Positions 1 through 64,000 of a stretch of 64,000 nt of DNA are shown piece after piece. The translations under genes and the position numbers were made by a program. The stretch spans positions 4,464,001 through 4,528,000 of the forward strand of contig NZ_CP163520.1 in the NCBI RefSeq assembly GCF_041080675.1, given 5' to 3'. The notes under the pieces were generated by a model. That model saw only the letters and a program-made list of their open reading frames with translations. It did no database searches and had not been told where the DNA came from. Source of the DNA: Streptomyces sp. cg36 (GTDB lineage: Bacteria > Actinomycetota > Actinomycetes > Streptomycetales > Streptomycetaceae). The stretch's first letter is position 1, and each line of letters begins with the position of its first letter.

Positions 1-22
1 GTTGCGCGAGAGACGCGAGTTT

Positions 23-38
23 TCGAATAGAGGTTCGA
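23..38. promoter_or_regulatory. LexA/SOS-box-like palindrome
   Basis: TCGAATAGAGGTTCGA is an inverted repeat that differs by one base from the TCGAAC-N4-GTTCGA operator known for actinobacterial LexA. It lies about 45 bases upstream of the alpha/beta hydrolase start and could overlap its promoter. It could equally serve a divergent gene to the left of the window. Confidence 0.45.
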
Positions 39-81
39 TACCCTGCCGTGAACTGACCTCAGAGCTTCGGAGCCGAAGGGG

Positions 82-972
82 GTGCCAGGACACATGGTGC
101 GACGCAGCGACGTGACGGGACACGAGGGCGTGCGCCTCGCCGCCTGGGAGTTCGCCGACCCGCCCAAGGGCCGCCGCTCGGCCGACCCCGCGCCGGGGGT
201 GCTCCTGCTCCACGGCCTGATGGGCCGCGCCGCGCACTGGGCGTCCACCGCCCGCTGGCTGGCCGAGAAGCACCGGGCGGTCGCCCTCGACCAGCGCGGC
301 CACGGCCGCAGCGAGAAGCCCGCCGAAGGCCCGTACACCCGCGAGGCGTACGTGGCGGACGCGGCGGCGGCCATCGAGCAGCTCGGCCTCGCCCCGGTCA
401 CCCTGATCGGCCACTCCATGGGCGCCCTCACCGCCTGGCAGCTCGCCGCCGGCCGCCCCGACCTGGTGCGCGCCCTGGTCGTCTGCGACATGCGGGCCTC
501 CGCGCTCGGCACGGCCTCGCAGCGCGAGTGGGAGGACTGGTTCAAGTCCTGGCCGGTGCCGTTCGCGACGCTCGCGGACGTACGGAAGTGGTTCGGCGAG
601 GACGACCCCTGGGTGGAGCGGCCCAGCCCCGCGCGCGGCGAGTTCTTCGCCGAGGTGATGGCCGAGCGCGCCGACGGCTGGCGCCCGGTCTTCTCCCGCC
701 GCCAGATGCTCCGCTCCCGCGAGACCTGGGTCTACGACGCGCACTGGGAGGAGCTGGCCCAGGTCCGCTGCCCGGCCCTGGTGGTGCGCGGCCTGGACGG
801 CGAGCTGGGCCGCGCCGAGGCCCAGGAGATGGTCCGCGTCCTGCCCCGGGGGAGGTACGCGGAGGTGGCCGACGCCGGGCACCTGGTCCACTACGACCAG
901 CCGGAGGGCTGGCGGGCCGTGGTCGAGCCCTTCCTGCGCGAGACGGCCGACGAGCCGGTCCCGTCCTCCTGA
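82..972 (+). CDS. alpha/beta hydrolase
   Basis: Predicted cytosolic alpha/beta-fold serine hydrolase of 296 residues, the normal length for a single-domain member. The LLHGLMG oxyanion-loop motif is at about 42-48, DQRGHG at 70-75, and the nucleophile elbow GHSMG at 110-114 makes Ser112 the catalytic serine; Asp239 and His267 (DAGHLVHYDQP) complete the triad. The GTG start at 82 is used here; an in-frame ATG at 94 is equally possible. It ends just before a 12-bp-stem hairpin and converges on the ABC transporter operon. The substrate cannot be deduced; esterases, epoxide hydrolase-like and C-C hydrolases share this fold. The upstream LexA-like box would make it an unusual SOS gene. Confidence 0.85.
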   Translation: MPGHMVRRSDVTGHEGVRLAAWEFADPPKGRRSADPAPGVLLLHGLMGRAAHWASTARWLAEKHRAVALDQRGHGRSEKPAEGPYTREAYVADAAAAIEQLGLAPVTLIGHSMGALTAWQLAAGRPDLVRALVVCDMRASALGTASQREWEDWFKSWPVPFATLADVRKWFGEDDPWVERPSPARGEFFAEVMAERADGWRPVFSRRQMLRSRETWVYDAHWEELAQVRCPALVVRGLDGELGRAEAQEMVRVLPRGRYAEVADAGHLVHYDQPEGWRAVVEPFLRETADEPVPSS

Positions 973-1018
973 ACGGCGAGCCGGGCGCGTCCGTCGCCCC
1001 GCCCCGCCCGGACGCGAC

Positions 1019-1050
1019 CGCGGGCGCCACCCGTGCGAGTGGCGCCCGCG
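1019..1050. terminator. bidirectional hairpin terminator
   Basis: A perfect 12-bp stem (CGCGGGCGCCAC with GTGGCGCCCGCG) and 8-base loop sit between the convergent hydrolase and ABC permease genes. There is no U tract, as is usual for Streptomyces hairpin terminators. Confidence 0.7.
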
Positions 1051-1078
1051 AACCCGTAAGGACTCCCGGCGGAGCGGC

Positions 1079-2707
1079 TCAGCCCCGGCTGACCGCCGTC
1101 AGGATCTCCGGCAGCCGCCTGGCGGTGCGCGGGGCCGCGGCGCGCAGCCCGGCGTACGCCACGAGCGCCCCGTACACCACGCCCGCGGGCAGCACCAGCC
1201 AAAGCGAGTCGTGGTGGCCGGCCACGTGCAGCCAGATCACCAGCGCGATCAGCGGCGCGCAGAGCAGCCCGCTGGTCAGCATGCCGCCGGTGATCGCCAG
1301 GAACGCGATGCCGCCCTGGCCCGGCGCCACGTTCTTGCGGCTGTCCTGCGGGATCGAGTACGCGAACACCGCCGAGGCGACCGCGCCCGTCGCCAGCATC
1401 GCGCCCAGCAGCCCCAGCGAGAGCCCCAGCGCCTCGGGCAGCGCCGCCCAGTCGCCGATCGCCCCGGCGGTGACCACCGCGACCAGGACCGTGTACGGCA
1501 GGGTCACCAGCAGGATCGCCAACGCCCGCGCGCGCAGCTCCAGATAGGCGTCCCGGGACGAGGAGATCGTCTGGACGACCATCCAGAACGCCGAGGTGTC
1601 CTGGCCGAACTGGTTGTACATCTGGGCGCCCAGCATGAACGCGCCGAACGAGGCGAAGTACACCGTGCCGTGCCCCTGGAGGGCGTTGAACAGCGGCACG
1701 ATCAGACCGATGGCCAGCGAAGTGATCCACGCCGTCTTGGTCTTGGGATCGCGCCAGGCGTACCGCAGGGTGCGCAGCATCACCGTGCCGGTGCGCCCCT
1801 CGGGCAGCAGCCCGGCCAGGCCCGCCCCGGACTTCTCGCGGCCGGTGTCGGCGGGCCGCACGGTCGAGCCGTCCGGGCTCGTCATCAGCCGGGTGAGCGA
1901 GCGCTGCCAGCCGTACAGCAGGGCGGCCAGGGCGGCGGCGGTGAGCAGCAGCTGGAGCACCGCCCGCCCGTACGCGCCGTCGGCCGCCGAGTCGACCGCG
2001 CCGATCGCTGCCGCCGGCGGCAGCCAGCGCACCACGTCCGCGGCCGGGTCCAGCGTGGACAGGCCGCCGGAGTCGCCGATGCGCTGCGCCCCGAAGTTCA
2101 CCACCTGGAAGCCGACGGCGATCACCAGACCGCTCAGCACCGCCAGATCGCGGCCCTTGCGGGAGGTCAGCAGCCGGGTGTTGGCCGCCGCGACCGCCCG
2201 CGCCAGCGCCACGCACACCAGGACCGTCAGCGGCACCGCGACCGCCGCGACCGCGCCCGCCGCCCAGCTCCCGGCGACCGCGATCGCCGAACCCAGCACC
2301 AGGCAGAGCGTGAAGAGCGGCCCGATGCCCACCAGCGAGGCCGCCAGCAGCGCCACGATCAGCGAGCGCGGGCGCAGCGGCAGCATCACCAGCCGGGTCG
2401 GGTCGAGCGTCTCGTCGCCGCTGGGGAAGAAGAGCGGCATCACCGCCCAGGCGAGCGCCAGTACGGCGGTGAGCAGCACGGTCACCGTGCCCGCGTGCGC
2501 GTCCCCGCGCAGCGCGATCAGGCCGAGCAGCTGGAGCGCGGCGAACAGCAGGGCGAGCACGGCCGAGGTGATGTAGGCGGCCCGCCGGCCGCCGGACTGC
2601 CGCAGCCCGTTCCGGAGCAGCGAGAGCTTCAGCCGGACGAAGACGGGGGTCAGCGAGGGCGGACCGGGGGCGGTCCGCCCCGCGGGGGCGTCGTAGGTGG
2701 TGCTCAT
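1079..2707 (-). CDS. ABC transporter permease (ABC-2-like exporter)
   Basis: Integral membrane protein of 542 residues with a hydrophilic N-terminus of about 40 residues followed by roughly a dozen hydrophobic segments, including stretches near 45-70, 80-100, 115-140 and 150-175. It has no ATPase motif. Its ATG overlaps the stop codon of the upstream ATPase gene (ATGA), so the two are translationally coupled and should form one transporter. The large polytopic form with its own ATPase fits an exporter rather than an importer, and no binding protein is encoded nearby. The substrate is unknown. Confidence 0.8.
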   Translation of the reverse strand: MSTTYDAPAGRTAPGPPSLTPVFVRLKLSLLRNGLRQSGGRRAAYITSAVLALLFAALQLLGLIALRGDAHAGTVTVLLTAVLALAWAVMPLFFPSGDETLDPTRLVMLPLRPRSLIVALLAASLVGIGPLFTLCLVLGSAIAVAGSWAAGAVAAVAVPLTVLVCVALARAVAAANTRLLTSRKGRDLAVLSGLVIAVGFQVVNFGAQRIGDSGGLSTLDPAADVVRWLPPAAAIGAVDSAADGAYGRAVLQLLLTAAALAALLYGWQRSLTRLMTSPDGSTVRPADTGREKSGAGLAGLLPEGRTGTVMLRTLRYAWRDPKTKTAWITSLAIGLIVPLFNALQGHGTVYFASFGAFMLGAQMYNQFGQDTSAFWMVVQTISSSRDAYLELRARALAILLVTLPYTVLVAVVTAGAIGDWAALPEALGLSLGLLGAMLATGAVASAVFAYSIPQDSRKNVAPGQGGIAFLAITGGMLTSGLLCAPLIALVIWLHVAGHHDSLWLVLPAGVVYGALVAYAGLRAAAPRTARRLPEILTAVSRG

Positions 2708-3531
2708 CGGGCCGCACCGCCGCCTAGCCAGTCCAGCGCCTCGCCGGTGTCACGGCCGTGGGCGCCCACGAGTTCGAGGAAGGCGCTCTGCAGCGAGTCC
2801 GCGCCGCCCCGCACCTCCGCGAGCGTGCCCTGGGCGCGGATGCGCCCGGCGGCCATCACCGCGACCCAGTCGCACAGCGACTCCACCAGCTCCATCACAT
2901 GGCTGGAGAAGACGACGGTGGCGCCGGAGGCGGTGTAGCGCTCCAGGACGCGGCGGATCGTCGCCGCCGACACCGGGTCGACGCCCTCGAACGGCTCGTC
3001 GAGGAAGAGCACTTCGGGGTTGTGCAGCAGCGCAGCGGCGAGCCCGATCTTCTTGCGCATGCCCGTCGAGTAGTCCACGACGAGCTTGTGCTGGGCGCCC
3101 GCCAGGTCCAGGACGTCGAGCAGCTGGGTGGCCCGCTTGTCGACCTCGGCGCCGGGCAGTCCGCGCAGCCGCCCGGTGTACGCCAGCAGTTCGCGGCCCG
3201 AGAGGCGCTCGAAGAGCCGCAGTCCCTCCGGCAGCACGCCGATCCGGGACTTCACGGCGACCGGGTCGCGCCACACGTCGTGGCCGCCGATCTCGACCGT
3301 GCCCCGGTCGGGGCGGAGCAGACCGGTCACCATCGACAAGGTGGTGGTCTTGCCCGCGCCGTTCGGCCCCACCAGGCCGATGAACTTGCCCGCCGGAAGC
3401 TCCAGGTCGATCCCGGCGACCGCGATCTGGTCGCCGAAGCGCTTCCACAGATCGCTGACCCGGACCGCGGGCGGCCCGCCCGCCTCCCCGCTCCCGGTCC
3501 GCGAACCGCCGTCGACTGTCTGGTCGGGCAT
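2704..3531 (-). CDS. ABC transporter ATP-binding protein
   Basis: Cytoplasmic ATPase subunit of 275 residues that powers the permease encoded directly downstream. Walker A GPNGAGKT is at 55-62, the signature is the variant YSTGMRKK at 154-161, and Walker B VLFLDEP is at 174-180, followed by a SSHVMELVE switch-histidine region. This set is typical of the CcmA/NatA-type exporter ATPases. A palindromic GTACGT-rich sequence lies 25-45 bases upstream of the ATG and may regulate the operon. Confidence 0.9.
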   Translation of the reverse strand: MPDQTVDGGSRTGSGEAGGPPAVRVSDLWKRFGDQIAVAGIDLELPAGKFIGLVGPNGAGKTTTLSMVTGLLRPDRGTVEIGGHDVWRDPVAVKSRIGVLPEGLRLFERLSGRELLAYTGRLRGLPGAEVDKRATQLLDVLDLAGAQHKLVVDYSTGMRKKIGLAAALLHNPEVLFLDEPFEGVDPVSAATIRRVLERYTASGATVVFSSHVMELVESLCDWVAVMAAGRIRAQGTLAEVRGGADSLQSAFLELVGAHGRDTGEALDWLGGGAAR

Positions 3532-3556
3532 GGTGCTGTGCCTTTCGTCCCCGTCC

Positions 3557-3575
3557 GTACGTCCGTACGTACGTC
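3557..3575. promoter_or_regulatory. GTACGT-repeat operator candidate
   Basis: Overlapping GTACGT repeats, palindromic about the central TACGTA, lie just upstream of the ABC ATPase gene. A -10-like TAGTCT lies a little further upstream on the minus strand, so the element would sit near the transcription start, as expected for a GntR- or TetR-type repressor site. Confidence 0.35.
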
Positions 3576-3586
3576 ATGGGACCAGA

Positions 3587-4264
3587 CTACGAGCGGCGTG
3601 CCCGGGCAGCCGCCGCCTCGCGTCCGCAGGCGTACGCCAGCGGGCTGATCAGCTCTTCCGCGTCCGGCAGCCAGCGGTTGGCGGGGGTGGGGCGGCAGGC
3701 CCACTGCACCGCGCCGTGGCCGCCGATACGGGTGGGGGGCGCCGCCACGTAGTCGCCCTCGCCGCGGGTGATGAGGTCGATGGACGCGGCCGTCCAGCCG
3801 AGTTTGCGCACCAGGTCGGGGACCTTCGCGCCGGCGCCCGGCAGCACGAAGAACAGCATGCGGCGGTCCGGGGTGCAGGTCACCGGGCCGAGCGTCAGCT
3901 CCATGCGCTCCATCCGGGCCAGCGCCAGGAACCCGGCGGACTCGGGGACGTCGATGGCGTCGAACGTGCGTCCCGTGGGCAGCAGGATGGAAGCCTTGGG
4001 CTGCTTGGACCACAGACGGCGCGCGGCGACCGCGCTCCCCGTGGCCTGGGTCGCCCAGTCCGGCCGGGAGGGGTGCGCGCCCGGAGCCGGGCAGGCGGTG
4101 TTGCCGCACGAGCAGTGCTCCCCGCCCTCGGCCGCCTCCAGCCAAGTACCGGGGAACACGTCCCAGTGCCGCTCTTCCGCGTACCGCACCGCGCTGTCGA
4201 GGAGCTGGTCGCCGCGCTGCTTGGGGATCTGTGCGGCTTCCGTGCCTGTGATGGTCTCTTCCAC
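3587..4264 (-). CDS. bifunctional DNA primase/polymerase N-terminal-like protein
   Basis: Soluble protein of about 225 residues matching the Prim-Pol (bifunctional primase/polymerase N-terminal) family that is conserved as a stand-alone gene in Streptomyces. After an acidic leader it has a CSCGNTACPAPGAHPSRPDW segment, whose cysteines resemble a small metal site, then KQPKASILLPTG and FDAIDVPE. The full replicative helicase half of plasmid or phage primases is missing, so a replication role is uncertain. I chose the GTG at 4264 because GGGAG stands 10 bases upstream and the product then begins MEETITG; a GTG at 4288 would add eight residues. It is divergent from the XRE/TPR regulator. Confidence 0.75.
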   Translation of the reverse strand: MEETITGTEAAQIPKQRGDQLLDSAVRYAEERHWDVFPGTWLEAAEGGEHCSCGNTACPAPGAHPSRPDWATQATGSAVAARRLWSKQPKASILLPTGRTFDAIDVPESAGFLALARMERMELTLGPVTCTPDRRMLFFVLPGAGAKVPDLVRKLGWTAASIDLITRGEGDYVAAPPTRIGGHGAVQWACRPTPANRWLPDAEELISPLAYACGREAAAARARRS

Positions 4265-4445
4265 GCAGAACTCAACTCCCGCCGCCACCTCGGGTTACGG
4301 GCGCGCGCCGGGCGGCGCGGGAGCATCGATCCTGCATCCGGGGCGCATGGGTGCATGGACGGGGGCGCGCGTGCGGTCGCGCCTCTCGTTGCGGGTAGCC
4401 ACAAGCGGGGGGCTATGGAGAAGGGGGCAATCCAGCGGTCGTCAC

Positions 4446-4490
4446 AGCTTCCTGCGCTTTCCTCCGCTTCTTCCGCATTCTCTGCCTTTT
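4446..4490. other. pyrimidine-rich tract in divergent intergenic region
   Basis: A 45-base stretch composed almost wholly of C and T on the plus strand lies upstream of the regulator gene, unlike the flanking GC-balanced DNA. Its function is unknown. Confidence 0.4.
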
Positions 4491-4495
4491 CGCAG

Positions 4496-4524
4496 GGCAG
4501 TGATCACAGGAGTGATCGACTGCC
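4496..4524. promoter_or_regulatory. imperfect palindrome upstream of XRE/TPR regulator
   Basis: GGCAGTGATCA and TGATCGACTGCC form an inverted repeat with one extra base in the right arm and a 6-base spacer, ending 17 bases before the ATG at 4542. It could be an autoregulatory operator or sit in the 5-prime leader. Confidence 0.4.
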
Positions 4525-4541
4525 GCCATCAGGGGGTTCAC

Positions 4542-5924
4542 ATGGCAGCCAGGCCTCTAGTCGCGCGCCAGCCCAATGAACGGCTGCAAGCGCTCATCCA
4601 GGAAGCCGGGTGCTCCAACGCGGGACTCGCCCGGCGCGTCAACATGGTCGGCGCGGAGCGCGGACTGGATCTTCGATACGACAAGACGTCGGTGGCGCGC
4701 TGGCTGCGGGGCCAGCAGCCCCGGGGCCGGGCGCCGGGCATCATCGCGGAGGCGCTGGGCCGCAAGCTCGGGCGCACCGTGACGATCGACGAGATCGGCA
4801 TGGCCAACGGCAAGAACCTGGCGTCGGGGGTGGGGCTCCAGTTCTCGCCCACCGTGCTCGGCGCCATCGAGCAGGTCTGCGAGCTGTGGCGCAGCGACGT
4901 CGGGCGGCGGGACTTCCTGACCGGCTCCACCGTCGCCGCCTCCGCGCTCGTCGAGCCGAGCCGCGACTGGCTGATCACCGGCGCGGACGCGCAGGTCGCG
5001 CGGAACGCGGGGCAGCGGGTCGGGGTCGCGGACGTCGACGCGGTCCGGGCCATGACCCAGGCGCTGGTCGAACTCGACCACCGGTTCGGGTCCGGGCACG
5101 TACGGCCGGTCGTCGTCCACTACCTCAACAGCGTGGTGTCCGGGCTGCTCGCCGGGTCCTACCGGGAGACCGTCGGCCGCCAGCTGTTCGCGGCGGTGGC
5201 GCGGCTGACCGAACTCGCGGGCTACATGGCCGTCGACACCGGCCAGCCCGGGCTCGCCCAGCGCTACTACATCCAGGCGCTGCGGCTCGCCCAGGCGGCG
5301 GGCGACCGGGGGTACGGCGGGTACGTGCTGGCCGCCTCCATGAGCCACCTCGCCGCCCAGCTCGGCAACCCGCGCGAGATCGCCCAACTCGCCCGGGCCG
5401 CGCAGGAAGGCGCGCGCGGGCGGGTCACGCCCCGGGCCGAGGCGATGTTCTTCGCCGCCGAGGCGCGCGGGCACGCGCTGCTCGGTGACGCGCGCACCTG
5501 CCAGACCGTGGCGGGGCGGGCGCTGGCCGCGATGGAGGCGGCGTCGGCCGAGTCCGGCGACGACCCGTCGTGGATCGCCCACTTCGACCACGCCTACCTC
5601 GCCGACGAACTCGCCCACTGCCACCGGGACCTGGGGCAGCCCGAGGCGGCGGCCCGGCGCGCCGAGGAGTCCCTGGCGGGGCACCCCGAGTCGCGGGCGC
5701 GGCGCCGGGCCATCGGGCTGATCCTGCTGGCGACGGCGCAGGTGCAGCAGCGGGAGGTGGAGGAGGCGTGCGCGACGGGGGCGCGGGCGGTGGACCTCCT
5801 CGCGACCCTCCGCACCAATCGGGGGGCGGACTATCTCGACGATCTCCAGCAGCGGTTGGAGCCGTATGCGGAGGAGCCGGCGGTGCGGGAATTCGGCGCG
5901 AGGCTGGAGGTCCAGGCGGCCTAG
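4542..5924 (+). CDS. XRE-like/TPR transcriptional regulator (NsdA-type family)
   Basis: Cytosolic regulator of 460 residues. Residues about 10-65 form an XRE-like helix-turn-helix (GCSNAGLARRVN, then KTSVARWLRGQQPRGRAPG), and the rest consists of alpha-helical TPR-like repeats, for example QPGLAQRYYIQALRLAQAAGDRGYG. This architecture matches the Streptomyces family that includes NsdA, a negative regulator of sporulation and antibiotic production; the chromosomal context here does not let me call it the nsdA orthologue. The reading frame stays open upstream to 3768, but the ATG at 4542 begins the conserved part and follows the AGGGGG of the leader. A 61-bp repeat array lies directly downstream. 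Confidence 0.85.
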   Translation: MAARPLVARQPNERLQALIQEAGCSNAGLARRVNMVGAERGLDLRYDKTSVARWLRGQQPRGRAPGIIAEALGRKLGRTVTIDEIGMANGKNLASGVGLQFSPTVLGAIEQVCELWRSDVGRRDFLTGSTVAASALVEPSRDWLITGADAQVARNAGQRVGVADVDAVRAMTQALVELDHRFGSGHVRPVVVHYLNSVVSGLLAGSYRETVGRQLFAAVARLTELAGYMAVDTGQPGLAQRYYIQALRLAQAAGDRGYGGYVLAASMSHLAAQLGNPREIAQLARAAQEGARGRVTPRAEAMFFAAEARGHALLGDARTCQTVAGRALAAMEAASAESGDDPSWIAHFDHAYLADELAHCHRDLGQPEAAARRAEESLAGHPESRARRRAIGLILLATAQVQQREVEEACATGARAVDLLATLRTNRGADYLDDLQQRLEPYAEEPAVREFGARLEVQAA

Positions 5925-5959
5925 ACCCCCCGGGGTGTTCCCCGGGCCCCCCTCGGGCC

Positions 5960-6390
5960 CGGGCCGTCGCCCGCCCGCGGGTTGTGGCGGGTTGCTCGCG
6001 CCGTTCCTCGCGCCCCTTTTTGGGCCGGTGCTTTGGCTGCGGGTTGGTGGGGGCTGGTCGCGCCGTTCCTCGCGCCCCTTTTTGGGCCGGTGCTTTGGCT
6101 GCGGGTTGTGGTGGCTGCTCGCGCCGTTCCCCGCGCCCCTTTTCAGGCCGGTGTTCGGCTGCGGGTTGGTGGGGGCTGGTCGCGCCGTTCCTCGCGCCCC
6201 TTTTTGGGCCGGTGGTCGCTTCTCGCGCTGGTCCTCGCGCCCCTGGAAACCCTCGTTCGGCTGCGGGTTGGGGTGGGTTGCTCGCGCTGTTCCCCGCGCC
6301 TCCTGACAAGCCCCGTCCATGGGCCGGTTGGGGTGGGTTGCTCGCGGCGTTCCTCGCGCCCCTGACAAGCCCCCGGCCCTCTGCGGGGCG
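5960..6390. repeat. tandem array of ~61-bp intergenic repeat, seven copies, one orientation
   Basis: Seven copies of a unit containing TCGCGCCGTTCCTCGCGCCCC recur at about 5994, 6056, 6117, 6178, 6217, 6279 and 6340, all on the plus strand and mostly 61 bp apart. They fill nearly all of the 587-base gap between the XRE/TPR regulator and the next gene. The core is shared with five other arrays in the window. Confidence 0.9.
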
Positions 6391-6511
6391 TGGTGGGCAG
6401 GGCGTGGTGCCTTGTGGGGCCGGGGTTCGTGGGGGTTGGGGGGCGTGGCAGTGCGGGGGGAGTAACCGGTAGCGTGGCGGGGATTCCGTAGTCCCACGTG
6501 TAGGAGTCCCG

Positions 6512-7939
6512 GTGACGCAGAGCCGACAGGGTGACGAGCCGCAGCTGCCCGCTGTACGGCCCGCACACGAGGGCGTCGTGCTGCCCGCCGACGGATCCAC
6601 CCCCTGGCCCCCCGCCCCCGCCGCCGCCCCCTCGGGCGCCGCGCCCTGGGGGCAGCCGTGGGGGCCGGAGCAGCAGGGCTGGGCGCAGCCGCTGCCGGCC
6701 GAGAGCGGGGAGGCGACGCAGTACATCGCCCCCGTCCCGGCGGGCCCGGGCGCCGAGGAGACGCAGTACCTGACGTCGGCCCCGCTCCCGCCGGGCGCGG
6801 GTGAGGCCACGCGGTTCATCGCCCCGGTGACCGGCTCGGAGGCCACGCAGTACCTCGCGCCCGTCCCCGGCGCCTCGGACGCGACGCAGTTCATCGCCCC
6901 CGTGCCGGGCGCCTCGGACGCCACCCAGTTCATCGCCCCCGTGCCCGCGGCCCCGCCGGGCGCGCTGCCGCCGGAGACGCACGGGGCCGAGGCCACCCGG
7001 TACCTGCCGCCCGTCCCGGCGGACCCCGCCCCGGCCGCCGCCCCGCAGGACGTCCCGTACGGCATACGCCCGGGCGGCCCCGAGGAGCGGCAGCCGCCCG
7101 CCGAGTTCGACAGCCTCTTCCGCACCGACGGAGGGGCGGGCGCCCAACGGGGCGCGGAGTCCAGCCAGTTGCCGCGCTTCACGCAGACCCCTTCCGTACA
7201 GGTCCAGGTGCAGGCGCCCCCGCAGGCCCCGCAGCAGTACCAGACGCCCCCGCCCCCGGCGGGCCCGCAGGCGTACGACTCGTACGACGACGAGCCGCCC
7301 CGCCGCTCCCGCCTCGGCCTCATCGCGGGCGTCGGGGTCGCCCTCGCCGTCGTCGGGCTCGGGGCCGGGTATCTGATCAGCCAGGGCGGCGGGGACGGCG
7401 GCGGGGCGAAGAAGGACGACAACGCGCCCATCGCCGCCACCAGTCCGACCACCGGCGGCGGGGACGCCAAGCCCGCCGACGACCCGGCGAAGGCGCAGGC
7501 CGTCGAGCTCGACAAGCTGCTCGCGGACAGCAACAACAGCCGGGACGCGGTGATCGGCGCGGTCGCCGACATCCGGGGCTGCGACAAGCTGGACGCCGCC
7601 GCCTCGACCCTGCGCGACGCCGCCCGCCAGCGCGGCGAGCTGGTCACCCGGCTGCAGAAGGTCGCCGTGGACAAGCTGCCCGACCACGCGAAGCTGACGG
7701 CCGAACTCACCAAGGCGTGGCAGGCGTCGGCCGCCGCCGACAACCACTACGCCACCTGGGCCGACCAGTCCGGCAAGGGCAAGGGCTGCAAGCACGGCCA
7801 CGCCCGCCGTACGCCGGAGGCCGCCCAGGGCGACCGCTCCAGCGGCGAGGCGACGCTCGCCAAGCAGCACGCGGCCGGGCTGTGGAACGCCGTCGCCGGC
7901 AAGTACGGCCTGACCAAGCGCTCGGCCGCCCAGCTCTGA
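6512..7939 (+). CDS. membrane protein with T-Q-aromatic repeats and extracellular helical domain
   Basis: I do not recognise a named family. The 475-residue product has a Pro/Ala-rich N-terminal half carrying seven short repeats of the form [ED]-[AE]-T-[QR]-[YF]-[IL] at about 67, 82, 98, 110, 123, 136 and 160, then one transmembrane helix at 268-290 preceded by RRSR, and a C-terminal region (about 300-475) with a predicted helical pattern and two cysteines (IRGCDKL, GKGCKHG). The positive residues before the helix place the repeats in the cytoplasm and the C-terminal domain outside. Each repeat offers one threonine, so phosphorylation by a Ser/Thr kinase is a reasonable idea. The start is the GTG at 6512. 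Confidence 0.8.
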   Translation: MTQSRQGDEPQLPAVRPAHEGVVLPADGSTPWPPAPAAAPSGAAPWGQPWGPEQQGWAQPLPAESGEATQYIAPVPAGPGAEETQYLTSAPLPPGAGEATRFIAPVTGSEATQYLAPVPGASDATQFIAPVPGASDATQFIAPVPAAPPGALPPETHGAEATRYLPPVPADPAPAAAPQDVPYGIRPGGPEERQPPAEFDSLFRTDGGAGAQRGAESSQLPRFTQTPSVQVQVQAPPQAPQQYQTPPPPAGPQAYDSYDDEPPRRSRLGLIAGVGVALAVVGLGAGYLISQGGGDGGGAKKDDNAPIAATSPTTGGGDAKPADDPAKAQAVELDKLLADSNNSRDAVIGAVADIRGCDKLDAAASTLRDAARQRGELVTRLQKVAVDKLPDHAKLTAELTKAWQASAAADNHYATWADQSGKGKGCKHGHARRTPEAAQGDRSSGEATLAKQHAAGLWNAVAGKYGLTKRSAAQL

Positions 7940-7981
7940 GCGGCGGCGGGGGACCCGGGGCGGGACCTCGGCCCAGGAGCC

Positions 7982-9319
7982 TCAGCCCAGCGCCGAGGCG
8001 TCCTCCATCGTGGAGCTCACATCGGTGAAGCCGGGCTTGGCCGAGGTCAGCCGGCCGTCCTTGACGACCTGGAAGGTCACGTCCCGGTTGACGATCCGGG
8101 GGAAGTCGGGCGCGGCCAGCATGTCGTCGAACTTCCAGCGCAGCGCGGGGGTGAGCCCGCCGGTGTCCACGGTGAGCCCCTTGTTCAGCGCGCGCACCAG
8201 GTCGTGCGGGGCGATCTTGTCCTGGTGGAGCGACTCGACGACCTTCTTCAGGACGGTGCAGGCGATCCAGGTCGTCTGCACCCCCGGGTCCGCCGCGTCG
8301 ATGGTGTCGTCCCGGAACGCCTGTTCCCGGATGACCTCGCGCATCGGCCCCCAGTGCGGATCGGTCGCCTCCGGGTACCAGCCGGTGATGTACGCGCCCT
8401 CGAACGGGCCGTCCGCGCCGCCGGTGCGGTTGACCAGCGGCTGGCCGACCGAGCCGATCACCGAGGCGATCTGCACCTTCTGGCCGTCGCTCTCCACGCG
8501 CCGGAACGAGTCGAAGAACGTCTCGGTGCGGTCGCCCAGCACCGCCGTGACGCACCCCTTGCGGGCCCGGTCGGCCGCCGCCTTCCGGCCGATCCGGCCG
8601 GGCTCGTCCGGTCCCGCCCCGGCCCCGACGAGCGCGGCCTGCGCCTGCGGGGTGTAGTCGCCGGCGTCGTCGGTGGTGCGGATGTCGACGGTGGGCTTGC
8701 GGTGCCCGGCGGTGAGGCCGGAGTTGAGCAGGACGGGCAGGTTGTCGCCGGAGACGGTGTCGGGGCGGACCAGCGAGACCCGCTCGCACCACACGGCGAG
8801 CTGCTTGCCGGTGCCCGCGAGGAGCGTGGCCTGGCCGCCGTTGACGGGGTAGGAGAGGGCGCTGGTGAACTCCTCGTCGGCGACTCCGTACCCGCCTATG
8901 TACGGGATCCCGGCGGCTTCCAGGGGGGCCATGAAGGCGCGGCCGTACTGGCTGTACGAGCCGATCACGGCGACCGCGTTCTCCTTCACCGCGCGCCGGG
9001 CGCACTCGGCGGCGCCGGTGGCGGTGTTGTGCTCGTTGCAGGTGAGGACCTGGAGCTTGTGGCCGTCGATGCCGCCGTGGGAGTTGACCCAGCGCGCGTA
9101 CGCCTCGGTCATCGACGGCATTCCGGGCATGTTGGTCGAGCGGGTGCCCTCGGGGGCCCAGGTCATCACGGTGACGGGCTCCCTGGAGCCCCCCGCGACT
9201 CCAGGGACCGCGCCGCAGCCGGAGACCAGCGAGGCTCCGACCGCCGTGCACGCGGCGACCAGTGCGGCCGTCGCGGAGTGGAAGGGGCGGGAGGAGGAGG
9301 AGCTACGCCATCCGGTCAT
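7982..9319 (-). CDS. branched-chain amino-acid-type ABC substrate-binding lipoprotein
   Basis: Exported solute-binding lipoprotein of about 445 residues. The N-terminus has a short polar region, a hydrophobic segment and a lipobox VSGC near residue 35, so the mature protein should be lipid-anchored to the outer face of the membrane. The body matches the Leu/Ile/Val-binding (type I periplasmic binding) fold: EAYARWVNSHGGIDGHKLQV, then VAVIGSYSQYGRAFMAPLEAAGIPYIGGYG. No permease or ATPase genes are adjacent, so it is an orphan receptor or works with a distant transporter. The reading frame runs far upstream to 9640, but only the ATG at 9319 gives a proper signal peptide. Confidence 0.85.
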   Translation of the reverse strand: MTGWRSSSSSRPFHSATAALVAACTAVGASLVSGCGAVPGVAGGSREPVTVMTWAPEGTRSTNMPGMPSMTEAYARWVNSHGGIDGHKLQVLTCNEHNTATGAAECARRAVKENAVAVIGSYSQYGRAFMAPLEAAGIPYIGGYGVADEEFTSALSYPVNGGQATLLAGTGKQLAVWCERVSLVRPDTVSGDNLPVLLNSGLTAGHRKPTVDIRTTDDAGDYTPQAQAALVGAGAGPDEPGRIGRKAAADRARKGCVTAVLGDRTETFFDSFRRVESDGQKVQIASVIGSVGQPLVNRTGGADGPFEGAYITGWYPEATDPHWGPMREVIREQAFRDDTIDAADPGVQTTWIACTVLKKVVESLHQDKIAPHDLVRALNKGLTVDTGGLTPALRWKFDDMLAAPDFPRIVNRDVTFQVVKDGRLTSAKPGFTDVSSTMEDASALG

Positions 9320-9452
9320 GTCCCTGCACAATTCCGCCCCACGGGTAACGCGCCGGTGAGCGGGTACCAACAGTGGGTGACGTCCAGGTGAATTACCGGC
9401 AGGGCAGGGGGCCCGGGACCGGTGCCCGGAGGGGGAACGTACGATCGAATGC

Positions 9453-9950
9453 GTGCAGCAAGGTTCAGCCAGCTCTTCCCGTCGCGGCCGTCGCTCCTCC
9501 ACCATGGGCGGCATGCCGTTGAATGACATGCCTTGGTGGCGCTGGCGCGCGAACGTGCGGTCCGCGCTGCACATGCTCTCCGACGAGACCTTCCACCACG
9601 AGGTGTGGCTGGCGGGACGGGAGGGGTACGGGGACATCACCGACGCGGTCTACCGGCTGGTGGAGGACACCTGGCTGGACAACTGGTCGGCCGAGAAGTA
9701 CGTCGGCACGGTCTTCCGCGACTCCGGCGAGGCCGCCCTGGTGGACGTGGCGGTGCTGCGGGTGCTGCGGATCATGCACCAGGTGGGCGCGGACGCCCCG
9801 ATATCGGCCTTCCTGGACCACCACGGCTGGCCCGAGGCGGTCCGGGCGGCGCGCGAGGCGCACGTACGGCTCGCGACCGCCGACGCGGACGACCCGGACG
9901 CACAGCCGCGCTCCCTCGAAGTCCTGCGCATCCTGACCCGCGCCGCCTAG
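9453..9950 (+). CDS. conserved hypothetical protein
   Basis: Soluble, acidic product of up to 165 residues that I cannot assign to a family. After a Ser/Arg-rich leader it has MPWWRWRANVRSALHMLSDETFHHEVWLAG and a segment VYRLVEDTWLDNWSAEKYVGTVF, suggesting a compact alpha-helical protein. The annotated start is the GTG at 9453; ATG codons at 9504 and 9513 may be the true starts because the first 17-20 residues look unstructured. It sits alone between the divergent binding lipoprotein and purU. Confidence 0.7.
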   Translation: MQQGSASSSRRGRRSSTMGGMPLNDMPWWRWRANVRSALHMLSDETFHHEVWLAGREGYGDITDAVYRLVEDTWLDNWSAEKYVGTVFRDSGEAALVDVAVLRVLRIMHQVGADAPISAFLDHHGWPEAVRAAREAHVRLATADADDPDAQPRSLEVLRILTRAA

Positions 9951-10038
9951 GCGCCGCGCGGCCGTGGGGCGGTCCACGCCGTGGTCCGCATCCTGAGCGG
10001 TGACCGGCGGGACCGGCCGCTTGTGGCATCCTGCCTGG

Positions 10039-10890
10039 ATGACTGACCAGTACGTCCTCACGCTCTCCTGCCCGGACAAACAGGGCATCGTGCACGCCGT
10101 GTCGAGCTATCTCTTCATCACCGGCTGCAACATCGAGGACAGTCAGCAGTTCGGAGACCGTGACTCCGGCCTCTTCTTCATGCGCGTCCACTTCTCGGCC
10201 GAGGCCCCGGTGACCGTGGACAAGCTGCGCGCCAGCTTCGCCGCCGTCGGCGACTCGTACCAGATGGACTGGCAGATCCACCGCGCCGACGAGCGCATGC
10301 GGATCGTGCTGATGGTCTCCAAGTTCGGCCACTGCCTCAACGACCTGCTGTTCCGCTCCAAGATCGGCGCGCTGCCGGTGGAGATCGCGGCCGTCGTCTC
10401 CAACCACACGGACTTCGCCGAGCTCGTCGGGTCGTACGGGATCCCCTTCCGGCACATCCCCGTCACCAAGGACACCAAGGCGGCGGCCGAGGCCGAGCTG
10501 CTCGACCTGGTCCGGGCCGAGGGCGTCGAGCTCGTCGTGCTCGCCCGCTACATGCAGGTGCTCTCCGACGACCTCTGCAAGGAGCTGAGCGGGCGGATCA
10601 TCAACATCCACCACTCGTTCCTGCCGAGCTTCAAGGGCGCCAAGCCGTACCACCAGGCCCACACGCGCGGGGTGAAGCTGATCGGCGCCACCGCCCACTA
10701 CGTGACGGCGGACCTCGACGAGGGCCCGATCATCGAGCAGGAGGTCGAGCGCGTCGGCCACCAGGTCACCCCGGACCAGCTGGTCGCGGTCGGCCGGGAC
10801 GTGGAGTGCCAGGCGCTGGCGCGCGCGGTGAAGTGGCACGCCGAGCACCGGATCCTGCTCAACGGCCGCCGCACGGTCGTCTTCGCCTGA
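10039..10890 (+). CDS. purU: formyltetrahydrofolate deformylase PurU
   Basis: Hydrolyses 10-formyltetrahydrofolate to formate and tetrahydrofolate, balancing one-carbon units for purine and methionine synthesis; cytosolic. The 283-residue product starts with an ACT domain (YVLTLSCPDKQGIVHAVSSY, residues about 4-80) and continues with a formyltransferase fold carrying the catalytic NIHHSFLPSFKGAKPYHQAH block and the Asp of TADLDEGPIIEQ. Length and domain order are exactly those of PurU, and the ACT domain distinguishes it from PurN. The ATG at 10039 is preferred over the upstream in-frame GTG at 10000 because the ACT domain begins immediately after it. Confidence 0.95.
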   Translation: MTDQYVLTLSCPDKQGIVHAVSSYLFITGCNIEDSQQFGDRDSGLFFMRVHFSAEAPVTVDKLRASFAAVGDSYQMDWQIHRADERMRIVLMVSKFGHCLNDLLFRSKIGALPVEIAAVVSNHTDFAELVGSYGIPFRHIPVTKDTKAAAEAELLDLVRAEGVELVVLARYMQVLSDDLCKELSGRIINIHHSFLPSFKGAKPYHQAHTRGVKLIGATAHYVTADLDEGPIIEQEVERVGHQVTPDQLVAVGRDVECQALARAVKWHAEHRILLNGRRTVVFA

Positions 10891-10950
10891 GCCCTGAGCC
10901 CTCCTCAGCCCTGAGCCCTCAGCCCTGAGCCCTCAGCCCTGAGCCCTCAG
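10890..10950. repeat. 14-bp tandem repeat between convergent genes
   Basis: Four near-identical copies of CAGCCCTGAGCCCT run from the purU stop codon towards the convergent gene. Each unit is partly self-complementary (CTGAG with CTCAG), so the array can form short hairpins on either strand. Confidence 0.85.
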
Positions 10951-10951
10951 C

Positions 10952-10978
10952 CCGGCTCCTGGCTCAGGGCCGAGCCGG
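10952..10978. terminator. hairpin terminator candidate
   Basis: CCGGCTC pairs with GAGCCGG across a 13-base loop just downstream of the stop codon of the anti-sigma-type gene, in a convergent gap. Confidence 0.45.
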
Positions 10979-10987
10979 CCGCGCGGA

Positions 10988-12241
10988 TCACAGTCTGCTC
11001 AGCGACGCCGCCGCGAAGAGGACGTCGCGGACCGCCTCCCGGTCGCCGATGCGGCCCGCCGCCGTGTCCTCCGGCGGGATGTGCCCGGCCGCCAGGCGGC
11101 AGAACTCCACCCCGTCCAGGGCGATGTGGGCCACCTGGTGGTCCGGGGAGCCGACGGCGGCCGGGGAGTCCAGCGCGATGTACCAGTCGCCGCCGCCCAC
11201 GCCCTCGATCTCCAGCCGCAGCGAACGGCCCGGCGCGCCCGCCGTGACCAGGCCGCGCGCGGGCGGCGCGAGGCCCGCACGGCGCCGGGCGGCCAGCGCG
11301 TCCGGGAGGATCCGGGCCGCGAGGTCGATCATCTTGTGCAGATGGGCGCCGGACGGCGGGTCGTACGGATAGTCCACCGCGTCCGCGATGTCGCCCGCGT
11401 GGATCCAGCACTCGAAGGCCCGGTCGAGCAGCGCGTCGCGCAGCGGCAGCGCGAACTCCCCGTACGACACGTCGAGTTCGGCGACCCCGCGGCCCGCGAA
11501 CGACACCGTGCGGATCAGTGAGTGGCTCTGCTCGCGCCACGGTTCGCGCACCGCCCGCGTCAGCGGATAGCGGGTGGAGGTCCACAGCGCCTCGGTCCGC
11601 GCGGTCGGGCCCGCCGGGCGGCCGTCGCCGCTCGGGTCGTCCAGGCCGAGGGCGGTGGCGACCAGCCCGTCCACCGCCAGCAGATGGCCGATCACCCCGG
11701 CCACCGTGGTGCGGCGGCTCACCTGGCGCTCGTCCTCGAACCACTTCAGCCGCACCGGCGCGTGCCACTCCGCGTCGCCGAAGTCGTTGAGCAGCGCGTC
11801 CAGGCGGGCGGTCTCGGCGTCGTAGGGCGTGGCCCAGGCCGGTACCGGGATGCGGGCGGGGCGCCTGCCCAGACAGTTCTCCAGCACCCGGGAGCGCAGC
11901 AGCGGGTCCAGGTCGAGGCTGCGGTCGGTGTGCAGCAGCGCCACCGCGTCCCGCAGCCGCAACGCTTCTTCCGCGCAGGGCGCGCACTCGGTGAGGTGCG
12001 CCTCGACCGCCTCGGTCTCCTCGGCCGAGCACGCGGTCAGCGCCCACGCGCCGAGCAGCGACTTCAGCACGGCGTGCGTGCGCTCCACGGGTTCGGGGCG
12101 CGGGGGCCGGGGTTCACGCTGTCCGGGCACGGCGGCCGGGAGCTCCTCGATGTCGTCGGCCGCCCGGCGCGGGGGCGGTATGCGCGGGGTGCCGTTCTCG
12201 TCGTCCGGCAGGGCCGGGTCCTGCTCGGCGGGCCCGCTCAC
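10988..12241 (-). CDS. zinc-finger/MDMPI fusion protein, probable anti-sigma factor
   Basis: Predicted partner of the ECF sigma factor encoded just upstream. The 417-residue product has a Pro-rich leader, a zf-HC2-type anti-sigma zinc motif at about 75-100 (EAVEAHLTECAPC, i.e. H-x3-C-x2-C), then a mycothiol-dependent maleylpyruvate isomerase (MDMPI)-type region with LDALLNDFGDAEWHAPVRLKWF and VAGVIGHLLAVDGLVATALG. No transmembrane helix is evident, so the pair would be soluble and could respond to thiol redox state, which is inference. The start is the GTG that overlaps the sigma-factor stop (GTGA), giving translational coupling. Confidence 0.8.
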   Translation of the reverse strand: MSGPAEQDPALPDDENGTPRIPPPRRAADDIEELPAAVPGQREPRPPRPEPVERTHAVLKSLLGAWALTACSAEETEAVEAHLTECAPCAEEALRLRDAVALLHTDRSLDLDPLLRSRVLENCLGRRPARIPVPAWATPYDAETARLDALLNDFGDAEWHAPVRLKWFEDERQVSRRTTVAGVIGHLLAVDGLVATALGLDDPSGDGRPAGPTARTEALWTSTRYPLTRAVREPWREQSHSLIRTVSFAGRGVAELDVSYGEFALPLRDALLDRAFECWIHAGDIADAVDYPYDPPSGAHLHKMIDLAARILPDALAARRRAGLAPPARGLVTAGAPGRSLRLEIEGVGGGDWYIALDSPAAVGSPDHQVAHIALDGVEFCRLAAGHIPPEDTAAGRIGDREAVRDVLFAAASLSRL

Positions 12242-12819
12242 CGGGCACGTCCGTAACCGGGCGGCGAGGAGCCCTCGGCCGGGCGGGTGTTGGCGGTGGC
12301 CAGCAGCTGGAGTCCCAGGCGCAGTCTGCGCCGGGCCTCGTCCTCGCTGATGGCGAGGTCGGCGGCGGCCTGCCGGTAGTCGCGGCGCTGGTGGTAGGCC
12401 AGCTCCAGGGCCTGGCGCAGGGGTGCGGGCATGGAGGTGACGATGTAGTCGGCGCGGGCGGCCGCGGTGGCCCGCCGCACCTTCGCCTCCAGTTCCTCGG
12501 TGGAGCCGCCGCCGTGCTCCGCGTACTGCGCGGCCTCGGCCTGGCGCAGCCGCAGTACGGCCTGGCGCTGGGTGAGCTTGGCGACCCAGGAGCGCATGGA
12601 GCCCTGCTTGGGGTCGTAGGCGTCGGGGTTCTCCCACACGTATCCGAACACCTCGCGCGTGATCTGGTCGGCGGCGGAGTCGTCACCCAGGACCCGGTGG
12701 GCCAGGCTGTGGACCAGGGAGGCGAATCTGTCGTACAGCTCGCCGAGCGCCGCCGCCTCGCCGCGCGCGAGTCGCTGCTGCATCCTCCGGTCCCAGCGAG
12801 GTGGTGCGTCCTTCGCCAT
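12238..12819 (-). CDS. ECF RNA polymerase sigma factor
   Basis: Sigma-70 family factor of 193 residues with only regions 2 and 4. Region 2 reads ALGELYDRFASLVHSLAHRVLGDDSAADQITREVFGYVW (about 20-60), and region 4 has LRQALELAYHQRRDYRQAAADLAISEDEARRRLRLGLQ (about 140-180) as the helix-turn-helix for -35 recognition. It is coupled by a 4-base overlap to a zinc-finger protein that probably restrains it, and is divergent from a STAS-domain gene, so a regulatory module is likely. The ATG at 12819 is chosen; the longer frame upstream encodes no sigma-factor sequence. Confidence 0.9.
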   Translation of the reverse strand: MAKDAPPRWDRRMQQRLARGEAAALGELYDRFASLVHSLAHRVLGDDSAADQITREVFGYVWENPDAYDPKQGSMRSWVAKLTQRQAVLRLRQAEAAQYAEHGGGSTEELEAKVRRATAAARADYIVTSMPAPLRQALELAYHQRRDYRQAAADLAISEDEARRRLRLGLQLLATANTRPAEGSSPPGYGRAR

Positions 12820-13064
12820 GCGGCTCCCCAAACCGTGTGCTTGCGCTCTGTACCCCGTGTACGAATTTGTGCCTTTTGTCTGAACCTCTGTGTACTCGTG
12901 TCCCTTCGAATGTAGTGCGCCCGGCCGGAAAGAAGCGCTCCTTTGCGGCAAGTGCGCCCCCGAGGGGTCCGCCCGTGGTAGGGCGGAAGGGTTTCGTCCG
13001 GTGCCGGTCGGGAAGGCGCGCGGACGATGGGCGGGGGCCGACGGCACAGAGAGGTACCGGACGC

Positions 13065-13439
13065 GTGACGCTGGTGGTGAGCGAGGCCGAGCTGGGCGGA
13101 TGGGCCGTGGTGCACGTCCGCGGCGAACTTGATCTGGTGACGTCACCCCAGGTCAGAAGGGTGATCCACGAGGCGGTGGCGGCTGGGCGGCACTATGTGG
13201 TGCTCGATCTGTCCGGAGTGCTGTTCTGTGACTCCAGTGGGGTGGGGGTGCTGATCGCCGCGCGGCGGCTGATCCGGTCCTGCCGGGGGCGGTTGCGGCT
13301 GATCCTGCCCGCGCGGGGGGCGGTGGAGGGGTCCCATGTCAACCGGGTGCTGGCGGCGCTGGGGGTTCGCCGGCTCTTCGAGGTGTACGGGGATGTGGAG
13401 GCGGCGTCCTCGGACGAAGCGGAACCCCTCTCGGCGTGA
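13065..13439 (+). CDS. STAS-domain anti-sigma factor antagonist
   Basis: Small cytosolic STAS protein of 124 residues in the SpoIIAA/RsbV/BldG family, which frees a sigma factor by binding its anti-sigma kinase. The phosphorylation site lies in LDLSGVLFCDSSGVGVLI, with the target serine at 57 or 58, and HVRGELDLVTSPQVR near the N-terminus is the family start. The GTG at 13065 is used, with AGAGAGG about 12 bases upstream. It is divergent from the ECF sigma factor; a matching RsbW-like ATPase is encoded about 5.5 kb away at 18927. Confidence 0.85.
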   Translation: MTLVVSEAELGGWAVVHVRGELDLVTSPQVRRVIHEAVAAGRHYVVLDLSGVLFCDSSGVGVLIAARRLIRSCRGRLRLILPARGAVEGSHVNRVLAALGVRRLFEVYGDVEAASSDEAEPLSA

Positions 13440-13461
13440 GCCTGCCCGCCCGCGACCCGTC

Positions 13462-13690
13462 CGTGGCTCCTCGCGCAGTTCCCCGCGCCCCTGAGATGCG
13501 GCCCTTCGGGCCGCCCCGGTGATGCCGCGCAGCGGCAAACAAGGGGCGCGGGGAACGGCGCGAGCAACCAGGTACGGTCCGCGGACGAGGGCGGGTTCAG
13601 GGGCGCGGGGAACTGCGCGATCAGCCCCGCACGGTCCGCAGTCGACCGGGGGTTCGGGGGCGCGGGGAACGGCGCGAGGAGCGATCACGG
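13462..13690. repeat. inverted array of ~61-bp intergenic repeats
   Basis: One plus-strand copy of CTCGCGCAGTTCCCCGCGCC near 13470 faces three minus-strand copies near 13540, 13600 and 13657. The array lies between convergent genes and fills the whole 272-base gap. The consecutive copies are about 60 bp apart. Confidence 0.9.
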
Positions 13691-13712
13691 TTTGCGGACA
13701 GGGGCCGGGCGT

Positions 13713-15212
13713 TCAACCCCCGAACCTCTCCCGCAACTTGTACTTCAGCACCTTCCGCAACGCCTCATTACGAGGCAACCCCCCCACCACCTCCAACTGC
13801 TCCGGCAGCTTGTGCACGGAGAGCCCCGCCGCGCGGAGGTGCCGGGTGACCGCCGCGAGGGTCAACTCCTCGCTCCCCGGCCGCTGTTCGACCACCGCGC
13901 ACACCCGCTCCCCCCGCTCCGGATCCGGCAGCCCGATCACCGCCGCGTCGGCGACCCCGGGATGCCGGTGCAGCAGGTCCTCGATCTCCTTCGCCGAGAT
14001 GTTCTCGCCCTTGCGGATGATGATGTCCTTGATCCGCCCGGTCAGCACCAGATGCCCGGAGGCGGTCAGATGCCCGACGTCACCGGTGATCAGGAACCCC
14101 TCCGCGTCGAACGCCGCCGCAGTCTGCGCCGGATCCAGGTACCCCCGGCACACCGCCTCGCCCCGCAGCCGCACCTCGCCGTCGACGATGCGTATCTCCA
14201 TGCCCTCGGGCGGCCGTCCCTCGGTGGTGGCCAGGTTCTCGGGGGTGTCGTCGGGCGAGCCCATCGTGATCATCGGGACCTCGGTCATCCCGTACCCGTG
14301 GCTGAGCGCGCACCCCATCTCCCGCACCACCGCGTGGTACAGCTCGGGCGGCTTCGGCGCGCCCCCGCCGGCCAGCAGCCGCAGCGTGGGCAGGACCGGT
14401 TCGCCGGGCCGCTTGCGCTGCTCGGCGAGGAACATCGAGTAGAACGCGGTGGATCCACCCGCCACCGTCACCCCGTGCCGCCGGTAGGCGGCGAGCGACT
14501 CCGGCAGCGCGAAGTGCTCGACCAGCACGGCCGGGAAGCCGTAGAGGAGGAGCATCACGGTGTAGTCGGGCCCGCCGATGTGGGCGTACGGGAACGCGAT
14601 CGAGCCCACGTCGTCCGCCGTCAGGCGCAGGGCGTGGGCGAGGCAGGAGCCGCCCGCGATGAGCGAGCGGTCGGTGTGGAGCACGCCCTTGGGGTCGGAG
14701 GTGGTGCCGGAGGTCCAGTAGATCCAGCGGACCGCCGTGCCGTCGGAGGGCGGGGGCGGCAGGACGGCCGGATCGCCCTCGGGCAGCCTCTCGTACGCCT
14801 CGAAGACGCCCTTCGCGCCGAGCCGCCGCGCCATCGCGGTGTGGTCGAAGCCGCGCCACACCCCGGGTACGGCGAAGAAGTCGGCGCCCGACTCCCGTAG
14901 CGCGAAGCCCACTTCGTGGTCCCGGTAGTAGGGGATCACCGGCGACTGCACCGCGCCGAGCCGGGCCAGGGCGAAGGAGAGCAGGACGGTCTCGATCCGG
15001 GTGGGCAGCTGCCAGGCGACCACGGTGCCGGGCCGCACCCCCATCCCGTACAGCCCCGCCGCGACCCGCTCGGCCCGGTCCCGCAGCCCGCCGAAGGTGA
15101 GGGAGCGGTCGTCCTGGAGCAGGACGGGCCGGTCGGGGGTGCGTTCGGCGCGGCGGGCGGCCAGCTCCCAGAGGGTGGGCGCGGCGCCCAGTGCGTGTGC
15201 GGTGTCGTTCAC
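13713..15212 (-). CDS. acyl-CoA synthetase (adenylate-forming, FadD-like)
   Basis: Activates a carboxylic acid to its CoA thioester through an acyl-AMP. The 499-residue product has the P-loop-like A3 motif YWTSGTTSDPKG at about 165-176, the A5 motif HGYGMTE at about 305-311, the TGD of LITGDVGHL and the hinge/A8 region GRIKDIIIRKGENISAKEIE, plus the C-terminal catalytic lysine in NEALRKVLKYKLRE. It resembles medium/side-chain CoA ligases of the FadD3/FadD17 kind rather than acetyl-CoA synthetase. It is divergent from an amidohydrolase/acyl-CoA dehydrogenase operon, with two TetR-type operators between them, and belongs to the proposed regulon. Confidence 0.9.
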   Translation of the reverse strand: MNDTAHALGAAPTLWELAARRAERTPDRPVLLQDDRSLTFGGLRDRAERVAAGLYGMGVRPGTVVAWQLPTRIETVLLSFALARLGAVQSPVIPYYRDHEVGFALRESGADFFAVPGVWRGFDHTAMARRLGAKGVFEAYERLPEGDPAVLPPPPSDGTAVRWIYWTSGTTSDPKGVLHTDRSLIAGGSCLAHALRLTADDVGSIAFPYAHIGGPDYTVMLLLYGFPAVLVEHFALPESLAAYRRHGVTVAGGSTAFYSMFLAEQRKRPGEPVLPTLRLLAGGGAPKPPELYHAVVREMGCALSHGYGMTEVPMITMGSPDDTPENLATTEGRPPEGMEIRIVDGEVRLRGEAVCRGYLDPAQTAAAFDAEGFLITGDVGHLTASGHLVLTGRIKDIIIRKGENISAKEIEDLLHRHPGVADAAVIGLPDPERGERVCAVVEQRPGSEELTLAAVTRHLRAAGLSVHKLPEQLEVVGGLPRNEALRKVLKYKLRERFGG

Positions 15213-15247
15213 TTCGGCCCCCAGTGGCTCCCCGGTGACACTTGGAA

Positions 15248-15262
15248 CTGACGGGTAGTCAG
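15248..15262. promoter_or_regulatory. TetR-type operator 1 (CTGAC-N5-GTCAG)
   Basis: CTGACGGGTAGTCAG is a perfect 5+5 inverted repeat, 36 bases upstream of the CoA ligase start. It is identical to the operator at 46701. Confidence 0.8.
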
Positions 15263-15324
15263 ATACGGCCAGAGCGTAGGCCGCACCGCCTTGTCGGTCC
15301 AGGGGTGCGGGGCTAGCCTGATTT

Positions 15325-15339
15325 CTGACGGGGCATCAG
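15325..15339. promoter_or_regulatory. TetR-type operator 2
   Basis: CTGACGGGGCATCAG (one mismatch in the right arm) lies 26 bases upstream of the amidohydrolase start and 77 bases from operator 1, so each divergent promoter has its own site. Confidence 0.75.
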
Positions 15340-15364
15340 ATCTCAGCCGGGCGGAGGCCCATCC

Positions 15365-16552
15365 ATGACGGAACTGCCGCGCATCGTCAGCGTCGACGAC
15401 CATGTGATCGAACCGGCCCACCTCTTCGAGACCTGGCTCCCGGCGAAGTACCGCGAGCGCGGCCCGCGCCCGCTCACCGCCGGAATCGGCGAACTGGCCT
15501 ACGTCGGCGGCAAGTACCGCATCACCATGGACCCGGACGGCCCGCCGACCGACTGGTGGATCTACGAGGACCTGAAGTTCCCGTACAAGCGCAACATCGC
15601 CGCAGTCGGTTTCTCCCGGGACGAGATGACGCTCGACGGCATCACGCGGGAGGAGATGCGGCGGGGGTGCTGGGATCCGCAGGCGAGGCTGGCGGACATG
15701 GACCTCAACCATGTCGAGGCGAGCCTGTGTTTCCCCACCTTTCCCCGGTTCTGCGGGCAGACCTTCGCCGAGGCGCGGGACAAGGAGGTGGCGCTGGCCT
15801 GTGTGCGGGCCTACAACGACTGGATGGTGGAGGAGTGGTGCGGCGACAGCGGCGGGCGCCTGATCCCGCTCTGCCTGATCCCGTTGTGGGACATCGGCCT
15901 CGCCGTCGCCGAGATCCGCCGCAACGCCGCACGCGGAGTACGGGCCGTCACGTTCTCCGAGATCCCCACCCACCTCGGTCTGCCGTCGATCCACTCCGGC
16001 CATTGGGATCCGTTCTTCGCGGTCTGCCAGGAGACGGGGACGGTGGTGAACATGCACATCGGGAGCAGCAGTCAGATGCCGGCCGCGAGTCCCGACGCGC
16101 CGCCGGCCGTGCAGGCGTCGCTCAGCTTCAACAACGCGATGGCGTCGATGATGGACTTCCTCTTCAGCGGGGTCCTGGTGAAGTTCCCGCGCCTGAAACT
16201 GGCGTACTCCGAGGGGCAGATGGGGTGGATCCCGTACGCCCTGGAGCGCGCCGACGACGTGTGGGAGGAGCACCGGGCCTGGGGCGGGGTCAAGGACCTG
16301 GTCCCCGAGCCGCCCTCCACCTACTACTACCGCCAGATCTTCTGCTGCTTCTTCCGCGACAAGCACGGCATCGCCTCGCTGGACGTCGTCGGCCGCGACA
16401 ACGCCACCTTCGAGACCGACTATCCGCACGTCGACTCCACCTTCCCGCACACCAAGGAAGTCGCCCTCGACCACGTCAAGGGGCTCGACGACGAGACCGT
16501 CCACAAGCTGATGCGCGGCAACGCGATCCGGATGCTCGGCCTGGACCTGTAG
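15365..16552 (+). CDS. amidohydrolase family metal-dependent hydrolase
   Basis: TIM-barrel metal-dependent hydrolase of the amidohydrolase-2 (ACMSD-like) family, 395 residues, probably cytosolic. SVDDHVIEP (about 9-17) supplies the first metal ligand region, VVNMHIGSSSQMP the central histidine and ETDYPHVDSTFPH the late Asp region. Members in CoA-ester catabolic clusters act as hydrolases or decarboxylases; the exact reaction is unknown. It is the first gene of an operon whose next gene overlaps by one base (TAGTG). A close paralogue lies at 52796, also directly behind a TetR-type operator, with nearly identical blocks such as CFPTFPRFCGQTF. Confidence 0.85.
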   Translation: MTELPRIVSVDDHVIEPAHLFETWLPAKYRERGPRPLTAGIGELAYVGGKYRITMDPDGPPTDWWIYEDLKFPYKRNIAAVGFSRDEMTLDGITREEMRRGCWDPQARLADMDLNHVEASLCFPTFPRFCGQTFAEARDKEVALACVRAYNDWMVEEWCGDSGGRLIPLCLIPLWDIGLAVAEIRRNAARGVRAVTFSEIPTHLGLPSIHSGHWDPFFAVCQETGTVVNMHIGSSSQMPAASPDAPPAVQASLSFNNAMASMMDFLFSGVLVKFPRLKLAYSEGQMGWIPYALERADDVWEEHRAWGGVKDLVPEPPSTYYYRQIFCCFFRDKHGIASLDVVGRDNATFETDYPHVDSTFPHTKEVALDHVKGLDDETVHKLMRGNAIRMLGLDL

Positions 16553-17685
16553 TGGACCTGGCCAGCACTCCCGAGGAGGAGGAGTTCCGGGCCCGGCTCA
16601 CCGAGTGGCTGGCGGGCGTGCTGCCCGCGCTGCCGCCCCGCCCCGACCCCCTGGACTGGCCGGGGCGGCGCGCCTACGACACCGGCTGGCAGCGCAGGCT
16701 GTACGACGCCGGGTACGCCCAGGTGCACTGGGACGCCTCGCCCGCCCGGCGGCTGATCTTCCTGGAGGAGACCGAGCGCGCGGGCGCCCCCTACGTCGGC
16801 GCCAACTTTGTGGGCCTGCTGCACGCGGGCCCCACCATCGCGGCCGAGGGCACCGCCGGGCAGCGGGACCGGTGGCTGGAGCCGGTGCTGCGCGGCGACG
16901 AGGTGTGGTGCCAGGGGTTCAGCGAACCGGACGCGGGCTCGGACCTGGCGTCCCTGCGCACCCGGGCGGTGCGCGACGGGGACGCGTACGTGGTCACCGG
17001 CGCCAAGATCTGGACCTCGCACGCCGAGATCGCCGACTGGTGCGAACTGCTGGTCCGCACCGACCCCGACGCGCCCCCGCACCGGGGCATCAGCTGGCTG
17101 GCCATGCCGATGGACGCGCCCGGCATCACCGTGCGCCCGCTGCGCACCCTCGCCGGGTCCGCCGAGTTCGCCCAGCTCTTCCTGGACGGGGTGCGGGTGC
17201 CGGTGGCCAACCGGGTGGGCGCCGAGAACGACGGCTGGCGGGTGACCATGGTGACCCTCTCCTACGAGCGGGGCACCGCCTTCGTCGGGGAGGTCGTCGC
17301 CTGCCGCCGGACGCTGGCCGAGGTGGCCCGGGAGTCCCGCAAGAACGGCAGCTGGGACGACCCGGTGCTCAGACGCCGACTCGGGGCGCTGCACGCCGAG
17401 TTCACCGCGCTGTGGCGGCTGATCCAGTGGAACGTGAGCGAGGCGGGCGCCACCGGGGTGCCCGGGGTCGGCGGCTCGGTCTTCAAGCTGCGCTACTCGC
17501 ACGCCCGCCAGGACCTGTACGAGGCCGCCGCCGCCGTCCTCGGGCCCGACGCCCTCGACCTGGACCGGCCGTGGAGCCTGGACCGGCTCTCCTCCCTCTC
17601 GTACACCATCGCCGCCGGGACCTCCCAGATCCAGCGGAACATCGTCGCCGAGCGGATCCTCGGCCTGCCGAAGGAACCCCGCTGA
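16552..17685 (+). CDS. acyl-CoA dehydrogenase, alpha-type subunit
   Basis: FAD-dependent dehydrogenase of 377 residues introducing an alpha-beta double bond into an acyl-CoA. It has the QGFSEPDAGSDLASL flavin-binding block (about 121-135), VTGAKIWTSHA and the C-terminal GTSQIQRNIVAERILGLPKE. The position of the catalytic glutamate of medium-chain enzymes (MCAD Glu376) is alanine here (IAAGTSQIQ), as in the alpha subunits of actinobacterial heterotetrameric FadE enzymes. The start GTG overlaps the stop of the preceding gene by one base, and its stop overlaps the start of the beta-type subunit (TGATG), so the two should be made in equal amounts and form an alpha2beta2 enzyme. Confidence 0.9.
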   Translation: MDLASTPEEEEFRARLTEWLAGVLPALPPRPDPLDWPGRRAYDTGWQRRLYDAGYAQVHWDASPARRLIFLEETERAGAPYVGANFVGLLHAGPTIAAEGTAGQRDRWLEPVLRGDEVWCQGFSEPDAGSDLASLRTRAVRDGDAYVVTGAKIWTSHAEIADWCELLVRTDPDAPPHRGISWLAMPMDAPGITVRPLRTLAGSAEFAQLFLDGVRVPVANRVGAENDGWRVTMVTLSYERGTAFVGEVVACRRTLAEVARESRKNGSWDDPVLRRRLGALHAEFTALWRLIQWNVSEAGATGVPGVGGSVFKLRYSHARQDLYEAAAAVLGPDALDLDRPWSLDRLSSLSYTIAAGTSQIQRNIVAERILGLPKEPR

Positions 17686-18557
17686 TGCACTTCCAACTCA
17701 CCTCAGAGCAAAGGGACTTGCGCGACTCGATCCGTACGCTGCTGGCCCGGCGGTTCGGGCGCGAGGCGCTGTGGGCGGCCGTCGGGGGCGGCGGGCTCGA
17801 CCGGGAGCTGTGGCGCGCGCTGGGGGCGGCCGGGTTCTTCGCGCTGCGGCTGCCCGAGGAGGCCGGGGGCGTGGGGCTCGGGCTGCCCGAGGCCGTGCTC
17901 GTCTTCGAGGAGGCGGGCCGCGCGCTGCTGCCCGGCCCGCTGGTCGCCACCCATCTGGCGGCCGGGTACGTCGGGGGCGCCGCCGAGGGCGAGACGGTGG
18001 TGACCGCGCCCGACGGGGGGCTGGTGGAGTGGCTGGCGGCGGCGGACGTCGTACGGGGCGAGGTGACCGGCGCCGAGCCGATCCGGTCGGTGGACCCGCT
18101 GACACCGCTGCACCGGGTGGCGCGGGGGAGCGCGGACGGCGGCTTCGAGGCGGCCCTGCTCACCGCCGCCGAGCAGCTCGGCAGCGCGGGCCGCAGCACC
18201 GCGACGGCCGTGCAACACGCTCGGGAGCGCATCCAGTTCGGGCGGCCGATCGGCGCCTTCCAGGCGGTCAAGCACCTGTGCGCCGGGATGCTGGTGCGCA
18301 CCGAGGTGGCCCGGGTCGCCGTGTACGCGGCGGCGGTCACCGGTGACCCGGTGGAGATCGCGGGCGCCAAGCTGCTGGCCGACGAGGCGGCGGTGGAGTG
18401 CGCCCGGGACTGCCTCCAGGTGCACGGGGGCATGGGCTTCACCTGGGAGGCGGAGGTCCACCTCCATCTGAAGCGGGCCTGGCTGCGGCGCGAGCGGTGG
18501 CTGCCGACGGCCCGCGCCCTGGAGCTCCAGGCGGCCGCGCTGGCGGAGGCGCCGTAG
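17685..18557 (+). CDS. acyl-CoA dehydrogenase, beta-type subunit
   Basis: Shortened acyl-CoA dehydrogenase homologue of 290 residues that starts inside the upstream stop codon. It keeps the N-terminal helical domain (FQLTSEQRDLRDSIRTLLARRFG) and the C-terminal domain with RERIQFGRPIGAFQAVKHLCA and LQVHGGMGFTWEAEVHLHLKRAW, but the middle beta domain is much reduced compared with the usual 380 residues. This matches the partner subunits of heterotetrameric steroid-catabolic dehydrogenases (FadE28/FadE29 type). A 9-bp-stem hairpin follows the stop. Confidence 0.85.
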   Translation: MHFQLTSEQRDLRDSIRTLLARRFGREALWAAVGGGGLDRELWRALGAAGFFALRLPEEAGGVGLGLPEAVLVFEEAGRALLPGPLVATHLAAGYVGGAAEGETVVTAPDGGLVEWLAAADVVRGEVTGAEPIRSVDPLTPLHRVARGSADGGFEAALLTAAEQLGSAGRSTATAVQHARERIQFGRPIGAFQAVKHLCAGMLVRTEVARVAVYAAAVTGDPVEIAGAKLLADEAAVECARDCLQVHGGMGFTWEAEVHLHLKRAWLRRERWLPTARALELQAAALAEAP

Positions 18558-18563
18558 CTGTCC

Positions 18564-18589
18564 GGCGGGCCGGACGCGCGCGGCCCGCC
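18564..18589. terminator. hairpin terminator
   Basis: GGCGGGCCG pairs with CGGCCCGCC over an 8-base loop, 7 bases after the stop of the acyl-CoA dehydrogenase operon. Confidence 0.6.
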
Positions 18590-18926
18590 CGCACTCTGAC
18601 GCGGCGTTGGCCGAAGCATGATGAAGCGTCACCGAGCGTCGATATCGGGTTGTGTCCTTCGCCGGACTCGTCACGTCCCGGAGTCGGGGCCGCCCTCGGG
18701 TACCCTCCGTGGGGTGCGATCCCCCAGGCATCCTGCGTGCCCCTGTTCGACCCCCCGCAATGTGCGTCGCACAGTATGCACTACGCGTACTCCTTCGCGC
18801 TGGAATATGCCTGAAGCGCTTGTTGCGGTGACTGTACGTCAACCATGCTGTCTCGTACGGAAATCACGTTCCGTGAGCTCGTCGAGGCGCGAGGCGATGT
18901 GTCCGCCGGTTCGGATGGTGTGAGCG
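18590..18926 (+). promoter_or_regulatory. leader region upstream of RsbW-like gene
   Basis: About 340 bases without a convincing gene. It is less GC-rich than its surroundings and contains the palindrome ACGGAA-N6-TTCCGT at 18857-18874, about 50 bases before the GTG start at 18927, so it probably holds the promoter and a regulatory site for that gene. Confidence 0.45.
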
Positions 18927-19442
18927 GTGCAGGTGCTTCAGGTTCAGTTGGAGGTCGGAGCCGACCCCGCCGAGGTGGGGCGCGCTCGCAGATGGGCCCG
19001 TTCGCGGCTCGCCGGGTGCGGGATACGGCTCGATGAGCCCCTCGCCGAGACGCTGATCCTGCTGATCTCGGAGCTCGTCACCAACGCGGTCGTGCACACC
19101 GGCTGTCCGGCCGTGCTGCGGATGCTGTTCGGGCCCGTCGGCGGACCGGCCGACAGCGGCACGGTCCGGGTCGAGGTGGCCGACAAGAGCGCGTGCGCCC
19201 CCAAGCCGCGCCACGCCGACGGCGACGACACCAACGGCCGTGGTCTGGAGCTGGTCGACGGCCTCGCCGACCGCTGGGGCTGGCAGCCCGAGGGCGCCGG
19301 CAAGTCGATCTGGTGCGAGGTCGACCGGGGCTGCGGGGTCGAAGGAGTCTGCGAAGCCGACCGGGGCGCGCCGGAGCTCACGGGCGGGGCGTTCGAGCCG
19401 GGCGCGTATGAGCCGTCGTGCGCCGTCACAAATCGGGTGTAA
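18927..19442 (+). CDS. RsbW-like ATP-binding protein (anti-sigma kinase/HATPase_c)
   Basis: GHKL-fold ATPase of 171 residues related to RsbW/SpoIIAB anti-sigma kinases. The N box is ELVTNAVVH at 49-57 and the G1-type motif DTNGRGLELV is at about 109-118; the lid is short. Such proteins bind a sigma factor or phosphorylate a STAS antagonist, and many Streptomyces copies have unknown partners. The GTG at 18927 is the first start codon after an in-frame stop at 18921. The last 40 residues (after SIWCEVDRG) are a nonconserved acidic tail. No TetR-type operator precedes it, so it is probably not part of the catabolic regulon that surrounds it. Confidence 0.8.
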   Translation: MQVLQVQLEVGADPAEVGRARRWARSRLAGCGIRLDEPLAETLILLISELVTNAVVHTGCPAVLRMLFGPVGGPADSGTVRVEVADKSACAPKPRHADGDDTNGRGLELVDGLADRWGWQPEGAGKSIWCEVDRGCGVEGVCEADRGAPELTGGAFEPGAYEPSCAVTNRV

Positions 19443-19831
19443 CGGTCATAGCCTTCACTAGGTGTTGACGCGCCGTGTTGCCCTGATCACCCTTGGATGA
19501 GCGATTCGTCGCGAGGGGACGCCGAGGGCGCGGACTGGCCTCGGTCCGTTGCGGGCCGGTCCTGGCTCTCCTCGGCGAGTGCGGGTCGTGGCGCGACGCC
19601 GGCTCAGGGCAAGGCTCCCTTCAGGGCATGGGGAGCAGGGCGGGCACGTCGTGCCGGGTGGCGGCCGCCGTGCCGTGCTCGGGGTGCGCATGACGCGCCG
19701 CCACCCGTGATGCGAGCGGACCGGGAGGACCCTCGACCCCGGAGTGGCCCCGGCTCTTCGCGGCCCCGGTCTCCGAGTGGGCCCGGCCCCGGCGAGACCC
19801 CGCCCCGCGACTCCGTCTCGCTCCCGGATCT
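19443..19831. other. intergenic region without recognised gene
   Basis: 389 bases between the RsbW-like gene and the convergent cyclase gene. Open frames here are short and have no family resemblance, and I see no clear repeat, RNA gene or strong hairpin. TTGACG near 19465 may be a fortuitous -35-like sequence. Confidence 0.5.
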
Positions 19832-20758
19832 TCAGAAGACCGCCACCGGCGCGACCGGGGTGCCCGTCGCCCCCACGAACGGCTCGGGCATCGCCGACAG
19901 CAGGAACGCGTACCGCCGCTCTTGCGCACAGGCTGTGGACAACTCCTCCAGATTCCAGTTCTGCCCCTGGAGCATCCCCATCTCCACCAGGTCCAGGGCG
20001 TGCACCGGCAGCCACAGGTCCTCGATCTCCGGCGGGAAGATCTCGAAGGTCAGGGTGTCATTGGCGACGGCCGCCACGTCGCGCGCGTGGAACCACTCGG
20101 GCGTACGGACCGACAGGCCCGGCGACGGAAAGCCGTACGCGTGCTTGTCGCCGCCCAGGCAGAGCTGGATCTGCCCCGTGCGCACGAGGACGACGTCGCC
20201 TGCGCCGACCGTGACCCCGCCCAGCTCCTCGGCCGCCGCCAGGTCCTCCGGGGTGACCGCGTGGCCGCCGGGCAGCCGGTCCACGCCGTGGGCGCGCGCC
20301 ACGTCGAGCAGCACCCCGCGCGAGAGGAGGTGGCGGGGTTTGTCGATGCCGCTGAACTCGGCGCCGCCGTGGGCGGTGATGGTGGCGGCGGGGCGGCCGT
20401 TGTAGATCCGGCCCGAGTGCGAGACGTGGGTGAGGGCGTCCCAGTGGGTGGCCGCCTGGAGGCCGAACGTCACGGCGTCGTCGCTGGTCGCGACCGTACC
20501 CGGGCCGAAGAGCTCCTGGTTGATCTGGACCATGGTGTGCAGCGGGTTGATCCGGCCCGGGATGAGTCCGGTCTGCACCCCGTTCTGTTCCAGGGGGAGG
20601 GCGAGCGGGACGCGGTGGCCGGTGCGGACGGTGGCGGCGGCGCGGCGCACCACGTCGTCGGTGATCAGGTTGAGCGTCCCGATCTCGTCGTCGGCCCCCC
20701 AGCGCCCCCAGTTGTTGACGCGCTCGGCGATCTCGTGGAACTCGGCTGGCAGTGTCAT
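19832..20758 (-). CDS. cyclase family protein (kynurenine formamidase-like hydrolase)
   Basis: Metal-dependent hydrolase of 308 residues of the putative cyclase family, which includes bacterial kynurenine formamidase and isatin hydrolase. The signature metal-binding block is HWDALTHVSH at 105-114, and a further conserved segment is GDVVLVRTGQ near 200. The substrate is probably a lactam, amide or lactone produced in the local catabolic pathway rather than formylkynurenine, since no kynurenine genes are near. Its start lies 53 bases from a TetR-type operator shared with the divergent dehydrogenase gene. Confidence 0.85.
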   Translation of the reverse strand: MTLPAEFHEIAERVNNWGRWGADDEIGTLNLITDDVVRRAAATVRTGHRVPLALPLEQNGVQTGLIPGRINPLHTMVQINQELFGPGTVATSDDAVTFGLQAATHWDALTHVSHSGRIYNGRPAATITAHGGAEFSGIDKPRHLLSRGVLLDVARAHGVDRLPGGHAVTPEDLAAAEELGGVTVGAGDVVLVRTGQIQLCLGGDKHAYGFPSPGLSVRTPEWFHARDVAAVANDTLTFEIFPPEIEDLWLPVHALDLVEMGMLQGQNWNLEELSTACAQERRYAFLLSAMPEPFVGATGTPVAPVAVF

Positions 20759-20810
20759 CTATCCGGCCCTCCCCGGGTCTTGTCTTCTCGCGGCCGACGG
20801 GTCATAAAAT

Positions 20811-20825
20811 CTAACGGTCCGTCAG
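20811..20825. promoter_or_regulatory. TetR-type operator 3
   Basis: CTAACGGTCCGTCAG (one mismatch in the left arm) lies between the divergent cyclase and short-chain dehydrogenase genes, 22 bases before the latter's GTG, and could govern both. Confidence 0.75.
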
Positions 20826-20847
20826 AAACCGCGGGAAGGGGCCGGGC

Positions 20848-21762
20848 GTGGGGAACTTCTTGGCAGGCAAAGTGGTCGCCGTGACCGGCGCGGGCCGGGG
20901 CATCGGCCGCGCGGTCGCGCGGGCCGCGGCGGCGGCGGGCGCCAAGGTCGTCGTCAACGACTACGGCGTCTCGATCGAGGGCGCGGCACCCAGCAGCGAG
21001 ATCGCGGACGCGGTGGTCAAGGAGATCGCCGCGGCGGGCGGCGAGGCGGTCGCCGTCGCCGACGACGTGTCCACGATGGCGGGCGGCCAGCGCATCGTCG
21101 ACACCGCGCTGGCCCGGTGGGGGCGGATCGACGGGGTGGTGTGCGTGGCGGGCATCCTGCGCGAGCGGATGCTCTTCAACATGACCGAGGAGGAGTGGGA
21201 CCCGGTCGTCGCCACCCACCTCAAGGGCACGTTCACCGTGTTCCGGGCGGCGTCGGCGGTCATGCGCAAGCAGGGCTCCGGCACGCTGATCGGCTTCACC
21301 AGCGGCAACCACCAGGGCAGTGTGGCGCAGGCCAACTACAGCGCGGCGAAGGGCGGGATCATCTCGCTCGTCCGCAGCGCGGCGCTCGGGCTGCACAAGT
21401 ACGGGGTCACGGCCAACGCGGTCGCGCCCGTCGCGCGTACCCGGATGTCCGCGAACGTGCCCATGGAGCTCAAGGAGATCGGTGAGCCCGAGGACGTGGC
21501 GGCGTTCGTCGTCTACCTCCTCAGCGAGGCCGCCCGCGACGCGGGCGTCACCGGTCAGGTGTACACGGTCGCGGGCCCCAAGATCGCCGTCTGGGCCCAG
21601 CCGAGGGAGTTGCGGGCGGCGTACGCGGAGGGGGGCGCGTGGACGCCCGAGCGGTTGGCCGAGGTGGTGCCGGGGGTGGTGGGGGTGGACCCGATGCCGC
21701 TGCTGGAACGCCTGGAGGAAATGTCCCGAGCGGCGTCCTCGGGGGCGCGGCCGAACGGATAG
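20848..21762 (+). CDS. short-chain dehydrogenase (3-hydroxyacyl-CoA dehydrogenase type)
   Basis: NAD(P)-dependent oxidoreductase of 304 residues. The cofactor motif TGAGRGIG is at 13-20, and the catalytic residues are Ser152, Tyr164 and Lys168 (YSAAK). The long loop after strand 2 (VVVNDYGVSIEGAAPSSEIADAVV) resembles the dehydrogenase domain of the peroxisomal multifunctional enzyme HSD17B4, which oxidises 3-hydroxyacyl-CoAs, so a beta-oxidation role is likely. It starts with GTG 22 bases after operator 3, and is followed by an inverted repeat array and then a further acyl-CoA dehydrogenase gene on the same strand. Confidence 0.88.
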   Translation: MGNFLAGKVVAVTGAGRGIGRAVARAAAAAGAKVVVNDYGVSIEGAAPSSEIADAVVKEIAAAGGEAVAVADDVSTMAGGQRIVDTALARWGRIDGVVCVAGILRERMLFNMTEEEWDPVVATHLKGTFTVFRAASAVMRKQGSGTLIGFTSGNHQGSVAQANYSAAKGGIISLVRSAALGLHKYGVTANAVAPVARTRMSANVPMELKEIGEPEDVAAFVVYLLSEAARDAGVTGQVYTVAGPKIAVWAQPRELRAAYAEGGAWTPERLAEVVPGVVGVDPMPLLERLEEMSRAASSGARPNG

Positions 21763-21782
21763 CGACGACGGACGGCCGAGTG

Positions 21783-22140
21783 CGGGCCGGTGGGGCCTGG
21801 TCGCGCAGTTCCCCGCGCCCCTTTTTGGCCCGGTCTTGGTCCGCGGGCCGGTGGGGGCTGCTCGCGCAGTCCCCCGCGCCCCTGATCGGGCCGGTCTTTG
21901 TCCGCGGACCGTGCTGGGTTGCTCGCGCAGTTCCCCGCGCCCCTTGAATGCGCCCCTGCGGGGCGCCCCTTCAGGGGCGCGGGGAACTGCGCGAGGAGCG
22001 GGCACGGTCCGCAGATGAACGAGGTTTTTGAGGGGCGCGGGGAACTGCGCGAGCAACCCAGTACAGCCCGCAGACGAACGAACCGCCCCACCTGGGGGCG
22101 CGGGGAACTGCGCGACAAGCCCGCCACGGTCCGCAGGCGG
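21783..22140. repeat. inverted array of ~61-bp intergenic repeats (3 forward, 3 reverse)
   Basis: Three plus-strand cores (TCGCGCAGTTCCCCGCGCCCC at about 21801, 21861, 21922) face three minus-strand cores (at about 21973, 22031, 22095), a symmetrical inverted array in the 446-base gap between two tandem plus-strand genes. Spacing within each arm is 58-64 bp. Confidence 0.92.
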
Positions 22141-22208
22141 ACCTCCCGCCCCCGGAGGGTTGAGGGAAGGGGCGGGGCGGGGGACACGACGACACGTGGG
22201 AGGGTGCA

Positions 22209-23354
22209 GTGGAGTTCGGATTCTCCGTGCAGGACGACGCGTTCCGGACGGAAGCCAGGCAGTGGCTGGCCACGAACCGGCCCGACCCCACGGCCACCCC
22301 CAGAACCTGGGAACACACCCTCGGCACCGCAGGCTGGATCGGCCTCGGCTGGCCCGAGACGTACGGCAACCGCCGAGCCACCCTCACCCAACAGGTCATC
22401 TGGGCCGAGGAGTACAGCCGCAGCCAGGCCCCGCCCCGCCTGGGCCACATGGGCGAGAACCTCCTGGCCCCCACCCTCATCCAATTCGGCACCCCCGCCC
22501 AGAAGTCCCGCTTCCTGCCCCCCGTGGCCCGAGGAGAGGAGCTCTGGTGCCAGGGCTACAGCGAGCCGGGCGCGGGCTCGGACCTGGCCGCGGTCCGCAC
22601 CGCCGCCACCCGGGACGCGGACGGAAGCTACCGCGTCACGGGCCAGAAGATCTGGACGTCGCTGGCCCAGGACGCCGACTGGTGCTTCGTGCTGGCCCGC
22701 ACCGAACCCGGCTCGCACCGCCACCACGGCCTCTCGTTCCTCCTCGTACCGATGGACCGGCCGGGCGTGGAGGTGCGCCCGATCCGGCAGCTGACGGGGA
22801 CGAGCGAGTTCAACGAGGTGTTCTTCGACGGCGCCCGCGCCGACCGCGACCACGTGGTCGGCGGCGAGGGCAACGGCTGGCAGGTCGCGATGGGCCTGCT
22901 GGCGGTGGAGCGCGGGGTCTCCACCCTCGCCCAGCAGATCGGCTTCGAGCGCGAGCTGGAACAGGTGCTGGCGCGGGCCGCGGCGGGCGGGAACACCGAT
23001 CCCCTGCTGCGCGCCCGCCTCGTCCGCCAGTGGGCCGAACTGCGCACCATGCGCTGGAACGCCCTGTGCACCCTGGGCGGTCCGGCCGGCGACCCGGCCG
23101 CCCCCAGCGTCGCCAAGCTGCTGTGGGGCGGCTGGCACCAGCGCCTGGGCGAGCTCGCGATGGCGGTGCGGGGCCCGGCCGCGACGGCCGGACCAGGCGA
23201 CTGGAGCGAGCAGGACCCGTACGAACTCGACGAAGCGCAGCGCCAGTTCCTCTTCTCCCGGGCCGACACCATCTACGGCGGCTCGGACGAGATCCAGCGC
23301 ACCATCATCGCCGAGCGCGTGCTCGGCCTGCCGAGGGAGGCCCGGGGCCAGTGA
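22209..23354 (+). CDS. acyl-CoA dehydrogenase, alpha-type
   Basis: FAD-dependent acyl-CoA dehydrogenase of 381 residues with QGYSEPGAGSDLAAVRT, VTGQKIWTS and the C-terminal TIYGGSDEIQRTIIAERVLGLPRE. Glycine replaces the MCAD-type catalytic glutamate before GSDEIQ, as expected for an alpha subunit of the FadE heterotetramer class. No beta-type gene is adjacent; the nearest unpaired beta-type protein is encoded at 37802. The start is GTG at 22209, and the stop overlaps the GTG of the next gene (GTGA), so the alcohol dehydrogenase is co-translated. No TetR-type operator lies directly upstream, so it may rely on read-through from the dehydrogenase gene at 20848. Confidence 0.88.
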   Translation: MEFGFSVQDDAFRTEARQWLATNRPDPTATPRTWEHTLGTAGWIGLGWPETYGNRRATLTQQVIWAEEYSRSQAPPRLGHMGENLLAPTLIQFGTPAQKSRFLPPVARGEELWCQGYSEPGAGSDLAAVRTAATRDADGSYRVTGQKIWTSLAQDADWCFVLARTEPGSHRHHGLSFLLVPMDRPGVEVRPIRQLTGTSEFNEVFFDGARADRDHVVGGEGNGWQVAMGLLAVERGVSTLAQQIGFERELEQVLARAAAGGNTDPLLRARLVRQWAELRTMRWNALCTLGGPAGDPAAPSVAKLLWGGWHQRLGELAMAVRGPAATAGPGDWSEQDPYELDEAQRQFLFSRADTIYGGSDEIQRTIIAERVLGLPREARGQ

Positions 23355-24400
23355 GAGGTGTTCTGTTCGACGGCGAGCACGTACGGGTGGTCGACGATCT
23401 GGAGGTGCGCGACCCGGGGCCGGGCGAGGTGCGGGTGGCGATCGCCGCCGCCGGGCTCTGCCACTCCGACCTCTCCGTCATCGACGGGACGATCCCCTTC
23501 CCCGTACCCGTGGTGCTGGGGCACGAGGGCGCGGGCGTCGTCGAGGCGGTCGGCACCGGGGTCACCCATGTCGCCCCGGGCGACCACGTGGCGCTCTCCA
23601 CCCTCGCCAACTGCGGTGCCTGCGCCGACTGCGACCGGGGGCGGCCCACGATGTGCCGCCGGGCGATCGGCCGGCCGGGGCGCCCGTTCTCGCGGGCCGC
23701 CGGGCCGGTCCACCAGTTCGCGTCCAACTCGGCCTTCGCCGAACGCACGGTGGTCAAGGCCGTCCAGGCCGTGCGCATCCCCGCCGACCTGCCGCTGACC
23801 TCGGCCGCCCTGATCGGCTGCGCCGTCCTCACCGGGGTGGGCGCGGTCCTCAACCGGGCTCGGGTGGACCGGGGGGACACCGTCGTCGTCATCGGCACCG
23901 GCGGCATCGGCCTCAACGTCCTCCAGGGCGCCCGGATCGCGGGCGCGCGGACGATCGTGGCCGTCGACACCAATGCGGCGAAGGAGGACGCGGCCCGGCG
24001 GTTCGGCGCCACCCACTTCCTCGGCTCGCTCGACGGGGTGCGCGAGCTCCTGCCGACCGGCGCCGACCACGTCTTCGAGTGCGTCGGCCACGCCGGTCTG
24101 GTCCGCCAAGCCGTCGACCTGCTCGACCGGCACGGCCAGGCGGTCCTGCTGGGGATGCCCGCGCCGACGGCGGAGGCGGTGTTCGCGCCCGCGGCGATGT
24201 TCCTGGACAAGTCCATCCTGGGCTGCCGGTACGGGAGTTCGCGCCCGCAGTACGACATCCCGCGCTATGCCGAGCTGTACCGGTCCGGCGCGCTGCTCCT
24301 GGACGAGCTGGTGACCCGGACGTACCCCGTGGAGGACTTCGAGAAGGCGGTCGAGGACGCCCGGCGGGGGCGGGTGGCGCGGGGGGTGCTGACCTTCTGA
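23351..24400 (+). CDS. zinc-dependent alcohol dehydrogenase
   Basis: Class III-like medium-chain alcohol dehydrogenase of 349 residues. The catalytic zinc ligands lie in AGLCHSDLSV (Cys about 38) and GHEGAGVVEAVG; the four structural-zinc cysteines are in CGACADCDRGRPTMC; the NAD-binding motif GTGGIGLNV is at about 180. It oxidises a primary or secondary alcohol to the aldehyde or ketone. Translational coupling to the acyl-CoA dehydrogenase places it in the same pathway. Confidence 0.9.
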   Translation: MRGVLFDGEHVRVVDDLEVRDPGPGEVRVAIAAAGLCHSDLSVIDGTIPFPVPVVLGHEGAGVVEAVGTGVTHVAPGDHVALSTLANCGACADCDRGRPTMCRRAIGRPGRPFSRAAGPVHQFASNSAFAERTVVKAVQAVRIPADLPLTSAALIGCAVLTGVGAVLNRARVDRGDTVVVIGTGGIGLNVLQGARIAGARTIVAVDTNAAKEDAARRFGATHFLGSLDGVRELLPTGADHVFECVGHAGLVRQAVDLLDRHGQAVLLGMPAPTAEAVFAPAAMFLDKSILGCRYGSSRPQYDIPRYAELYRSGALLLDELVTRTYPVEDFEKAVEDARRGRVARGVLTF

Positions 24401-24477
24401 GCGGGTCCGGGCGCCCCTGGCCGGGGCACCCGATTCTCGGTTGAGGCCACCCCCGGCCCCCGGGCTATGTTCCCCCC

Positions 24478-25770
24478 ATGAGCTACCGCGACCTGGCCAC
24501 GCGCCCCGTCCTGACCTGGGCACTCGTCACAGTCGGGGCGCGTGCCCCGGTCGCGATGGCGCCCCTGGCGATCGTCCTCATGGTCCGCGACCGCCCCGAC
24601 GGCTACACGCTCGGCGCGGTGCTGGCGGCGGCGTACGTGGTGGGCGAGATCGTCGGCGCGCCCGTCCTCGGCATGCGGCTGAGCGCCGAGCGCGCGCGGC
24701 CCCATCTGGCGGCCGGACTCGCGGGCGGCGCCCTGGGGTTCGCGGGTCTCGGCCTCGCGCACGCGGCGCATCCGGTGGTGCTGGGCGCGTGCGCCTTCCT
24801 GGCCGGGGGAGCGCCCGCGGCCACCTCCGGCGGGCTGCGGGCGATGCTCGCCGCGCTGGTGCCCGAGCGGGCGGTGACGCAGGCGGTGAGCGCCGAGTCG
24901 ACGCTGATATTCGGCATCTGGTCGGTGGCCCCGGCCGTCACCACCTGTCTGGCGCTGGGCGTCGACGCGTACCTGCCGATGCTGCTGGCCGCCGCCCTGA
25001 TGGCGGCGGCCGTCGCGGGCCTGTGGGCGCTGCCCGTCGGCTGGCGGGCGGACACCGCCGACCGGGGCGGCGAGTCCATGCGCCGCGCGCTGTGGCGGGC
25101 CTGGCCGGTGTACGTGACCGGCGCGGCCGGGATCTCGCTGCTGGCGCTCGCCGAACTCGTGCTGCCCGCGCTCCTGGAGCAGCGCGGGATCGGGATCGGC
25201 TGGGCGGGTCCGCTGCTCGCCGGGTTCTCCGCCGGGTCGGCGGTGGGCGCGGTCGCGTACGGGCTGCGCTCCTGGCCGGGGCGGCTGCGGGCGCAGAGCC
25301 TGGTGCTGCTGCTCGCGGTCTCGGGGTGCGTGGTGCTGGTCGCGCTGGCGCCGGGCGCGGTCTGGCTCGCGGTGTTCCTGGTGCTCGCCGGGATCCTCCA
25401 GGCGGGCGCGATGCTCACCCGCAACCTGCTGCTGCGCCAGGTGCTCCCGCCGAGCGCGCTGGCCGCCGGCTACTCGGTGATGTACGCGGCGGTGGGCGCC
25501 GGTTACGCGGTCACCGGAAGCCTCTCCGGCACCCTGCTGCGCTGGGTCTCGCCCTCGACGGCGATTCTGGCGGGGGTGGGCGTGACCGTACTGCTCACGG
25601 TGATCGGCGCCGTACGGGAGCCGAGGGCGGCGGAGTCCGGGGCGGCGGAGTCCGGGGTCGCCGTGCCGCCGGGGGCCTCACCCCGCCCGGCCACCACCGG
25701 CACCGGCCGCGCCGGCGGCCCGGAAGGTGCGCCGGTAGACGGTCGGGGGGACACCGAGGGCGCTCTGTAG
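24478..25770 (+). CDS. MFS transporter
   Basis: Major facilitator superfamily membrane protein of 430 residues with about 12 hydrophobic helices and a central charged loop (GWRADTADRGGESMRRALWRA, about 196-216). No substrate-specific motif is visible. The soluble C-terminal tail from about residue 385 is Gly/Ala/Pro-rich, and its last 31 codons lie antisense to the end of the AraC-type gene (93-base tail-to-tail overlap). No TetR-type operator is present, so its link to the catabolic genes is unclear. Confidence 0.85.
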   Translation: MSYRDLATRPVLTWALVTVGARAPVAMAPLAIVLMVRDRPDGYTLGAVLAAAYVVGEIVGAPVLGMRLSAERARPHLAAGLAGGALGFAGLGLAHAAHPVVLGACAFLAGGAPAATSGGLRAMLAALVPERAVTQAVSAESTLIFGIWSVAPAVTTCLALGVDAYLPMLLAAALMAAAVAGLWALPVGWRADTADRGGESMRRALWRAWPVYVTGAAGISLLALAELVLPALLEQRGIGIGWAGPLLAGFSAGSAVGAVAYGLRSWPGRLRAQSLVLLLAVSGCVVLVALAPGAVWLAVFLVLAGILQAGAMLTRNLLLRQVLPPSALAAGYSVMYAAVGAGYAVTGSLSGTLLRWVSPSTAILAGVGVTVLLTVIGAVREPRAAESGAAESGVAVPPGASPRPATTGTGRAGGPEGAPVDGRGDTEGAL

Positions 25771-26688
25771 GGCCTGGCGCAGCGAGGTCGCGGTGCCGAA
25801 CCCGGCGTCCCGCGCGATCCGGTCCACCGACAGGTCGCTCGATTCCAGCAGCTGCCGGGCCCGCTCCACGCGCTGGAGGGTGAGCCACTGGCCGGGGCTC
25901 ATCCCCGTCTCCTCCCGGAACCGGCGGGTGAACGTCCGTACCGACATCGCCTCACGCTCCGCCAGGTCCCTCAGCTGGATGGGGTCTTCGAGCCGCTCCA
26001 GCGCCCAGCCGCGGGCGCCCGCCGTGGTCGCCACCTGCGGCTCGGGCAGCGGGCGCCGGATGTACTGCGCCTGTCCGCCGTCGCGGTGCGGCGGTACGAC
26101 CGTGCGCCGCGCCACGTCGTTGGCGACCGAGGCCCCGTGGTCGCGGCGCACGATGTGCAGGCACAGGTCGATCCCGGCGGCGACCCCGGCCGAGGTCAGC
26201 ACGTCCCCGTCGTCGACGAACAGCACGTCCGGGTCGACGGCGACGGCCGGGAAGAGCTCCTGGAAGTGCTCGGCGTGCGCCCAGTGCGTGGTGGCGGGCC
26301 GCCCGTCCAGGTATCCGGCGGCGGCCAGCACATAGCCCCCGGTGCAGATGGACACCATCCGCGTACCCGGCCGTACGTGCGCGAAGGCCCGCGCGAGCTC
26401 GTCCGTCAGCACCCCCTCCTCGTACACCGGCCCCAGCTCGTGCGAGGCGGGCACCACCACGGTGTCGGCCAGCGCCAGCGCCTCGGGCCCGTGCTCGACC
26501 AGGACGGCGAAGTCGGCGTCGGTCCGCACCGGGCCGGGCGCCCGCACCGAGCAGGTGGTGACCGTGTACAGCGCGGTCCGCGCGGCGTCGTCCCCGCGCG
26601 CCCGCCCGAAGATCCGCTGCGGGATGCCGAGTTCGAAGGGGAGCAGTCCGTCGAGGGCCAGGACGACGACGTGGTGGGGACGGGTCAC
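25678..26688 (-). CDS. GlxA-like AraC-family transcriptional regulator
   Basis: Transcription factor of 336 residues with an N-terminal DJ-1/PfpI-like amidase domain (VVVLALDGLLPFELGIP at about 8-24; the nucleophile-elbow region SICTGGYVLAAAG near 115) and a C-terminal AraC double helix-turn-helix (LRDLAEREAMSVRTFTRRFREETGMSPGQWL and IARDAGFGTATSLRQAL). These GlxA-type regulators sense small metabolites through the N-terminal domain. The GTG start at 26688 has AAGGGAG about 10 bases upstream. It is divergent from an MFS transporter, its most likely target. Confidence 0.88.
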   Translation of the reverse strand: MTRPHHVVVLALDGLLPFELGIPQRIFGRARGDDAARTALYTVTTCSVRAPGPVRTDADFAVLVEHGPEALALADTVVVPASHELGPVYEEGVLTDELARAFAHVRPGTRMVSICTGGYVLAAAGYLDGRPATTHWAHAEHFQELFPAVAVDPDVLFVDDGDVLTSAGVAAGIDLCLHIVRRDHGASVANDVARRTVVPPHRDGGQAQYIRRPLPEPQVATTAGARGWALERLEDPIQLRDLAEREAMSVRTFTRRFREETGMSPGQWLTLQRVERARQLLESSDLSVDRIARDAGFGTATSLRQALQSALGVPPTVYRRTFRAAGAAGAGGGRAG

Positions 26689-26830
26689 GGGAGGCGCTCC
26701 CTTCGCGGGGGTGCGGGTGCGGGCACGGCGGGGCCGTCGGGCCGTCGCTCCACTGTACGTGGCCCGATCCCTGCGAACCATGACTATCTGGCCACTCGTC
26801 CGGACCGGAGCACTCCAGCAGTCTTGGCGC
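26689..26830. promoter_or_regulatory. divergent promoter region AraC/MFS
   Basis: 142 bases separate the divergent GlxA-like regulator and MFS gene and must hold both promoters. CTCCACTGTACGTGG near 26750 is a possible half-palindromic operator; no TetR-type site is present. Confidence 0.4.
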
Positions 26831-28168
26831 ATGCCGCAGACAACCGACGCCGAAGCCCGGGGCGCGCACACCGCGCCCCCGGCCGCGCCCCGGCGCCCCC
26901 GCCGACTCCACCGCGCCTGGTTCGTCGCCGCCGTCACCTTCGTGACGATCATCGGCGCCGCCGCCTTCCGGTCGCTGCCGGGCCTGCTGATCGACCCGCT
27001 GCACGACGAGTTCGGCTGGTCGCGCGGGACGATCGGGGCGGCGGTCTCCGTGAACCTCGCGCTGTACGGACTCACCGCCCCCTTCGCCGCCGCGCTGATG
27101 GACCGGTACGGCATCCGCCGGATCGTCGCGGTCGCGCTCACCGTCATAGCCGGCGGGTCCGGGCTCACCGTCTTCATGCACTCCGCCTGGCAGCTGATGC
27201 TCTGCTGGGGCGTGCTGGTGGGCCTGGGCAGCGGGTCGATGGCGCTGGCCTTCGCCGCGACCGTCACCAACCGGTGGTTCACCGCCCGGCGCGGTCTGGT
27301 CACCGGCATCCTGACCGCCGCCTCCGCCTCCGGCCAGCTGATCTTCCTGCCGGTGCTCTCCTGGCTGGTGGAGCACCACGGCTGGCGCCCGGCCGCCGTC
27401 ACGGTCGCGCTCGCGGCCCTCGCGGTGGTGCCGTTCGTCTGGCTGCTGCTGCGCGACCACCCGGCGGACGTGGGGCTCGCCCCGTACGGCTCGGAGCAGT
27501 ACGTGGCGAAGCCCGCGCCCGTGCCCGGTGCGGCCGGGCGCGCGGTGAAGGTGCTGCTCTCGGCGGTGCGCACCGGGCCGTTCTGGCTGCTCGCGGGCAC
27601 CTTCGCGATCTGCGGCGCCTCCACCAACGGCCTCATCCAGACCCACTTCGTGCCCGCCGCGCACGACCACGGCATGCCGGTGACGGCCGCCGCCGGACTG
27701 CTCGCCGTCATCGGCGTCTTCGACGTGGCCGGGACGATCTTCTCCGGCTGGCTCACCGACCGCTTCGCATCCCGCCGCCTGCTCGCCACGTACTACGCCC
27801 TGCGCGGCATCTCGCTGCTCTTCCTGCCGATGCTGCTCGCGCCCTCCGTCCATCCGCCGATGCTCTTCTTCATCGTCTTCTACGGCCTGGACTGGGTCGC
27901 CACCGTCCCGCCGACCCTCGCGCTCTGCCGCGAGCACTACGGCGAGGACAGCGCCATCGTCTTCGGCTGGGTGCTCGCCTCCCACCAGGTGGGCGCGGCG
28001 GTCGTCGCCTTCCTCGGCGGTCTGGCGCGCGACGCCTTCGGCTCGTACGACATGGTCTGGTACGGCTCGGGCGCGCTGTGCGCGGTGGCCGCGCTGATGG
28101 CCCTGGTGATCCGCCGCCCCGGCGCGGGCGCGGCGCCCCGCGTTTTGGCGGAACCCGCCGCCGCGTGA
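26831..28168 (+). CDS. MFS transporter (monocarboxylate/OxlT-like)
   Basis: Twelve-helix major facilitator protein of 445 residues. PLHDEFGWSRGTIGAAVSVN and the loop MDRYGIRRIVAVAL after helix 2 are characteristic of the monocarboxylate/oxalate-formate antiporter branch, and WLTDRFASRRLLATYYALRG is the matching loop in the second half. The ATG at 26831 starts the conserved protein although the frame is open further upstream. It is divergent from the GlxA-like regulator, which probably controls it, and would import or exchange organic acids. Confidence 0.87.
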   Translation: MPQTTDAEARGAHTAPPAAPRRPRRLHRAWFVAAVTFVTIIGAAAFRSLPGLLIDPLHDEFGWSRGTIGAAVSVNLALYGLTAPFAAALMDRYGIRRIVAVALTVIAGGSGLTVFMHSAWQLMLCWGVLVGLGSGSMALAFAATVTNRWFTARRGLVTGILTAASASGQLIFLPVLSWLVEHHGWRPAAVTVALAALAVVPFVWLLLRDHPADVGLAPYGSEQYVAKPAPVPGAAGRAVKVLLSAVRTGPFWLLAGTFAICGASTNGLIQTHFVPAAHDHGMPVTAAAGLLAVIGVFDVAGTIFSGWLTDRFASRRLLATYYALRGISLLFLPMLLAPSVHPPMLFFIVFYGLDWVATVPPTLALCREHYGEDSAIVFGWVLASHQVGAAVVAFLGGLARDAFGSYDMVWYGSGALCAVAALMALVIRRPGAGAAPRVLAEPAAA

Positions 28169-28197
28169 TCCCCTCTCCCCGGGTGAGGGGGTGCGGA

Positions 28198-28959
28198 ATG
28201 AAGCCGAGGACCAGGCCGGGCGCCGTAGTGACGGCGGGGCTGCTGTGCGCCGTACTGGCGGGCTGCGGGACGGAACGGGCGGGCACGCCGTCCACCGACG
28301 CCCGCCCCGCCGCGGCGAAGAGCGGTGCCACGGGCGCGGTGCCGTGCCCGCCCGACGAGACGACGGAACACGGCACGGGGGCGGGTCGGCCACCGGTGGA
28401 CGAGACGACGGACGAGGACCCGGGCGCGGGTCCGGGCACCGACGAGACCACGGACGAAGACCCGGGGCCGGGCACCGACGAGACCACGGACGAAGACCCG
28501 GGGCCGGGCACCGACGAGACCACGGACGAGGACCCGGGTCCGGGCACGGACGAGACGTCCGACGAGACCAGCGACGCGACCACGGGCGGGTCGGGTTCCG
28601 CCGTCGATGAGACCACCGACGACGCCGGTGACCCCGGTCCGCCCACCGAGGGCACCGGGCAGCCGTGTCTGCCCGCCGGGTGGTTCGACATGACGGACGA
28701 GTTCGTCGCCTACTACTCCCGCCACCTCACCAAGGCCGACGACGGCATCTGGCCGGCCGTGGCGGCGGCCCGGCTGCGGCAGAACGGCGACCGGGTCCAG
28801 GCGCTGGTGACCGTCACGTTCATCCCGGGCGCCAGCACGTGGGAGGGCGAGCGGGTCGCGGAGGTGTTCGCCGCGTGGCGCCGCGAGGCGTACGGGGACC
28901 GGGGCACGGTCCGCGTCGAGACCCGCAGCGGCGGCTTCGTCACCGAGCGGCCGTGGTGA
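28198..28959 (+). CDS. repeat-containing secreted lipoprotein
   Basis: Small exported lipoprotein of 253 residues of unknown function. The signal peptide ends with lipobox LAGC at about residue 24. Residues about 65-120 form an acidic stalk of repeated DETTDEDPGPGT units, encoded by 36-bp direct repeats, and the C-terminal 85 residues (PCLPAGWFDMTDEFVAYYSRHL onward) form a compact domain with conserved aromatic residues. A surface-displayed domain on a stalk is the simplest reading. Confidence 0.8.
   Translation: MKPRTRPGAVVTAGLLCAVLAGCGTERAGTPSTDARPAAAKSGATGAVPCPPDETTEHGTGAGRPPVDETTDEDPGAGPGTDETTDEDPGPGTDETTDEDPGPGTDETTDEDPGPGTDETSDETSDATTGGSGSAVDETTDDAGDPGPPTEGTGQPCLPAGWFDMTDEFVAYYSRHLTKADDGIWPAVAAARLRQNGDRVQALVTVTFIPGASTWEGERVAEVFAAWRREAYGDRGTVRVETRSGGFVTERPW
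28398..28550 (+). repeat. 36-bp coding tandem repeat in lipoprotein gene
   Basis: Four in-frame copies of a 36-bp unit; the copies at 28440-28475 and 28476-28511 are identical and the next differs by two bases, while the first (from about 28398) is 42 bp. The near identity shows recent expansion. Confidence 0.9.
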
Positions 28960-28993
28960 GCGGGGCCGAGGGACGGCGGGCCGCGTCCGTGGG

Positions 28994-29015
28994 GTCCGGG
29001 GGGCCGGTCCCGGAC
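28994..29015. terminator. hairpin terminator between convergent genes
   Basis: GTCCGGG pairs with CCCGGAC over an 8-base loop, flanked by further G4/C4 pairing, between the convergent lipoprotein and flavin reductase genes. Confidence 0.5.
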
Positions 29016-29025
29016 GCCCCGCGCC

Positions 29026-29640
29026 TCACGCGCTGAACCGCCCGAACCGCCCCCGGTGGAACAGCAGCGGATCCCCCTCCGCCGTCCCGCCCAGCGCCTC
29101 CACGCGGCCGACGACGATGAGGTGGTCGCCGCCGGTGTGGACGGTCCGGATGCGGCAGTCGACCCAGGCCGGTACGCCCGCCAGGCGCGGGGAGCCGGTC
29201 ACCGGGGCCGGTTCGTGGTCCACGCCCGCGAACTTGTCGGCGCCGCTGACCGCGAACGCCCGGCACAGCGCGCCCTGTCCGGCCCCCAGGACGTTCACGC
29301 AGAACACCCCCGCGCGCGCGATGCGCGGCCAGGTCGTGGAGGTGCGGCCCACCATGAAGACCACCAGGGGCGGGTCCAGGGAGAGGGACGCGAAGGACTG
29401 GCAGGCGAAGCCGGTCGGGCCCGCGTCGTCGTGGGCCGTGATGACGGTGACGCCGGTGGCGAAGTGGCCGAGGACGCCCCGGAATTCGGCGGGGTCGACG
29501 GGCAGCCGTTCGTCGTCGCGTACGGCCCGTAAGTCGGGTCGGGGCAGGGCTTCGACGGGCTCGGCGGGGGCCGTGGCCGGCGCGCCGACGGACCGCAGGT
29601 ATCGGACGACGGTCGCCGCCATCCCTTCGTGTCCCATCAT
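29026..29640 (-). CDS. flavin reductase-like protein (HsaB/HpaC type)
   Basis: NAD(P)H:flavin reductase domain of about 150 residues behind a 40-residue leader (204 total). GVLGHFATGVTVITAHDDAGPTGFACQSFASLSLDPPLVVFMVG is the flavin-binding core and FAGVDHEP the nicotinamide-side region. Proteins like HsaB supply reduced flavin to a two-component monooxygenase, or bind flavin in related roles; no adjacent oxygenase is encoded, but two flavin enzymes of the luciferase family lie in the same regulon. The start could be any of the ATGs at 29640, 29637 or 29622; GGAG favours 29637 or 29640. A TetR-type operator lies 14 bases upstream. Confidence 0.85.
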   Translation of the reverse strand: MMGHEGMAATVVRYLRSVGAPATAPAEPVEALPRPDLRAVRDDERLPVDPAEFRGVLGHFATGVTVITAHDDAGPTGFACQSFASLSLDPPLVVFMVGRTSTTWPRIARAGVFCVNVLGAGQGALCRAFAVSGADKFAGVDHEPAPVTGSPRLAGVPAWVDCRIRTVHTGGDHLIVVGRVEALGGTAEGDPLLFHRGRFGRFSA

Positions 29641-29653
29641 GGCTCCATTGAAA

Positions 29654-29668
29654 CTGACGGAGCGTCAG
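29654..29668. promoter_or_regulatory. TetR-type operator 4
   Basis: CTGACGGAGCGTCAG, a perfect 5+5 inverted repeat, stands 14 bases upstream of the flavin reductase start. It also lies just downstream of the stop codon of the enoyl-CoA hydratase gene on the same strand. Confidence 0.82.
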
Positions 29669-29708
29669 ATAGGAACCCTCAAGGAGCCCCCGGGGAGCCG
29701 AAGAGGCC

Positions 29709-30698
29709 CTACAGTCCCCGGTACTCGGGCGTCCTGCGCTCCACGAAGCTCGCCACTCCCTCCTGTGCGTCCCGGGTGGTCATGTTGATCTCCTGGGCGG
29801 CGGCCTCGGCCGCGAACGCGGTCGCGCGGTCGGTGTCCAGGGAGGCGTTCACCAACTGCTTGGCCAGCGCCAGCGAACGCGTCGGCCCGGCCGCCAGCCG
29901 CTCCGCCCACTCCCGTGCCACCCGCGGCAGCTCGGCATCCGGCACCACCCGGTTGACCAGCCCGAGCCGCTCGGCGTCGGCCGCCGCGACCGCGTCCCCG
30001 AAGAACATCAGCTCCTTGGCCCGCCGCGGCCCGACCAGCCGGGGCAGCAGATACGCGCCGCCGCCGTCCGGGACGAGCCCGCGCCGCACGAACACCTCGA
30101 TGAACCGCGCCGACTCGGCGGCCAGCACCAGGTCGCAGGCGAACGCCAGATGCGCGCCGATCCCGGCGGCCGTCCCGTTCACGGCCGCGACCACCGGCTT
30201 CTCGCAGTCCAGTACGGCCGCGATCAGCCGCTGCGCGCCCAGCCGGATCGTCCGGGCCACGTCCCCCGCGACCCGCTCGCCGGCCGCCGCCGCGCCGCCC
30301 CGCAGATCGGCGCCCGCGCAGAAGCCCCGGCCCGTCGCGGTGAGCACCACCGCCCGTACGGCGGGGTCGGCGGAGGCGTCGGCGAGCAGGGCGATGACGC
30401 GTTCGCGCTGCTCCCGGGTGACCGCGTTCAGCGCCTCGGGCCGGTTGAGGGTGATCCAGGAGACACCGCCGTCGACGACGTGCAGAACCGTCGCCGCCCC
30501 GCCGCTCGCCCCACCGGCACCGGCACCGGCACCGGTCTCGGCGGTGGGTCCGCTCGCCCTGGCTGCCTCACCGGCGCCGGCCCCACCGCCACCGGCCTCG
30601 CCGGTCGGCCCGGCCGTTCCGCTCGTCCCGGCCTCGCCGTCGGCCCCCGCCGCCGGGTTCGCCCCGTTCGCCCCCGTCTCCCCGTCCGTGCCGCTCAC
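29709..30698 (-). CDS. enoyl-CoA hydratase with collagen-like N-terminal extension
   Basis: Crotonase-fold hydratase; the catalytic domain covers about residues 70-329 (VSWITLNRPEALNAV, then the oxyanion-hole pair FCAGADLRGGA and NGTAAGIGAHLAFACDLVLA, and the second acidic region FVRRGLVPDGGGAYLLPRLVG). It adds water to an enoyl-CoA in beta-oxidation. The unusual part is a leader of about 70 residues, nearly only G, A, T, E and S, with Gly-X-Y periodicity (GTDGETGANGAN). The start is the GTG overlapping the stop of the upstream CoA-ligase gene (GTGA), so the leader seems to be translated; an internal start just before the hydratase domain cannot be excluded. Confidence 0.85.
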   Translation of the reverse strand: MSGTDGETGANGANPAAGADGEAGTSGTAGPTGEAGGGGAGAGEAARASGPTAETGAGAGAGGASGGAATVLHVVDGGVSWITLNRPEALNAVTREQRERVIALLADASADPAVRAVVLTATGRGFCAGADLRGGAAAAGERVAGDVARTIRLGAQRLIAAVLDCEKPVVAAVNGTAAGIGAHLAFACDLVLAAESARFIEVFVRRGLVPDGGGAYLLPRLVGPRRAKELMFFGDAVAAADAERLGLVNRVVPDAELPRVAREWAERLAAGPTRSLALAKQLVNASLDTDRATAFAAEAAAQEINMTTRDAQEGVASFVERRTPEYRGL

Positions 30699-32920
30699 CG
30701 GCACACCACCAGCGCGTCCAGCGCCACCGCGCCCTGGCCGCGTGGCAGGACCATCAGGGGGTTGATGTCCAGCTCGGACAGCTCGCCGCCGAGTTCCAGG
30801 GCCATCCGCTGCACCCGCAGGACCACCTCGACCAGCGCGTCCACGTCCACCGGCGGCCCGCCGCGCACCCCTTCGAAGAGCGCTCTGCCGCGCAGTTCGC
30901 CGAGCATGTCCCGGGCCTGCTCCTCGCCGAACGGCGGCACGCGTACGGCCGCGTCGCCCAGCACCTCCACCAGCACCCCGCCGAGCCCGACGGTGACGGT
31001 CGGGCCGAACAGCGCGTCGTGCGTGACGCCGACGACCATCTCCACGCCCCGCGCCACCATCTGGCAGACGAGGATGCCGTCGAGGTCGACCCCCTCGTAC
31101 CGGGCGGTGTCGGTCAGTTCGCGGTACGCGTCGCGCACCTGGCTCGCCGAGGTCAACCCGACCTTGACCAGGCCGAGTTCGGTCTTGTGGGCGAGCCGGG
31201 TGCCGGACGCCTTCATCACCACGGGGTAGCCGACCAGACCGGCCGCCCGCACGGCCGCCGCCGCGCTGGTCACCAGCTGCTCGCGCGGCACCCGGATGCC
31301 GTACGCCCGCAGCAGCTGCTTCGCCGCGTGCTCGCTGAGCTGCTGGCCCGGCCGCATCAGCGCCTGCGCCTTGCGGAACGACGGCGAGGGCACCCGGGGC
31401 GCCTCGTCGAACGGCGAGCGGTAGGCGGCGGTGAACCGGTGGTGGGCGAGGTAGGCGCGGACGGCGCCGACGCAGTTGCCGAACGTACGGAAGGTGGCGA
31501 CCCGCGAGGAGCCGAGCAGCGTCTCGCGGTAGGCGGCCTCGGTCCCCACCGGTGAGCCCCACACCACGCAGACCAGTTTGTCGGTCCGCTCGGCCGCGGC
31601 CACCAGGTCCCGCGCCAGCTGGTCGCTCATCGGCGGGAAGGGCCCGGTGATCGGGCAGATCAGCACGCCCACCGCCGGGTCGGCGAGGAGCGCGTCGATG
31701 ATCTTCGGGCCGCGCCAGTCGCCCACCGGATGGCCGCCGTTGTCCACCGGGTTGGAGACGTTCAGGTACGGCGGGATCCACTCGTGCAGCTCGGCCTGCT
31801 TGGCCTCGGAGAGGGTGGGCAGCGGCAGCCCGGCCGCCGTCGCCAGGTCCGCGAAGTGCGCGCCGGTGCCGCCCGAGATCGAGTAGACGACGACCCCTTC
31901 GGCGACCGGTTTGCGGGCGCGGGCGAGCAGGGCCGCGGTGTCCTGGAGCTCGTCGAGGCCGTCCACCCGGATCACGCCGTACTGCCGCATCGCCGCGTCC
32001 ACCACCTGGTCCGCGCCGGTCAGTTTGCCGGTGTGCGAGGCGGCGGTGCGCGCACCGGTCTCGGTGCGCCCGACCTTCACCGCGACCACCGGCACCCGGG
32101 CGCGCGCCGCCCGGTCGGCGGCCAGCAGGAAGGAGCGCCCGTCCTTGATCCCCTCCAGATAGCAGGCGATGGCGCCGACCTCGGGCCGCTCGGCGAAGTA
32201 CGAGAGGAAGTCGGCGGTGTCGAGGTCGGCCTCGTTGCCGGTGGGCGCCCAGTGGGAGAGGCGGATGCCCAACTCCTGGAGGGTGAACAGGGGGCGGCCC
32301 TGGTGGCCGGACTGGGTGATCAGGGCGATCGCGGGCCCGGTGAGGTCGTCCCGGAAGCGCTCGAAGGCGTTGAGGTTGGTGTTGGGGCCGAGCAGCCGCA
32401 TCCCGGAGCGCCCCACGGCGGCGGCGAGCCGTTCCTGGGCGGCGGCGCCGTCCGCGCCGGTCTCGGCGAACCCGGAGGCGAACGCGACCGCGAACTTCAC
32501 CTTGGCCTCGGCGAGTTCCTCGATCAGCGGCAGCGGGTCGGCCACCAGCAGGACCGCGAGGTCGACCTGTTCGGGCAGGTCGGCCACGGTGGCGGCGCAG
32601 GGCAGCCCGAAGACCGAGGCGCGGGTCGGGTGCACCGGGTGGACCCGGGCGCCCACCCGGCCCGCCCAGTCGATCAGCTGCCGGGTGATCCCGGTGTTGG
32701 GGCGGCCCTCGGCGTCGGAGGCGCCGATGACGGCGACCGATTCGGGCCGGAAGAAGCGGTCCAGGTCGGGCGCGGGCGCGTGCAGCGGCCGGCCGCTGAC
32801 GTCCCGGTCGCCCTCGGCGGCGGCCGTGCCGTGGACGGCGCCGGGCCGGGGCTGCTCGCCGCAGGCGACCACCCGTGCGCGGAGGTCGGTCGTGAGGGTG
32901 CCGTGAGTCGATCCAAGCAT
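30695..32920 (-). CDS. acetate-CoA ligase-family (ADP-forming) acyl-CoA synthetase
   Basis: NDP-forming acyl-CoA synthetase of 741 residues with alpha and beta parts fused. The N-terminal CoA-binding domain starts RFFRPESVAVIGASDAEGRPNTG (about 55-80), the succinyl-CoA-ligase-like region has the phosphohistidine candidate in AASHTGKLTGAD, and the C-terminal ATP-grasp domain starts LLRAYGIRVPREQLV (about 510) with PVVMKASGTRLAHKTELG. It would form an acyl-CoA with ATP, independently of the AMP-forming ligases nearby. The ATG at 32920 is preferred over the upstream ATG at 32965. Two operators lie 57 and 81 bases upstream. The stop overlaps the start of the hydratase. Confidence 0.88.
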   Translation of the reverse strand: MLGSTHGTLTTDLRARVVACGEQPRPGAVHGTAAAEGDRDVSGRPLHAPAPDLDRFFRPESVAVIGASDAEGRPNTGITRQLIDWAGRVGARVHPVHPTRASVFGLPCAATVADLPEQVDLAVLLVADPLPLIEELAEAKVKFAVAFASGFAETGADGAAAQERLAAAVGRSGMRLLGPNTNLNAFERFRDDLTGPAIALITQSGHQGRPLFTLQELGIRLSHWAPTGNEADLDTADFLSYFAERPEVGAIACYLEGIKDGRSFLLAADRAARARVPVVAVKVGRTETGARTAASHTGKLTGADQVVDAAMRQYGVIRVDGLDELQDTAALLARARKPVAEGVVVYSISGGTGAHFADLATAAGLPLPTLSEAKQAELHEWIPPYLNVSNPVDNGGHPVGDWRGPKIIDALLADPAVGVLICPITGPFPPMSDQLARDLVAAAERTDKLVCVVWGSPVGTEAAYRETLLGSSRVATFRTFGNCVGAVRAYLAHHRFTAAYRSPFDEAPRVPSPSFRKAQALMRPGQQLSEHAAKQLLRAYGIRVPREQLVTSAAAAVRAAGLVGYPVVMKASGTRLAHKTELGLVKVGLTSASQVRDAYRELTDTARYEGVDLDGILVCQMVARGVEMVVGVTHDALFGPTVTVGLGGVLVEVLGDAAVRVPPFGEEQARDMLGELRGRALFEGVRGGPPVDVDALVEVVLRVQRMALELGGELSELDINPLMVLPRGQGAVALDALVVCR

Positions 32921-32976
32921 CGTTCCGCCCGCTCCTGGTCGTTGGCCAACAGGACTCTTGCGCAACTGGCTAGTAA

Positions 32977-32991
32977 CTGACGCTCAGTCAG
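32977..32991. promoter_or_regulatory. TetR-type operator 5a
   Basis: CTGACGCTCAGTCAG is a perfect 5+5 inverted repeat upstream of the ADP-forming synthetase operon, with its centre 24 bases from that of operator 5b, i.e. slightly over two helical turns. Confidence 0.82.
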
Positions 32992-33000
32992 ATTACAGAC

Positions 33001-33015
33001 CTGACGACCTGTCAG
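33001..33015. promoter_or_regulatory. TetR-type operator 5b
   Basis: CTGACGACCTGTCAG, again with both 5-base arms perfect, forms a double operator with 5a in front of the synthetase-hydratase operon. Confidence 0.8.
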
Positions 33016-33218
33016 GAACCGTCGTGCGGGCAAAGGCTCACCGAAGGCTCCGGGACGTGCGGAGGTCCGGCCGAGTACCGGTCCCGTACCCGTCCGGATG
33101 CGCGCTACCCGTCACCATTGCGCCAACTACGGGGAGCGGTACGGCAGGTGGTCGCGGGGGTGGCCGCGAGGTGCTTCACGGGGTACCGGCGGGGGCGCGC
33201 GGGGTCTCGCGGCGGTGC

Positions 33219-34355
33219 TCAGGTGCGCGCGACCGCCCGGGCGATCTTCCGGGCGTCGATGCCGAGCTCGCGCAGCGTGCCGCTGATGGGGTGGGTGAAG
33301 CCGGTGAAGTGGAGACCGGGGGCGTTCGCCGGGGCGCGTCCGCCGCGCACGGTGGGGCGGCCCCGGCCGTCCAGTACGCCGAGGTGGCCCACGAGCGGTT
33401 CCAGGGCGCGGCGGTAGCCGGTCGCCGCGACGACCACCTCGGGCGAGAGGAGGCTGCCGTCGGCCAGCACCACCTTGCCGCCCTCGAACGCCTCGACCGC
33501 CGCCACCGGCTCGACCCGCCCCGACCGCACGGCCGCCACCAGCCCCACGTCCTGCACCGGGATGGCGCCCTCGCGCACGCGCGCGTAGAGGCCGGTGTCC
33601 GGGCGCGGCAGCCCCTGTGCGGAGAGGTCGGGCACCGAGAGGCGGGCCAGCGCCCCGGCCGCCCGGTCCACCACCGCGACCGGCAGCCGCCGCACCAGGA
33701 TGCCGGACGCCTGGGCGGGCCAGCCCGCGGTGGAGCGGCGCAGGATGTGCGGCGCGGTCCGCACCGCGAGCCGCACCCGCCCGGCCCCGCCCCCGGCCAG
33801 GTCCGCGGCGATCTCGGCGCCCGTGTTGCCCGCGCCCACGACGAGGACGTCCCTTCCGGCGTACGGGGCGGGCGAGCGGTAGTCGCGCGCGTGCAGCAGC
33901 TCACCGGTGAAGCCGTCGGCGCCGGGCCAGTCGGGCAGGTACGGGGTGTGGTTGTGCCCGGTCGCCACCACGACCGCCCGCCCGGTCAGCCGGCGTCCGC
34001 CGGTGGCGTGCAGCAGCCAGCCGTCCCCGGCGCGCTCGACGCGGGAGACCTCGACGCCGGTGACGGTCTCCACCTCGTGCACGCGCGCGTACGTCTCCAG
34101 ATAGCGCACCATGTCGTCCCGCGACACCCAGCGCCCGAAGGAGCGCGGCATCTTGAGGCCGGGCAGCGCGGAGAGGCGCCGGGTGGTGTGCAGGTGGAGC
34201 CGGTCGTAGTGGTGGCGCCAGGAGTCGCCCACGGCGTCGGCCTTCTCCAGGACGACGGCCCGTATGCCCCGGCCGCGCAGCGCGGCGGCGACCGCGAGTC
34301 CGCCGGGTCCGCCGCCGATGACGTAGACGGGTCTGGTGGGGTCGTTGGTGGCCAT
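33219..34355 (-). CDS. flavin-containing monooxygenase (FMO-like)
   Basis: FAD- and NADPH-dependent monooxygenase of 378 residues, shorter than Baeyer-Villiger enzymes. FAD motif GGGPGG is at 14-19, NADPH motif GAGNTG at 174-179, and the FMO fingerprint F-x-G-x3-H-x3-Y (FTGELLHARDY) at 149-159. A late VVAATGYRRAL block and HFTGFTHPISGTLRELGIDA close the protein. It inserts oxygen at a heteroatom or ketone carbon; here it could start oxidation of the regulon substrate. The ATG at 34355 is used because the frame upstream encodes no family sequence. Operator 6 lies about 150 bases upstream, nearer to the divergent DoxX gene. Confidence 0.88.
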   Translation of the reverse strand: MATNDPTRPVYVIGGGPGGLAVAAALRGRGIRAVVLEKADAVGDSWRHHYDRLHLHTTRRLSALPGLKMPRSFGRWVSRDDMVRYLETYARVHEVETVTGVEVSRVERAGDGWLLHATGGRRLTGRAVVVATGHNHTPYLPDWPGADGFTGELLHARDYRSPAPYAGRDVLVVGAGNTGAEIAADLAGGGAGRVRLAVRTAPHILRRSTAGWPAQASGILVRRLPVAVVDRAAGALARLSVPDLSAQGLPRPDTGLYARVREGAIPVQDVGLVAAVRSGRVEPVAAVEAFEGGKVVLADGSLLSPEVVVAATGYRRALEPLVGHLGVLDGRGRPTVRGGRAPANAPGLHFTGFTHPISGTLRELGIDARKIARAVART

Positions 34356-34505
34356 GGAAACCGAGCGTAATGACGCAGCTACTTGATGGGTCTCGGTCAA
34401 GACCTGAATCGGTTGCGAATCGATCACGCCGCCGAGGGGTGGGTGGTCGGGGCGGGTTCCGGGGCGGGTGCCGGGGCCTTGCGCGCGGCGGCGGCATCCG
34501 CTGAA

Positions 34506-34520
34506 CTGACGTACCGTCAG
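34506..34520. promoter_or_regulatory. TetR-type operator 6
   Basis: CTGACGTACCGTCAG, a perfect 5+5 inverted repeat, stands 22 bases before the DoxX-like start, in the 187-base region shared with the divergent monooxygenase gene. Confidence 0.85.
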
Positions 34521-34542
34521 ATACCTCCGGAGGGAGCTGCGG

Positions 34543-34995
34543 ATGGACTCGGTCTGGCTCACCGGCGCCGAATGGCTCGCCGTCCTGCGCATCGGCCTCG
34601 GCCTGTGGTGGCTGGAGAGCTGGCGCCACAAGGACAAGAAGGGCTGGTTCGAGCGCGGCACCGGCATCGCCTGGGCGGCGGACGTGGCGTCCAAACACCG
34701 CTGGGCGGCGGTCCGCAGCGGCTTCGACACGGTGGTCAAGCCCCGGCCGCGGACCATGGCGTACGTGGTGGTGTACGCGGAACTCGCCCTGGGCCTCGGC
34801 CTGGTGGCGGGCTTCCTGACCCCGGTCGCACTGGCCGGCGGCCTGGTCCTCAACCTCCTCTACCTCGTCCTGATGATCCACGACTGGGCCGAGCAGGGGC
34901 AGAACGCGATGATGGCGCTGATCTCGGTGGTGGCCCTGTTCGCGATGTCGTGGCAGAGGTGGTCGCTGGACGAGGCGATGGGGTGGTTCCGGTGA
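34543..34995 (+). CDS. DoxX-like membrane protein
   Basis: Small integral membrane protein of 150 residues with about four hydrophobic segments, of which YVVVYAELALGLGLVAGFLTPVALAGGLVLNLLYLVLMIHDW (about 74-116) is the most typical of the DoxX/terminal-oxidase-subunit family. Its function is unknown; DoxX proteins often accompany oxidative catabolism and redox stress genes. It overlaps the next gene by 4 bases (GTGA), and its operator position makes it part of the regulon. Confidence 0.78.
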   Translation: MDSVWLTGAEWLAVLRIGLGLWWLESWRHKDKKGWFERGTGIAWAADVASKHRWAAVRSGFDTVVKPRPRTMAYVVVYAELALGLGLVAGFLTPVALAGGLVLNLLYLVLMIHDWAEQGQNAMMALISVVALFAMSWQRWSLDEAMGWFR

Positions 34996-35441
34996 GGGGC
35001 GCCGGGGCGGGTGGCGCCGGTGCGGGGAGCGCACCCGTGGGTGGGGCGGACGCGGCTACGCCGGTGGTCGACGCCTTCACGCGCGCGTACTGGGACGCGG
35101 CGGCCGAGGGGCACCTCCTGATCCGGCGCTGCGGGGCGTGCGGGCGGGCCCACCACTACCCGCGCGAGTTCTGCCCGCACTGCTGGAGCGAGGACGTGGC
35201 CTGGGAGCGGGCGAGTGGCCGGGCCACGCTGTACACGTGGTCCCGCGTCCACCGCAACGACCTGCCGCCCTTCGGGGCGAGGGTGCCGTACGTCGCGGCG
35301 GTGGTGACGTTGGAGGAGGGGCCTCGGATGATGAGTGAGGTGGTGGGGGCGGGGGAGTTGCGTCCCGAGATGGCTCTGCGGGTGGTGTTCCGGGTGCAGG
35401 GGGCACTTCAGGTACCGGTGTTCCGCCCGGACCATGAGTAG
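34992..35441 (+). CDS. DUF35 zinc-ribbon/OB-fold protein
   Basis: Protein of 149 residues with a rubredoxin-like zinc ribbon (CGACGRAHHYPREFCPHC, about 53-70) followed by an OB-fold that begins GRATLYTWSRVHR. DUF35 proteins bind acyl-CoA and partner with thiolase-like enzymes; in steroid side-chain degradation the DUF35 part of ChsH2 activates the aldolase Ltp2. The likely partner is the thiolase-like protein encoded at 36487, which is on the other strand beyond a repeat array and a PNPOx gene. The Gly/Ala-rich first 25 residues are probably disordered. The start is the GTG overlapping the DoxX stop. Confidence 0.85.
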   Translation: MRGAGAGGAGAGSAPVGGADAATPVVDAFTRAYWDAAAEGHLLIRRCGACGRAHHYPREFCPHCWSEDVAWERASGRATLYTWSRVHRNDLPPFGARVPYVAAVVTLEEGPRMMSEVVGAGELRPEMALRVVFRVQGALQVPVFRPDHE

Positions 35442-35449
35442 GGGCTGCG

Positions 35450-35780
35450 CCCCTCTTGGGCCGGGCGTTCGCCTGCGCCCCGGCGGCGGGCCGGCCGCGC
35501 AGTTCCCCGCGCCCCTTTTGGACCGGACCTTCGCCTGCGGACCGTGCTCGCTTCTCGCGCAGTTCCCCGCGCCCCTGGGAACCCGCCTTCGTCTGCGGGC
35601 CGTGCTCGCTTCTCGCGCAGTTCCCCGCGCCCCTTGGATGGCCCTGCGGGCCCCTGAAGGGGGCTGCGGCGGGTTGAGTGGCTGCATTTGGGGGCGCGGG
35701 GAACTGCGCGACCAGCCCCCGCCGGGTCGCAGACGAAGAGCCGGCCCAAAAGGGGCGCGGGGGACTGCGTGGGCAGACCC
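35450..35780. repeat. inverted array of ~61-bp intergenic repeats (3 forward, 2 reverse)
   Basis: Plus-strand cores at about 35492, 35553 and 35612 face minus-strand cores at about 35690 and 35751, in the 350-base gap between convergent genes. The final copy is degenerate (GGGACTGCGTGGGC). Confidence 0.9.
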
Positions 35781-35791
35781 GGCGGGCCGTC

Positions 35792-36442
35792 CTACGGCCA
35801 CAGGAGGTGGTGGGTCCAGCCCGAGGGGGTTCGGGTGTACCGCAGCCGTACGTGCCTGCGCCGCGCGTCCCCCTGGAAGAACTCGACCTCCACCGGCCGC
35901 AGGACGTACAGCCGCCACCCCGGCACCGCCGCATCCGCCTCGGCGGCGGCCCGGACCCAGGCGGCCTCCGAGGCAACGGCCAGCTCCTCCAGGGACCCCA
36001 GCACCTCGCTCTGGTGTCCCACGAGCGCCGCGGCGAGCGCCCCGGTCGACCGGGCGTGCAGATCGGCCAGGGAGGCGTCCGCGGGGGCCGGGGTCACCAC
36101 ACCCCGTACCCGGACCTGCCGCCCGACGGCGGGCCAGTAGAACCCGAGCGCGGCATCGGGAACGGCCGCCAGCTGCCGCCCCTTCGCACTGGTGGCGTGC
36201 GACCCGAACGACCACCCGTGCTCGTCGGCACCGTGCAGCATCACCGTGCGCACGTCGGGCCGCCCCTCGCCGTCGACGGTGGCGAGCGTCATCGTGTGCG
36301 GCTCGGCCTGTCCGGCGCGGCCCGCGTGCATCAGCCACTCCTGGAACAGCGGCACGGGCGCGGCGGGCGCGGTCGCCGGGTCGAAGTGCGGCAGTTCGAC
36401 GTCCCAGACGCGCAGGGTGTGCAGGTACTCCTGGAATTCCAT
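35792..36442 (-). CDS. pyridoxamine 5'-phosphate oxidase-family protein (PdxH-like)
   Basis: FMN-binding split-barrel protein of 216 residues. HTMTLATVDGEGRPDVRTVMLHGADEHGWSFGSHATSAKGRQLA (about 50-95) is the FMN-binding region of PdxH, and the C-terminal PVEVEFFQGDARRRHVRLRYTR...W matches the PdxH signature with substitutions (FF for FW, RHVR for LHDR). It could oxidise pyridoxamine phosphate, but the changed substrate-site residues leave room for another flavin reaction. It shares no visible operator with the regulon. Confidence 0.75.
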   Translation of the reverse strand: MEFQEYLHTLRVWDVELPHFDPATAPAAPVPLFQEWLMHAGRAGQAEPHTMTLATVDGEGRPDVRTVMLHGADEHGWSFGSHATSAKGRQLAAVPDAALGFYWPAVGRQVRVRGVVTPAPADASLADLHARSTGALAAALVGHQSEVLGSLEELAVASEAAWVRAAAEADAAVPGWRLYVLRPVEVEFFQGDARRRHVRLRYTRTPSGWTHHLLWP

Positions 36443-36486
36443 GCGCAGATTCTCGCCCGCGCGCCCCCGCCCCGCCCCGCGCGCCC

Positions 36487-37659
36487 TCACCCCCGCCCCA
36501 GCACCACCGTCCCCGACGAGCAGAACCAGCCGCCCGTGCCGGATGCCACCGCGAGCGCCGGGAGGCTGCCGTCGCGTCTGCGGACCTGGCCCTCGCCCGC
36601 CTCGCCGCGCAGCTGCCGTACCGCCTCGACCAGCAGGAACAGTCCGCGCATCCCCGGGTGGCAGGCGGACAGGCCGCCGCCGTCCGTGTTGACGGGCAGC
36701 GCCCCGTCCCGCAGCAGCCGCCCCTTTTCCACGAACGCGCCCCCCTCGCCCTTCGCGCAGAAGCCGAGGTCTTCCAGGGTCACCAGCGTCATGTACGTGA
36801 AGGCGTCGTAGATCTCGGCGAAGTCGATCTCGGCGGGGCGCACCCCGGCCCGCTCGAAGGCCAGGCGGCCCGACACGGCGGCGGGGGAGACCGTGAAGTC
36901 GTTCCACTCCGACATCGTGGTGTGCGAGAGCGCCGTGCCCGAACCCAGCACCCACACCGGCTCCTTGGCGCTGTCCGCCACGTACTCCTCGGCGGCGAGC
37001 AGCACCGCGCACCCGCCGTCCGAGCGGATGCAGCAGTGCAGCTTGGTGAACGGGTCGGCGATGAGCGGCCCGGAGAGCACGTCGTCGACCGTGATGGGGT
37101 CGCGGAACATGGCGTCGGGGTTGGTGGCGGCGTTGGCCCGCGCCTGGACGGCGACCTCGGCCAGCTGCTCGATGGTGGTCCCGTACTGGTGCATGTGGCG
37201 GCGCGCGGCCATCGCGTACTTCGAAACCAAGGTGTGCCCGTAAGGAACTTCGAATTGCAGGGGCCCGCCCCCTCCGAAGGAGAGATTCGATGTCCGGCGG
37301 CCCGCTCTGATGTCGGCTCGCGCGGTCGACCCGTAGACGAGGAGGACGGCGTCGGCGTGCCCGGCGGCGATGGCGTCCACGGCGTGGGAGGCCATCACCT
37401 CCCAGGTGGCGCCGCCGACGGCGGTGGAGTCCACCCAGGTGGGGCGCAGGCCGAGGTACTCGGCGACCTCGGCGGGTGCCAGCGTGCCCAGGCCCGCCGA
37501 GCCGAAGCCGTCGACGACGCTCCGGTCGAGCCCGGAGTCGGCGAGCGCCCGGCGGGCGGCCTGGGCGTGCAGGGCGTACGGAGTGGCGTCGTCCACGCGC
37601 CCGGTGTCCGAGAGGGCTGCGCCGACGACGGCGACCTTGCGGGAGGGGGCTCCGGCCAT
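36487..37659 (-). CDS. non-classical thiolase/lipid-transfer protein-like aldolase
   Basis: Thiolase-fold protein of 390 residues of the SCP-x/Ltp group. The segment where thiolases carry the nucleophilic cysteine reads VGGATWEVMASHA (about 81-93) and contains no cysteine, the first Cys being in KLHCCIRSDGG. EIYDAFTYMTLVTLEDLGFC and NTDGGGLSACHPGMRG follow the Ltp pattern. Loss of the cysteine argues against thiolysis and for retro-aldol cleavage as in Ltp2, which needs a DUF35 partner; the DUF35 gene at 34992 is the closest candidate. A patch of uncommon codons occurs at 37215-37290. The ATG at 37659 is 5 bases from operator 7. Confidence 0.85.
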   Translation of the reverse strand: MAGAPSRKVAVVGAALSDTGRVDDATPYALHAQAARRALADSGLDRSVVDGFGSAGLGTLAPAEVAEYLGLRPTWVDSTAVGGATWEVMASHAVDAIAAGHADAVLLVYGSTARADIRAGRRTSNLSFGGGGPLQFEVPYGHTLVSKYAMAARRHMHQYGTTIEQLAEVAVQARANAATNPDAMFRDPITVDDVLSGPLIADPFTKLHCCIRSDGGCAVLLAAEEYVADSAKEPVWVLGSGTALSHTTMSEWNDFTVSPAAVSGRLAFERAGVRPAEIDFAEIYDAFTYMTLVTLEDLGFCAKGEGGAFVEKGRLLRDGALPVNTDGGGLSACHPGMRGLFLLVEAVRQLRGEAGEGQVRRRDGSLPALAVASGTGGWFCSSGTVVLGRG

Positions 37660-37663
37660 GAAT

Positions 37664-37678
37664 CTGACGGTACATCAG
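37664..37678. promoter_or_regulatory. TetR-type operator 7
   Basis: CTGACGGTACATCAG (one mismatch) lies 5 bases upstream of the thiolase-like start codon, so it would overlap the start of a short or leaderless transcript. Confidence 0.75.
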
Positions 37679-37736
37679 ATCACCCGTCCCGCGCTGCCCC
37701 TCCGGCCGCCTCCGCGAAGGGTGCGGGCGCCCGTAT

Positions 37737-37751
37737 CTGATGTACCGTCAG
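37737..37751. promoter_or_regulatory. TetR-type operator 8
   Basis: CTGATGTACCGTCAG (one mismatch) lies 51 bases upstream of the divergent acyl-CoA dehydrogenase gene; with operator 7 it brackets the 142-base divergent promoter region. Confidence 0.75.
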
Positions 37752-37801
37752 ATTCGCGGCCCGGCCGAGCGGCCCCGCCGCCGGGAGGGGAGAGACCGCC
37801 C

Positions 37802-39127
37802 ATGGACGCCGACTTCACCGACGAACAGCAGGAGATCCGCCGCACCCTGCGCGACCTGCTCGCCAAGCGCTGCGGCCCGGACGACGTCAAGGCCGCCGTC
37901 CGGACCGCCCCCGGCCACGACCGGGCCCTGTGGCGGCAGCTCGCCGCCGAACTCGGGCTGCCGGGCCTCGCACTGCCCCAGGAGTACGGCGGGGTCGGCT
38001 GCGGCCCCACCGAGCTCGCCCTGGCCTGCGAGGAGGCGGGCCGCGCCCTGCTGCCGTCCCCGCTGCTGGCCACCGCCGTCCTGGCCGCACCCCTCCTGGC
38101 GGCGCTCGGCACGGCGGAGCAGCGGGCCGCGCACCTGCCGCCGCTGGCCCGGGGCGAGCGGACCGCCGCCCTGGCCGTCCCCGGGCCCCGGCTCGCCCTC
38201 GCCCTCGGCCTCACGGGCGACGGCGCCGCCGGGGAGTGGGCGGGCGGCGGACGGGCCGGAGGCGTCCAGGCCCGGCGCGCGGGGGACGGGCGGTGGCGGC
38301 TGTACGGGGAGGTCGCCCAGGTCCTGGACGGCCACCGCGCGGACCTGCTGCTCGTCGCCGCGCACACCGGCGGCTTCACGCACGGCCGGATCCGCCTCTT
38401 CCTCGTACCCGGCGACGCCCGGGGCCTGCGCCGGACCCGGCAGACCGCGCTCGACGAGACGCGCGCGCAAGGGCGGCTGCAACTGCGTGACACCGAGGCC
38501 GGGTTGCTGGGGCCCGAGGAGGGCGGGAACGGCGTGGAGGGGGCCGGTGACGCCCTGGCCGCCCTCGCCGCCGTCGGGCGGAGCGCCGCCGTGTGCCTGG
38601 CGGCCGAGGCCGTCGGCGCCGCCGCGCACGCGCTGGAGCGGACCGTGGCGTACGTGAAGGAGCGCGAGCAGTTCGGCCGGCCCGTCGGCTCCTTCCAGGC
38701 GGTCAAGCACCGCCTGGCCGACCGGTACGTACAGGTGCGGGCGGCCCGGTCGGCCGTCCACTACGCGACCTGGGACCCCGACGCCGGGCCGCTCGCCCTC
38801 GCGCAGGCCCTGGAGGCGCTGCGGGCGACGGGCGCCGAGGCGATCCAGCTGCACGGCGGCATCGGGTTCACCTGGGAGCACGACGCGCATCTGTACTTCA
38901 AGCGGGCGGCCTGCGACGAGCTGCTGTTCGGCCCGGTCGAGGCGCTGCGCGCGCAGGCGGCCGAGCGGGCCGGACTCTTCGCCCCGCGCACGGCGGAGGA
39001 CCGGCCGCCCGCCGCCACGCGCGCGAAGGCGCCCGACACCGCGCCCACGCGCGCGGCGCCGCCCTCCGGGCCCACGCGGCCGGGGGCGCCCCCGGCCGCC
39101 TCCACGCGCGCGAAGGCGGCCTCGTGA
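37802..39127 (+). CDS. acyl-CoA dehydrogenase, beta-type
   Basis: Acyl-CoA dehydrogenase homologue of 441 residues with the N-terminal FTDEQQEIRRTLRDLLAKRCG, a weakly conserved middle domain and the beta-type C-terminus KEREQFGRPVGSFQAVKHRLAD and IQLHGGIGFTWEHDAHLYFKRA. The sequence class is the same as the partner subunit at 17685, and no alpha-type gene is adjacent, so it probably pairs with the lone alpha-type enzyme at 22209. The last 50 residues (after AGLFAPRT) are a Pro/Ala/Thr/Arg-rich tail with repeats of RAKAPDTAP type and no counterpart in other members. Its stop overlaps the next start (GTGA). Confidence 0.85.
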   Translation: MDADFTDEQQEIRRTLRDLLAKRCGPDDVKAAVRTAPGHDRALWRQLAAELGLPGLALPQEYGGVGCGPTELALACEEAGRALLPSPLLATAVLAAPLLAALGTAEQRAAHLPPLARGERTAALAVPGPRLALALGLTGDGAAGEWAGGGRAGGVQARRAGDGRWRLYGEVAQVLDGHRADLLLVAAHTGGFTHGRIRLFLVPGDARGLRRTRQTALDETRAQGRLQLRDTEAGLLGPEEGGNGVEGAGDALAALAAVGRSAAVCLAAEAVGAAAHALERTVAYVKEREQFGRPVGSFQAVKHRLADRYVQVRAARSAVHYATWDPDAGPLALAQALEALRATGAEAIQLHGGIGFTWEHDAHLYFKRAACDELLFGPVEALRAQAAERAGLFAPRTAEDRPPAATRAKAPDTAPTRAAPPSGPTRPGAPPAASTRAKAAS

Positions 39128-39645
39128 GGCCCGCGCGGGCGGGCGCGGCCCGTGTCCCCGTCGGGGTCCGGCTGGTGCGCGGGGTGTCGGCCACGCGCGC
39201 GTTCGCCAAGGTGGCGCCGCACTTCGTGCCCGCCCTGGACCGGGCCGTGCACCGGCTCACCCGGGGCCGGGTGCTGCCGAGCGCGCGGATGCTGCCCGGG
39301 GTGGTGCTCACCGCGCGCGGGGCGCGCTCGGGTGCCGAGCGGACCACGCCGCTCGCGTGTGTGCCGGAGGAGGGCGGTACCTGGCTGCTGGTCGGGTCGA
39401 ACTTCGGGCGCCCCGGCCACCCGGCCTGGACCGGCAACCTGCTGGCGCACCCGGAGGCCCGGATCAGTCTGCGGGGGCGGGACGTTCCCGTACGGGCGCG
39501 GCTGCTGACCGGCGAGGAGCGGGCGGCGGCCTGGCGGGCGGCGCTGGAGTTCTGGCCGCCGTACGCCGCGTACCAGGCGCGGATCGAGCGGGAGATCCGG
39601 CTCTTCCGGCTGGAGCGGCGGGAGGGCGCCGGGGCCGCCGGGTGA
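39124..39645 (+). CDS. deazaflavin (F420)-dependent nitroreductase/quinone reductase-like protein
   Basis: Split-barrel protein of 173 residues of the DDN family. GVVLTARGARSGAERTTPLACV and NFGRPGHPAWTGNLLAHPEARISLRGRDVPVRARLL are the family blocks that bind F420 and the membrane quinone side. DDN-type enzymes reduce quinones or activated double bonds with F420H2. Start is the GTG overlapping the acyl-CoA dehydrogenase stop, so it is part of that operon. A hairpin follows. Confidence 0.8.
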   Translation: MRPARAGAARVPVGVRLVRGVSATRAFAKVAPHFVPALDRAVHRLTRGRVLPSARMLPGVVLTARGARSGAERTTPLACVPEEGGTWLLVGSNFGRPGHPAWTGNLLAHPEARISLRGRDVPVRARLLTGEERAAAWRAALEFWPPYAAYQARIEREIRLFRLERREGAGAAG

Positions 39646-39663
39646 GCGGGTGGCGGCATGGGA

Positions 39664-39701
39664 ACGCCGACGGGGTCCACAGCGTGAACCACCGTCGGCG
39701 T
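39664..39701. terminator. hairpin terminator between convergent genes
   Basis: ACGCCGACGG pairs perfectly with CCGTCGGCGT over an 18-base loop, between the F420 reductase gene and the convergent TetR gene. Confidence 0.65.
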
Positions 39702-39776
39702 GACAGGACTTGGGGGCGCGGAGCCCCGTGGACCGGCGCGGCAGGGCGCGTGCCCGCGCCCGCGCGCGTGCCGCCG

Positions 39777-40424
39777 CTACTTCGGCGGCTTCTTGCCCGT
39801 GATGCCCAGGTGGACGAGCAGCGCCAGGTTCGGCTTCAGCTCGGCCTGCTTGACGCCCCAGGTCTGGAAGCCCTTCTGGTGCGAGGCCACCGCCGCGAGC
39901 ATGGCGACGATCGAGCCCGCCATCGCGGCCGGGCTGACGTCCTTGTCGACCTTGCCCTTGGACTGGAGCTCCTTGACCGCGTCCGTAAGGGAGTTGTTCA
40001 CGGAGTTGAGGATCTTCATGCGGATCTTGTAGAACCGCTTGTCGCCCTCGGCCGCGCCGAGGTCGACGACGCGAAGGATCGCGTCATTCTTGCGCCAGAA
40101 GTCGAGGAACCCCTCGACCAGTTCCTCCGCCGTCTGCCAGCCGGCCTTGCCCACCCAGGAACGGCCCTCGACGAGCGAGGTCAACGCCGCGCCCTCCTTG
40201 GCCATTTCCTCCGCGATCTCCAGGACGGCGCCCTCGACGTCCGGGAAGTACTGGTAGAAGGTCGCGGGTGAAGTACCCGCCTTCCGGGCCACGTCGATGA
40301 CTTTGACGTCCCGGTACGGCGAGGAGCTGAGCATCTCGCTGAGGCAGTCGAGCAGCTTCTGCCGCGTCGCCTGGCCGCGTCGGCCGGCCACGCGGCCGTC
40401 GACGGTGCGTACTTGTCCTGTCAT
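39777..40424 (-). CDS. TetR-family transcriptional regulator, candidate repressor of the catabolic regulon
   Basis: DNA-binding repressor of 215 residues. After a basic leader, the TetR helix-turn-helix covers about 18-65: RQKLLDCLSEMLSSSPYRDVKVIDVARKAGTSPATFYQYFPDVEGAV. The C-terminal ligand domain is helical with KRFYKIRMKILNSVNNSLTDAV and a Lys-rich tail. It is the only TetR gene seen in the window and lies near the middle of 15 similar palindromic operators, so it is the natural candidate for their repressor, with an acyl-CoA intermediate as inducer by analogy to KstR2 and FadR-type regulators. A degenerate copy of the operator overlaps its start codon, suggesting autoregulation. Confidence 0.88.
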   Translation of the reverse strand: MTGQVRTVDGRVAGRRGQATRQKLLDCLSEMLSSSPYRDVKVIDVARKAGTSPATFYQYFPDVEGAVLEIAEEMAKEGAALTSLVEGRSWVGKAGWQTAEELVEGFLDFWRKNDAILRVVDLGAAEGDKRFYKIRMKILNSVNNSLTDAVKELQSKGKVDKDVSPAAMAGSIVAMLAAVASHQKGFQTWGVKQAELKPNLALLVHLGITGKKPPK

Positions 40425-40432
40425 GCCGTCAG
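40418..40432. promoter_or_regulatory. degenerate TetR-type operator at the tetR start codon
   Basis: CTGTCATGCCGTCAG retains the right arm fully and four of five bases of the left arm. It covers the ATG of the TetR gene, whose codons also constrain this sequence. Confidence 0.4.
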
Positions 40433-40742
40433 CTTACCGAGGGGTGATCGGAGCGCGATTCGGCCGACTGCAAATGGGGGCCGGGGGTTGACGGGTGCGT
40501 CAATGGGCCCCGGCGCCGGACCGCCGGGTCGACCGGGTGTCCGCCACTCGAATGGTGTTATCAACAGCCTGTGGACACGTTCTGTGGACAACCCGTGCGG
40601 GAAAAGGGCGTAGCCGCCTAAAGTGAACGGGAAGCAGACCATTTGTTCGATTTATGTCACTGCGGGGTGCGGGCCGGGCCGATACGTTCACCGCGTGGGG
40701 GCACCCCGGGCGGGGGCCACTCCAGGAAGGGAACCAGGACGC
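40433..40742. other. intergenic region with DnaA-box-like cluster
   Basis: About 310 bases between the divergent TetR and kbpA-like genes with no coding signal. At 40558-40591 are three DnaA-box-like 9-mers in one orientation or near it: TTATCAACA (40558), TGTGGACAC (40570) and TGTGGACAA (40583). The last is the exact complement of the strong Streptomyces box TTGTCCACA. The rest should hold both promoters. Confidence 0.55.
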
Positions 40743-41516
40743 ATGGGCGGATATGACGGATATCCGGAGGGCGCGCCGTGCTGGGCCGATGTGACGCTCC
40801 CCGACCTGGCGGCCGGCAAGCGGTTCTACGGCGCCCTGCTGGGCTGGACGTTCGACGAGGACGCGGGCCCCGGCGCCGTGGCCTTCAGCGGCGGCGGGCG
40901 CGTCGCCGGGCTCGTCCCCAAGCGCGACGGCCGGATGCCCACCGCCTGGGGCGTCTACTTCGCGACGCCCGACGCCAAGGGACTCGCGGTGCGGATCGCG
41001 GCGGCGGGCGGGCGGCTGGTGAGCGGCCCGCTGCCGGCCGGGCCGTCCGGGGCCACGGCGGTCGCCGCCGACCCCGGCGGCGCGGTCTTCGGCCTGTGGC
41101 AGCCCGGCGTCCACACCGGCTTCGAGCGGACCGGCGAGCCGGGCTCCTTCTGCTGGACCGAGGTCTACACCCGGGACCCGGAGCGCGCCGACGCCTTCTA
41201 CGAGTCGGTCTTCGGCTTCGAGGGCGCGGACCCGGACGGCACGGACGGCGAGTTCCGCACTTGGTCACCGGCCGGGGCCGCGCCCGGCCCGGACACGGCC
41301 TTCGGCGGCCGGGCGCTGATGGGCGACGCCTTCCCGGCCGAGATGCCCGCCCACTTCCTGGTCTACTTCGCGGTGGGGGACTGCGACGCCACGGCCGAAG
41401 CCTGCGTGGAGCTGGGCGGGCGCCTCAAGGCCGAGCCGTTCGACATCGCGTACGGCCGGATGGCGGTGCTCCACGACGACCAGGGGGCGGGCTTCGCGGT
41501 GCTCCAGCGGGAATGA
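40743..41516 (+). CDS. kbpA: two-domain VOC/glyoxalase-fold protein, probable KbpA
   Basis: Cytosolic protein of 257 residues made of two vicinal-oxygen-chelate modules (about 8-125: WADVTLPDLAAGKRFYGALLGWTF; about 135-257: FCWTEVYTRDPERADAFYESVFGF). The metal ligands of true glyoxalases are not clearly conserved. It directly precedes afsK on the same strand. In S. coelicolor the gene just upstream of afsK encodes KbpA, a protein of similar size that binds AfsK and inhibits its autophosphorylation, so this is probably its orthologue; the assignment rests on position and length, not on a comparison I could run. Start ATG at 40743 has AGGA about 6 bases upstream. Confidence 0.65.
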   Translation: MGGYDGYPEGAPCWADVTLPDLAAGKRFYGALLGWTFDEDAGPGAVAFSGGGRVAGLVPKRDGRMPTAWGVYFATPDAKGLAVRIAAAGGRLVSGPLPAGPSGATAVAADPGGAVFGLWQPGVHTGFERTGEPGSFCWTEVYTRDPERADAFYESVFGFEGADPDGTDGEFRTWSPAGAAPGPDTAFGGRALMGDAFPAEMPAHFLVYFAVGDCDATAEACVELGGRLKAEPFDIAYGRMAVLHDDQGAGFAVLQRE

Positions 41517-41690
41517 GACGGGCCGGGCAGATGTGTCCGGATCGGGGGGAGACATCCCGATCCGTGAGCGGGTTGGCCACCGGGTGCCTCCGGCAGGAAG
41601 AATCGGGGTGCCGCGTGAGACGCTGCACGGGGCCTTGTTGCGACGCGTTGATTCTTTGACTTGAGGCCCGTACGGGGAGGTGGCAGGCAA

Positions 41691-44078
<2,388 letters not shown>

Positions 44079-44213
44079 CCCGGCCGGGGACGGCCGTCGT
44101 GCCGGACACGGAAGGGGCGGCACGGCGGCCGTCGCTCGGGTGAGCGCGGGGGCGCGGCGGGCGCGCCCCGGCCCTCGCTGCCGACGCTACGCCGGGTCCG
44201 CACCCGGTGCCAG

Positions 44214-44256
44214 CGGGGGCCGCGCCCCTTGCCGACGGGGGCCGCGCCCCTTGCCG
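44214..44256. repeat. 22-bp duplicated hairpin unit between convergent genes
   Basis: Two exact copies of CGGGGGCCGCGCCCCTTGCC start 22 bases apart. Each contains GGGGCCGCGCCCC, which folds on itself, so the pair may act as a tandem terminator between afsK and the convergent hydratase gene. Confidence 0.7.
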
Positions 44257-44265
44257 GCCCGGCGG

Positions 44266-45051
44266 TCAGCGCACCCGGAACACGCCGCTCCGGCGCGCCC
44301 CGAACAGCTCGGTCTGGCGGTCCGGGGGCAGATTGCCCAGGGCGATCAGCTGCGGCGCGCGCGAGAACGCCTGGGCGAGCGCGGGTTCGCGGGCCGTCCA
44401 CAGGGCGCGGACCGTGCCCTGCACGGCGGCCGTGGGGAAGGAGGCGATGGTCCGCGCGCACCGCAGCGCCGCCGCCACCTCGTCGCCCGCCGCGGTGACC
44501 TCGCTGACCAGCCCCGTCTCGTACGCCCGTCGGGCCGAGAGGCGTTCGGCGGTGCCCATCAGGGCGAGCCGGGCGACCTCGCCGGGCGGCATCCGCAGGG
44601 CCAGGTACACCGACTCGTAGGCGCTGACCATCCCGTACGTGGTGTGCGGGTCGAAGAACGTGGCGTCCTCGGCGGCGATCACGAACTCGGCCTCGCCGAG
44701 CAGGTAGAAGGCCCCGCCGCAGGCCATGCCGCGCACCGCCGCGACCACCGGTTTCCACAGGTCGTTGGCCTTCGGGCCGACCGTGAGGAGGGGGTCGTCG
44801 ACCGCGTACGGGGAGGAGGGCTGCGGCACCTCGGCCGAGCGGTCGAGGCCGGTGCAGAACGCCTTGTCGCCCGCGCCGGTGAGCACGACCGCGCGCACGG
44901 AGTCGTCGAAGCGGAACTCCCGCCAGATCGCGGCCAGTTCGGCGGCGGTCTTGAGGTCGATCGCGTTGTGCCGCTCGGGGCGGTCCAGGGTGACGACCGC
45001 GACGCCGGTCTCCTCGCCGTCGACCGCGTCCCGCTCGACGCGCGGGCTCAC
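44266..45051 (-). CDS. enoyl-CoA hydratase/isomerase family protein
   Basis: Crotonase-fold enzyme of 261 residues. VAVVTLDRPERHNAIDLKTAAEL opens the fold, AFCTGLDRS and VRGMACGGAFYLLGEAEFVIAAEDATFFDP form the oxyanion hole. Acidic residues usual for classical hydratases (E144/E164 of rat crotonase) are not both evident: the second region reads FFDPHTTYGMVSAYES, so it may be an isomerase or hydrolase. The start is GTG overlapping the stop of the DUF35 gene upstream (GTGA). It is the last gene of a thiolase-DUF35-hydratase operon under operator 9. Confidence 0.85.
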   Translation of the reverse strand: MSPRVERDAVDGEETGVAVVTLDRPERHNAIDLKTAAELAAIWREFRFDDSVRAVVLTGAGDKAFCTGLDRSAEVPQPSSPYAVDDPLLTVGPKANDLWKPVVAAVRGMACGGAFYLLGEAEFVIAAEDATFFDPHTTYGMVSAYESVYLALRMPPGEVARLALMGTAERLSARRAYETGLVSEVTAAGDEVAAALRCARTIASFPTAAVQGTVRALWTAREPALAQAFSRAPQLIALGNLPPDRQTELFGARRSGVFRVR

Positions 45052-45491
45052 GGCCGCTCCAGGAGCCAGCGCGGCACGGTCAGACCGCCGGTCCCGGTGA
45101 ACGCGACCTGGACGCGCGCCCCGATCCGCAGCCGCGCCGGGTCCACCGAGTCCAGCGGCGCGTCCGGCTCGGCGACCACGTTGCCGACCAGCCGGATCAG
45201 CGGGTCCTCGACGAGTTCGACCACGACCGCGTTGTACGGGGCCTGGTCGGAGTAGGGCGGCAGGAGCGGGGGGTGGGGCAGGACGTAGGACCAGATGCGA
45301 CCGCGCCCGGACACGCGGCGCCACTCGCTGTCGAAGGAGTGGCAGTGCGGGCAGCACGGGCGCGGCGGGAAGCGCAGCCGCGCGCAGTCGGGGGCGGCGC
45401 AGGACTGGACGCGCAGTTCGCCCCGGGCCGCGTACTCCCAGAAGGGCGCGCCGTCGTCGTCGGTGACGGGGACCAGCAGCTCGCTCGGCAT
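45048..45491 (-). CDS. DUF35 zinc-ribbon/OB-fold protein
   Basis: Protein of 147 residues with a four-cysteine zinc ribbon (CAAPDCARLRFPPRPCCPHC, about 31-50) and an OB-fold starting GRGRIWSYVLPHPP. It lies directly between a thiolase-like gene (1 base gap) and a hydratase gene (4-base overlap), the classic arrangement in which the DUF35 protein forms a complex with the thiolase and channels acyl-CoA. It is paralogous to the protein encoded at 34992. Confidence 0.88.
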   Translation of the reverse strand: MPSELLVPVTDDDGAPFWEYAARGELRVQSCAAPDCARLRFPPRPCCPHCHSFDSEWRRVSGRGRIWSYVLPHPPLLPPYSDQAPYNAVVVELVEDPLIRLVGNVVAEPDAPLDSVDPARLRIGARVQVAFTGTGGLTVPRWLLERP

Positions 45492-45492
45492 C

Positions 45493-46641
45493 TCAGCTCC
45501 TCAGCAGCACGGCCGACGTGGGCACGCCCTCGCCCGCGGTGACCAGACAGGTGGCGGCGTCGGGCACCTGGGCGGTGGAGGTGCCGCGCAGCTGTTTGAC
45601 GCCCTCGTTGATGAGGTTGAAGCCGTGCACGTACGCCTCGCTCAGTCCGCCGCCGCCGGTGTTCAGCGGCAGCCGTCCGCCGATCTCCAGGGCGCCGCCC
45701 TCGGTGAAGGCCGCGCCCTCGCCGCGGTCGCAGAAGCCGTAGCCCTCCAGGGAGAGCGGGACGAGCGGGGTGAACGCGTCGTAGATCTGGGCGACGTCGA
45801 CGTCCTGGGGGCCGAAGTCGGCCTGTTTCCACAGGTGTCGGGCGGCGGTCCAGGCGGGGCCGGTCAGCGGGTCGTCGTTCCAGTAGTTGACCATGCCGTG
45901 GTGCTGGGCGGGCAGGCCCTGGGCGGCCGAGTGCACGTACACGGGCCGCTGCCGGCAGTCGCGGGCGCGCTCGGCGGAGACGATCACGCAGGCCAGCGCG
46001 CCGTCCGTCTCCAGGCAGTTGTCGAAGAGGCAGAGCGGCTCGCTGATCCAGCGCGAGGTCATATACATGTCGCGGGTCAGCGGGCGTTCGTACATGATCG
46101 CGGCCGGGTTCTGGTTGGCGCGGTTGCGGCAGGCCAGCGCCACGTTGAACAGGTGGTCGCGGGTGGCGCCGTACTCGTGCATGTAGCGGCGGGCCAGCAT
46201 GCCGATCTCGTCGGCCGGGCGCAGCAGCCCGAAGGGGCGGGTCCACTGGGCGGGGGTGGGCAGTTGCACGGTGGTGTTGCGCCAGGGGCGCGGGCCGCTG
46301 CCGCGCTTGCGCGAGCGCCAGGCGACGCCCACGTTGGCCTGGCCGGTGGCGACGGCGGCGGCGAGGTGGGCGACGGTGGCGCACGAGCCGCCGCCGCCGA
46401 ACCCGACCTTGCCGAAGAAGGTGAGGTCGCCCGCGCCGATGGACTTGGCGACCTCGACCTCGTCGGTCTCCTCCATCGTGTACGAGGCGAGGGCGTCGAC
46501 CTCGGCCGGGGCGATCCCGGCGTCGTCGAGGGCGGCCAGGATGGCCCGGCACGCCAAGTGCTTCTCCGATTGGGGCAGTTGACGGGCGAACTCCGTCTGC
46601 CCTATGCCGACGATCGCCGTCGCGTCCTTGAGCACCGACAC
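45493..46641 (-). CDS. thiolase (SCP-x/lipid-transfer type)
   Basis: Thiolase-fold enzyme of 382 residues. The nucleophile region is GFGGGGSCATVAHLAAAV with Cys87 at the classical position, unlike the paralogue at 36487 where no cysteine is present. The late conserved blocks are QIYDAFTPLVPLSLEGYGFC and NTGGGGLSEAYVHGFN, the last with His in the usual catalytic region. It probably performs the thiolytic or retro-aldol chain-shortening step with its adjacent DUF35 partner. Its start is 60 bases from operator 9, which is shared with the divergent CoA ligase. Confidence 0.87.
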   Translation of the reverse strand: MSVLKDATAIVGIGQTEFARQLPQSEKHLACRAILAALDDAGIAPAEVDALASYTMEETDEVEVAKSIGAGDLTFFGKVGFGGGGSCATVAHLAAAVATGQANVGVAWRSRKRGSGPRPWRNTTVQLPTPAQWTRPFGLLRPADEIGMLARRYMHEYGATRDHLFNVALACRNRANQNPAAIMYERPLTRDMYMTSRWISEPLCLFDNCLETDGALACVIVSAERARDCRQRPVYVHSAAQGLPAQHHGMVNYWNDDPLTGPAWTAARHLWKQADFGPQDVDVAQIYDAFTPLVPLSLEGYGFCDRGEGAAFTEGGALEIGGRLPLNTGGGGLSEAYVHGFNLINEGVKQLRGTSTAQVPDAATCLVTAGEGVPTSAVLLRS

Positions 46642-46700
46642 CCGCCACCTCCGTGTCCGCCGTGCGGCTGCTGCTGACAGCGTGGAAGGGTACAGCTAAT

Positions 46701-46715
46701 CTGACGGGTAGTCAG
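46701..46715. promoter_or_regulatory. TetR-type operator 9
   Basis: CTGACGGGTAGTCAG, a perfect 5+5 inverted repeat identical to operator 1, lies between a divergent thiolase operon and an acyl-CoA synthetase gene, 24 bases before the latter's ATG. Confidence 0.85.
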
Positions 46716-46738
46716 CTAGCGTGCTGGGAGGGCTTGCC

Positions 46739-48352
46739 ATGGGGTCACAACGGGAGCTGTCCGAGGAGCCGGAGCGCCGCGGCGACCTGGAGTGGGGCAC
46801 GGTCGGCCACCTCGTACGGGAGGCGGCCGAACGGTACGGGACGCGGGAGGCCGTCGTCGAGGGCCGCACCCGGATCAGCTACGCGGAGCTCGGCGAGCGG
46901 GTCGAACGGGCCGCGGCGGCCTGCGTCGCGGCCGGGACCCGGCCCGGCGACCGGGTCGCGGTGTGGGCGCCGAACACCCTCGACTGGATCGTCTGCGCGC
47001 TCGGCGCGGTCACCGCGGGGGCGGTGCTCGTCCCGCTGAACACGCGGTTCAAGGGCGCGGAGGCGGCGTACGTGCTGCGCCGCAGCCGCGCCCGGCTGCT
47101 GTTCGTGACGGGAACGTTCCTGGGCACCTCCTACGTTGCCACCTTGCGGCGGGCCGCCGCCGAGGGCGAGGGCGCCGGGCCGCTGCCCGGACTGCCGCAT
47201 CTGGAGCAGGTGGTGGTGCTCGCGCCGGACGCGCCCGACGACTTCCGGGCCTGGAAGGACTTCCTGGCGGGCGGCGAGGGCGTTCCGGCGGCCGAGGTGC
47301 GCCGCCGCGCCGACGCGATCCTCCCCTCCGCCCCCTCCGACATCGTCTTCACCTCCGGCACCACGGGCCGCCCCAAGGGCGCCGTCATCACCCATGCGCA
47401 GACCCTGCGGGGGTACGCGGTGTGGAGCGAGCTGGCCGGGCTGCGCGAGGGCGACCGGTATCTGATCGTCAACCCGTTCTTCCACACCTTCGGCTACAAG
47501 GCGGGCATCGTCGCCTGTCTGATGCGCGGCGCCACGATGGTGCCCCAGCCCGTCTTCGACGCGGAGGCCGTCCTCGCCCACATCGCCGCCGAACGGATCT
47601 CGGTGCTGCCCGGCCCGCCCACCCTCCACCAGTCCCTCCTCGACCACCCGGCCCGCGCCGCCCACGACCTGTCCGCGCTGCGCCTGGTGGTGACCGGGGC
47701 GGCGGTCGTCCCGCTGCGGCTGGTCGAACGGCTGCGGACCGAGCTGGGCATCGAGACCGTGCTCACGGCGTACGGGCTCTCCGAGGCCAGCGGCATCGTC
47801 ACCATGTGCCGGCGCGGCGACCCGCCCGAGGTCATCGCGGCGACGTCCGGGCGGGCCATCCCCGGCACCGAGGTACGGGTGACGGCGCCCGCCGGGTCGC
47901 CGGGGGAGGTGCAGGTGCGCGGATTCAACGTGATGAGCGGGTACTTCGAGGACCCGGAGGAGACCGCGCGGGCCATGACGGCGGACGGGTGGCTGCGGAC
48001 CGGGGACGTGGGGGTGCTGGACGCGGCGGGCAACCTGCGGATCACCGACCGGATCAAGGACATGTACGTCGTCGGTGGCTTCAACGCGTACCCGGCCGAG
48101 ATCGAGCAGGTGCTGCTGCTGCACCCCGAGGTCGCGGACGTCGCCGTGGTCGGCGTCCCCGACGCGCGGCTGGGGGAGGTGGGCAAGGCGTACGTGGTCC
48201 GGCGCGCGGGCTCCGCGCTGACCCCGGCGGAGCTGGTCGCCTGGGCTCGGCGGGAGCTGGCGAATTACAAGGTGCCGCGGGAGGTGGAGTTCCTGGGGGA
48301 GCTGCCGCGGAACGCGAGCGGCAAGGTGAGAAAACTGGACCTGCGGGGGTAA
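46739..48352 (+). CDS. acyl-CoA synthetase (FadD3-like, AMP-forming)
   Basis: Adenylate-forming CoA ligase of 537 residues. Motifs: VFTSGTTGRPKGAVITH (about 202-218), AYGLSEASGIVT, the TGD of LRTGDVGVLD, and the hinge RIKDMYVVGGFNAYPAEIE; catalytic Lys in NASGKVRKLDL. The pattern is that of ligases for cyclic or polycyclic propionates such as FadD3, and of cyclohexane carboxylate ligases. GGGAGG at 46726 gives a 7-base spacing to the ATG at 46739, so the in-frame GTG at 46721 is unlikely to be the start. Homologous in role to the ligase at 13713, and like it divergent from a catabolic operon over a shared operator. Confidence 0.9.
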   Translation: MGSQRELSEEPERRGDLEWGTVGHLVREAAERYGTREAVVEGRTRISYAELGERVERAAAACVAAGTRPGDRVAVWAPNTLDWIVCALGAVTAGAVLVPLNTRFKGAEAAYVLRRSRARLLFVTGTFLGTSYVATLRRAAAEGEGAGPLPGLPHLEQVVVLAPDAPDDFRAWKDFLAGGEGVPAAEVRRRADAILPSAPSDIVFTSGTTGRPKGAVITHAQTLRGYAVWSELAGLREGDRYLIVNPFFHTFGYKAGIVACLMRGATMVPQPVFDAEAVLAHIAAERISVLPGPPTLHQSLLDHPARAAHDLSALRLVVTGAAVVPLRLVERLRTELGIETVLTAYGLSEASGIVTMCRRGDPPEVIAATSGRAIPGTEVRVTAPAGSPGEVQVRGFNVMSGYFEDPEETARAMTADGWLRTGDVGVLDAAGNLRITDRIKDMYVVGGFNAYPAEIEQVLLLHPEVADVAVVGVPDARLGEVGKAYVVRRAGSALTPAELVAWARRELANYKVPREVEFLGELPRNASGKVRKLDLRG

Positions 48353-48355
48353 CGC

Positions 48356-48655
48356 GCCCCCCCGCGCCCCCTTTCGGGCCGGGCGTTCGCCTGCGGGCCG
48401 GTGGGGGCTGGTCGCGCAGTTCCCCGCGCCCCTAGGAGGGCCCTGCGGGCCCATCTCCAGGGGCGCGGGGAACGGCGCGCGCAACCGGGCACGGTCCGCG
48501 GATGACAGCGGGTTTGGGGGCGCGGGGAACTGCGCGAGACGTGGGCACGGTCCGCAGACGAAGGCGGGTTTCTCAGGGGCGCGGGGAACTGCGCGAGCAA
48601 GCCAGCACGGTCCGCGGATGACAGCGGGTTCAGGGGCGCGGGGAACTGCGCGGTC
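48356..48655. repeat. inverted array of ~61-bp intergenic repeats
   Basis: One full (about 48410) and one partial (about 48358) plus-strand core face four minus-strand cores at about 48460, 48515, 48576 and 48632. The array lies between the CoA ligase gene and the convergent afsR-afsS genes. Confidence 0.9.
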
Positions 48656-48708
48656 GGGCCGCCGCCTGGCCGCCGCCGGGAGAGCGGGGGTTTGGGGGGA
48701 GCCGCAAA

Positions 48709-48753
48709 AACCCGAGGGCCCCGCGGCCGTGTTCGCCGCGGGGCCCTCGGGTT
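48709..48753 (-). terminator. strong intrinsic terminator downstream of afsS
   Basis: A perfect 19-bp stem (AACCCGAGGGCCCCGCGGC with its complement at 48735-48753) and 7-base loop; on the minus strand it is followed by a TTTTT run, so it is a textbook intrinsic terminator for transcripts from afsR/afsS. It lies 170 bases after the afsS stop. Confidence 0.9.
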
Positions 48754-48923
48754 CCCCCGTTGGGGCCGCGCATCCCCCGATGCGGCTGCCCCGGGGCTCC
48801 CCCGAGCCCCGTTCCCCCATGGGGCTCCCCCGAGCCCCTTCACCGTGGCTTCCCCCGAACCCACGGCCTCCCCCGTATTCCCCCGTACCCCCGTGCTCCC
48901 CCGTTGGCCTGTGGCCGCGGCGG
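48754..48923. other. C-tract zone, 3' untranslated region of afsS
   Basis: Between the afsS stop and its terminator the plus strand carries around ten runs of CCCCCG at 8-20-base intervals, for example CTCCCCCGAGCCCC twice. The transcript on the minus strand would carry matching G5 runs with high potential for G-quadruplexes. Confidence 0.75.
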
Positions 48924-49256
48924 CTACGCCTCCTCGGAACCCGCGTGGTTCTCCTGCGGCTTGAGGATGTCGGCGCCGATCAGCCCCGCGTGGTTCTCCA
49001 TCGGCTTGATCGGGGTCCCCGTCCCGACCAGCCCGGCGTGGTTCTCCAGCGGCTTGACCTTGCCGTCGTTCCCGAGGACGCCGGCGTGGTTCTCCAGGGG
49101 GCGCACGATGTCGCTGCCCACCAGCCCCGCGTGGTTCTCCATCGGCCGGATCGTGCCGGTGCCGGTGCCGGCACCGGGGGCCGTGCCGGAGCCCGGGTTC
49201 CCCGCGTGGTTCTCCAGCGTGGTGTCGCCGGTGTCCGGCGTCTTCGCGTCACTCAT
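48924..49256 (-). CDS. afsS: AfsS-like small regulatory protein with six ENHAG repeats
   Basis: Small acidic protein of 110 residues built almost only from repeats: ENHAG occurs at 15-19, 40-44, 55-59, 71-75, 87-91 and 102-106, usually as [PT][LM]ENHAG-[LV]-[LIV]-G. The known AfsS of S. coelicolor is about 63 residues with three Asn-His-containing repeats, and afsS is transcribed separately just downstream of afsR under AfsR control. Position, strand and N-H repeats all fit here, but this form is larger with twice the repeats. AfsS raises transcription of antibiotic activators. Start ATG 49256 has AGGGGAG 9 bases upstream. Confidence 0.78.
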   Translation of the reverse strand: MSDAKTPDTGDTTLENHAGNPGSGTAPGAGTGTGTIRPMENHAGLVGSDIVRPLENHAGVLGNDGKVKPLENHAGLVGTGTPIKPMENHAGLIGADILKPQENHAGSEEA

Positions 49257-49528
49257 CGTGTTCAGCTCCCCTGAGTTTGCTGCTGTGGTGCTTTGGTTGT
49301 GCTGGTGAACGGTGCCCGCCCGGCGGCTCCCCCGAGGGTCGCCGGACGGACACGTCAAGGGCCGTCCACACTAGTGGGGAGGCCCACCGCCGATCCGCCT
49401 GCCCCCCGACGCGACGGATCGTTGAGTAAGAGAGTGCCGAGTACCGATAAACGATGGCTAAACGGGGGCGCCAATGAAGTGGCCCAGCGCTCCTATCCGG
49501 AGCCCCGGGCCACCTCTCACCTGCGACC
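49257..49528 (-). promoter_or_regulatory. afsS upstream region
   Basis: The 272 bases between the afsR stop and afsS start must contain the afsS promoter, which AfsR is known to activate in S. coelicolor by binding direct repeats over the -35 region. I can see CCACTAGTG near 49371 and TTGACG (minus strand) near 49358, but no clear pair of AfsR repeats. Confidence 0.5.
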
Positions 49529-52474
49529 TTACGCCGCCGCCAGCGGTGAAAGAAGCTGCCGTACGTCCTTGGCCTCGGCGGCGCCCGTCGACTCGTAGAT
49601 GGCCAGTGCCTCGCGCCAGCAGGCCCGCGCGCGGTCGGCCTGGCCCAGCTGGTCCAGGGCGCGGCCGAGCGTGGTGAGGACGTTGCCCCGCATCCACTCG
49701 CCGCCGATGCACCGCAGCGCCAGGGCCTGTTCGGCGTGCTGGGCGGCCCGCGCCGGGCGGCGGGCGGCGAAGTGGGCCTCGGCGATCCGGAAGTGGGTGG
49801 TGCCCTCCCACAGCCGCTGGCGGTTGTCCTGGAAGACCTTCAGCGCGCGGCCCAGCTGCTCCAGCGCCTCGTCGAGGCGGCCCGCCCGGGTGAGCGCGAT
49901 GCCGAGCGCGAAGCGGCCGTTGGCGACCCGCAGGGCGAGTCCCATCTCGCTGAAGATGTCGAGGCCGCGCTGGGCGAGCTCGACGGCGCTGGCGGTGCGC
50001 CCCATGTTCACGTGGATGCGCGCCAGGTTGCACAGGGCGCTGGCCTCGCCGGGCAGGTTGCCGTCGGCGCGGTAGTTGTCGATGGCCTCCTGGAGGAAGC
50101 GTTCGCCGTCGGCGTGCCGGTTCTGGTAGAAGGCGATGATCCCGCGGTCGTTGGGCGCCACCCCCGCGGGCATCGGGTCCTCGGCCTCCTTGGCGAGCAG
50201 CGAGGAGACCCGCGCCTCCTCGTCGGCCTGCTCGAACCGGCCGGAGACGAGCAGCACGGTGGAGAGCGCGACCCGGGCCCGCGCCTCCGCGCTGGCGTCG
50301 CCCGTCCCGTGGGCGGTGTCGCGGACGGCGGCGGCGGTGGTCTCGTACTGGCGCGAGTTGGCGCCGGACTCCGCGAGGTCCTTGGCGGCCCAGAGCAGGT
50401 CGACCGCCCGCCGCAGCATCGTGGGCTCGCCCGCGCACTGGTGGACGCAGGCGAGCAGGCAGTTGGCCTCGGCGTACAGCCAGTCCACCGCCTCGTGGCC
50501 GTCGGGGAACGAGAGCCCGGGGTAGGCGGTCGGCGCGAGGTGCTCGACCAGGCGGTCGCCGGGGCGCTCGATCGCGTACACCCGGGCGGCCGTGGACAGA
50601 TAGAAGTCCAGCAGCCGGGACATGGCCGCCGCGCGCCCGGACGGCGGGTCCTCGTCGCGCTCGGCGCACGCACGCGCGTAGAGCCGTACGAGGTCGTGGT
50701 AGCGGTAGCGGCCGGGGGCCGCGGATTCGACCAGGCTGGTGTCGACGAGGGATTCCAGCAGGTCCTCGGTCTGCTGGAGCGGCAGGTCGAGCACGGCGGC
50801 GGCTGCCGCGAGCGAGATGTCCGGGCCGTCGGGCAGGCCGAGCAGCCGGAAGGCGCGGGCCTGGGCGGGCTCCAGCTGGCCGTAGCCGAGTTCGAAGGTG
50901 GCCTTGACGGCGAGGTCGCCCGCCTGGAGCTCGTCGAGGCGGCGCCGCTCGTCGGCGAGCTTGGCGGCGAGCACCGAGACGGTCCAGGTGCGCCGGGAGG
51001 CGAGGCGGGAGGCGGCGATGCGGATGGCGAGCGGCAGGAAGCCGCAGGCGGCCACCACGTCGAGGGCGGACTGGCGCTCGGCGCCGACCCGCTCCTCCCC
51101 GACGATCTTGGTGAAGAGCTGGAGGGCCTCCTCCGGGGACATCACGTCGAGGTCGACGAGGTAGGCCCCGGCCAGGTCCAGCATGCGGATGCGGCTGGTG
51201 ACGAGGGTGGCGCAGCCCGCGGTGCCGGGCAGCAGCGGGCGGACCTGGGCGGCGTCGCGCGCGTTGTCGAGCAGGACCAGCACCCGGCGCCCGTCGAGGG
51301 TGGAGCGGAACAGGGCCGCCCGCTCCTCCAGGGAGTCGGGGATGGCGGCGTCCGGTGTGCCGAGCGCGCGCAGGAACGAGCCGAGCACCGCCTCGGGCTC
51401 GCAGGCGCGGTGCGAGGTGCCCTGGAGGTCCACGTACAGCTGGCCGTCGGGGAAGTGCGGGCGGGCCGCGTGGGCCACGTGCACGGCGAGCGTCGTCTTG
51501 CCGACGCCGCCGATGCCCGCGAGCGCGGAGACCGCCATCACATCGGTCTCGGCGGCGGCCAGGCGCGCCGAGAGCTCCTGGACGAAGGAGGCGCGGCCGG
51601 TGAAGTCGGGCACGGAGGCGGGCAGCTGGGCCGCCTTGACGGGTGCGGGGGCGGCGGGCGCCTCGGCGGGCCGGGCCAGGTCCTCGTCGGCGCGCAGGAT
51701 GCGCTGCTGGAGCCGGGAGAGCTCGGGGCGCGGGTCCACGCCGAGCTCGTCGGCGAGCAGCCTGCGGGTGTCGGCGTAGACGGCGAGGGCCTCGGCCTGG
51801 CGTCCGCTGCGGTACAGCGCCAGCATCAGGAGCTCGCGCAGCCGTTCGCGCAAGGGGTGCGCGGCGGTGAGCGCGGTCAGCTCGGAGACGGCCTCGGCGT
51901 GGCAGCCGGCGTCCAGCTCCATGTCGAGGCGGGCCTCGATGAGCTGGAGGCGCCACTCGCCGAGCCGGGTCCGCTCGGTGTCCGCGTTGGGGCCGGGCAC
52001 ATTGGCGAGCGGTTCGCCGGTCCACAGCGCGAGCGCGCTCTTGAGCAGGTCGCGGGCGCGCGGCTGGTCGCCGCCGGCCCGCGCCTTCTCGGCCTCGGCG
52101 GCCAGCTCCTGGGCGGTGGCGAGGTCGAGGACACAGGAGGAGAGCTGGATGGCGTAGCCGCCCGCGTCGCTCACCAGGACGCCCGGCCCGAGCGCCTTGC
52201 GCAGCCGGGAGGCGTAGGTGCGTACCGCGGCCAGTGCCTGCGGGGGCGGTTCCTCGCCCCAGATGGCGTCGATGAGCTCGGCCGCGGTGGCCGTGCGGCC
52301 GTCGCGCAGCAGCAGCGCGGCCAGCAGGGCGCGCTGCTGCGGTGCGCCGGTCTGCAGGGCCTCGGGCCCGCGTGACGCGCGCACCGGTCCGAGCACGCCG
52401 AAGCGCAGGCCGGTGTCCGCGGCCTGAACCGGAGCCCGCTGCTCCGGAACGCGCGGCCCGCCGTTTCGGTCCAT
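49529..52474 (-). CDS. afsR: global regulator AfsR (SARP-NB-ARC-TPR)
   Basis: Cytosolic transcriptional activator of 981 residues (S. coelicolor AfsR is about 993). Domains in order: SARP winged helix (about 22-108, FGVLGPVRASRGPEAL), bacterial transcriptional activation domain (about 115-262), NB-ARC ATPase with Walker A GIGGVGKTT at 320-328 and Walker B RRVLVLLDN, and C-terminal TPR repeats (about 700-970). AfsK and other kinases phosphorylate it, which raises ATPase activity and binding at the afsS promoter. The ATG at 52474 begins the family-typical MDxxGGPRVPEQR; a 21-residue longer start at 52537 is less likely. Confidence 0.95.
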   Translation of the reverse strand: MDRNGGPRVPEQRAPVQAADTGLRFGVLGPVRASRGPEALQTGAPQQRALLAALLLRDGRTATAAELIDAIWGEEPPPQALAAVRTYASRLRKALGPGVLVSDAGGYAIQLSSCVLDLATAQELAAEAEKARAGGDQPRARDLLKSALALWTGEPLANVPGPNADTERTRLGEWRLQLIEARLDMELDAGCHAEAVSELTALTAAHPLRERLRELLMLALYRSGRQAEALAVYADTRRLLADELGVDPRPELSRLQQRILRADEDLARPAEAPAAPAPVKAAQLPASVPDFTGRASFVQELSARLAAAETDVMAVSALAGIGGVGKTTLAVHVAHAARPHFPDGQLYVDLQGTSHRACEPEAVLGSFLRALGTPDAAIPDSLEERAALFRSTLDGRRVLVLLDNARDAAQVRPLLPGTAGCATLVTSRIRMLDLAGAYLVDLDVMSPEEALQLFTKIVGEERVGAERQSALDVVAACGFLPLAIRIAASRLASRRTWTVSVLAAKLADERRRLDELQAGDLAVKATFELGYGQLEPAQARAFRLLGLPDGPDISLAAAAAVLDLPLQQTEDLLESLVDTSLVESAAPGRYRYHDLVRLYARACAERDEDPPSGRAAAMSRLLDFYLSTAARVYAIERPGDRLVEHLAPTAYPGLSFPDGHEAVDWLYAEANCLLACVHQCAGEPTMLRRAVDLLWAAKDLAESGANSRQYETTAAAVRDTAHGTGDASAEARARVALSTVLLVSGRFEQADEEARVSSLLAKEAEDPMPAGVAPNDRGIIAFYQNRHADGERFLQEAIDNYRADGNLPGEASALCNLARIHVNMGRTASAVELAQRGLDIFSEMGLALRVANGRFALGIALTRAGRLDEALEQLGRALKVFQDNRQRLWEGTTHFRIAEAHFAARRPARAAQHAEQALALRCIGGEWMRGNVLTTLGRALDQLGQADRARACWREALAIYESTGAAEAKDVRQLLSPLAAA

Positions 52475-52795
52475 AGCGACCCCCTGTGCCCCCGTAGCGC
52501 TGGTAATGCCCGTGCCAGTCTGCCCTGTCCATGGCATGCGCGTCAGCTACGGGTGACCCTCCGCACAAGGGCTCTGCACACATTCGTTACAGGTGGCGGG
52601 CGCGTGTCCACGGGGTGGTTCAGGGGATGGACGGGGGTCGCGGGGCGGGGAGGAAGGGGGCGAATGGCCGAGGAGTGACAGGTGGGTGGCCGAGGTGCGA
52701 CCGGTGCGCGGGGCCGCCGGCGGGGCGCGGGCCGGCCGAAGCGGGCCGGTCCGGGGAGCTGACGGATCGTCAGATCGCGTCTACGGTGAAGGGTC
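52475..52795. promoter_or_regulatory. divergent region between afsR and amidohydrolase operon
   Basis: 321 bases without a gene. It should contain the afsR promoter (a less GC-rich part lies at 52560-52590) and, near its right end, TetR-type operator 10 for the amidohydrolase operon. Confidence 0.5.
52759..52773. promoter_or_regulatory. TetR-type operator 10
   Basis: CTGACGGATCGTCAG, a perfect 5+5 inverted repeat, lies 22 bases before the amidohydrolase start and about 285 bases from the afsR start. Confidence 0.85.
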
Positions 52796-54049
52796 ATGGA
52801 AACCGTGGAGAACGTGAAGAACATGGAGCCCGCGGAGGACTTCCCGAGGATCATCTCGGTCGACGACCACACGGTGGAGCCGCCGGGGGTGTGGCGGGAC
52901 CGGCTCCCGGCCCGCTACCGCGACAGCGGTCCGCGCATCGTCCGCGCCCCCCTCAAGGAGATGACCTTCCTCGGCGGGAAGTTCGCCCCGGTGATGGGCG
53001 CGCCGGGCGACGACGGCCCGGTCGGCGACTGGTGGGTGTACGAGGACCTGCACCGCCCCCTCACCCGCCTGGACACGGCCGTCGGCTACTCCCGCGACGA
53101 GATCCGCCTCGAAGTGATCACGTACGAGCAGATGCGTCCCGGTTCGTACAGCGTGCCGGAGCGGCTGGCGGACATGGACGTCAACCACGTCCAGTCGGCG
53201 CTCTGCTTCCCCACCTTCCCGCGCTTCTGCGGCCAGACGTTCACCGAGGCGCCCGACCGGGAGCTGGGGCTGCTGTCCGTGCGCGCGTACAACGACTGGA
53301 TGGTGGAGGAGTGGTGCGGCCCGGCGGCCGGCGGGCGGCTGATCCCGCTCACGCTGGTGCCGCTGTGGGACGCGGAGCTCGCGGCGGCGGAGGTGCGGCG
53401 CAACGCGGCGCGCGGGGTGCGGGCGGTGGCGTTCTCCGAGATACCGCCCCACCTCGGCCTCCCCTCCATCCACGGCGACCACTGGGACCCGTTCCTGGCG
53501 GCGTGCCACGAGACGGGGACGGTGGTCGCCATGCACATCGGCTCCTCGTCCCGGATGCCGTCCACCTCCGCCGACGCGCCGCCCGCCGTGGGCTCCACGA
53601 TCACCTTCGCCAACTGCTGCTTCTCGATGGTCGACTGGCTGATGAGCGGCAAGTTCGAGCGCTTCCCCGGGCTGCGGGTGATGTACGCGGAGGGACAGAT
53701 CGGCTGGATCCCGTACATCCTGGAGCGGGCCGACGTCGTCTGGGAGGAGAACCGCGCCTGGGGCGGGGTGGCGGAGAAGGTCCACCGGCCGCCGTCGGAG
53801 CTCTTCGCCGAGCATGTGTACGGCTGCTTCTTCGACGACGCCTTCGGCCTGCGCAACCTGGGGGCGATCGGGGTCGGCAACGTCCTGTACGAGACGGACT
53901 ACCCGCACTCGGACTCGACCTGGCCCAAGTCCAAGGAGGTCGGGCAGGCGCAGATGGCGCACCTGCGGCCGGACGTGGTGGAGCGGATCGTGCGGGGCAA
54001 CGCGATCGACCTGCTGTCGCTGAGCCCGCAGGGGCTGTGGGCGCCGTAG
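52796..54049 (+). CDS. amidohydrolase family metal-dependent hydrolase
   Basis: Paralogue of the amidohydrolase at 15365, 417 residues. SVDDHTVEPPG (about 19-29), VVAMHIGSSSRMPSTSADAPP and ETDYPHSDSTWPKSK mark the metal-site strands of the amidohydrolase-2 fold, and FPRFCGQTFTEAPDRELGLL and RAYNDWMVEEWCG are almost shared with the paralogue. It probably performs the same kind of hydrolysis or decarboxylation on a different intermediate. The ATG at 52796 follows GAAGGG; ATG at 52826 is an alternative that removes ten nonconserved residues. A thioesterase gene follows. Confidence 0.86.
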   Translation: METVENVKNMEPAEDFPRIISVDDHTVEPPGVWRDRLPARYRDSGPRIVRAPLKEMTFLGGKFAPVMGAPGDDGPVGDWWVYEDLHRPLTRLDTAVGYSRDEIRLEVITYEQMRPGSYSVPERLADMDVNHVQSALCFPTFPRFCGQTFTEAPDRELGLLSVRAYNDWMVEEWCGPAAGGRLIPLTLVPLWDAELAAAEVRRNAARGVRAVAFSEIPPHLGLPSIHGDHWDPFLAACHETGTVVAMHIGSSSRMPSTSADAPPAVGSTITFANCCFSMVDWLMSGKFERFPGLRVMYAEGQIGWIPYILERADVVWEENRAWGGVAEKVHRPPSELFAEHVYGCFFDDAFGLRNLGAIGVGNVLYETDYPHSDSTWPKSKEVGQAQMAHLRPDVVERIVRGNAIDLLSLSPQGLWAP

Positions 54050-54108
54050 GGACGCGTCCGCGCCCGGCGGGGTTGCCCCGGTCCGGCGGCCCCGCCACCA
54101 TCCCCCTC

Positions 54109-54525
54109 ATGACTCTCACACCCGCCGAGGCCGAGAAGGTCCTCGCCGACAACTTCGCGCCCTGGGTGCTCGATCTGGGGCTCAGCGTGCTGGAGACCGA
54201 GCCGGAGGGGCGGGCCGTGCTGCGGCTGCCCTGGAGCGACCGGCTGGCCCGGGACGGGGGCGGCCTGTCGGGGCAGGCGCTGATGGCCGCCGCCGACACC
54301 GCCACCGTCCTCGCGATCTCGGCCGCGCGCGGCGCGTACGGGCCGATGACCACCGTGCAGCAGTCGACCAGCTTCCAGCGGGCCGTGGTCGGCGCGGACG
54401 TGCTGGTGGACGCGCGGGTGACCAAGCTGGGCCGCCGCATGGCCTTCGCCGAGATCACCCTGACCGCCGAGGGCGCCCCGGACGCCGCCGCCCGGGCCAG
54501 CGCGGTCTACGCGCTGCTCGACTGA
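54109..54525 (+). CDS. PaaI-family acyl-CoA thioesterase
   Basis: Hotdog-fold thioesterase of 138 residues that hydrolyses acyl-CoA esters to recover CoA. The hotdog central helix region reads GGLSGQALMAAADTATVLAI (about 63-82) and the later strand block TTVQQSTSFQRAVVGADVLVDARVTKLGRRMAFAEITL. PaaI-type enzymes remove dead-end thioesters that tie up CoA. The gap of 59 bases to the amidohydrolase suggests one operon. Confidence 0.83.
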   Translation: MTLTPAEAEKVLADNFAPWVLDLGLSVLETEPEGRAVLRLPWSDRLARDGGGLSGQALMAAADTATVLAISAARGAYGPMTTVQQSTSFQRAVVGADVLVDARVTKLGRRMAFAEITLTAEGAPDAAARASAVYALLD

Positions 54526-54565
54526 CCCGCCCCCGATCGCGCCCGCCCGCCGTCGCCGCCCTTGT

Positions 54566-54580
54566 CTGACGCGCCGTCAG
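54566..54580. promoter_or_regulatory. TetR-type operator 11a
   Basis: CTGACGCGCCGTCAG, a perfect 5+5 inverted repeat, lies 86 bases upstream of the F420-type oxidoreductase gene, 40 bases from operator 11b centre to centre. Confidence 0.83.
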
Positions 54581-54605
54581 ACAGCAAGCTGGGGGCGGCG
54601 GTTGC

Positions 54606-54620
54606 GTGACGGACCGTCAG
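54606..54620. promoter_or_regulatory. TetR-type operator 11b
   Basis: GTGACGGACCGTCAG (outermost left base differs) lies 31 bases upstream of the GTG at 54652; with 11a it forms a double operator. Confidence 0.78.
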
Positions 54621-54651
54621 ATACGGTCCGCCTACGCCAAGGAGGCGCACG

Positions 54652-55596
54652 GTGCACGCGCAACCGCACGCGCTCGTCTACGGGATGCAGCTGCCCGTCC
54701 AGTCCCAGAGCACCCTCTACGCCGAACCGTGGGAAGCCGCCGCGACCCCGGACGACCTCGCCGAGATCGCCCGGGTCGCGGACCGCGCCGGGTTCGGCTA
54801 CCTCGCCGCCTGCGACCACGTCGCCATCCCGCGCCGGCTGGCCGGGGCGATGAGCACCACCTGGTACGACCCGGTCGCCACCCTCGCCTACCTCGCCGCC
54901 GTCACCACCCGCACCCGGCTGCTCAGCCATGTCGCCGTGGTGGGACTGCGCCACCCCCTGCTCACCGCCAAGCAGTACGCGACCCTGGACCACCTCAGCG
55001 GCGGGCGCCTGATCCTCGGCGTGGGCGCCGGGCACGTGCGCGAGGAGTTCGACGTCCTCGGGGCCGACTTCGCCCACCGGGGCAAGGTGCTCGACGAGAC
55101 GATCGACGCGCTGCGGGCGGCGCTCGGGCCCGAGGAGTTCCCCGAGTTCCACGGCGAGCGGTTCGACTTCGAGGGGCTCGGGCAGCGGCCCCGGCCCGCC
55201 CAGGAGGCCGTGCCGCTGTGGGTCGGCGGCTCCTCGCCGGCGGCGGTGCGCCGGGCCGCCCTGCGCGGTGACGGCTGGCTGCCGCAGGGCGACCCGCGCG
55301 ACCGGCTGCCCCATCAGATCGCCCGGATCAGGGAGTTGCGGGAGCGGCACGGCGTGGAGCGGCCGTTCGTCGTCGGCGCCATCGCCGAACCGCTGTACGT
55401 GGGCGAGGCGCGCTGGAACCTGGGGCGGCGCACCCTCAGCGGCAAGCCCGACGCCCTGGCCGACTCGCTGCGCGAGTACGCCGCGCTCGGCGTCGACCAG
55501 GTCCAGCTGCGCTTCCGCTCGCGCGGGCGCAGCGAACTCGTCGACCAGATAGCGGCGTTCGCCGCCGATGTGGCGCCCCAGCTCGACGCCGGGTGA
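54652..55596 (+). CDS. LLM-class F420-dependent oxidoreductase
   Basis: Luciferase-like TIM-barrel oxidoreductase of 314 residues. DHLSGGRLILGVGAGHVREEFDVLGADFAHRGKVLDE (about 109-145) is the hallmark of F420-dependent members, and VPLWVGGSSPAAVRRAA the later conserved strand. It transfers hydride between F420 and a substrate, for example oxidising an alcohol or saturating a double bond. The GTG at 54652 follows AAGGAGG at a good distance. It heads a two-gene operon with a short-chain dehydrogenase. Confidence 0.86.
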   Translation: MHAQPHALVYGMQLPVQSQSTLYAEPWEAAATPDDLAEIARVADRAGFGYLAACDHVAIPRRLAGAMSTTWYDPVATLAYLAAVTTRTRLLSHVAVVGLRHPLLTAKQYATLDHLSGGRLILGVGAGHVREEFDVLGADFAHRGKVLDETIDALRAALGPEEFPEFHGERFDFEGLGQRPRPAQEAVPLWVGGSSPAAVRRAALRGDGWLPQGDPRDRLPHQIARIRELRERHGVERPFVVGAIAEPLYVGEARWNLGRRTLSGKPDALADSLREYAALGVDQVQLRFRSRGRSELVDQIAAFAADVAPQLDAG

Positions 55597-55626
55597 GGGC
55601 CGGGAGCGCGAGCGGAAGCGATGCGG

Positions 55627-55656
55627 CGGGACCGGGCGGGACCGGGCGGGACCGGG
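55627..55656. repeat. 10-bp triple tandem repeat
   Basis: GGGACCGGGC is repeated three times without gaps in the leader between the F420 oxidoreductase and the next gene, giving six G3 runs. Confidence 0.85.
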
Positions 55657-55693
55657 CTTTTCGAGGAAGAAGCAGAGGAAGAGGGAGTACGCC

Positions 55694-56479
55694 ATGGGCA
55701 AGCTGGACGGCCGGGTCGTCCTCGTCACCGGCGCCGCGCGCGGGCAGGGCGAGCAGGAGGCGCGGCTCTTCGCCGCCGAGGGCGCCAAGGTCGTCCTCGC
55801 CGATGTGCTGGACGGGCAGGGGGAGGCGCTGGCCAAGGAGATCGGGGACGGCAGCGCGCGCTACGTCCACCTCGACGTCGGCCGGGAGGAGGAGTGGGTG
55901 GCGGCCGTCGCCGCCGCCAAGGACGCCTTCGGGCATCTGGACGGGCTCGTCAACAACGCGGGGATCCTCCGCTTCAACGAGCTCGTCGCGACGCCGCTGG
56001 AGGAGTTCGAGCAGATCGTGCGGGTCAACCAGACCGGCGCGTTCCTGGGCATCAAGCACGCCGCCCCCGAGATCGAGGCGGCGGGCGGCGGCACCATCGT
56101 CAACACCGCCTCGTACACGGCGCTGACGGGCATGGCGTACGTCGGCGCCTACGCGGCCACCAAGCACGCCATCCTGGGGCTGACCCGGGTCGCCGCCGTC
56201 GAGCTCGCGGCCAAGAAGATCCGGGTCAACGCGGTGTGCCCGGGGGCCGTGGACACCGCCATGAGCAACCCGGCCGCGCTCGACCCCACCGCCGACGCGG
56301 CGGCGGCCCAGGAGGCGGTGGCCGAGCTCTACCGCAAGCTGGTGCCGCTGGGGCGGATCGGGCGGCCGGAGGAGGTGGCGGCGCTCGCGCTCTTCCTGAC
56401 CGGCGACGACTCCGCGTACATCACGGGCCAGCCGTTCGTCATCGACGGGGGCTGGCTGGCCGGGGTCAGTCTTTTCTGA
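55694..56479 (+). CDS. short-chain dehydrogenase (3-alpha/20-beta-hydroxysteroid dehydrogenase-like)
   Basis: Classical SDR of 261 residues: TGAARGQG at 12-19, NNAG at 87-90, catalytic Ser140, Tyr153 and Lys157 (YAATK), and the PG motif [11 protein letters not shown]. The RGQG variant of the Gly-rich loop is frequent in actinobacterial hydroxysteroid dehydrogenases and carveol dehydrogenases, so a secondary alcohol on a ring system is a plausible substrate. Asp in VVLADVLD after strand 2 favours NAD. A strong GAAGAGGGAG leader precedes the ATG. Its stop codon lies within operator 12a. Confidence 0.88.
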
Positions 56480-56490
56480 TGCAGCGTCAG
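56476..56490. promoter_or_regulatory. TetR-type operator 12a
   Basis: CTGATGCAGCGTCAG (one mismatch) overlaps the TGA stop of the upstream SDR gene and lies 117 bases before the next start. Confidence 0.7.
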
Positions 56491-56543
56491 GTCATGCTAT
56501 TGACGGTGCGGTTGGCCGGTGGAACAGTCGACGCATCATAAAT

Positions 56544-56558
56544 CTGACGAGGTGTCAG
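56544..56558. promoter_or_regulatory. TetR-type operator 12b
   Basis: CTGACGAGGTGTCAG, a perfect 5+5 inverted repeat, lies 48 bases upstream of the luciferase-like gene and 68 bases centre to centre from 12a. Confidence 0.83.
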
Positions 56559-56606
56559 AAACGGTGAGGCGTCGGCGCGCCGATGACGACAGGACGGTGA
56601 ACCTCC

Positions 56607-57734
56607 GTGGAATTCGGTCTCTTCGTACAGGGCTACGTGCCCGTGGCACGCTCGTCGGTCGACCCCCAGGCGGAGCACAAGGCGCTGATGGAGGAGACCG
56701 AGTACGTCATCCAGGCGGACCGGTCCGGCTTCAAGTACGCCTGGGCCTCCGAGCACCACTTCCTGGAGGAGTACTCGCACCTCTCCGCCAACGAGGTCTT
56801 CCTCGGCTACCTCGCCCACGCCACCGAGCGCATCCACCTCGGCTCGGGCATCTTCAACCCGCTGGCCGCCGTCAACCACCCGGTCAAGGTCGCCGAGAAG
56901 GTCGCCATGCTCGACCACCTCAGCGAGGGGCGGTTCGAGTTCGGCTCCGGGCGGGGCGCGGGCTCCCACGAGATCCTCGGGTTCATGCCGGGCGTCACCG
57001 ACATGAACCACACCAAGGAGATCTGGGAGGAGACCATCGCGGAGTTCCCCAAGATGTGGCTCCAGGACGAGTACGTGGGCTTCCAGGGCAAGCACTGGTC
57101 GCTCCCGCCGCGCAAGGTCTTCCCCAAGCCGTACGGGAAGTCGCACCCGGCGATGTGGTACGCCGCCGGCTCGCCCTCCTCGTACGCCATGGCCGCCCGC
57201 AAGGGGCTCGGGGTGCTCGGGTTCTCCGTGCAGAAGGTCTCCGACATGGAGTGGGTCCTGGAGCAGTACAAGACCGCCATCCGGGAGGCCGAGCCGATCG
57301 GCGACTTCGTCAACGACAACGTGATGGTGACGTCCACGGCGATCTGCGCCGAGACCCACGACAAGGCCGTCGAGATCGCCGCCAACGGCGGGCTCAACCG
57401 GCTCCAGTCGCTGGTGTTCCGCTACCACGACACCTTCCCCCGCCCCGAGGGCGTACCGGAGTGGCCCGAGCTGCTGCCCGAGTACACCACCGAGATCATC
57501 GAACTGCTCATCGCCGAGGAGCTGATGATCTGCGGCGACCCGGACGAGGTCACCCGGCAGTGCAAGCGGTGGGAGCAGGCGGGGGCGGACCAGCTCTCCT
57601 TCGGGCTGCCGATCGGGGTGCCGTACGAGGACACCATGAACACGATCCGGCTGATCGGCGAGCACGTGATCCCGAAGATCGACACGGACCCGGTGCACCG
57701 GACGACGCGGTTCCGCGGGGCGGCCGGGGTCTGA
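56607..57734 (+). CDS. LLM-class flavin-dependent oxidoreductase (bacterial luciferase-like)
   Basis: Luciferase-fold enzyme of 375 residues closer to FMNH2-dependent monooxygenases: WASEHHFLEEYSHLSANEVFLGYLAHATERIHLGSGI (about 44-82) and AEKVAMLDHLSEGRFEFGSGRGAG (about 93-118). Such enzymes oxygenate a substrate with reduced flavin supplied by a separate reductase; the HsaB-like protein at 29026, under the same type of operator, could be that partner. Start is GTG at 56607. A 10-bp-stem hairpin follows the stop, then a 435-base gap before the deacylase gene. Confidence 0.86.
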   Translation: MEFGLFVQGYVPVARSSVDPQAEHKALMEETEYVIQADRSGFKYAWASEHHFLEEYSHLSANEVFLGYLAHATERIHLGSGIFNPLAAVNHPVKVAEKVAMLDHLSEGRFEFGSGRGAGSHEILGFMPGVTDMNHTKEIWEETIAEFPKMWLQDEYVGFQGKHWSLPPRKVFPKPYGKSHPAMWYAAGSPSSYAMAARKGLGVLGFSVQKVSDMEWVLEQYKTAIREAEPIGDFVNDNVMVTSTAICAETHDKAVEIAANGGLNRLQSLVFRYHDTFPRPEGVPEWPELLPEYTTEIIELLIAEELMICGDPDEVTRQCKRWEQAGADQLSFGLPIGVPYEDTMNTIRLIGEHVIPKIDTDPVHRTTRFRGAAGV

Positions 57735-57746
57735 CGGGGCCGCGCC

Positions 57747-57771
57747 CCCGGCCCCCCGCGAGGGGGCCGGG
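57747..57771. terminator. hairpin terminator
   Basis: CCCGGCCCCC pairs with GGGGGCCGGG over a 5-base loop, 13 bases after the luciferase-like stop. Confidence 0.65.
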
Positions 57772-57904
57772 CGTGGTTCCCCGCGCCCCCCGGAACGCGC
57801 CTTCGGCGCCCGGGGCGCACCAGACGCGGGATGGCGGCCTCCCGGACCGCCGGACCGTACTGCCCCGGCACACCGGTCACCCGGCGGCGGCCCGCCGTGC
57901 GCGA

Positions 57905-58135
57905 CCGGTGCGCCGGGGCACACCTCCGCCGGGGCACAGCTCCACCGGGGCGCATCTCTACCAGGGAGCACCCCCCGCCGGTCACGGCTCCACCGGGCCA
58001 CCGCTCCCGCCGGGCCACAGCTCCACCGAGGCGCACCTATACCACCGGGACACACCTCCACCGGGACACACACCTCCACCGAGGCGCACCTCCCGCCGAG
58101 GCGCCCCCGTACCGAGGCGCACCCGTACCGAAACG
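57905..58135. repeat. degenerate minisatellite (CTCCACCGGGGCACA-like units)
   Basis: About 14 imperfect units of 12-18 bases resembling CTCCACCGGGGCACA run through the gap between the luciferase-like and deacylase genes. The unit drifts gradually to CACCTCCACCGAGGCG and CCCGTACCGAGGCG. The frame through it would give only a low-complexity His/Pro/Arg peptide, so it is not coding. Confidence 0.8.
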
Positions 58136-58169
58136 CCCACGTTCCGGCACGCCGGAAGAGAGGGACAGC

Positions 58170-59918
58170 ATGTCCGACCTCGACCATCTGATCCGGCGCG
58201 CGACCGTCGTCGACGGAACCGGCGCGCCCGCCTTCACCGCCGACGTCGGCCTGCGCGACGGCCGGATCGCCGTCGTCGCCGAGCCGGGCACGCTGGCCCC
58301 CTCGGCCGCCCGCACCCGTGAGGACGCCGAGGGCCTGGTCCTCGCGCCCGGCTTCGTCGACCCGCACACCCACTACGACGCCCAGCTCTTCTGGGACCCG
58401 TACGCCACCCCGTCCATGAACCACGGGGTCACCACCGTCGCGGGCGGCAACTGCGGCTTCACCCTGGCGCCGCTCCACCCGGACCGCCCCGAGGACGCCG
58501 ACTACACCCGGCGGATGATGGCCCGGGTCGAGGGCATGGCGCTCAAGGCGCTGGAGGAGGGCGTCGACTGGAGCTGGTCCTCGTTCGGGGAGTACCTCGA
58601 CGCGCTGGAGGGCCGCATCGCCGTCAACGCCGGTTTCATGGTGGGCCACTGTGCCCTGCGCCGGTACGTGATGGGCCCGGACGCGGTCGGCGGGCAGCCC
58701 ACCCCCGCCCAGCTCGACGCCATGCTGGCGCTGCTGCACGACGCCATGGACGCGGGCGCCTGGGGCCTGTCCACCACCCAGTCCACCACCCACTCCGACG
58801 GCGCCGGAGCGCCCGTCGCCTCCCGGCACGCCCGGCCCGCCGAACTCCTCGCCCTCGCCGAGGCCGTCGGGCACCACGAGGGCACCCAGCTCGAAGCGAT
58901 CGTGGCGGGCTGCCTCGACCAGTTCTCCGACGACGAGATCGACCTGTTCGTGAACCTGTCGGCCGCCGCCGGACGGCCGCTGAACTGGAACGTCCTCACC
59001 ATCGACGCCGCCGTCCCCGAACGCGTGCCGCGCCAGCTGGCCGCGAGCGAGCGGGCCCGCGCGGCGGGCGGCCGGATCGTGGCGCTCACCATGCCGATCC
59101 TCACCCCCATGAACATGTCGCTCGGCACCTTCTGCGCCCTCAACCTCATCCCCGGCTGGGGCGAGGTGCTGGGCCTGCCGGTCCCCGAGCGCGTCGAGAA
59201 GCTGCGCGACCCCGGGGTCCGCGCCGAGCTGCTGCGCCGCGCCCACAGCAAGGAGGCCGGGGTCTTCCGGCGCCTCGCCGACTTCGGGCGGTACGTCATC
59301 GGGGACACCTACTCCCCGGCCAACGCCGGACTCACCGGACGCGTGGTGCGCGACATCGCCGCCGAACGCGGCCAGGACCCCTTCGGCTGCCTCGTCGAGA
59401 TCTGCGCCAACGACCGGCTGCGCACGGTGCTGTGGCCGATGCCGACCGACAACGACCCCGACAGCTGGGCGCTGCGCCGCGCGACCTGGGAGCACGAGGA
59501 CGTCCTGCTCGGCGGCTCCGACGCGGGCGCCCACCTCGACCGCATGTGCGGTGCGCCCTACACCACCCGCTTCCTCGGCGACTGCCTGCGCGGACGGCGG
59601 CTGGTCCCGCTGGAGCGGGCCGTACGGATGCTCAGCGCCGACCCGGCCGCGCTGTTCGGACTGCGCGGGCGGGGCCGGATCGAGGAGGGCGGCCACGCCG
59701 ACCTCGTCCTCTTCGACCCCGAGCGCGTCGACGCCGGACCCGCCACCCTGGTGCACGACCTGCCCGGCGACAGCCCGCGCCTGGACGCCAAGGCCGTCGG
59801 GGTGGTCTCGGTACGGGTCAACGGCGTCGAGACCCTCCGCGACGACGTGGTGACCGGCGCGCTGCCGGGCACCGTGCTGCGCTCCGGCCGCGACACGAGG
59901 ACGGTGTCCGTCAAGTGA
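58170..59918 (+). CDS. N-acyl-D-amino-acid deacylase-family amidohydrolase
   Basis: Amidohydrolase-3-type zinc hydrolase of 582 residues. The HxH metal motif is in LAPGFVDPHTHYDAQLFWDP (about 65-85), a middle block is TTVAGGNCGFTLAP, and LLGGSDAGAHLDRMCGAPYTT holds the late Asp. Members cleave N-acyl-D-amino acids, but related proteins accompany many acyl-CoA catabolic clusters with unknown substrate. ATG at 58170 has GAGAGGGACAG upstream. The stop overlaps the start of the aldehyde dehydrogenase gene (GTGA). Confidence 0.86.
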   Translation: MSDLDHLIRRATVVDGTGAPAFTADVGLRDGRIAVVAEPGTLAPSAARTREDAEGLVLAPGFVDPHTHYDAQLFWDPYATPSMNHGVTTVAGGNCGFTLAPLHPDRPEDADYTRRMMARVEGMALKALEEGVDWSWSSFGEYLDALEGRIAVNAGFMVGHCALRRYVMGPDAVGGQPTPAQLDAMLALLHDAMDAGAWGLSTTQSTTHSDGAGAPVASRHARPAELLALAEAVGHHEGTQLEAIVAGCLDQFSDDEIDLFVNLSAAAGRPLNWNVLTIDAAVPERVPRQLAASERARAAGGRIVALTMPILTPMNMSLGTFCALNLIPGWGEVLGLPVPERVEKLRDPGVRAELLRRAHSKEAGVFRRLADFGRYVIGDTYSPANAGLTGRVVRDIAAERGQDPFGCLVEICANDRLRTVLWPMPTDNDPDSWALRRATWEHEDVLLGGSDAGAHLDRMCGAPYTTRFLGDCLRGRRLVPLERAVRMLSADPAALFGLRGRGRIEEGGHADLVLFDPERVDAGPATLVHDLPGDSPRLDAKAVGVVSVRVNGVETLRDDVVTGALPGTVLRSGRDTRTVSVK

Positions 59919-61375
59919 ACGCGTACGAGCCGAAGCTGTTCATCGGGGGCGAGTGGGTCGAGCCGGACGGCGGCCGGTACGAGATCCTCGACCCCGCCAC
60001 CGAGGCCGTCGTCGGCGCCGCCCCCGAGGCGAGCCGCGACCAGGTGTACGCGGCGTGCGCCGCCGCCCGGGAGGCGTTCGGGCCCTGGTCGCGCACGTCC
60101 CCCGAGGAGCGCGCCGCCGTCCTGGACCGCGCCGCCGGCCTCGTCCAGCGCGCCCTCGTCCCGTACGCGGAGCTCGCCCGGGCCGAGACCGGCGCCACCA
60201 CCGCCACCGCGCGCGGCATGCAGGTGGCGGTGGGCGCGGCCCGCTTCCGGCGGTACGCGCGCGGCGCCCTGGAACCGGCCGAGGAGGCGCTGCTGCCGCA
60301 GGTCAACCAGGCCGGACCGATGGGGCGGGCCGGGGTCTTCGGGGCGCTCGCCGTCCGCCAGCCGGTCGGCGTGGTCACCTGCGTCACCTCGTACAACAAC
60401 CCCTGGGCCAACCCGGCCGGCAAGGTCGCGCCCGCGCTCGCCATGGGCAACACCGTGGTCGTCAAACCCGCGCCGCAGGACCCCCTGTCGGTGTTCCGGA
60501 TGGCCGAGGCGCTCGCGGAGGCGGGGGTGCCGCCCGGCGTGGTCAACGTGGTCACCGGCTCGGCCCCGGCCGTCGGAGAGGCCGCCGTGGACTCGCCCGA
60601 CGTCGACATGGTCAGCTTCACCGGCTCCACCGAGGTCGGCCGCAGCATCGCCGAGGTGTGCGGGCGGGGCATGAAGCGCCAGCTCATGGAGCTCGGCGGC
60701 AAGGGGGCGGCGCTGGTCTTCGACGACGCGGACCTGGCGGTGGCGGTGGCGGGCATCGGCACCACGTTCTCCTTCTACAGCGGCCAGATCTGCACCGCCC
60801 CCACCCGGGTCCTGGTCCAGCGGGCCGTCCACGACCGGCTGGTCGAGCAACTCGCCGCCTACGCGGCCCACTTGGCCGTGGGCGACCCGGCGGCGCCGGG
60901 CACGGTGGTCGGCCCGCTCATCTCGGCCGCGCACCGCGACCGCGTCGAGTCGTACGTGGAGCTCGGCCGCAAGGAGGGGGCGCGGGTGGTCGTGGGCGGC
61001 GAACGGCCGCTGCTGGAGCGGGGGTTCTATGTGGCGCCCACGCTCCTCGCCGACTGCACCAACGACATGCGGGTGGTCCGCGAGGAGATCTTCGGGCCGG
61101 TGGTGGCGGTGGTGCCGTTCGACGACGAGGAGGAGGCGGTGGCCCTCGCCAACGACAGCGAGTACGGCCTGATCGACTACGTCTTCTCGGGCGACGTCGC
61201 CCGCGCCTTCCGGGTGGCGCGGCGCCTGCGGGCGGGGGGTGTCGGCGTGAACACGGTGGGGCGCAACATGGAGGCGCCGTTCGGGGGGTTCAAGAGGAGT
61301 GGGGTGGGGCGGGATGTGGGGTCGTACGCGTTGCACGCGTACAGCGAGCTGCAGGCGATCGTGTGGCCCGGCTAG
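59915..61375 (+). CDS. aldehyde dehydrogenase
   Basis: NAD(P)-dependent aldehyde dehydrogenase of 486 residues. Catalytic Cys293 is in FYSGQICTAPTR, the general base Glu259 in LMELGGKGA, the cofactor loop FTGSTEVG at 235-242 and the active-site Asn in TSYNNPWAN. EIFGPVVAVVPF and the C-terminal PFGGFKRSGVGRDVG complete the family. It oxidises an aldehyde, perhaps one released by the aldol-type cleavage or by the alcohol dehydrogenase at 23351, to the acid for CoA activation. Co-translated with the deacylase; an inverted repeat array follows the stop. Confidence 0.92.
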   Translation: MNAYEPKLFIGGEWVEPDGGRYEILDPATEAVVGAAPEASRDQVYAACAAAREAFGPWSRTSPEERAAVLDRAAGLVQRALVPYAELARAETGATTATARGMQVAVGAARFRRYARGALEPAEEALLPQVNQAGPMGRAGVFGALAVRQPVGVVTCVTSYNNPWANPAGKVAPALAMGNTVVVKPAPQDPLSVFRMAEALAEAGVPPGVVNVVTGSAPAVGEAAVDSPDVDMVSFTGSTEVGRSIAEVCGRGMKRQLMELGGKGAALVFDDADLAVAVAGIGTTFSFYSGQICTAPTRVLVQRAVHDRLVEQLAAYAAHLAVGDPAAPGTVVGPLISAAHRDRVESYVELGRKEGARVVVGGERPLLERGFYVAPTLLADCTNDMRVVREEIFGPVVAVVPFDDEEEAVALANDSEYGLIDYVFSGDVARAFRVARRLRAGGVGVNTVGRNMEAPFGGFKRSGVGRDVGSYALHAYSELQAIVWPG

Positions 61376-61384
61376 CACCACGGC

Positions 61385-61815
61385 CCTGGGCGGTCCGTTC
61401 GCCTGCGGGCCAGCGGGGGCTTGTCGCGCAGTTCCCCGCGCCCCTGATCAGGCCGGGCCTTCGCCTGCGGACCGTGCGGGGTTGCTCGCGCAGTTCCCCG
61501 CGCCCCTGATCAGGCCGGGGCTTCGCCTGCGGGCCATGCCGGGTCGCTCGCGCCGTTCCCCGCGCCCCTGAAAGCCGGTGGCCGAGCTGACTTCTCCGGC
61601 TGGGCCGCACCGCCTGGGGGCGCGGGGAACTGCGCGAGACGCGGGCACGGTCCGCAGAAGAAGTCCGGCCCGATAGGGGCGCGGGGAACGGCGCGACCAG
61701 CCCCGCACGGTCTGCGGACGAAGGCGGGTTTCCAGGGGCGCGGGGAACTGCGCGAGACGCGGGCACGGTCCGCAGACGTAGGCGGGTTTCCAGGGGCGCG
61801 AGCAAACCGGCACGG
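61385..61815. repeat. inverted array of ~61-bp intergenic repeats (3 forward, 3-4 reverse)
   Basis: Plus-strand cores at about 61422, 61483 and 61545 face minus-strand cores at about 61615, 61676 and 61735 plus a truncated copy near 61793. The array fills the 455-base gap between the convergent aldehyde dehydrogenase and PHP-domain genes. Confidence 0.92.
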
Positions 61816-61830
61816 TCCGTACGTTGCGGG

Positions 61831-63390
61831 CTAGTTCCCCAGGAAGATGGGGTTGGTGAAGGCCGCCAGGGGGCCCGGGAGGCCGGGGACCGTGGGGGTG
61901 TGGCGGACCTCGGCCCGTACGTAGGTCGCGTACGACGGCGTCGTCACCCACTCCGCACCGCCCGCCCCCGACGCCGGCAGCCCCGTACTGAACAGCGTGC
62001 CCTGATCGGTGACGAAGGCGACCGTGCAGCCGGGCGCGCCGCTCACCTCCAGCCGCACGGTGACCGGCTCGTCGCCCGCCGTCCGCAACCGCCCCCCGAT
62101 CCCCGCGTGCCCACCCCGCCCGCCCGCCACGGAGAAGGCGAGCGAGACGGCGGCGGACTCCGCGACATAGCTGCGGCCCGCCTTGATGCCCTCCTGGATC
62201 GCCTCCCGGGACAGCTCCTCCGCGTACACCACCGTCTGCGGCCCGCCGATGCGGTCGGGATCGCGGTGGGCGTCGCTGTTGCCCATGGCGGGCAGCCACG
62301 CCCCGCCCGAACGGGCCGCGACGGCAAGGGTGTTGTCCCACTCCTGGAGGGAGACCTCGTCGTCGGGGGTGTACGGCCCGTTCCACACCTCCACCGCGTC
62401 CGCCTCGCCGAAGCCGAACTTCCAGGCGCAGCCGATGCAGGTGGCGTGCGGATGCGCGGGCACCACGAGCCCCCCGGCGCGCCGGACCTCGCGGGCGAAC
62501 CGGCCGAACCGGTTCTCGCGCGCCCGGTAGCGCCAGTCCACGAAGGTCCCCGGGTCGGTGCCGAGCGCCAGCACGTGGCCGTTGCGGGTGGTGATCTCCT
62601 CGCCGGTGAGGATCAGCAGGTCGTCGCCCCACAGGCCCTCCCACGCCGGATGGGAGGAGCTCGTGTTGTGGTCGGAGGTGTTGATGAAGTCGAGCCCCGC
62701 CGCACGGGCGAGCGCGGCGATCTCGGCGGGGGTGCGCCGCCCGTCCGAGTGCCAGGAGTGCAGGTGGCAGTCGCCCCGGTACCAGGCCCGCCCCCGCCCC
62801 TTGGCCCGCGTCGGCGGGTACACCGGCGCCGGGGTGCTGCCCCGCTCACCGAACCGCAGGGTGACGGTCACGCGGTACGGCAGGCCCTGCGGCGCCACCG
62901 TGTACGGGCCGAGCGCGATGTGCCAGGTCCCGGCGCGGACCGGGCCGGGCAGGTAACCGGGGGTCGCCGCGTCCGCCCGCAGGAAGAACTCGGTGCGGGC
63001 GCCGCCCGACCAGCCCCGGAAGCCCCGCCCGCCCAGTTCGGTGCCGCGCTCGTCGAAGATCCCGATGTCCAGGGCGTTGTTCTGCGTCCCCGCCGGGACG
63101 GTGGCCTTGTCGTACGCGTACGAGACGGCCAGCTCGCGCACCCCGCGCGGGACCTCCACCGGCAGGTACACGAAGTCGGGGGAGCCGGGCGGCAGGGTGC
63201 CGGTGACCGTCCGGGTCACCTCGCCGGAACCGCCGTCACCACCACTGCCACGGCCACCGCCGTCGTCGGCGCGGGCCGCGCTCGCGAAGCTCACGGTACC
63301 GAGCGTGAGCGCGGTGGCCGCCCCCGTCATGAACAGTCCGCGCCGTCCGATGGTCCTGTCCTCGGGGGTGCCGCCCTCGGGTCCGGTCAT
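61831..63390 (-). CDS. Tat-exported CehA/McbA-family PHP metallohydrolase
   Basis: Secreted metal-dependent phosphoesterase/hydrolase of 519 residues. A twin-arginine signal (RTIGRRGLFMTGAATALTLG, about 13-32, ending near ASAARA) directs folded export. A beta-rich N-terminal domain follows (about 55-200), then the PHP domain with DCHLHSWHSDG, NTSDHN, AHPHATCIG and GNSDAHRDPDR metal-binding blocks. CehA/McbA proteins hydrolyse carbamate or phosphoester substrates outside the cell. The ATG at 63390 is selected because the Tat motif is 17 codons in, although the frame extends to 63918. No TetR-type operator is near. Confidence 0.87.
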   Translation of the reverse strand: MTGPEGGTPEDRTIGRRGLFMTGAATALTLGTVSFASAARADDGGGRGSGGDGGSGEVTRTVTGTLPPGSPDFVYLPVEVPRGVRELAVSYAYDKATVPAGTQNNALDIGIFDERGTELGGRGFRGWSGGARTEFFLRADAATPGYLPGPVRAGTWHIALGPYTVAPQGLPYRVTVTLRFGERGSTPAPVYPPTRAKGRGRAWYRGDCHLHSWHSDGRRTPAEIAALARAAGLDFINTSDHNTSSSHPAWEGLWGDDLLILTGEEITTRNGHVLALGTDPGTFVDWRYRARENRFGRFAREVRRAGGLVVPAHPHATCIGCAWKFGFGEADAVEVWNGPYTPDDEVSLQEWDNTLAVAARSGGAWLPAMGNSDAHRDPDRIGGPQTVVYAEELSREAIQEGIKAGRSYVAESAAVSLAFSVAGGRGGHAGIGGRLRTAGDEPVTVRLEVSGAPGCTVAFVTDQGTLFSTGLPASGAGGAEWVTTPSYATYVRAEVRHTPTVPGLPGPLAAFTNPIFLGN

Positions 63391-63580
63391 GGCCACTGCT
63401 CCCGGTGTGGTGGAAGGGATGCCCGTCGGTTCCTGCGGAACGCTGCCGCTCTCGCCCACAGTCGTACGCGCGTGTGAACTGCCGTGCAAGGGGCGGCGGT
63501 TGGACAATGGCCGGTCCATGACCGGCCGATGGCCGTGCGCCTCCCTTGCACCCTCGCACCCCCGGGGATAGGAAGGGGGA

Positions 63581-64000
63581 ATGCGTATCGCCACCACGAT
63601 CTTCCTCACCGACGAGACGATCACCCCCGTCCGGCTCGCCCGCGAGCTGGAGGAGCGCGGATTCGCCGGGCTGTACCTGCCGGAGCACACGCACATCCCC
63701 GTCGAGCGGATCTCCCCGTACCCGGCGGGCGGCGAACTGCCGCGCCAGTACGGGCGCACCCTCGATCCCTTCGTCGCCCTCGGCCAGGCCGCCGCCGTCA
63801 CCGACGGGCTGGGGCTGGGCACCGGGATCACGCTGGTCGCCCAGCACGACCCCATCGACCTGGCCAAACAGGCCGCCACCGTCGACCACCTCTCCGGCGG
63901 GCGGCTCACCCTGGGCATCGGCTACGGCTGGAACCGCGAGGAGGCCGCCGACCACGGCGTGCGGTGGTCCACCCGCCGCGAGCTGGTCCGCGAGCGGGTG
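63581..64000 (+). CDS. LLM-class F420-dependent oxidoreductase (truncated by window end)
   Basis: The first 140 codons of a luciferase-like F420-dependent oxidoreductase; the gene continues beyond the window. ERGFAGLYLPEHTHIPVERISP (about 28-49) and AATVDHLSGGRLTLGIGYGWNREEAADHGV (about 98-127) are the hallmarks of the family. ATG at 63581 follows AGGAAGGGGGA. It is divergent from the Tat-exported hydrolase and has no TetR-type operator in its 190-base upstream region. Confidence 0.85.
   Translation, partial: MRIATTIFLTDETITPVRLARELEERGFAGLYLPEHTHIPVERISPYPAGGELPRQYGRTLDPFVALGQAAAVTDGLGLGTGITLVAQHDPIDLAKQAATVDHLSGGRLTLGIGYGWNREEAADHGVRWSTRRELVRERV

Follow-up and report, generated by a model that had tools for sequence, protein, structure and literature searches.

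A TetR-family repressor and a conserved palindrome probably join scattered acyl-CoA catabolic units in Streptomyces

Near-identical palindromes in the 64,000-nucleotide stretch of Streptomyces DNA analysed here (the window) are most likely, as far as sequence comparisons can tell, the elements through which a TetR-family repressor joins scattered acyl-CoA units. We assign a probability of about 80% to the combined reading that the palindromes are operators of this single-copy TetR, that it is released by an acyl-CoA and that the units serve the breakdown of a cyclic terpenoid or steroid-like acid. A preliminary description of the window had proposed that one regulator coordinates all these units. 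Control by one TetR is indeed well supported by the co-occurrence of repressor and sites, by sites at the repressor's own start, by recurring operator-gene pairs and by footprints.

A scan of the window found CTGAC-N5-GTCAG at all 15 positions listed in the preliminary description, nine times perfect and six times with one mismatch, and revealed a 16th site absent from that list, with one mismatch, at the TetR gene start (40418). With up to two mismatches allowed, the 36 matches in the window do not exceed the 37.4 expected, therefore the signal resides only in good matches. With a symmetrised 21-column matrix built from the 16 window sites, the 15 sites score 21-32 bits, values that are high by construction, and the site at 40418 scores 15.2 bits. 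In 20 first-order Markov sequences, each 64 kb long, sites of >=14 bits appeared at a rate of 0.15 per 64 kb and sites of >=18 bits never; the window holds one other match at >=14 bits, at 10261 (15.0 bits), within a gene. According to our own gene caller, the centres of all 16 sites fall into the non-coding 15.7% of the window. The extended consensus ATCTGACGNNNCGTCAGAT proposed earlier holds as a tendency and not as a strict rule, since A is present in 23, T in 20 and the inner G in 26 of the 32 half-sites.

The gene content previously described was borne out by Pfam, with the addition of a third amidohydrolase (PF07969, 58170-59918). Below, strands are given in brackets together with Pfam where it supports the assignment. 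Ligase A, an AMP-forming acyl-CoA ligase (13713..15212, -, Pfam) having no match in a PDB search at 1e-50, and amidohydrolase 1 (Amidohydro_2; 15365..16552, +, Pfam and PDB search) diverge from a region with two operators (15248..15262 and 15325..15339), and next to the latter gene lie acyl-CoA dehydrogenase subunits a (16552..17685, +) and b (17718..18557, +, Pfam). The operator at 20811..20825 separates the divergent genes of a cyclase-family protein (PF04199; 19832..20758, -, Pfam) and SDR1 (20872..21762, +, Pfam), and the one at 29654..29668 lies upstream of a flavin reductase-like gene (29026..29640, -, Pfam). Enoyl-CoA hydratase 1 (29709..30704, -, Pfam) adjoins the ADP-forming acyl-CoA ligase (30695..32872, -, Pfam), which has two operators upstream (32977..32991 and 33001..33015). 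An FMO-like monooxygenase (33219..34355, -, Pfam) and a 150-aa protein without a Pfam family (34543..34995, +) diverge around the operator at 34506..34520. Beyond DUF35/ChsH2-type partner 1 (35064..35441, +, Pfam) and a PNPOx-like protein (35792..36442, -, Pfam), the SCP-x type thiolase 1 (36487..37659, -) and acyl-CoA dehydrogenase 4 (37802..39127, +) diverge from a region with operators at 37664..37678 and 37737..37751 (32.3 bits), both of them covered by a footprint. An F420H2-dependent quinone reductase-like protein (39175..39645, +, Pfam) precedes the TetR gene (39777..40424, -), at whose long start lies the weak putative autoregulatory operator CTGTCATGCCGTCAG (40418..40432).

Further along, enoyl-CoA hydratase 2 (44266..45051, -, Pfam), DUF35/ChsH2-type partner 2 (45048..45491, -, Pfam) and the Ltp2-like thiolase/retro-aldolase (thiolase 2; 45493..46641, -) lie opposite ligase B, a FadD3-family acyl-CoA ligase scoring above the NCBIfam cut-off (46739..48352, +), and the operator at 46701..46715 is located between thiolase 2 and ligase B. 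Amidohydrolase 2 (52796..54049, +, PDB search and alignment) is preceded by the operator at 52759..52773. Two operators (54566..54580 and 54606..54620) lie upstream of LLM1, an F420-type luciferase-like oxidoreductase (54652..55596, +), and two more upstream of LLM2, also luciferase-like (56607..57734, +): one at 56476..56490, overlapping the final bases of SDR2 (55694..56479, +, Pfam), the other at 56544..56558. It had been stated that no site stands in front of the afs genes. This is true by distance only, as the 52759 site lies between amidohydrolase 2 (30 bp) and an AfsR-like gene (382 bp by our own gene calls, a distance that shrinks with a longer reading of the AfsR-like start). TAAAAT and TAATCT, both -10-like boxes, respectively abut the operator at 20811 and overlap the one at 46701; promoter-like pairs were seen at only 5 of the 16 sites, all of them weak consensus matches.

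The proposed regulator is the sole PF19352 match in the genome. It combines a TetR_N helix-turn-helix with the TetR_C_38 ligand domain (PF19352), both assigned by Pfam, and its model has a pLDDT of 91.3. The 40418 site covers the ATG of the long, 215-aa reading; GTG at 40391 is an alternative start. All 24 genus relatives examined carry this TetR. For the comparison of loci we used 80 named TetR loci, the best 80 of 481 confirmed relatives, of which the 74 from Streptomyces are not independent. A site at the TetR start position is kept in 75 of the 80, and we do not count its conservation inside Streptomyces in favour of an operator, since everything around it is conserved there too. TetR orthologs of several families have the palindrome close to their start: in 13 of 20 diverse TetR loci a site scoring >=15 bits lies at most 60 bp upstream of the TetR 5' end, and seven have no site inside this distance.

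Co-occurrence was analysed in 246 genomes of the class, a TetR ortholog being defined by E<=1e-30. The 43 genomes with an ortholog have a median of 19 sites and the 203 in which none was found have a median of 1; at least eight sites are present in 32 of the 43 vs 1 of the 203. There are TetR-bearing genomes with fewer than eight sites (11 of 43; e.g. G060 with 1, G191 with 2, G272 and G281 with 4 each), and G188 (68% complete) has 15 sites and no TetR ortholog found. Within family f16, all seven TetR-bearing genomes have 12-20 sites, and four of the five without TetR have 0-2. Family f15 has 130-326 sites, mostly away from promoters. We rejected the idea of a giant regulon there, as the palindromes are scattered across genes and stop codons, and repeated the test without this family: with both Streptomyces and f15 removed, the relationship remains strong (16 genomes, median 11.5, p 3e-10).

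The same sites recur next to the same genes. Of the 243 sites of >=19 bits found in the 80 TetR loci, 237 lie no more than 350 bp upstream of a gene and none is inside a gene, and the reversed matrix yields no sites at all. The genes downstream are mostly orthologs of the window's catabolic genes. Orthologs with operators include, in f16, those of amidohydrolase 2 (65%), acyl-CoA dehydrogenase subunit a (62%), LLM2 (58%) and SDR1 (65%); in f3, that of the Ltp2-like thiolase (79%), where the cyclase/SDR1 gene pair is also retained with sites; in Actinomadura, those of the ADP-forming ligase (65%) and amidohydrolase 1 (73%); and in an Acidimicrobiales MAG, that of amidohydrolase 1 (68%). The 150-aa protein is conserved together with its operator. 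The repressor and its candidate DNA sites are shared by Streptomyces and several related bacterial families. Footprinting of the thiolase 1/acyl-CoA dehydrogenase 4 region (48 sequences) and of the thiolase 2/ligase B region (39 sequences) gave conservation of palindrome positions of 0.84 vs 0.38 and 1.00 vs 0.60; the palindromes are conserved islands in both intergenic regions tested.

Genome-wide, CTGAC-N5-GTCAG with at most one mismatch occurs 484 times vs 171 for the reversed pattern, and the stricter WCTGACGNNNCGTCAGW with at most one mismatch 42 times vs 2. The window holds 11 of these 42 (0.3 expected, binomial p 8e-15), and 31 fall outside it. The regulon was earlier delimited to 48 kb, which is too narrow, since catabolic genes with a site in front of them also occur 9 kb before the window and at distant places in the genome. 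Of 25 sites of >=20 bits in the outside stretches examined, 11 precede acyl-CoA or luciferase-like enzyme genes and 14 have no clear gene of this kind downstream; some of the good sites there precede genes of unrelated or unknown function, and some of >=20 bits are within genes or at stop codons. The window is the densest part of the regulon, with further units elsewhere in the genome.

As to the mechanism, the repressor would bind at or next to the core promoter, both of its own gene and of every unit, and would be released once a pathway acyl-CoA builds up, the inducer presumably being a CoA thioester of the substrate. The two AMP ligases and the ADP-forming ligase could provide CoA activation. 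Acyl-CoA oxidation might be the task of the paired acyl-CoA dehydrogenases and the hydratases, joined by two proteins of the amidohydrolase fold that are probably diiron acyl-CoA hydroxylases; Ltp2-ChsH2-type sets of SCP-x thiolase and DUF35 protein would carry out cleavage, and enzymes for flavin/F420 redox steps would complete the set. The pair at 45048-46641 is such a set, an SCP-x thiolase beside a DUF35/ChsH2 partner: thiolase 2 matches 6ok1 at 345 bits and its neighbour at 45048-45491 is ChsH2-like. Ltp2-ChsH2 performs retro-aldol cleavage. The thiolase at 36487 with the DUF35 partner at 35064 forms a looser second set, and at least three SCP-x/DUF35 sets have operators nearby in this genome.

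DitZ and PtmU3 are the top two PDB matches of both Amidohydro_2 proteins; we assume a diterpenoid link of DitZ from its PDB name alone, and no paper on it was found among the matches listed. Residues D23, H25, H247, E299, D368, H371 and D373 are invariant in six homologs. Visual comparison with the alignments to DitZ and PtmU3 shows that they reproduce the PtmU3-type arrangement (D-x-H, H, E, D, H and an extra acidic residue), the diiron ligands of PtmU3 and this additional residue being taken for comparison from an excerpt of PMC7782822. Because of these matches and the kept ligands, we set aside plain hydrolases, and the sequences suggest acyl-CoA hydroxylases feeding the retro-aldolases. 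PtmU3 comes from diterpenoid biosynthesis, whereas the present proteins belong to a probable catabolic regulon. As the substrate, an unusual acid of hydrophobic or cyclic nature had been suggested previously; this is plausible and, given the enzyme types, can be sharpened to what is likely a cyclic terpenoid or steroid-like carboxylic acid.

It might be argued that a different regulator, with its gene outside the window and a distribution that parallels that of TetR, binds the palindrome and has TetR among its targets. The weak site of TetR itself (15.2 bits), the scarcity of sites in some TetR-bearing genomes and the sites of G188 are consistent with this. However, within f16 the presence of TetR follows that of the sites, G188 apart, the TetR gene adjoins operators and the same enzyme genes in both Actinomadura and the Acidimicrobiales MAG, and a nearly invariant TetR DNA-binding segment goes with the same operator, which makes such an arrangement improbable. 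Another view, in which the palindromes are not operators but dispersed repeats, or act in RNA as terminator or attenuator hairpins, seems extremely improbable: across the 80 TetR loci, 238 of 246 sites of >=18 bits lie upstream of a gene start, conservation in the two regions tested is concentrated in the palindrome, and divergent gene pairs have it in common. Hairpins could nevertheless form from these palindromes, 18 of 63 sites in f15 overlap stop codons and 21 of 63 are inside genes, and two sites elsewhere in our genome sit between convergent genes.

The regulon may also be correct and yet serve general fatty-acid or branched-acid oxidation instead of cyclic acids. Many of the enzymes are of generic acyl-CoA types, and the lower-ranked fold matches of TetR include the fatty-acyl-CoA sensors FadR and DesT. 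We consider this rather unlikely in view of the SCP-x/DUF35 sets with their Ltp2-like member, the DitZ/PtmU3-like proteins, a P450 and the F420-type enzymes, and of the nearest PDB chains of the acyl-CoA dehydrogenases (Tcur3483 and 4x28 for subunit a, Tcur3481 for dehydrogenase 4), which we take to be steroid enzymes.

The proposed regulon was initially likened to those of KstR and KstR2, TetR repressors of steroid catabolism in Mycobacterium and Rhodococcus. The likeness is right in kind: both combine a TetR repressor with a short palindrome in front of dispersed acyl-CoA units, among whose products are a FadD3-family ligase, paired acyl-CoA dehydrogenases and Ltp2/ChsH2-type proteins. Nothing in these comparisons ties the regulator to KstR or KstR2 itself. 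Its nearest solved structure by both sequence profile and fold is EthR of M. tuberculosis (TM 0.78/0.86; 16-18% identity to the best fold matches), no chain is named KstR among 25 and 38 PDB matches, several of which have generic names, and the TetR here differs in belonging to PF19352; the operator also appears to differ from the KstR and KstR2 motifs. EthR is known as a local repressor of a monooxygenase gene and is not known to govern a wide acyl-CoA regulon. HIP-CoA is given as the KstR2 effector in an excerpt of PMC5380842, and, according to PMC4810484, 55 of 57 Streptomyces genomes yielded no steroid pathways, so that genes for the steroid nucleus (kstD, hsa, ipdAB) are described as rare in the genus. 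If our reading is true, soil Streptomyces would retain a route for cyclic lipids that differs from the steroid pathways known in few of them.

Neither the operator nor a PF19352 regulon is reported among the literature matches listed, subscription journals being mostly outside their scope, and the excerpts of PMC5539140, PMC7324645 and PMC4625935 contain nothing on this regulator. It is tempting to speculate, though tentatively, that an undescribed TetR regulon extends from nearly all Streptomyces to Acidimicrobiales and directs O2-dependent breakdown of polycyclic terpenoid acid-CoAs, in which diiron hydroxylases of the amidohydrolase fold form a beta-hydroxyacyl-CoA for retro-aldol cleavage by SCP-x/DUF35 pairs, and that PtmU3 and similar tailoring enzymes of diterpenoid antibiotics were recruited from it. 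Were the main reading true, a role and an operator could be assigned to a highly conserved Streptomyces TetR, and scattered acyl-CoA genes, dozens in number, would be brought under common control and into a testable pathway. A catabolic role would also be indicated for amidohydrolase-fold oxygenases, described in the excerpt of PMC7782822 from diterpenoid biosynthesis and amino-acid breakdown. Remaining members of the pathway could be sought by scanning further genomes for the operator. Amidohydrolase 3 and an aldehyde dehydrogenase (58170..61375, +) have no site of their own, but in an Acidimicrobiales MAG the TetR gene has their orthologs nearby.

On sequence grounds, the system appears to be a widely distributed TetR regulon of acyl-CoA catabolism with an operator of its own. 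Such regulons are a known kind; neither this operator nor this regulator's regulon is reported in the full-text literature among the matches listed. All 15 CTGAC-N5-GTCAG palindromes that the preliminary description had placed in the window are present (nine perfect, six with one mismatch), and the gene for the putative repressor, a TetR protein (39777..40424, minus strand), has a 16th, with one mismatch, at its start (40418). At up to two mismatches the window shows no enrichment (36 observed versus 37.4 expected), and therefore the case depends on good matches. With a symmetrised 21-column matrix derived from the 16 window sites themselves, 15 of them score 21-32 bits and 40418 scores 15.2, while a Markov background (20 trials) yields 0.15 matches per 64 kb at ≥14 bits and zero at ≥18. 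The sole other window match at ≥14 bits (10261, 15.0 bits) is intragenic. According to a codon-based gene caller made for this analysis, the non-coding 15.7% of the window contains the centres of all 16 sites. Site 40418 shares bases with the long TetR start, and site 56476 with the end of an SDR gene (SDR2, 55694..56479, plus strand).

TetR is the single PF19352 match in this genome. Orthologs occur in all 24 genus relatives examined (74-94% identity) and in the 14 genomes of family f3 (58-65%); in 16 of 16 aligned orthologs the DNA-binding segment GTS-x-ATFYQYF is invariant, x aside. The predicted model (pLDDT 91.3) is closest in fold to EthR. Of 481 confirmed relatives, the best 80 were kept as named TetR loci: 74 from Streptomyces, the others from Actinomadura, Pseudofrankia, Parafrankia, two Frankiales/Frankiaceae MAGs and one Acidimicrobiales MAG. 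In 75 of these best 80 a site covers the TetR start codon at the same place, one of them scoring below 14 bits; upstream of the Acidimicrobiales TetR no site was found. Since the whole stretch is conserved within Streptomyces, this alone proves little, and it is the recurrence in other families that counts as evidence. In a set of 20 TetR loci spread over diverse families, a site of ≥15 bits precedes the matched 5' end of TetR by no more than 60 bp in 13 cases; one locus has its site at 258 bp, and in the remaining six the 300 bp upstream hold none.

The same operators precede the same genes in relatives. At ≥19 bits, the 80 loci (1.37 Mb; best 80 of 481) contain 243 sites, distributed over 71 loci. 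Of these, 237 lie no more than 350 bp upstream of a gene, six elsewhere and none within genes; the reversed matrix gives zero. For the most part the sites stand before orthologs of thiolase 1 (36487..37659, minus), ACAD4 (37802..39127, plus), the ADP-ligase (30695..32872, minus), thiolase 2 (45493..46641, minus), ligase B (46739..48352, plus) and the 150-aa protein (34543..34995, plus). Between thiolase 1 and ACAD4 (site in 48 of 48 sequences) conservation is 0.84 at palindrome positions versus 0.38 elsewhere, and between thiolase 2 and ligase B (39 of 39) it is 1.00 versus 0.60. In families f16, f20 and f3, sites precede relatives of amidohydrolase 2 (52796..54049, plus; 65%), ACADa (16552..17685, plus; 62%), LLM2 (56607..57734, plus; 58%), SDR1 (20872..21762, plus; 65-70%), the cyclase (19832..20758, minus; 55%), the Ltp2-like thiolase (79%) and LLM1 (54652..55596, plus; closest 48-60%), as well as more distant relatives; ten others scanned include a thiolase, two ChsH2-like proteins, a P450, esterases, a wax-ester synthase and a CoA-transferase. 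Actinomadura has TetR, ADP-ligase and amidohydrolase 1 (15365..16552, plus) in a row with five sites, including TetR's own. In the Acidimicrobiales MAG an operator comes after TetR, and then amidohydrolase 1 (68%) and ALDH (60%); amidohydrolase 3 (66%) is nearby. In the window, amidohydrolase 3 and ALDH occupy 58170..61375 (plus).

Regulator and motif also co-occur across 246 genomes of the class (TetR ortholog at E≤1e-30). The median motif count is 19 (control 1) in 43 TetR-bearing genomes and 1 (control 0) in the 203 without, and at least eight sites are found in 32/43 versus 1/203. Three genomes whose TetR match is weak (1e-24 to 1e-28) were classed as lacking it and have 1-2 sites each. 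With Streptomyces and f15 removed, 16 TetR-bearing genomes retain a median of 11.5 sites (p 3e-10). In f16, seven genomes with TetR have 12-20 sites and four of five without have 0-2; the exception, G188 (68% complete), has 15 sites, and a direct search found no ortholog in it. The TetR ortholog at locus L159 of G069 (about 42%) contains one in-frame TGA and is possibly decaying; this genome holds only three sites (control 1). Family f15, which also has TetR, shows a second use of the same palindrome: five genomes (G051, G073, G091, G107, G123) carry 130-326 copies of WCTGACGNNNCGTCAGW at ≤1 mismatch versus 0-1 reversed. Two of these genomes were examined over 400 kb (stretches L130-L145 and L166-L185), picked around perfect sites in G123 and taken at even steps in G051. 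Of the 63 sites there, 18 overlap a stop codon and 21 are intragenic; no conserved flanks were seen around 30 perfect sites.

The genome (9.02 Mb, three contigs) is that of a Streptomyces, judging by its relatives and by the best named matches of its TetR. Genome-wide, WCTGACGNNNCGTCAGW has 42 matches at ≤1 mismatch versus 2 for the reversed pattern, 11 of them in the window (0.3 expected). Forty stretches fetched around non-window sites contain 30 sites of ≥18 bits, of which 20 lie upstream of gene starts, four at stop codons, four inside genes and two in other places. Of 25 non-window sites of ≥20 bits, 11 precede acyl-CoA or luciferase-like genes; the other 14 do not, and they speak against the view of the preliminary description. 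Among the 11 are sites before two acyl-CoA dehydrogenases, one of them fused, a MaoC hydratase, two luciferase-like oxidoreductases and a DUF35/SCP-x thiolase pair. Facing pairs with such a site are a P450 with a thiolase and an AMP ligase with a hydratase. Some 9 kb before the window, an enoyl-CoA hydratase has its site within the end of the preceding AMP-ligase gene, and two operators separate a copy of amidohydrolase 1 (89% identical) from a facing copy of the 150-aa protein (75%; L074:2518-4384, G000:C1 ~3.636 Mb). The other 14 include sites upstream of an EF-G-like gene (GTP_EFTU, EFG_C; L099:844-2925; 25.1 bits, 104 bp upstream), a transglycosylase, an HTH/EPSP-synthase protein, a DUF6801 protein and several proteins without family, one intragenic site and one between a PNPOx-like and an isochorismatase-like gene. 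Also among the 14, two perfect palindromes (L062:3045, L063:3013; G000:C1 863244, 3007712) lie between convergent genes, over the right-hand gene's end, and are not promoters.

As to the pathway, thiolase 2 is Ltp2-like (match to 6ok1, 345 bits), ligase B lies above the FadD3-family cut-off, and the acyl-CoA dehydrogenase at 16552 is nearest to Tcur3483 and 4x28, and ACAD4 to Tcur3481, all three of which we take to be steroid enzymes. Both Amidohydro_2 proteins (amidohydrolases 1 and 2) match DitZ best and PtmU3 second; alignments compared by eye show that they share the metal ligands and extra acidic residue of these two, invariant in 6/6 homologs. An ordinary steroid route is unlikely here because, according to PMC4810484, no steroid pathway was found in 55 of the 57 genomes of Streptomyces. 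PMC7782822 describes PtmU3 as a diiron enzyme that carries out a beta-hydroxylation in diterpenoid biosynthesis and takes CoA-bound substrates; by the same account, binuclear members can be told by an acidic residue at one position. We infer that such a hydroxylase would yield a beta-hydroxyacyl-CoA feeding directly into the retro-aldolase pairs.

Promoter-like pairs occur at 5 of the 16 window sites: at 46701 the -10 box of CTGACA-N17-TAATCT lies over the operator edge, and at 20811 a TAAAAT box abuts the operator. Such boxes fit a mode of control in which TetR on its operator would block RNA polymerase. A ligand would presumably release it; the analogy is with KstR2, for which PMC5380842 gives HIP-CoA as the effector. 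Embedded in the regulon is an AfsR-like regulator (BTAD, NB-ARC, TPR; 49529-52583), divergent from amidohydrolase 2, with operator 52759 between the two genes. Near TetR lies a protein kinase with a PQQ-type beta-propeller (41691-44078), without an operator, and this gene is also near TetR in two Streptomyces loci compared.
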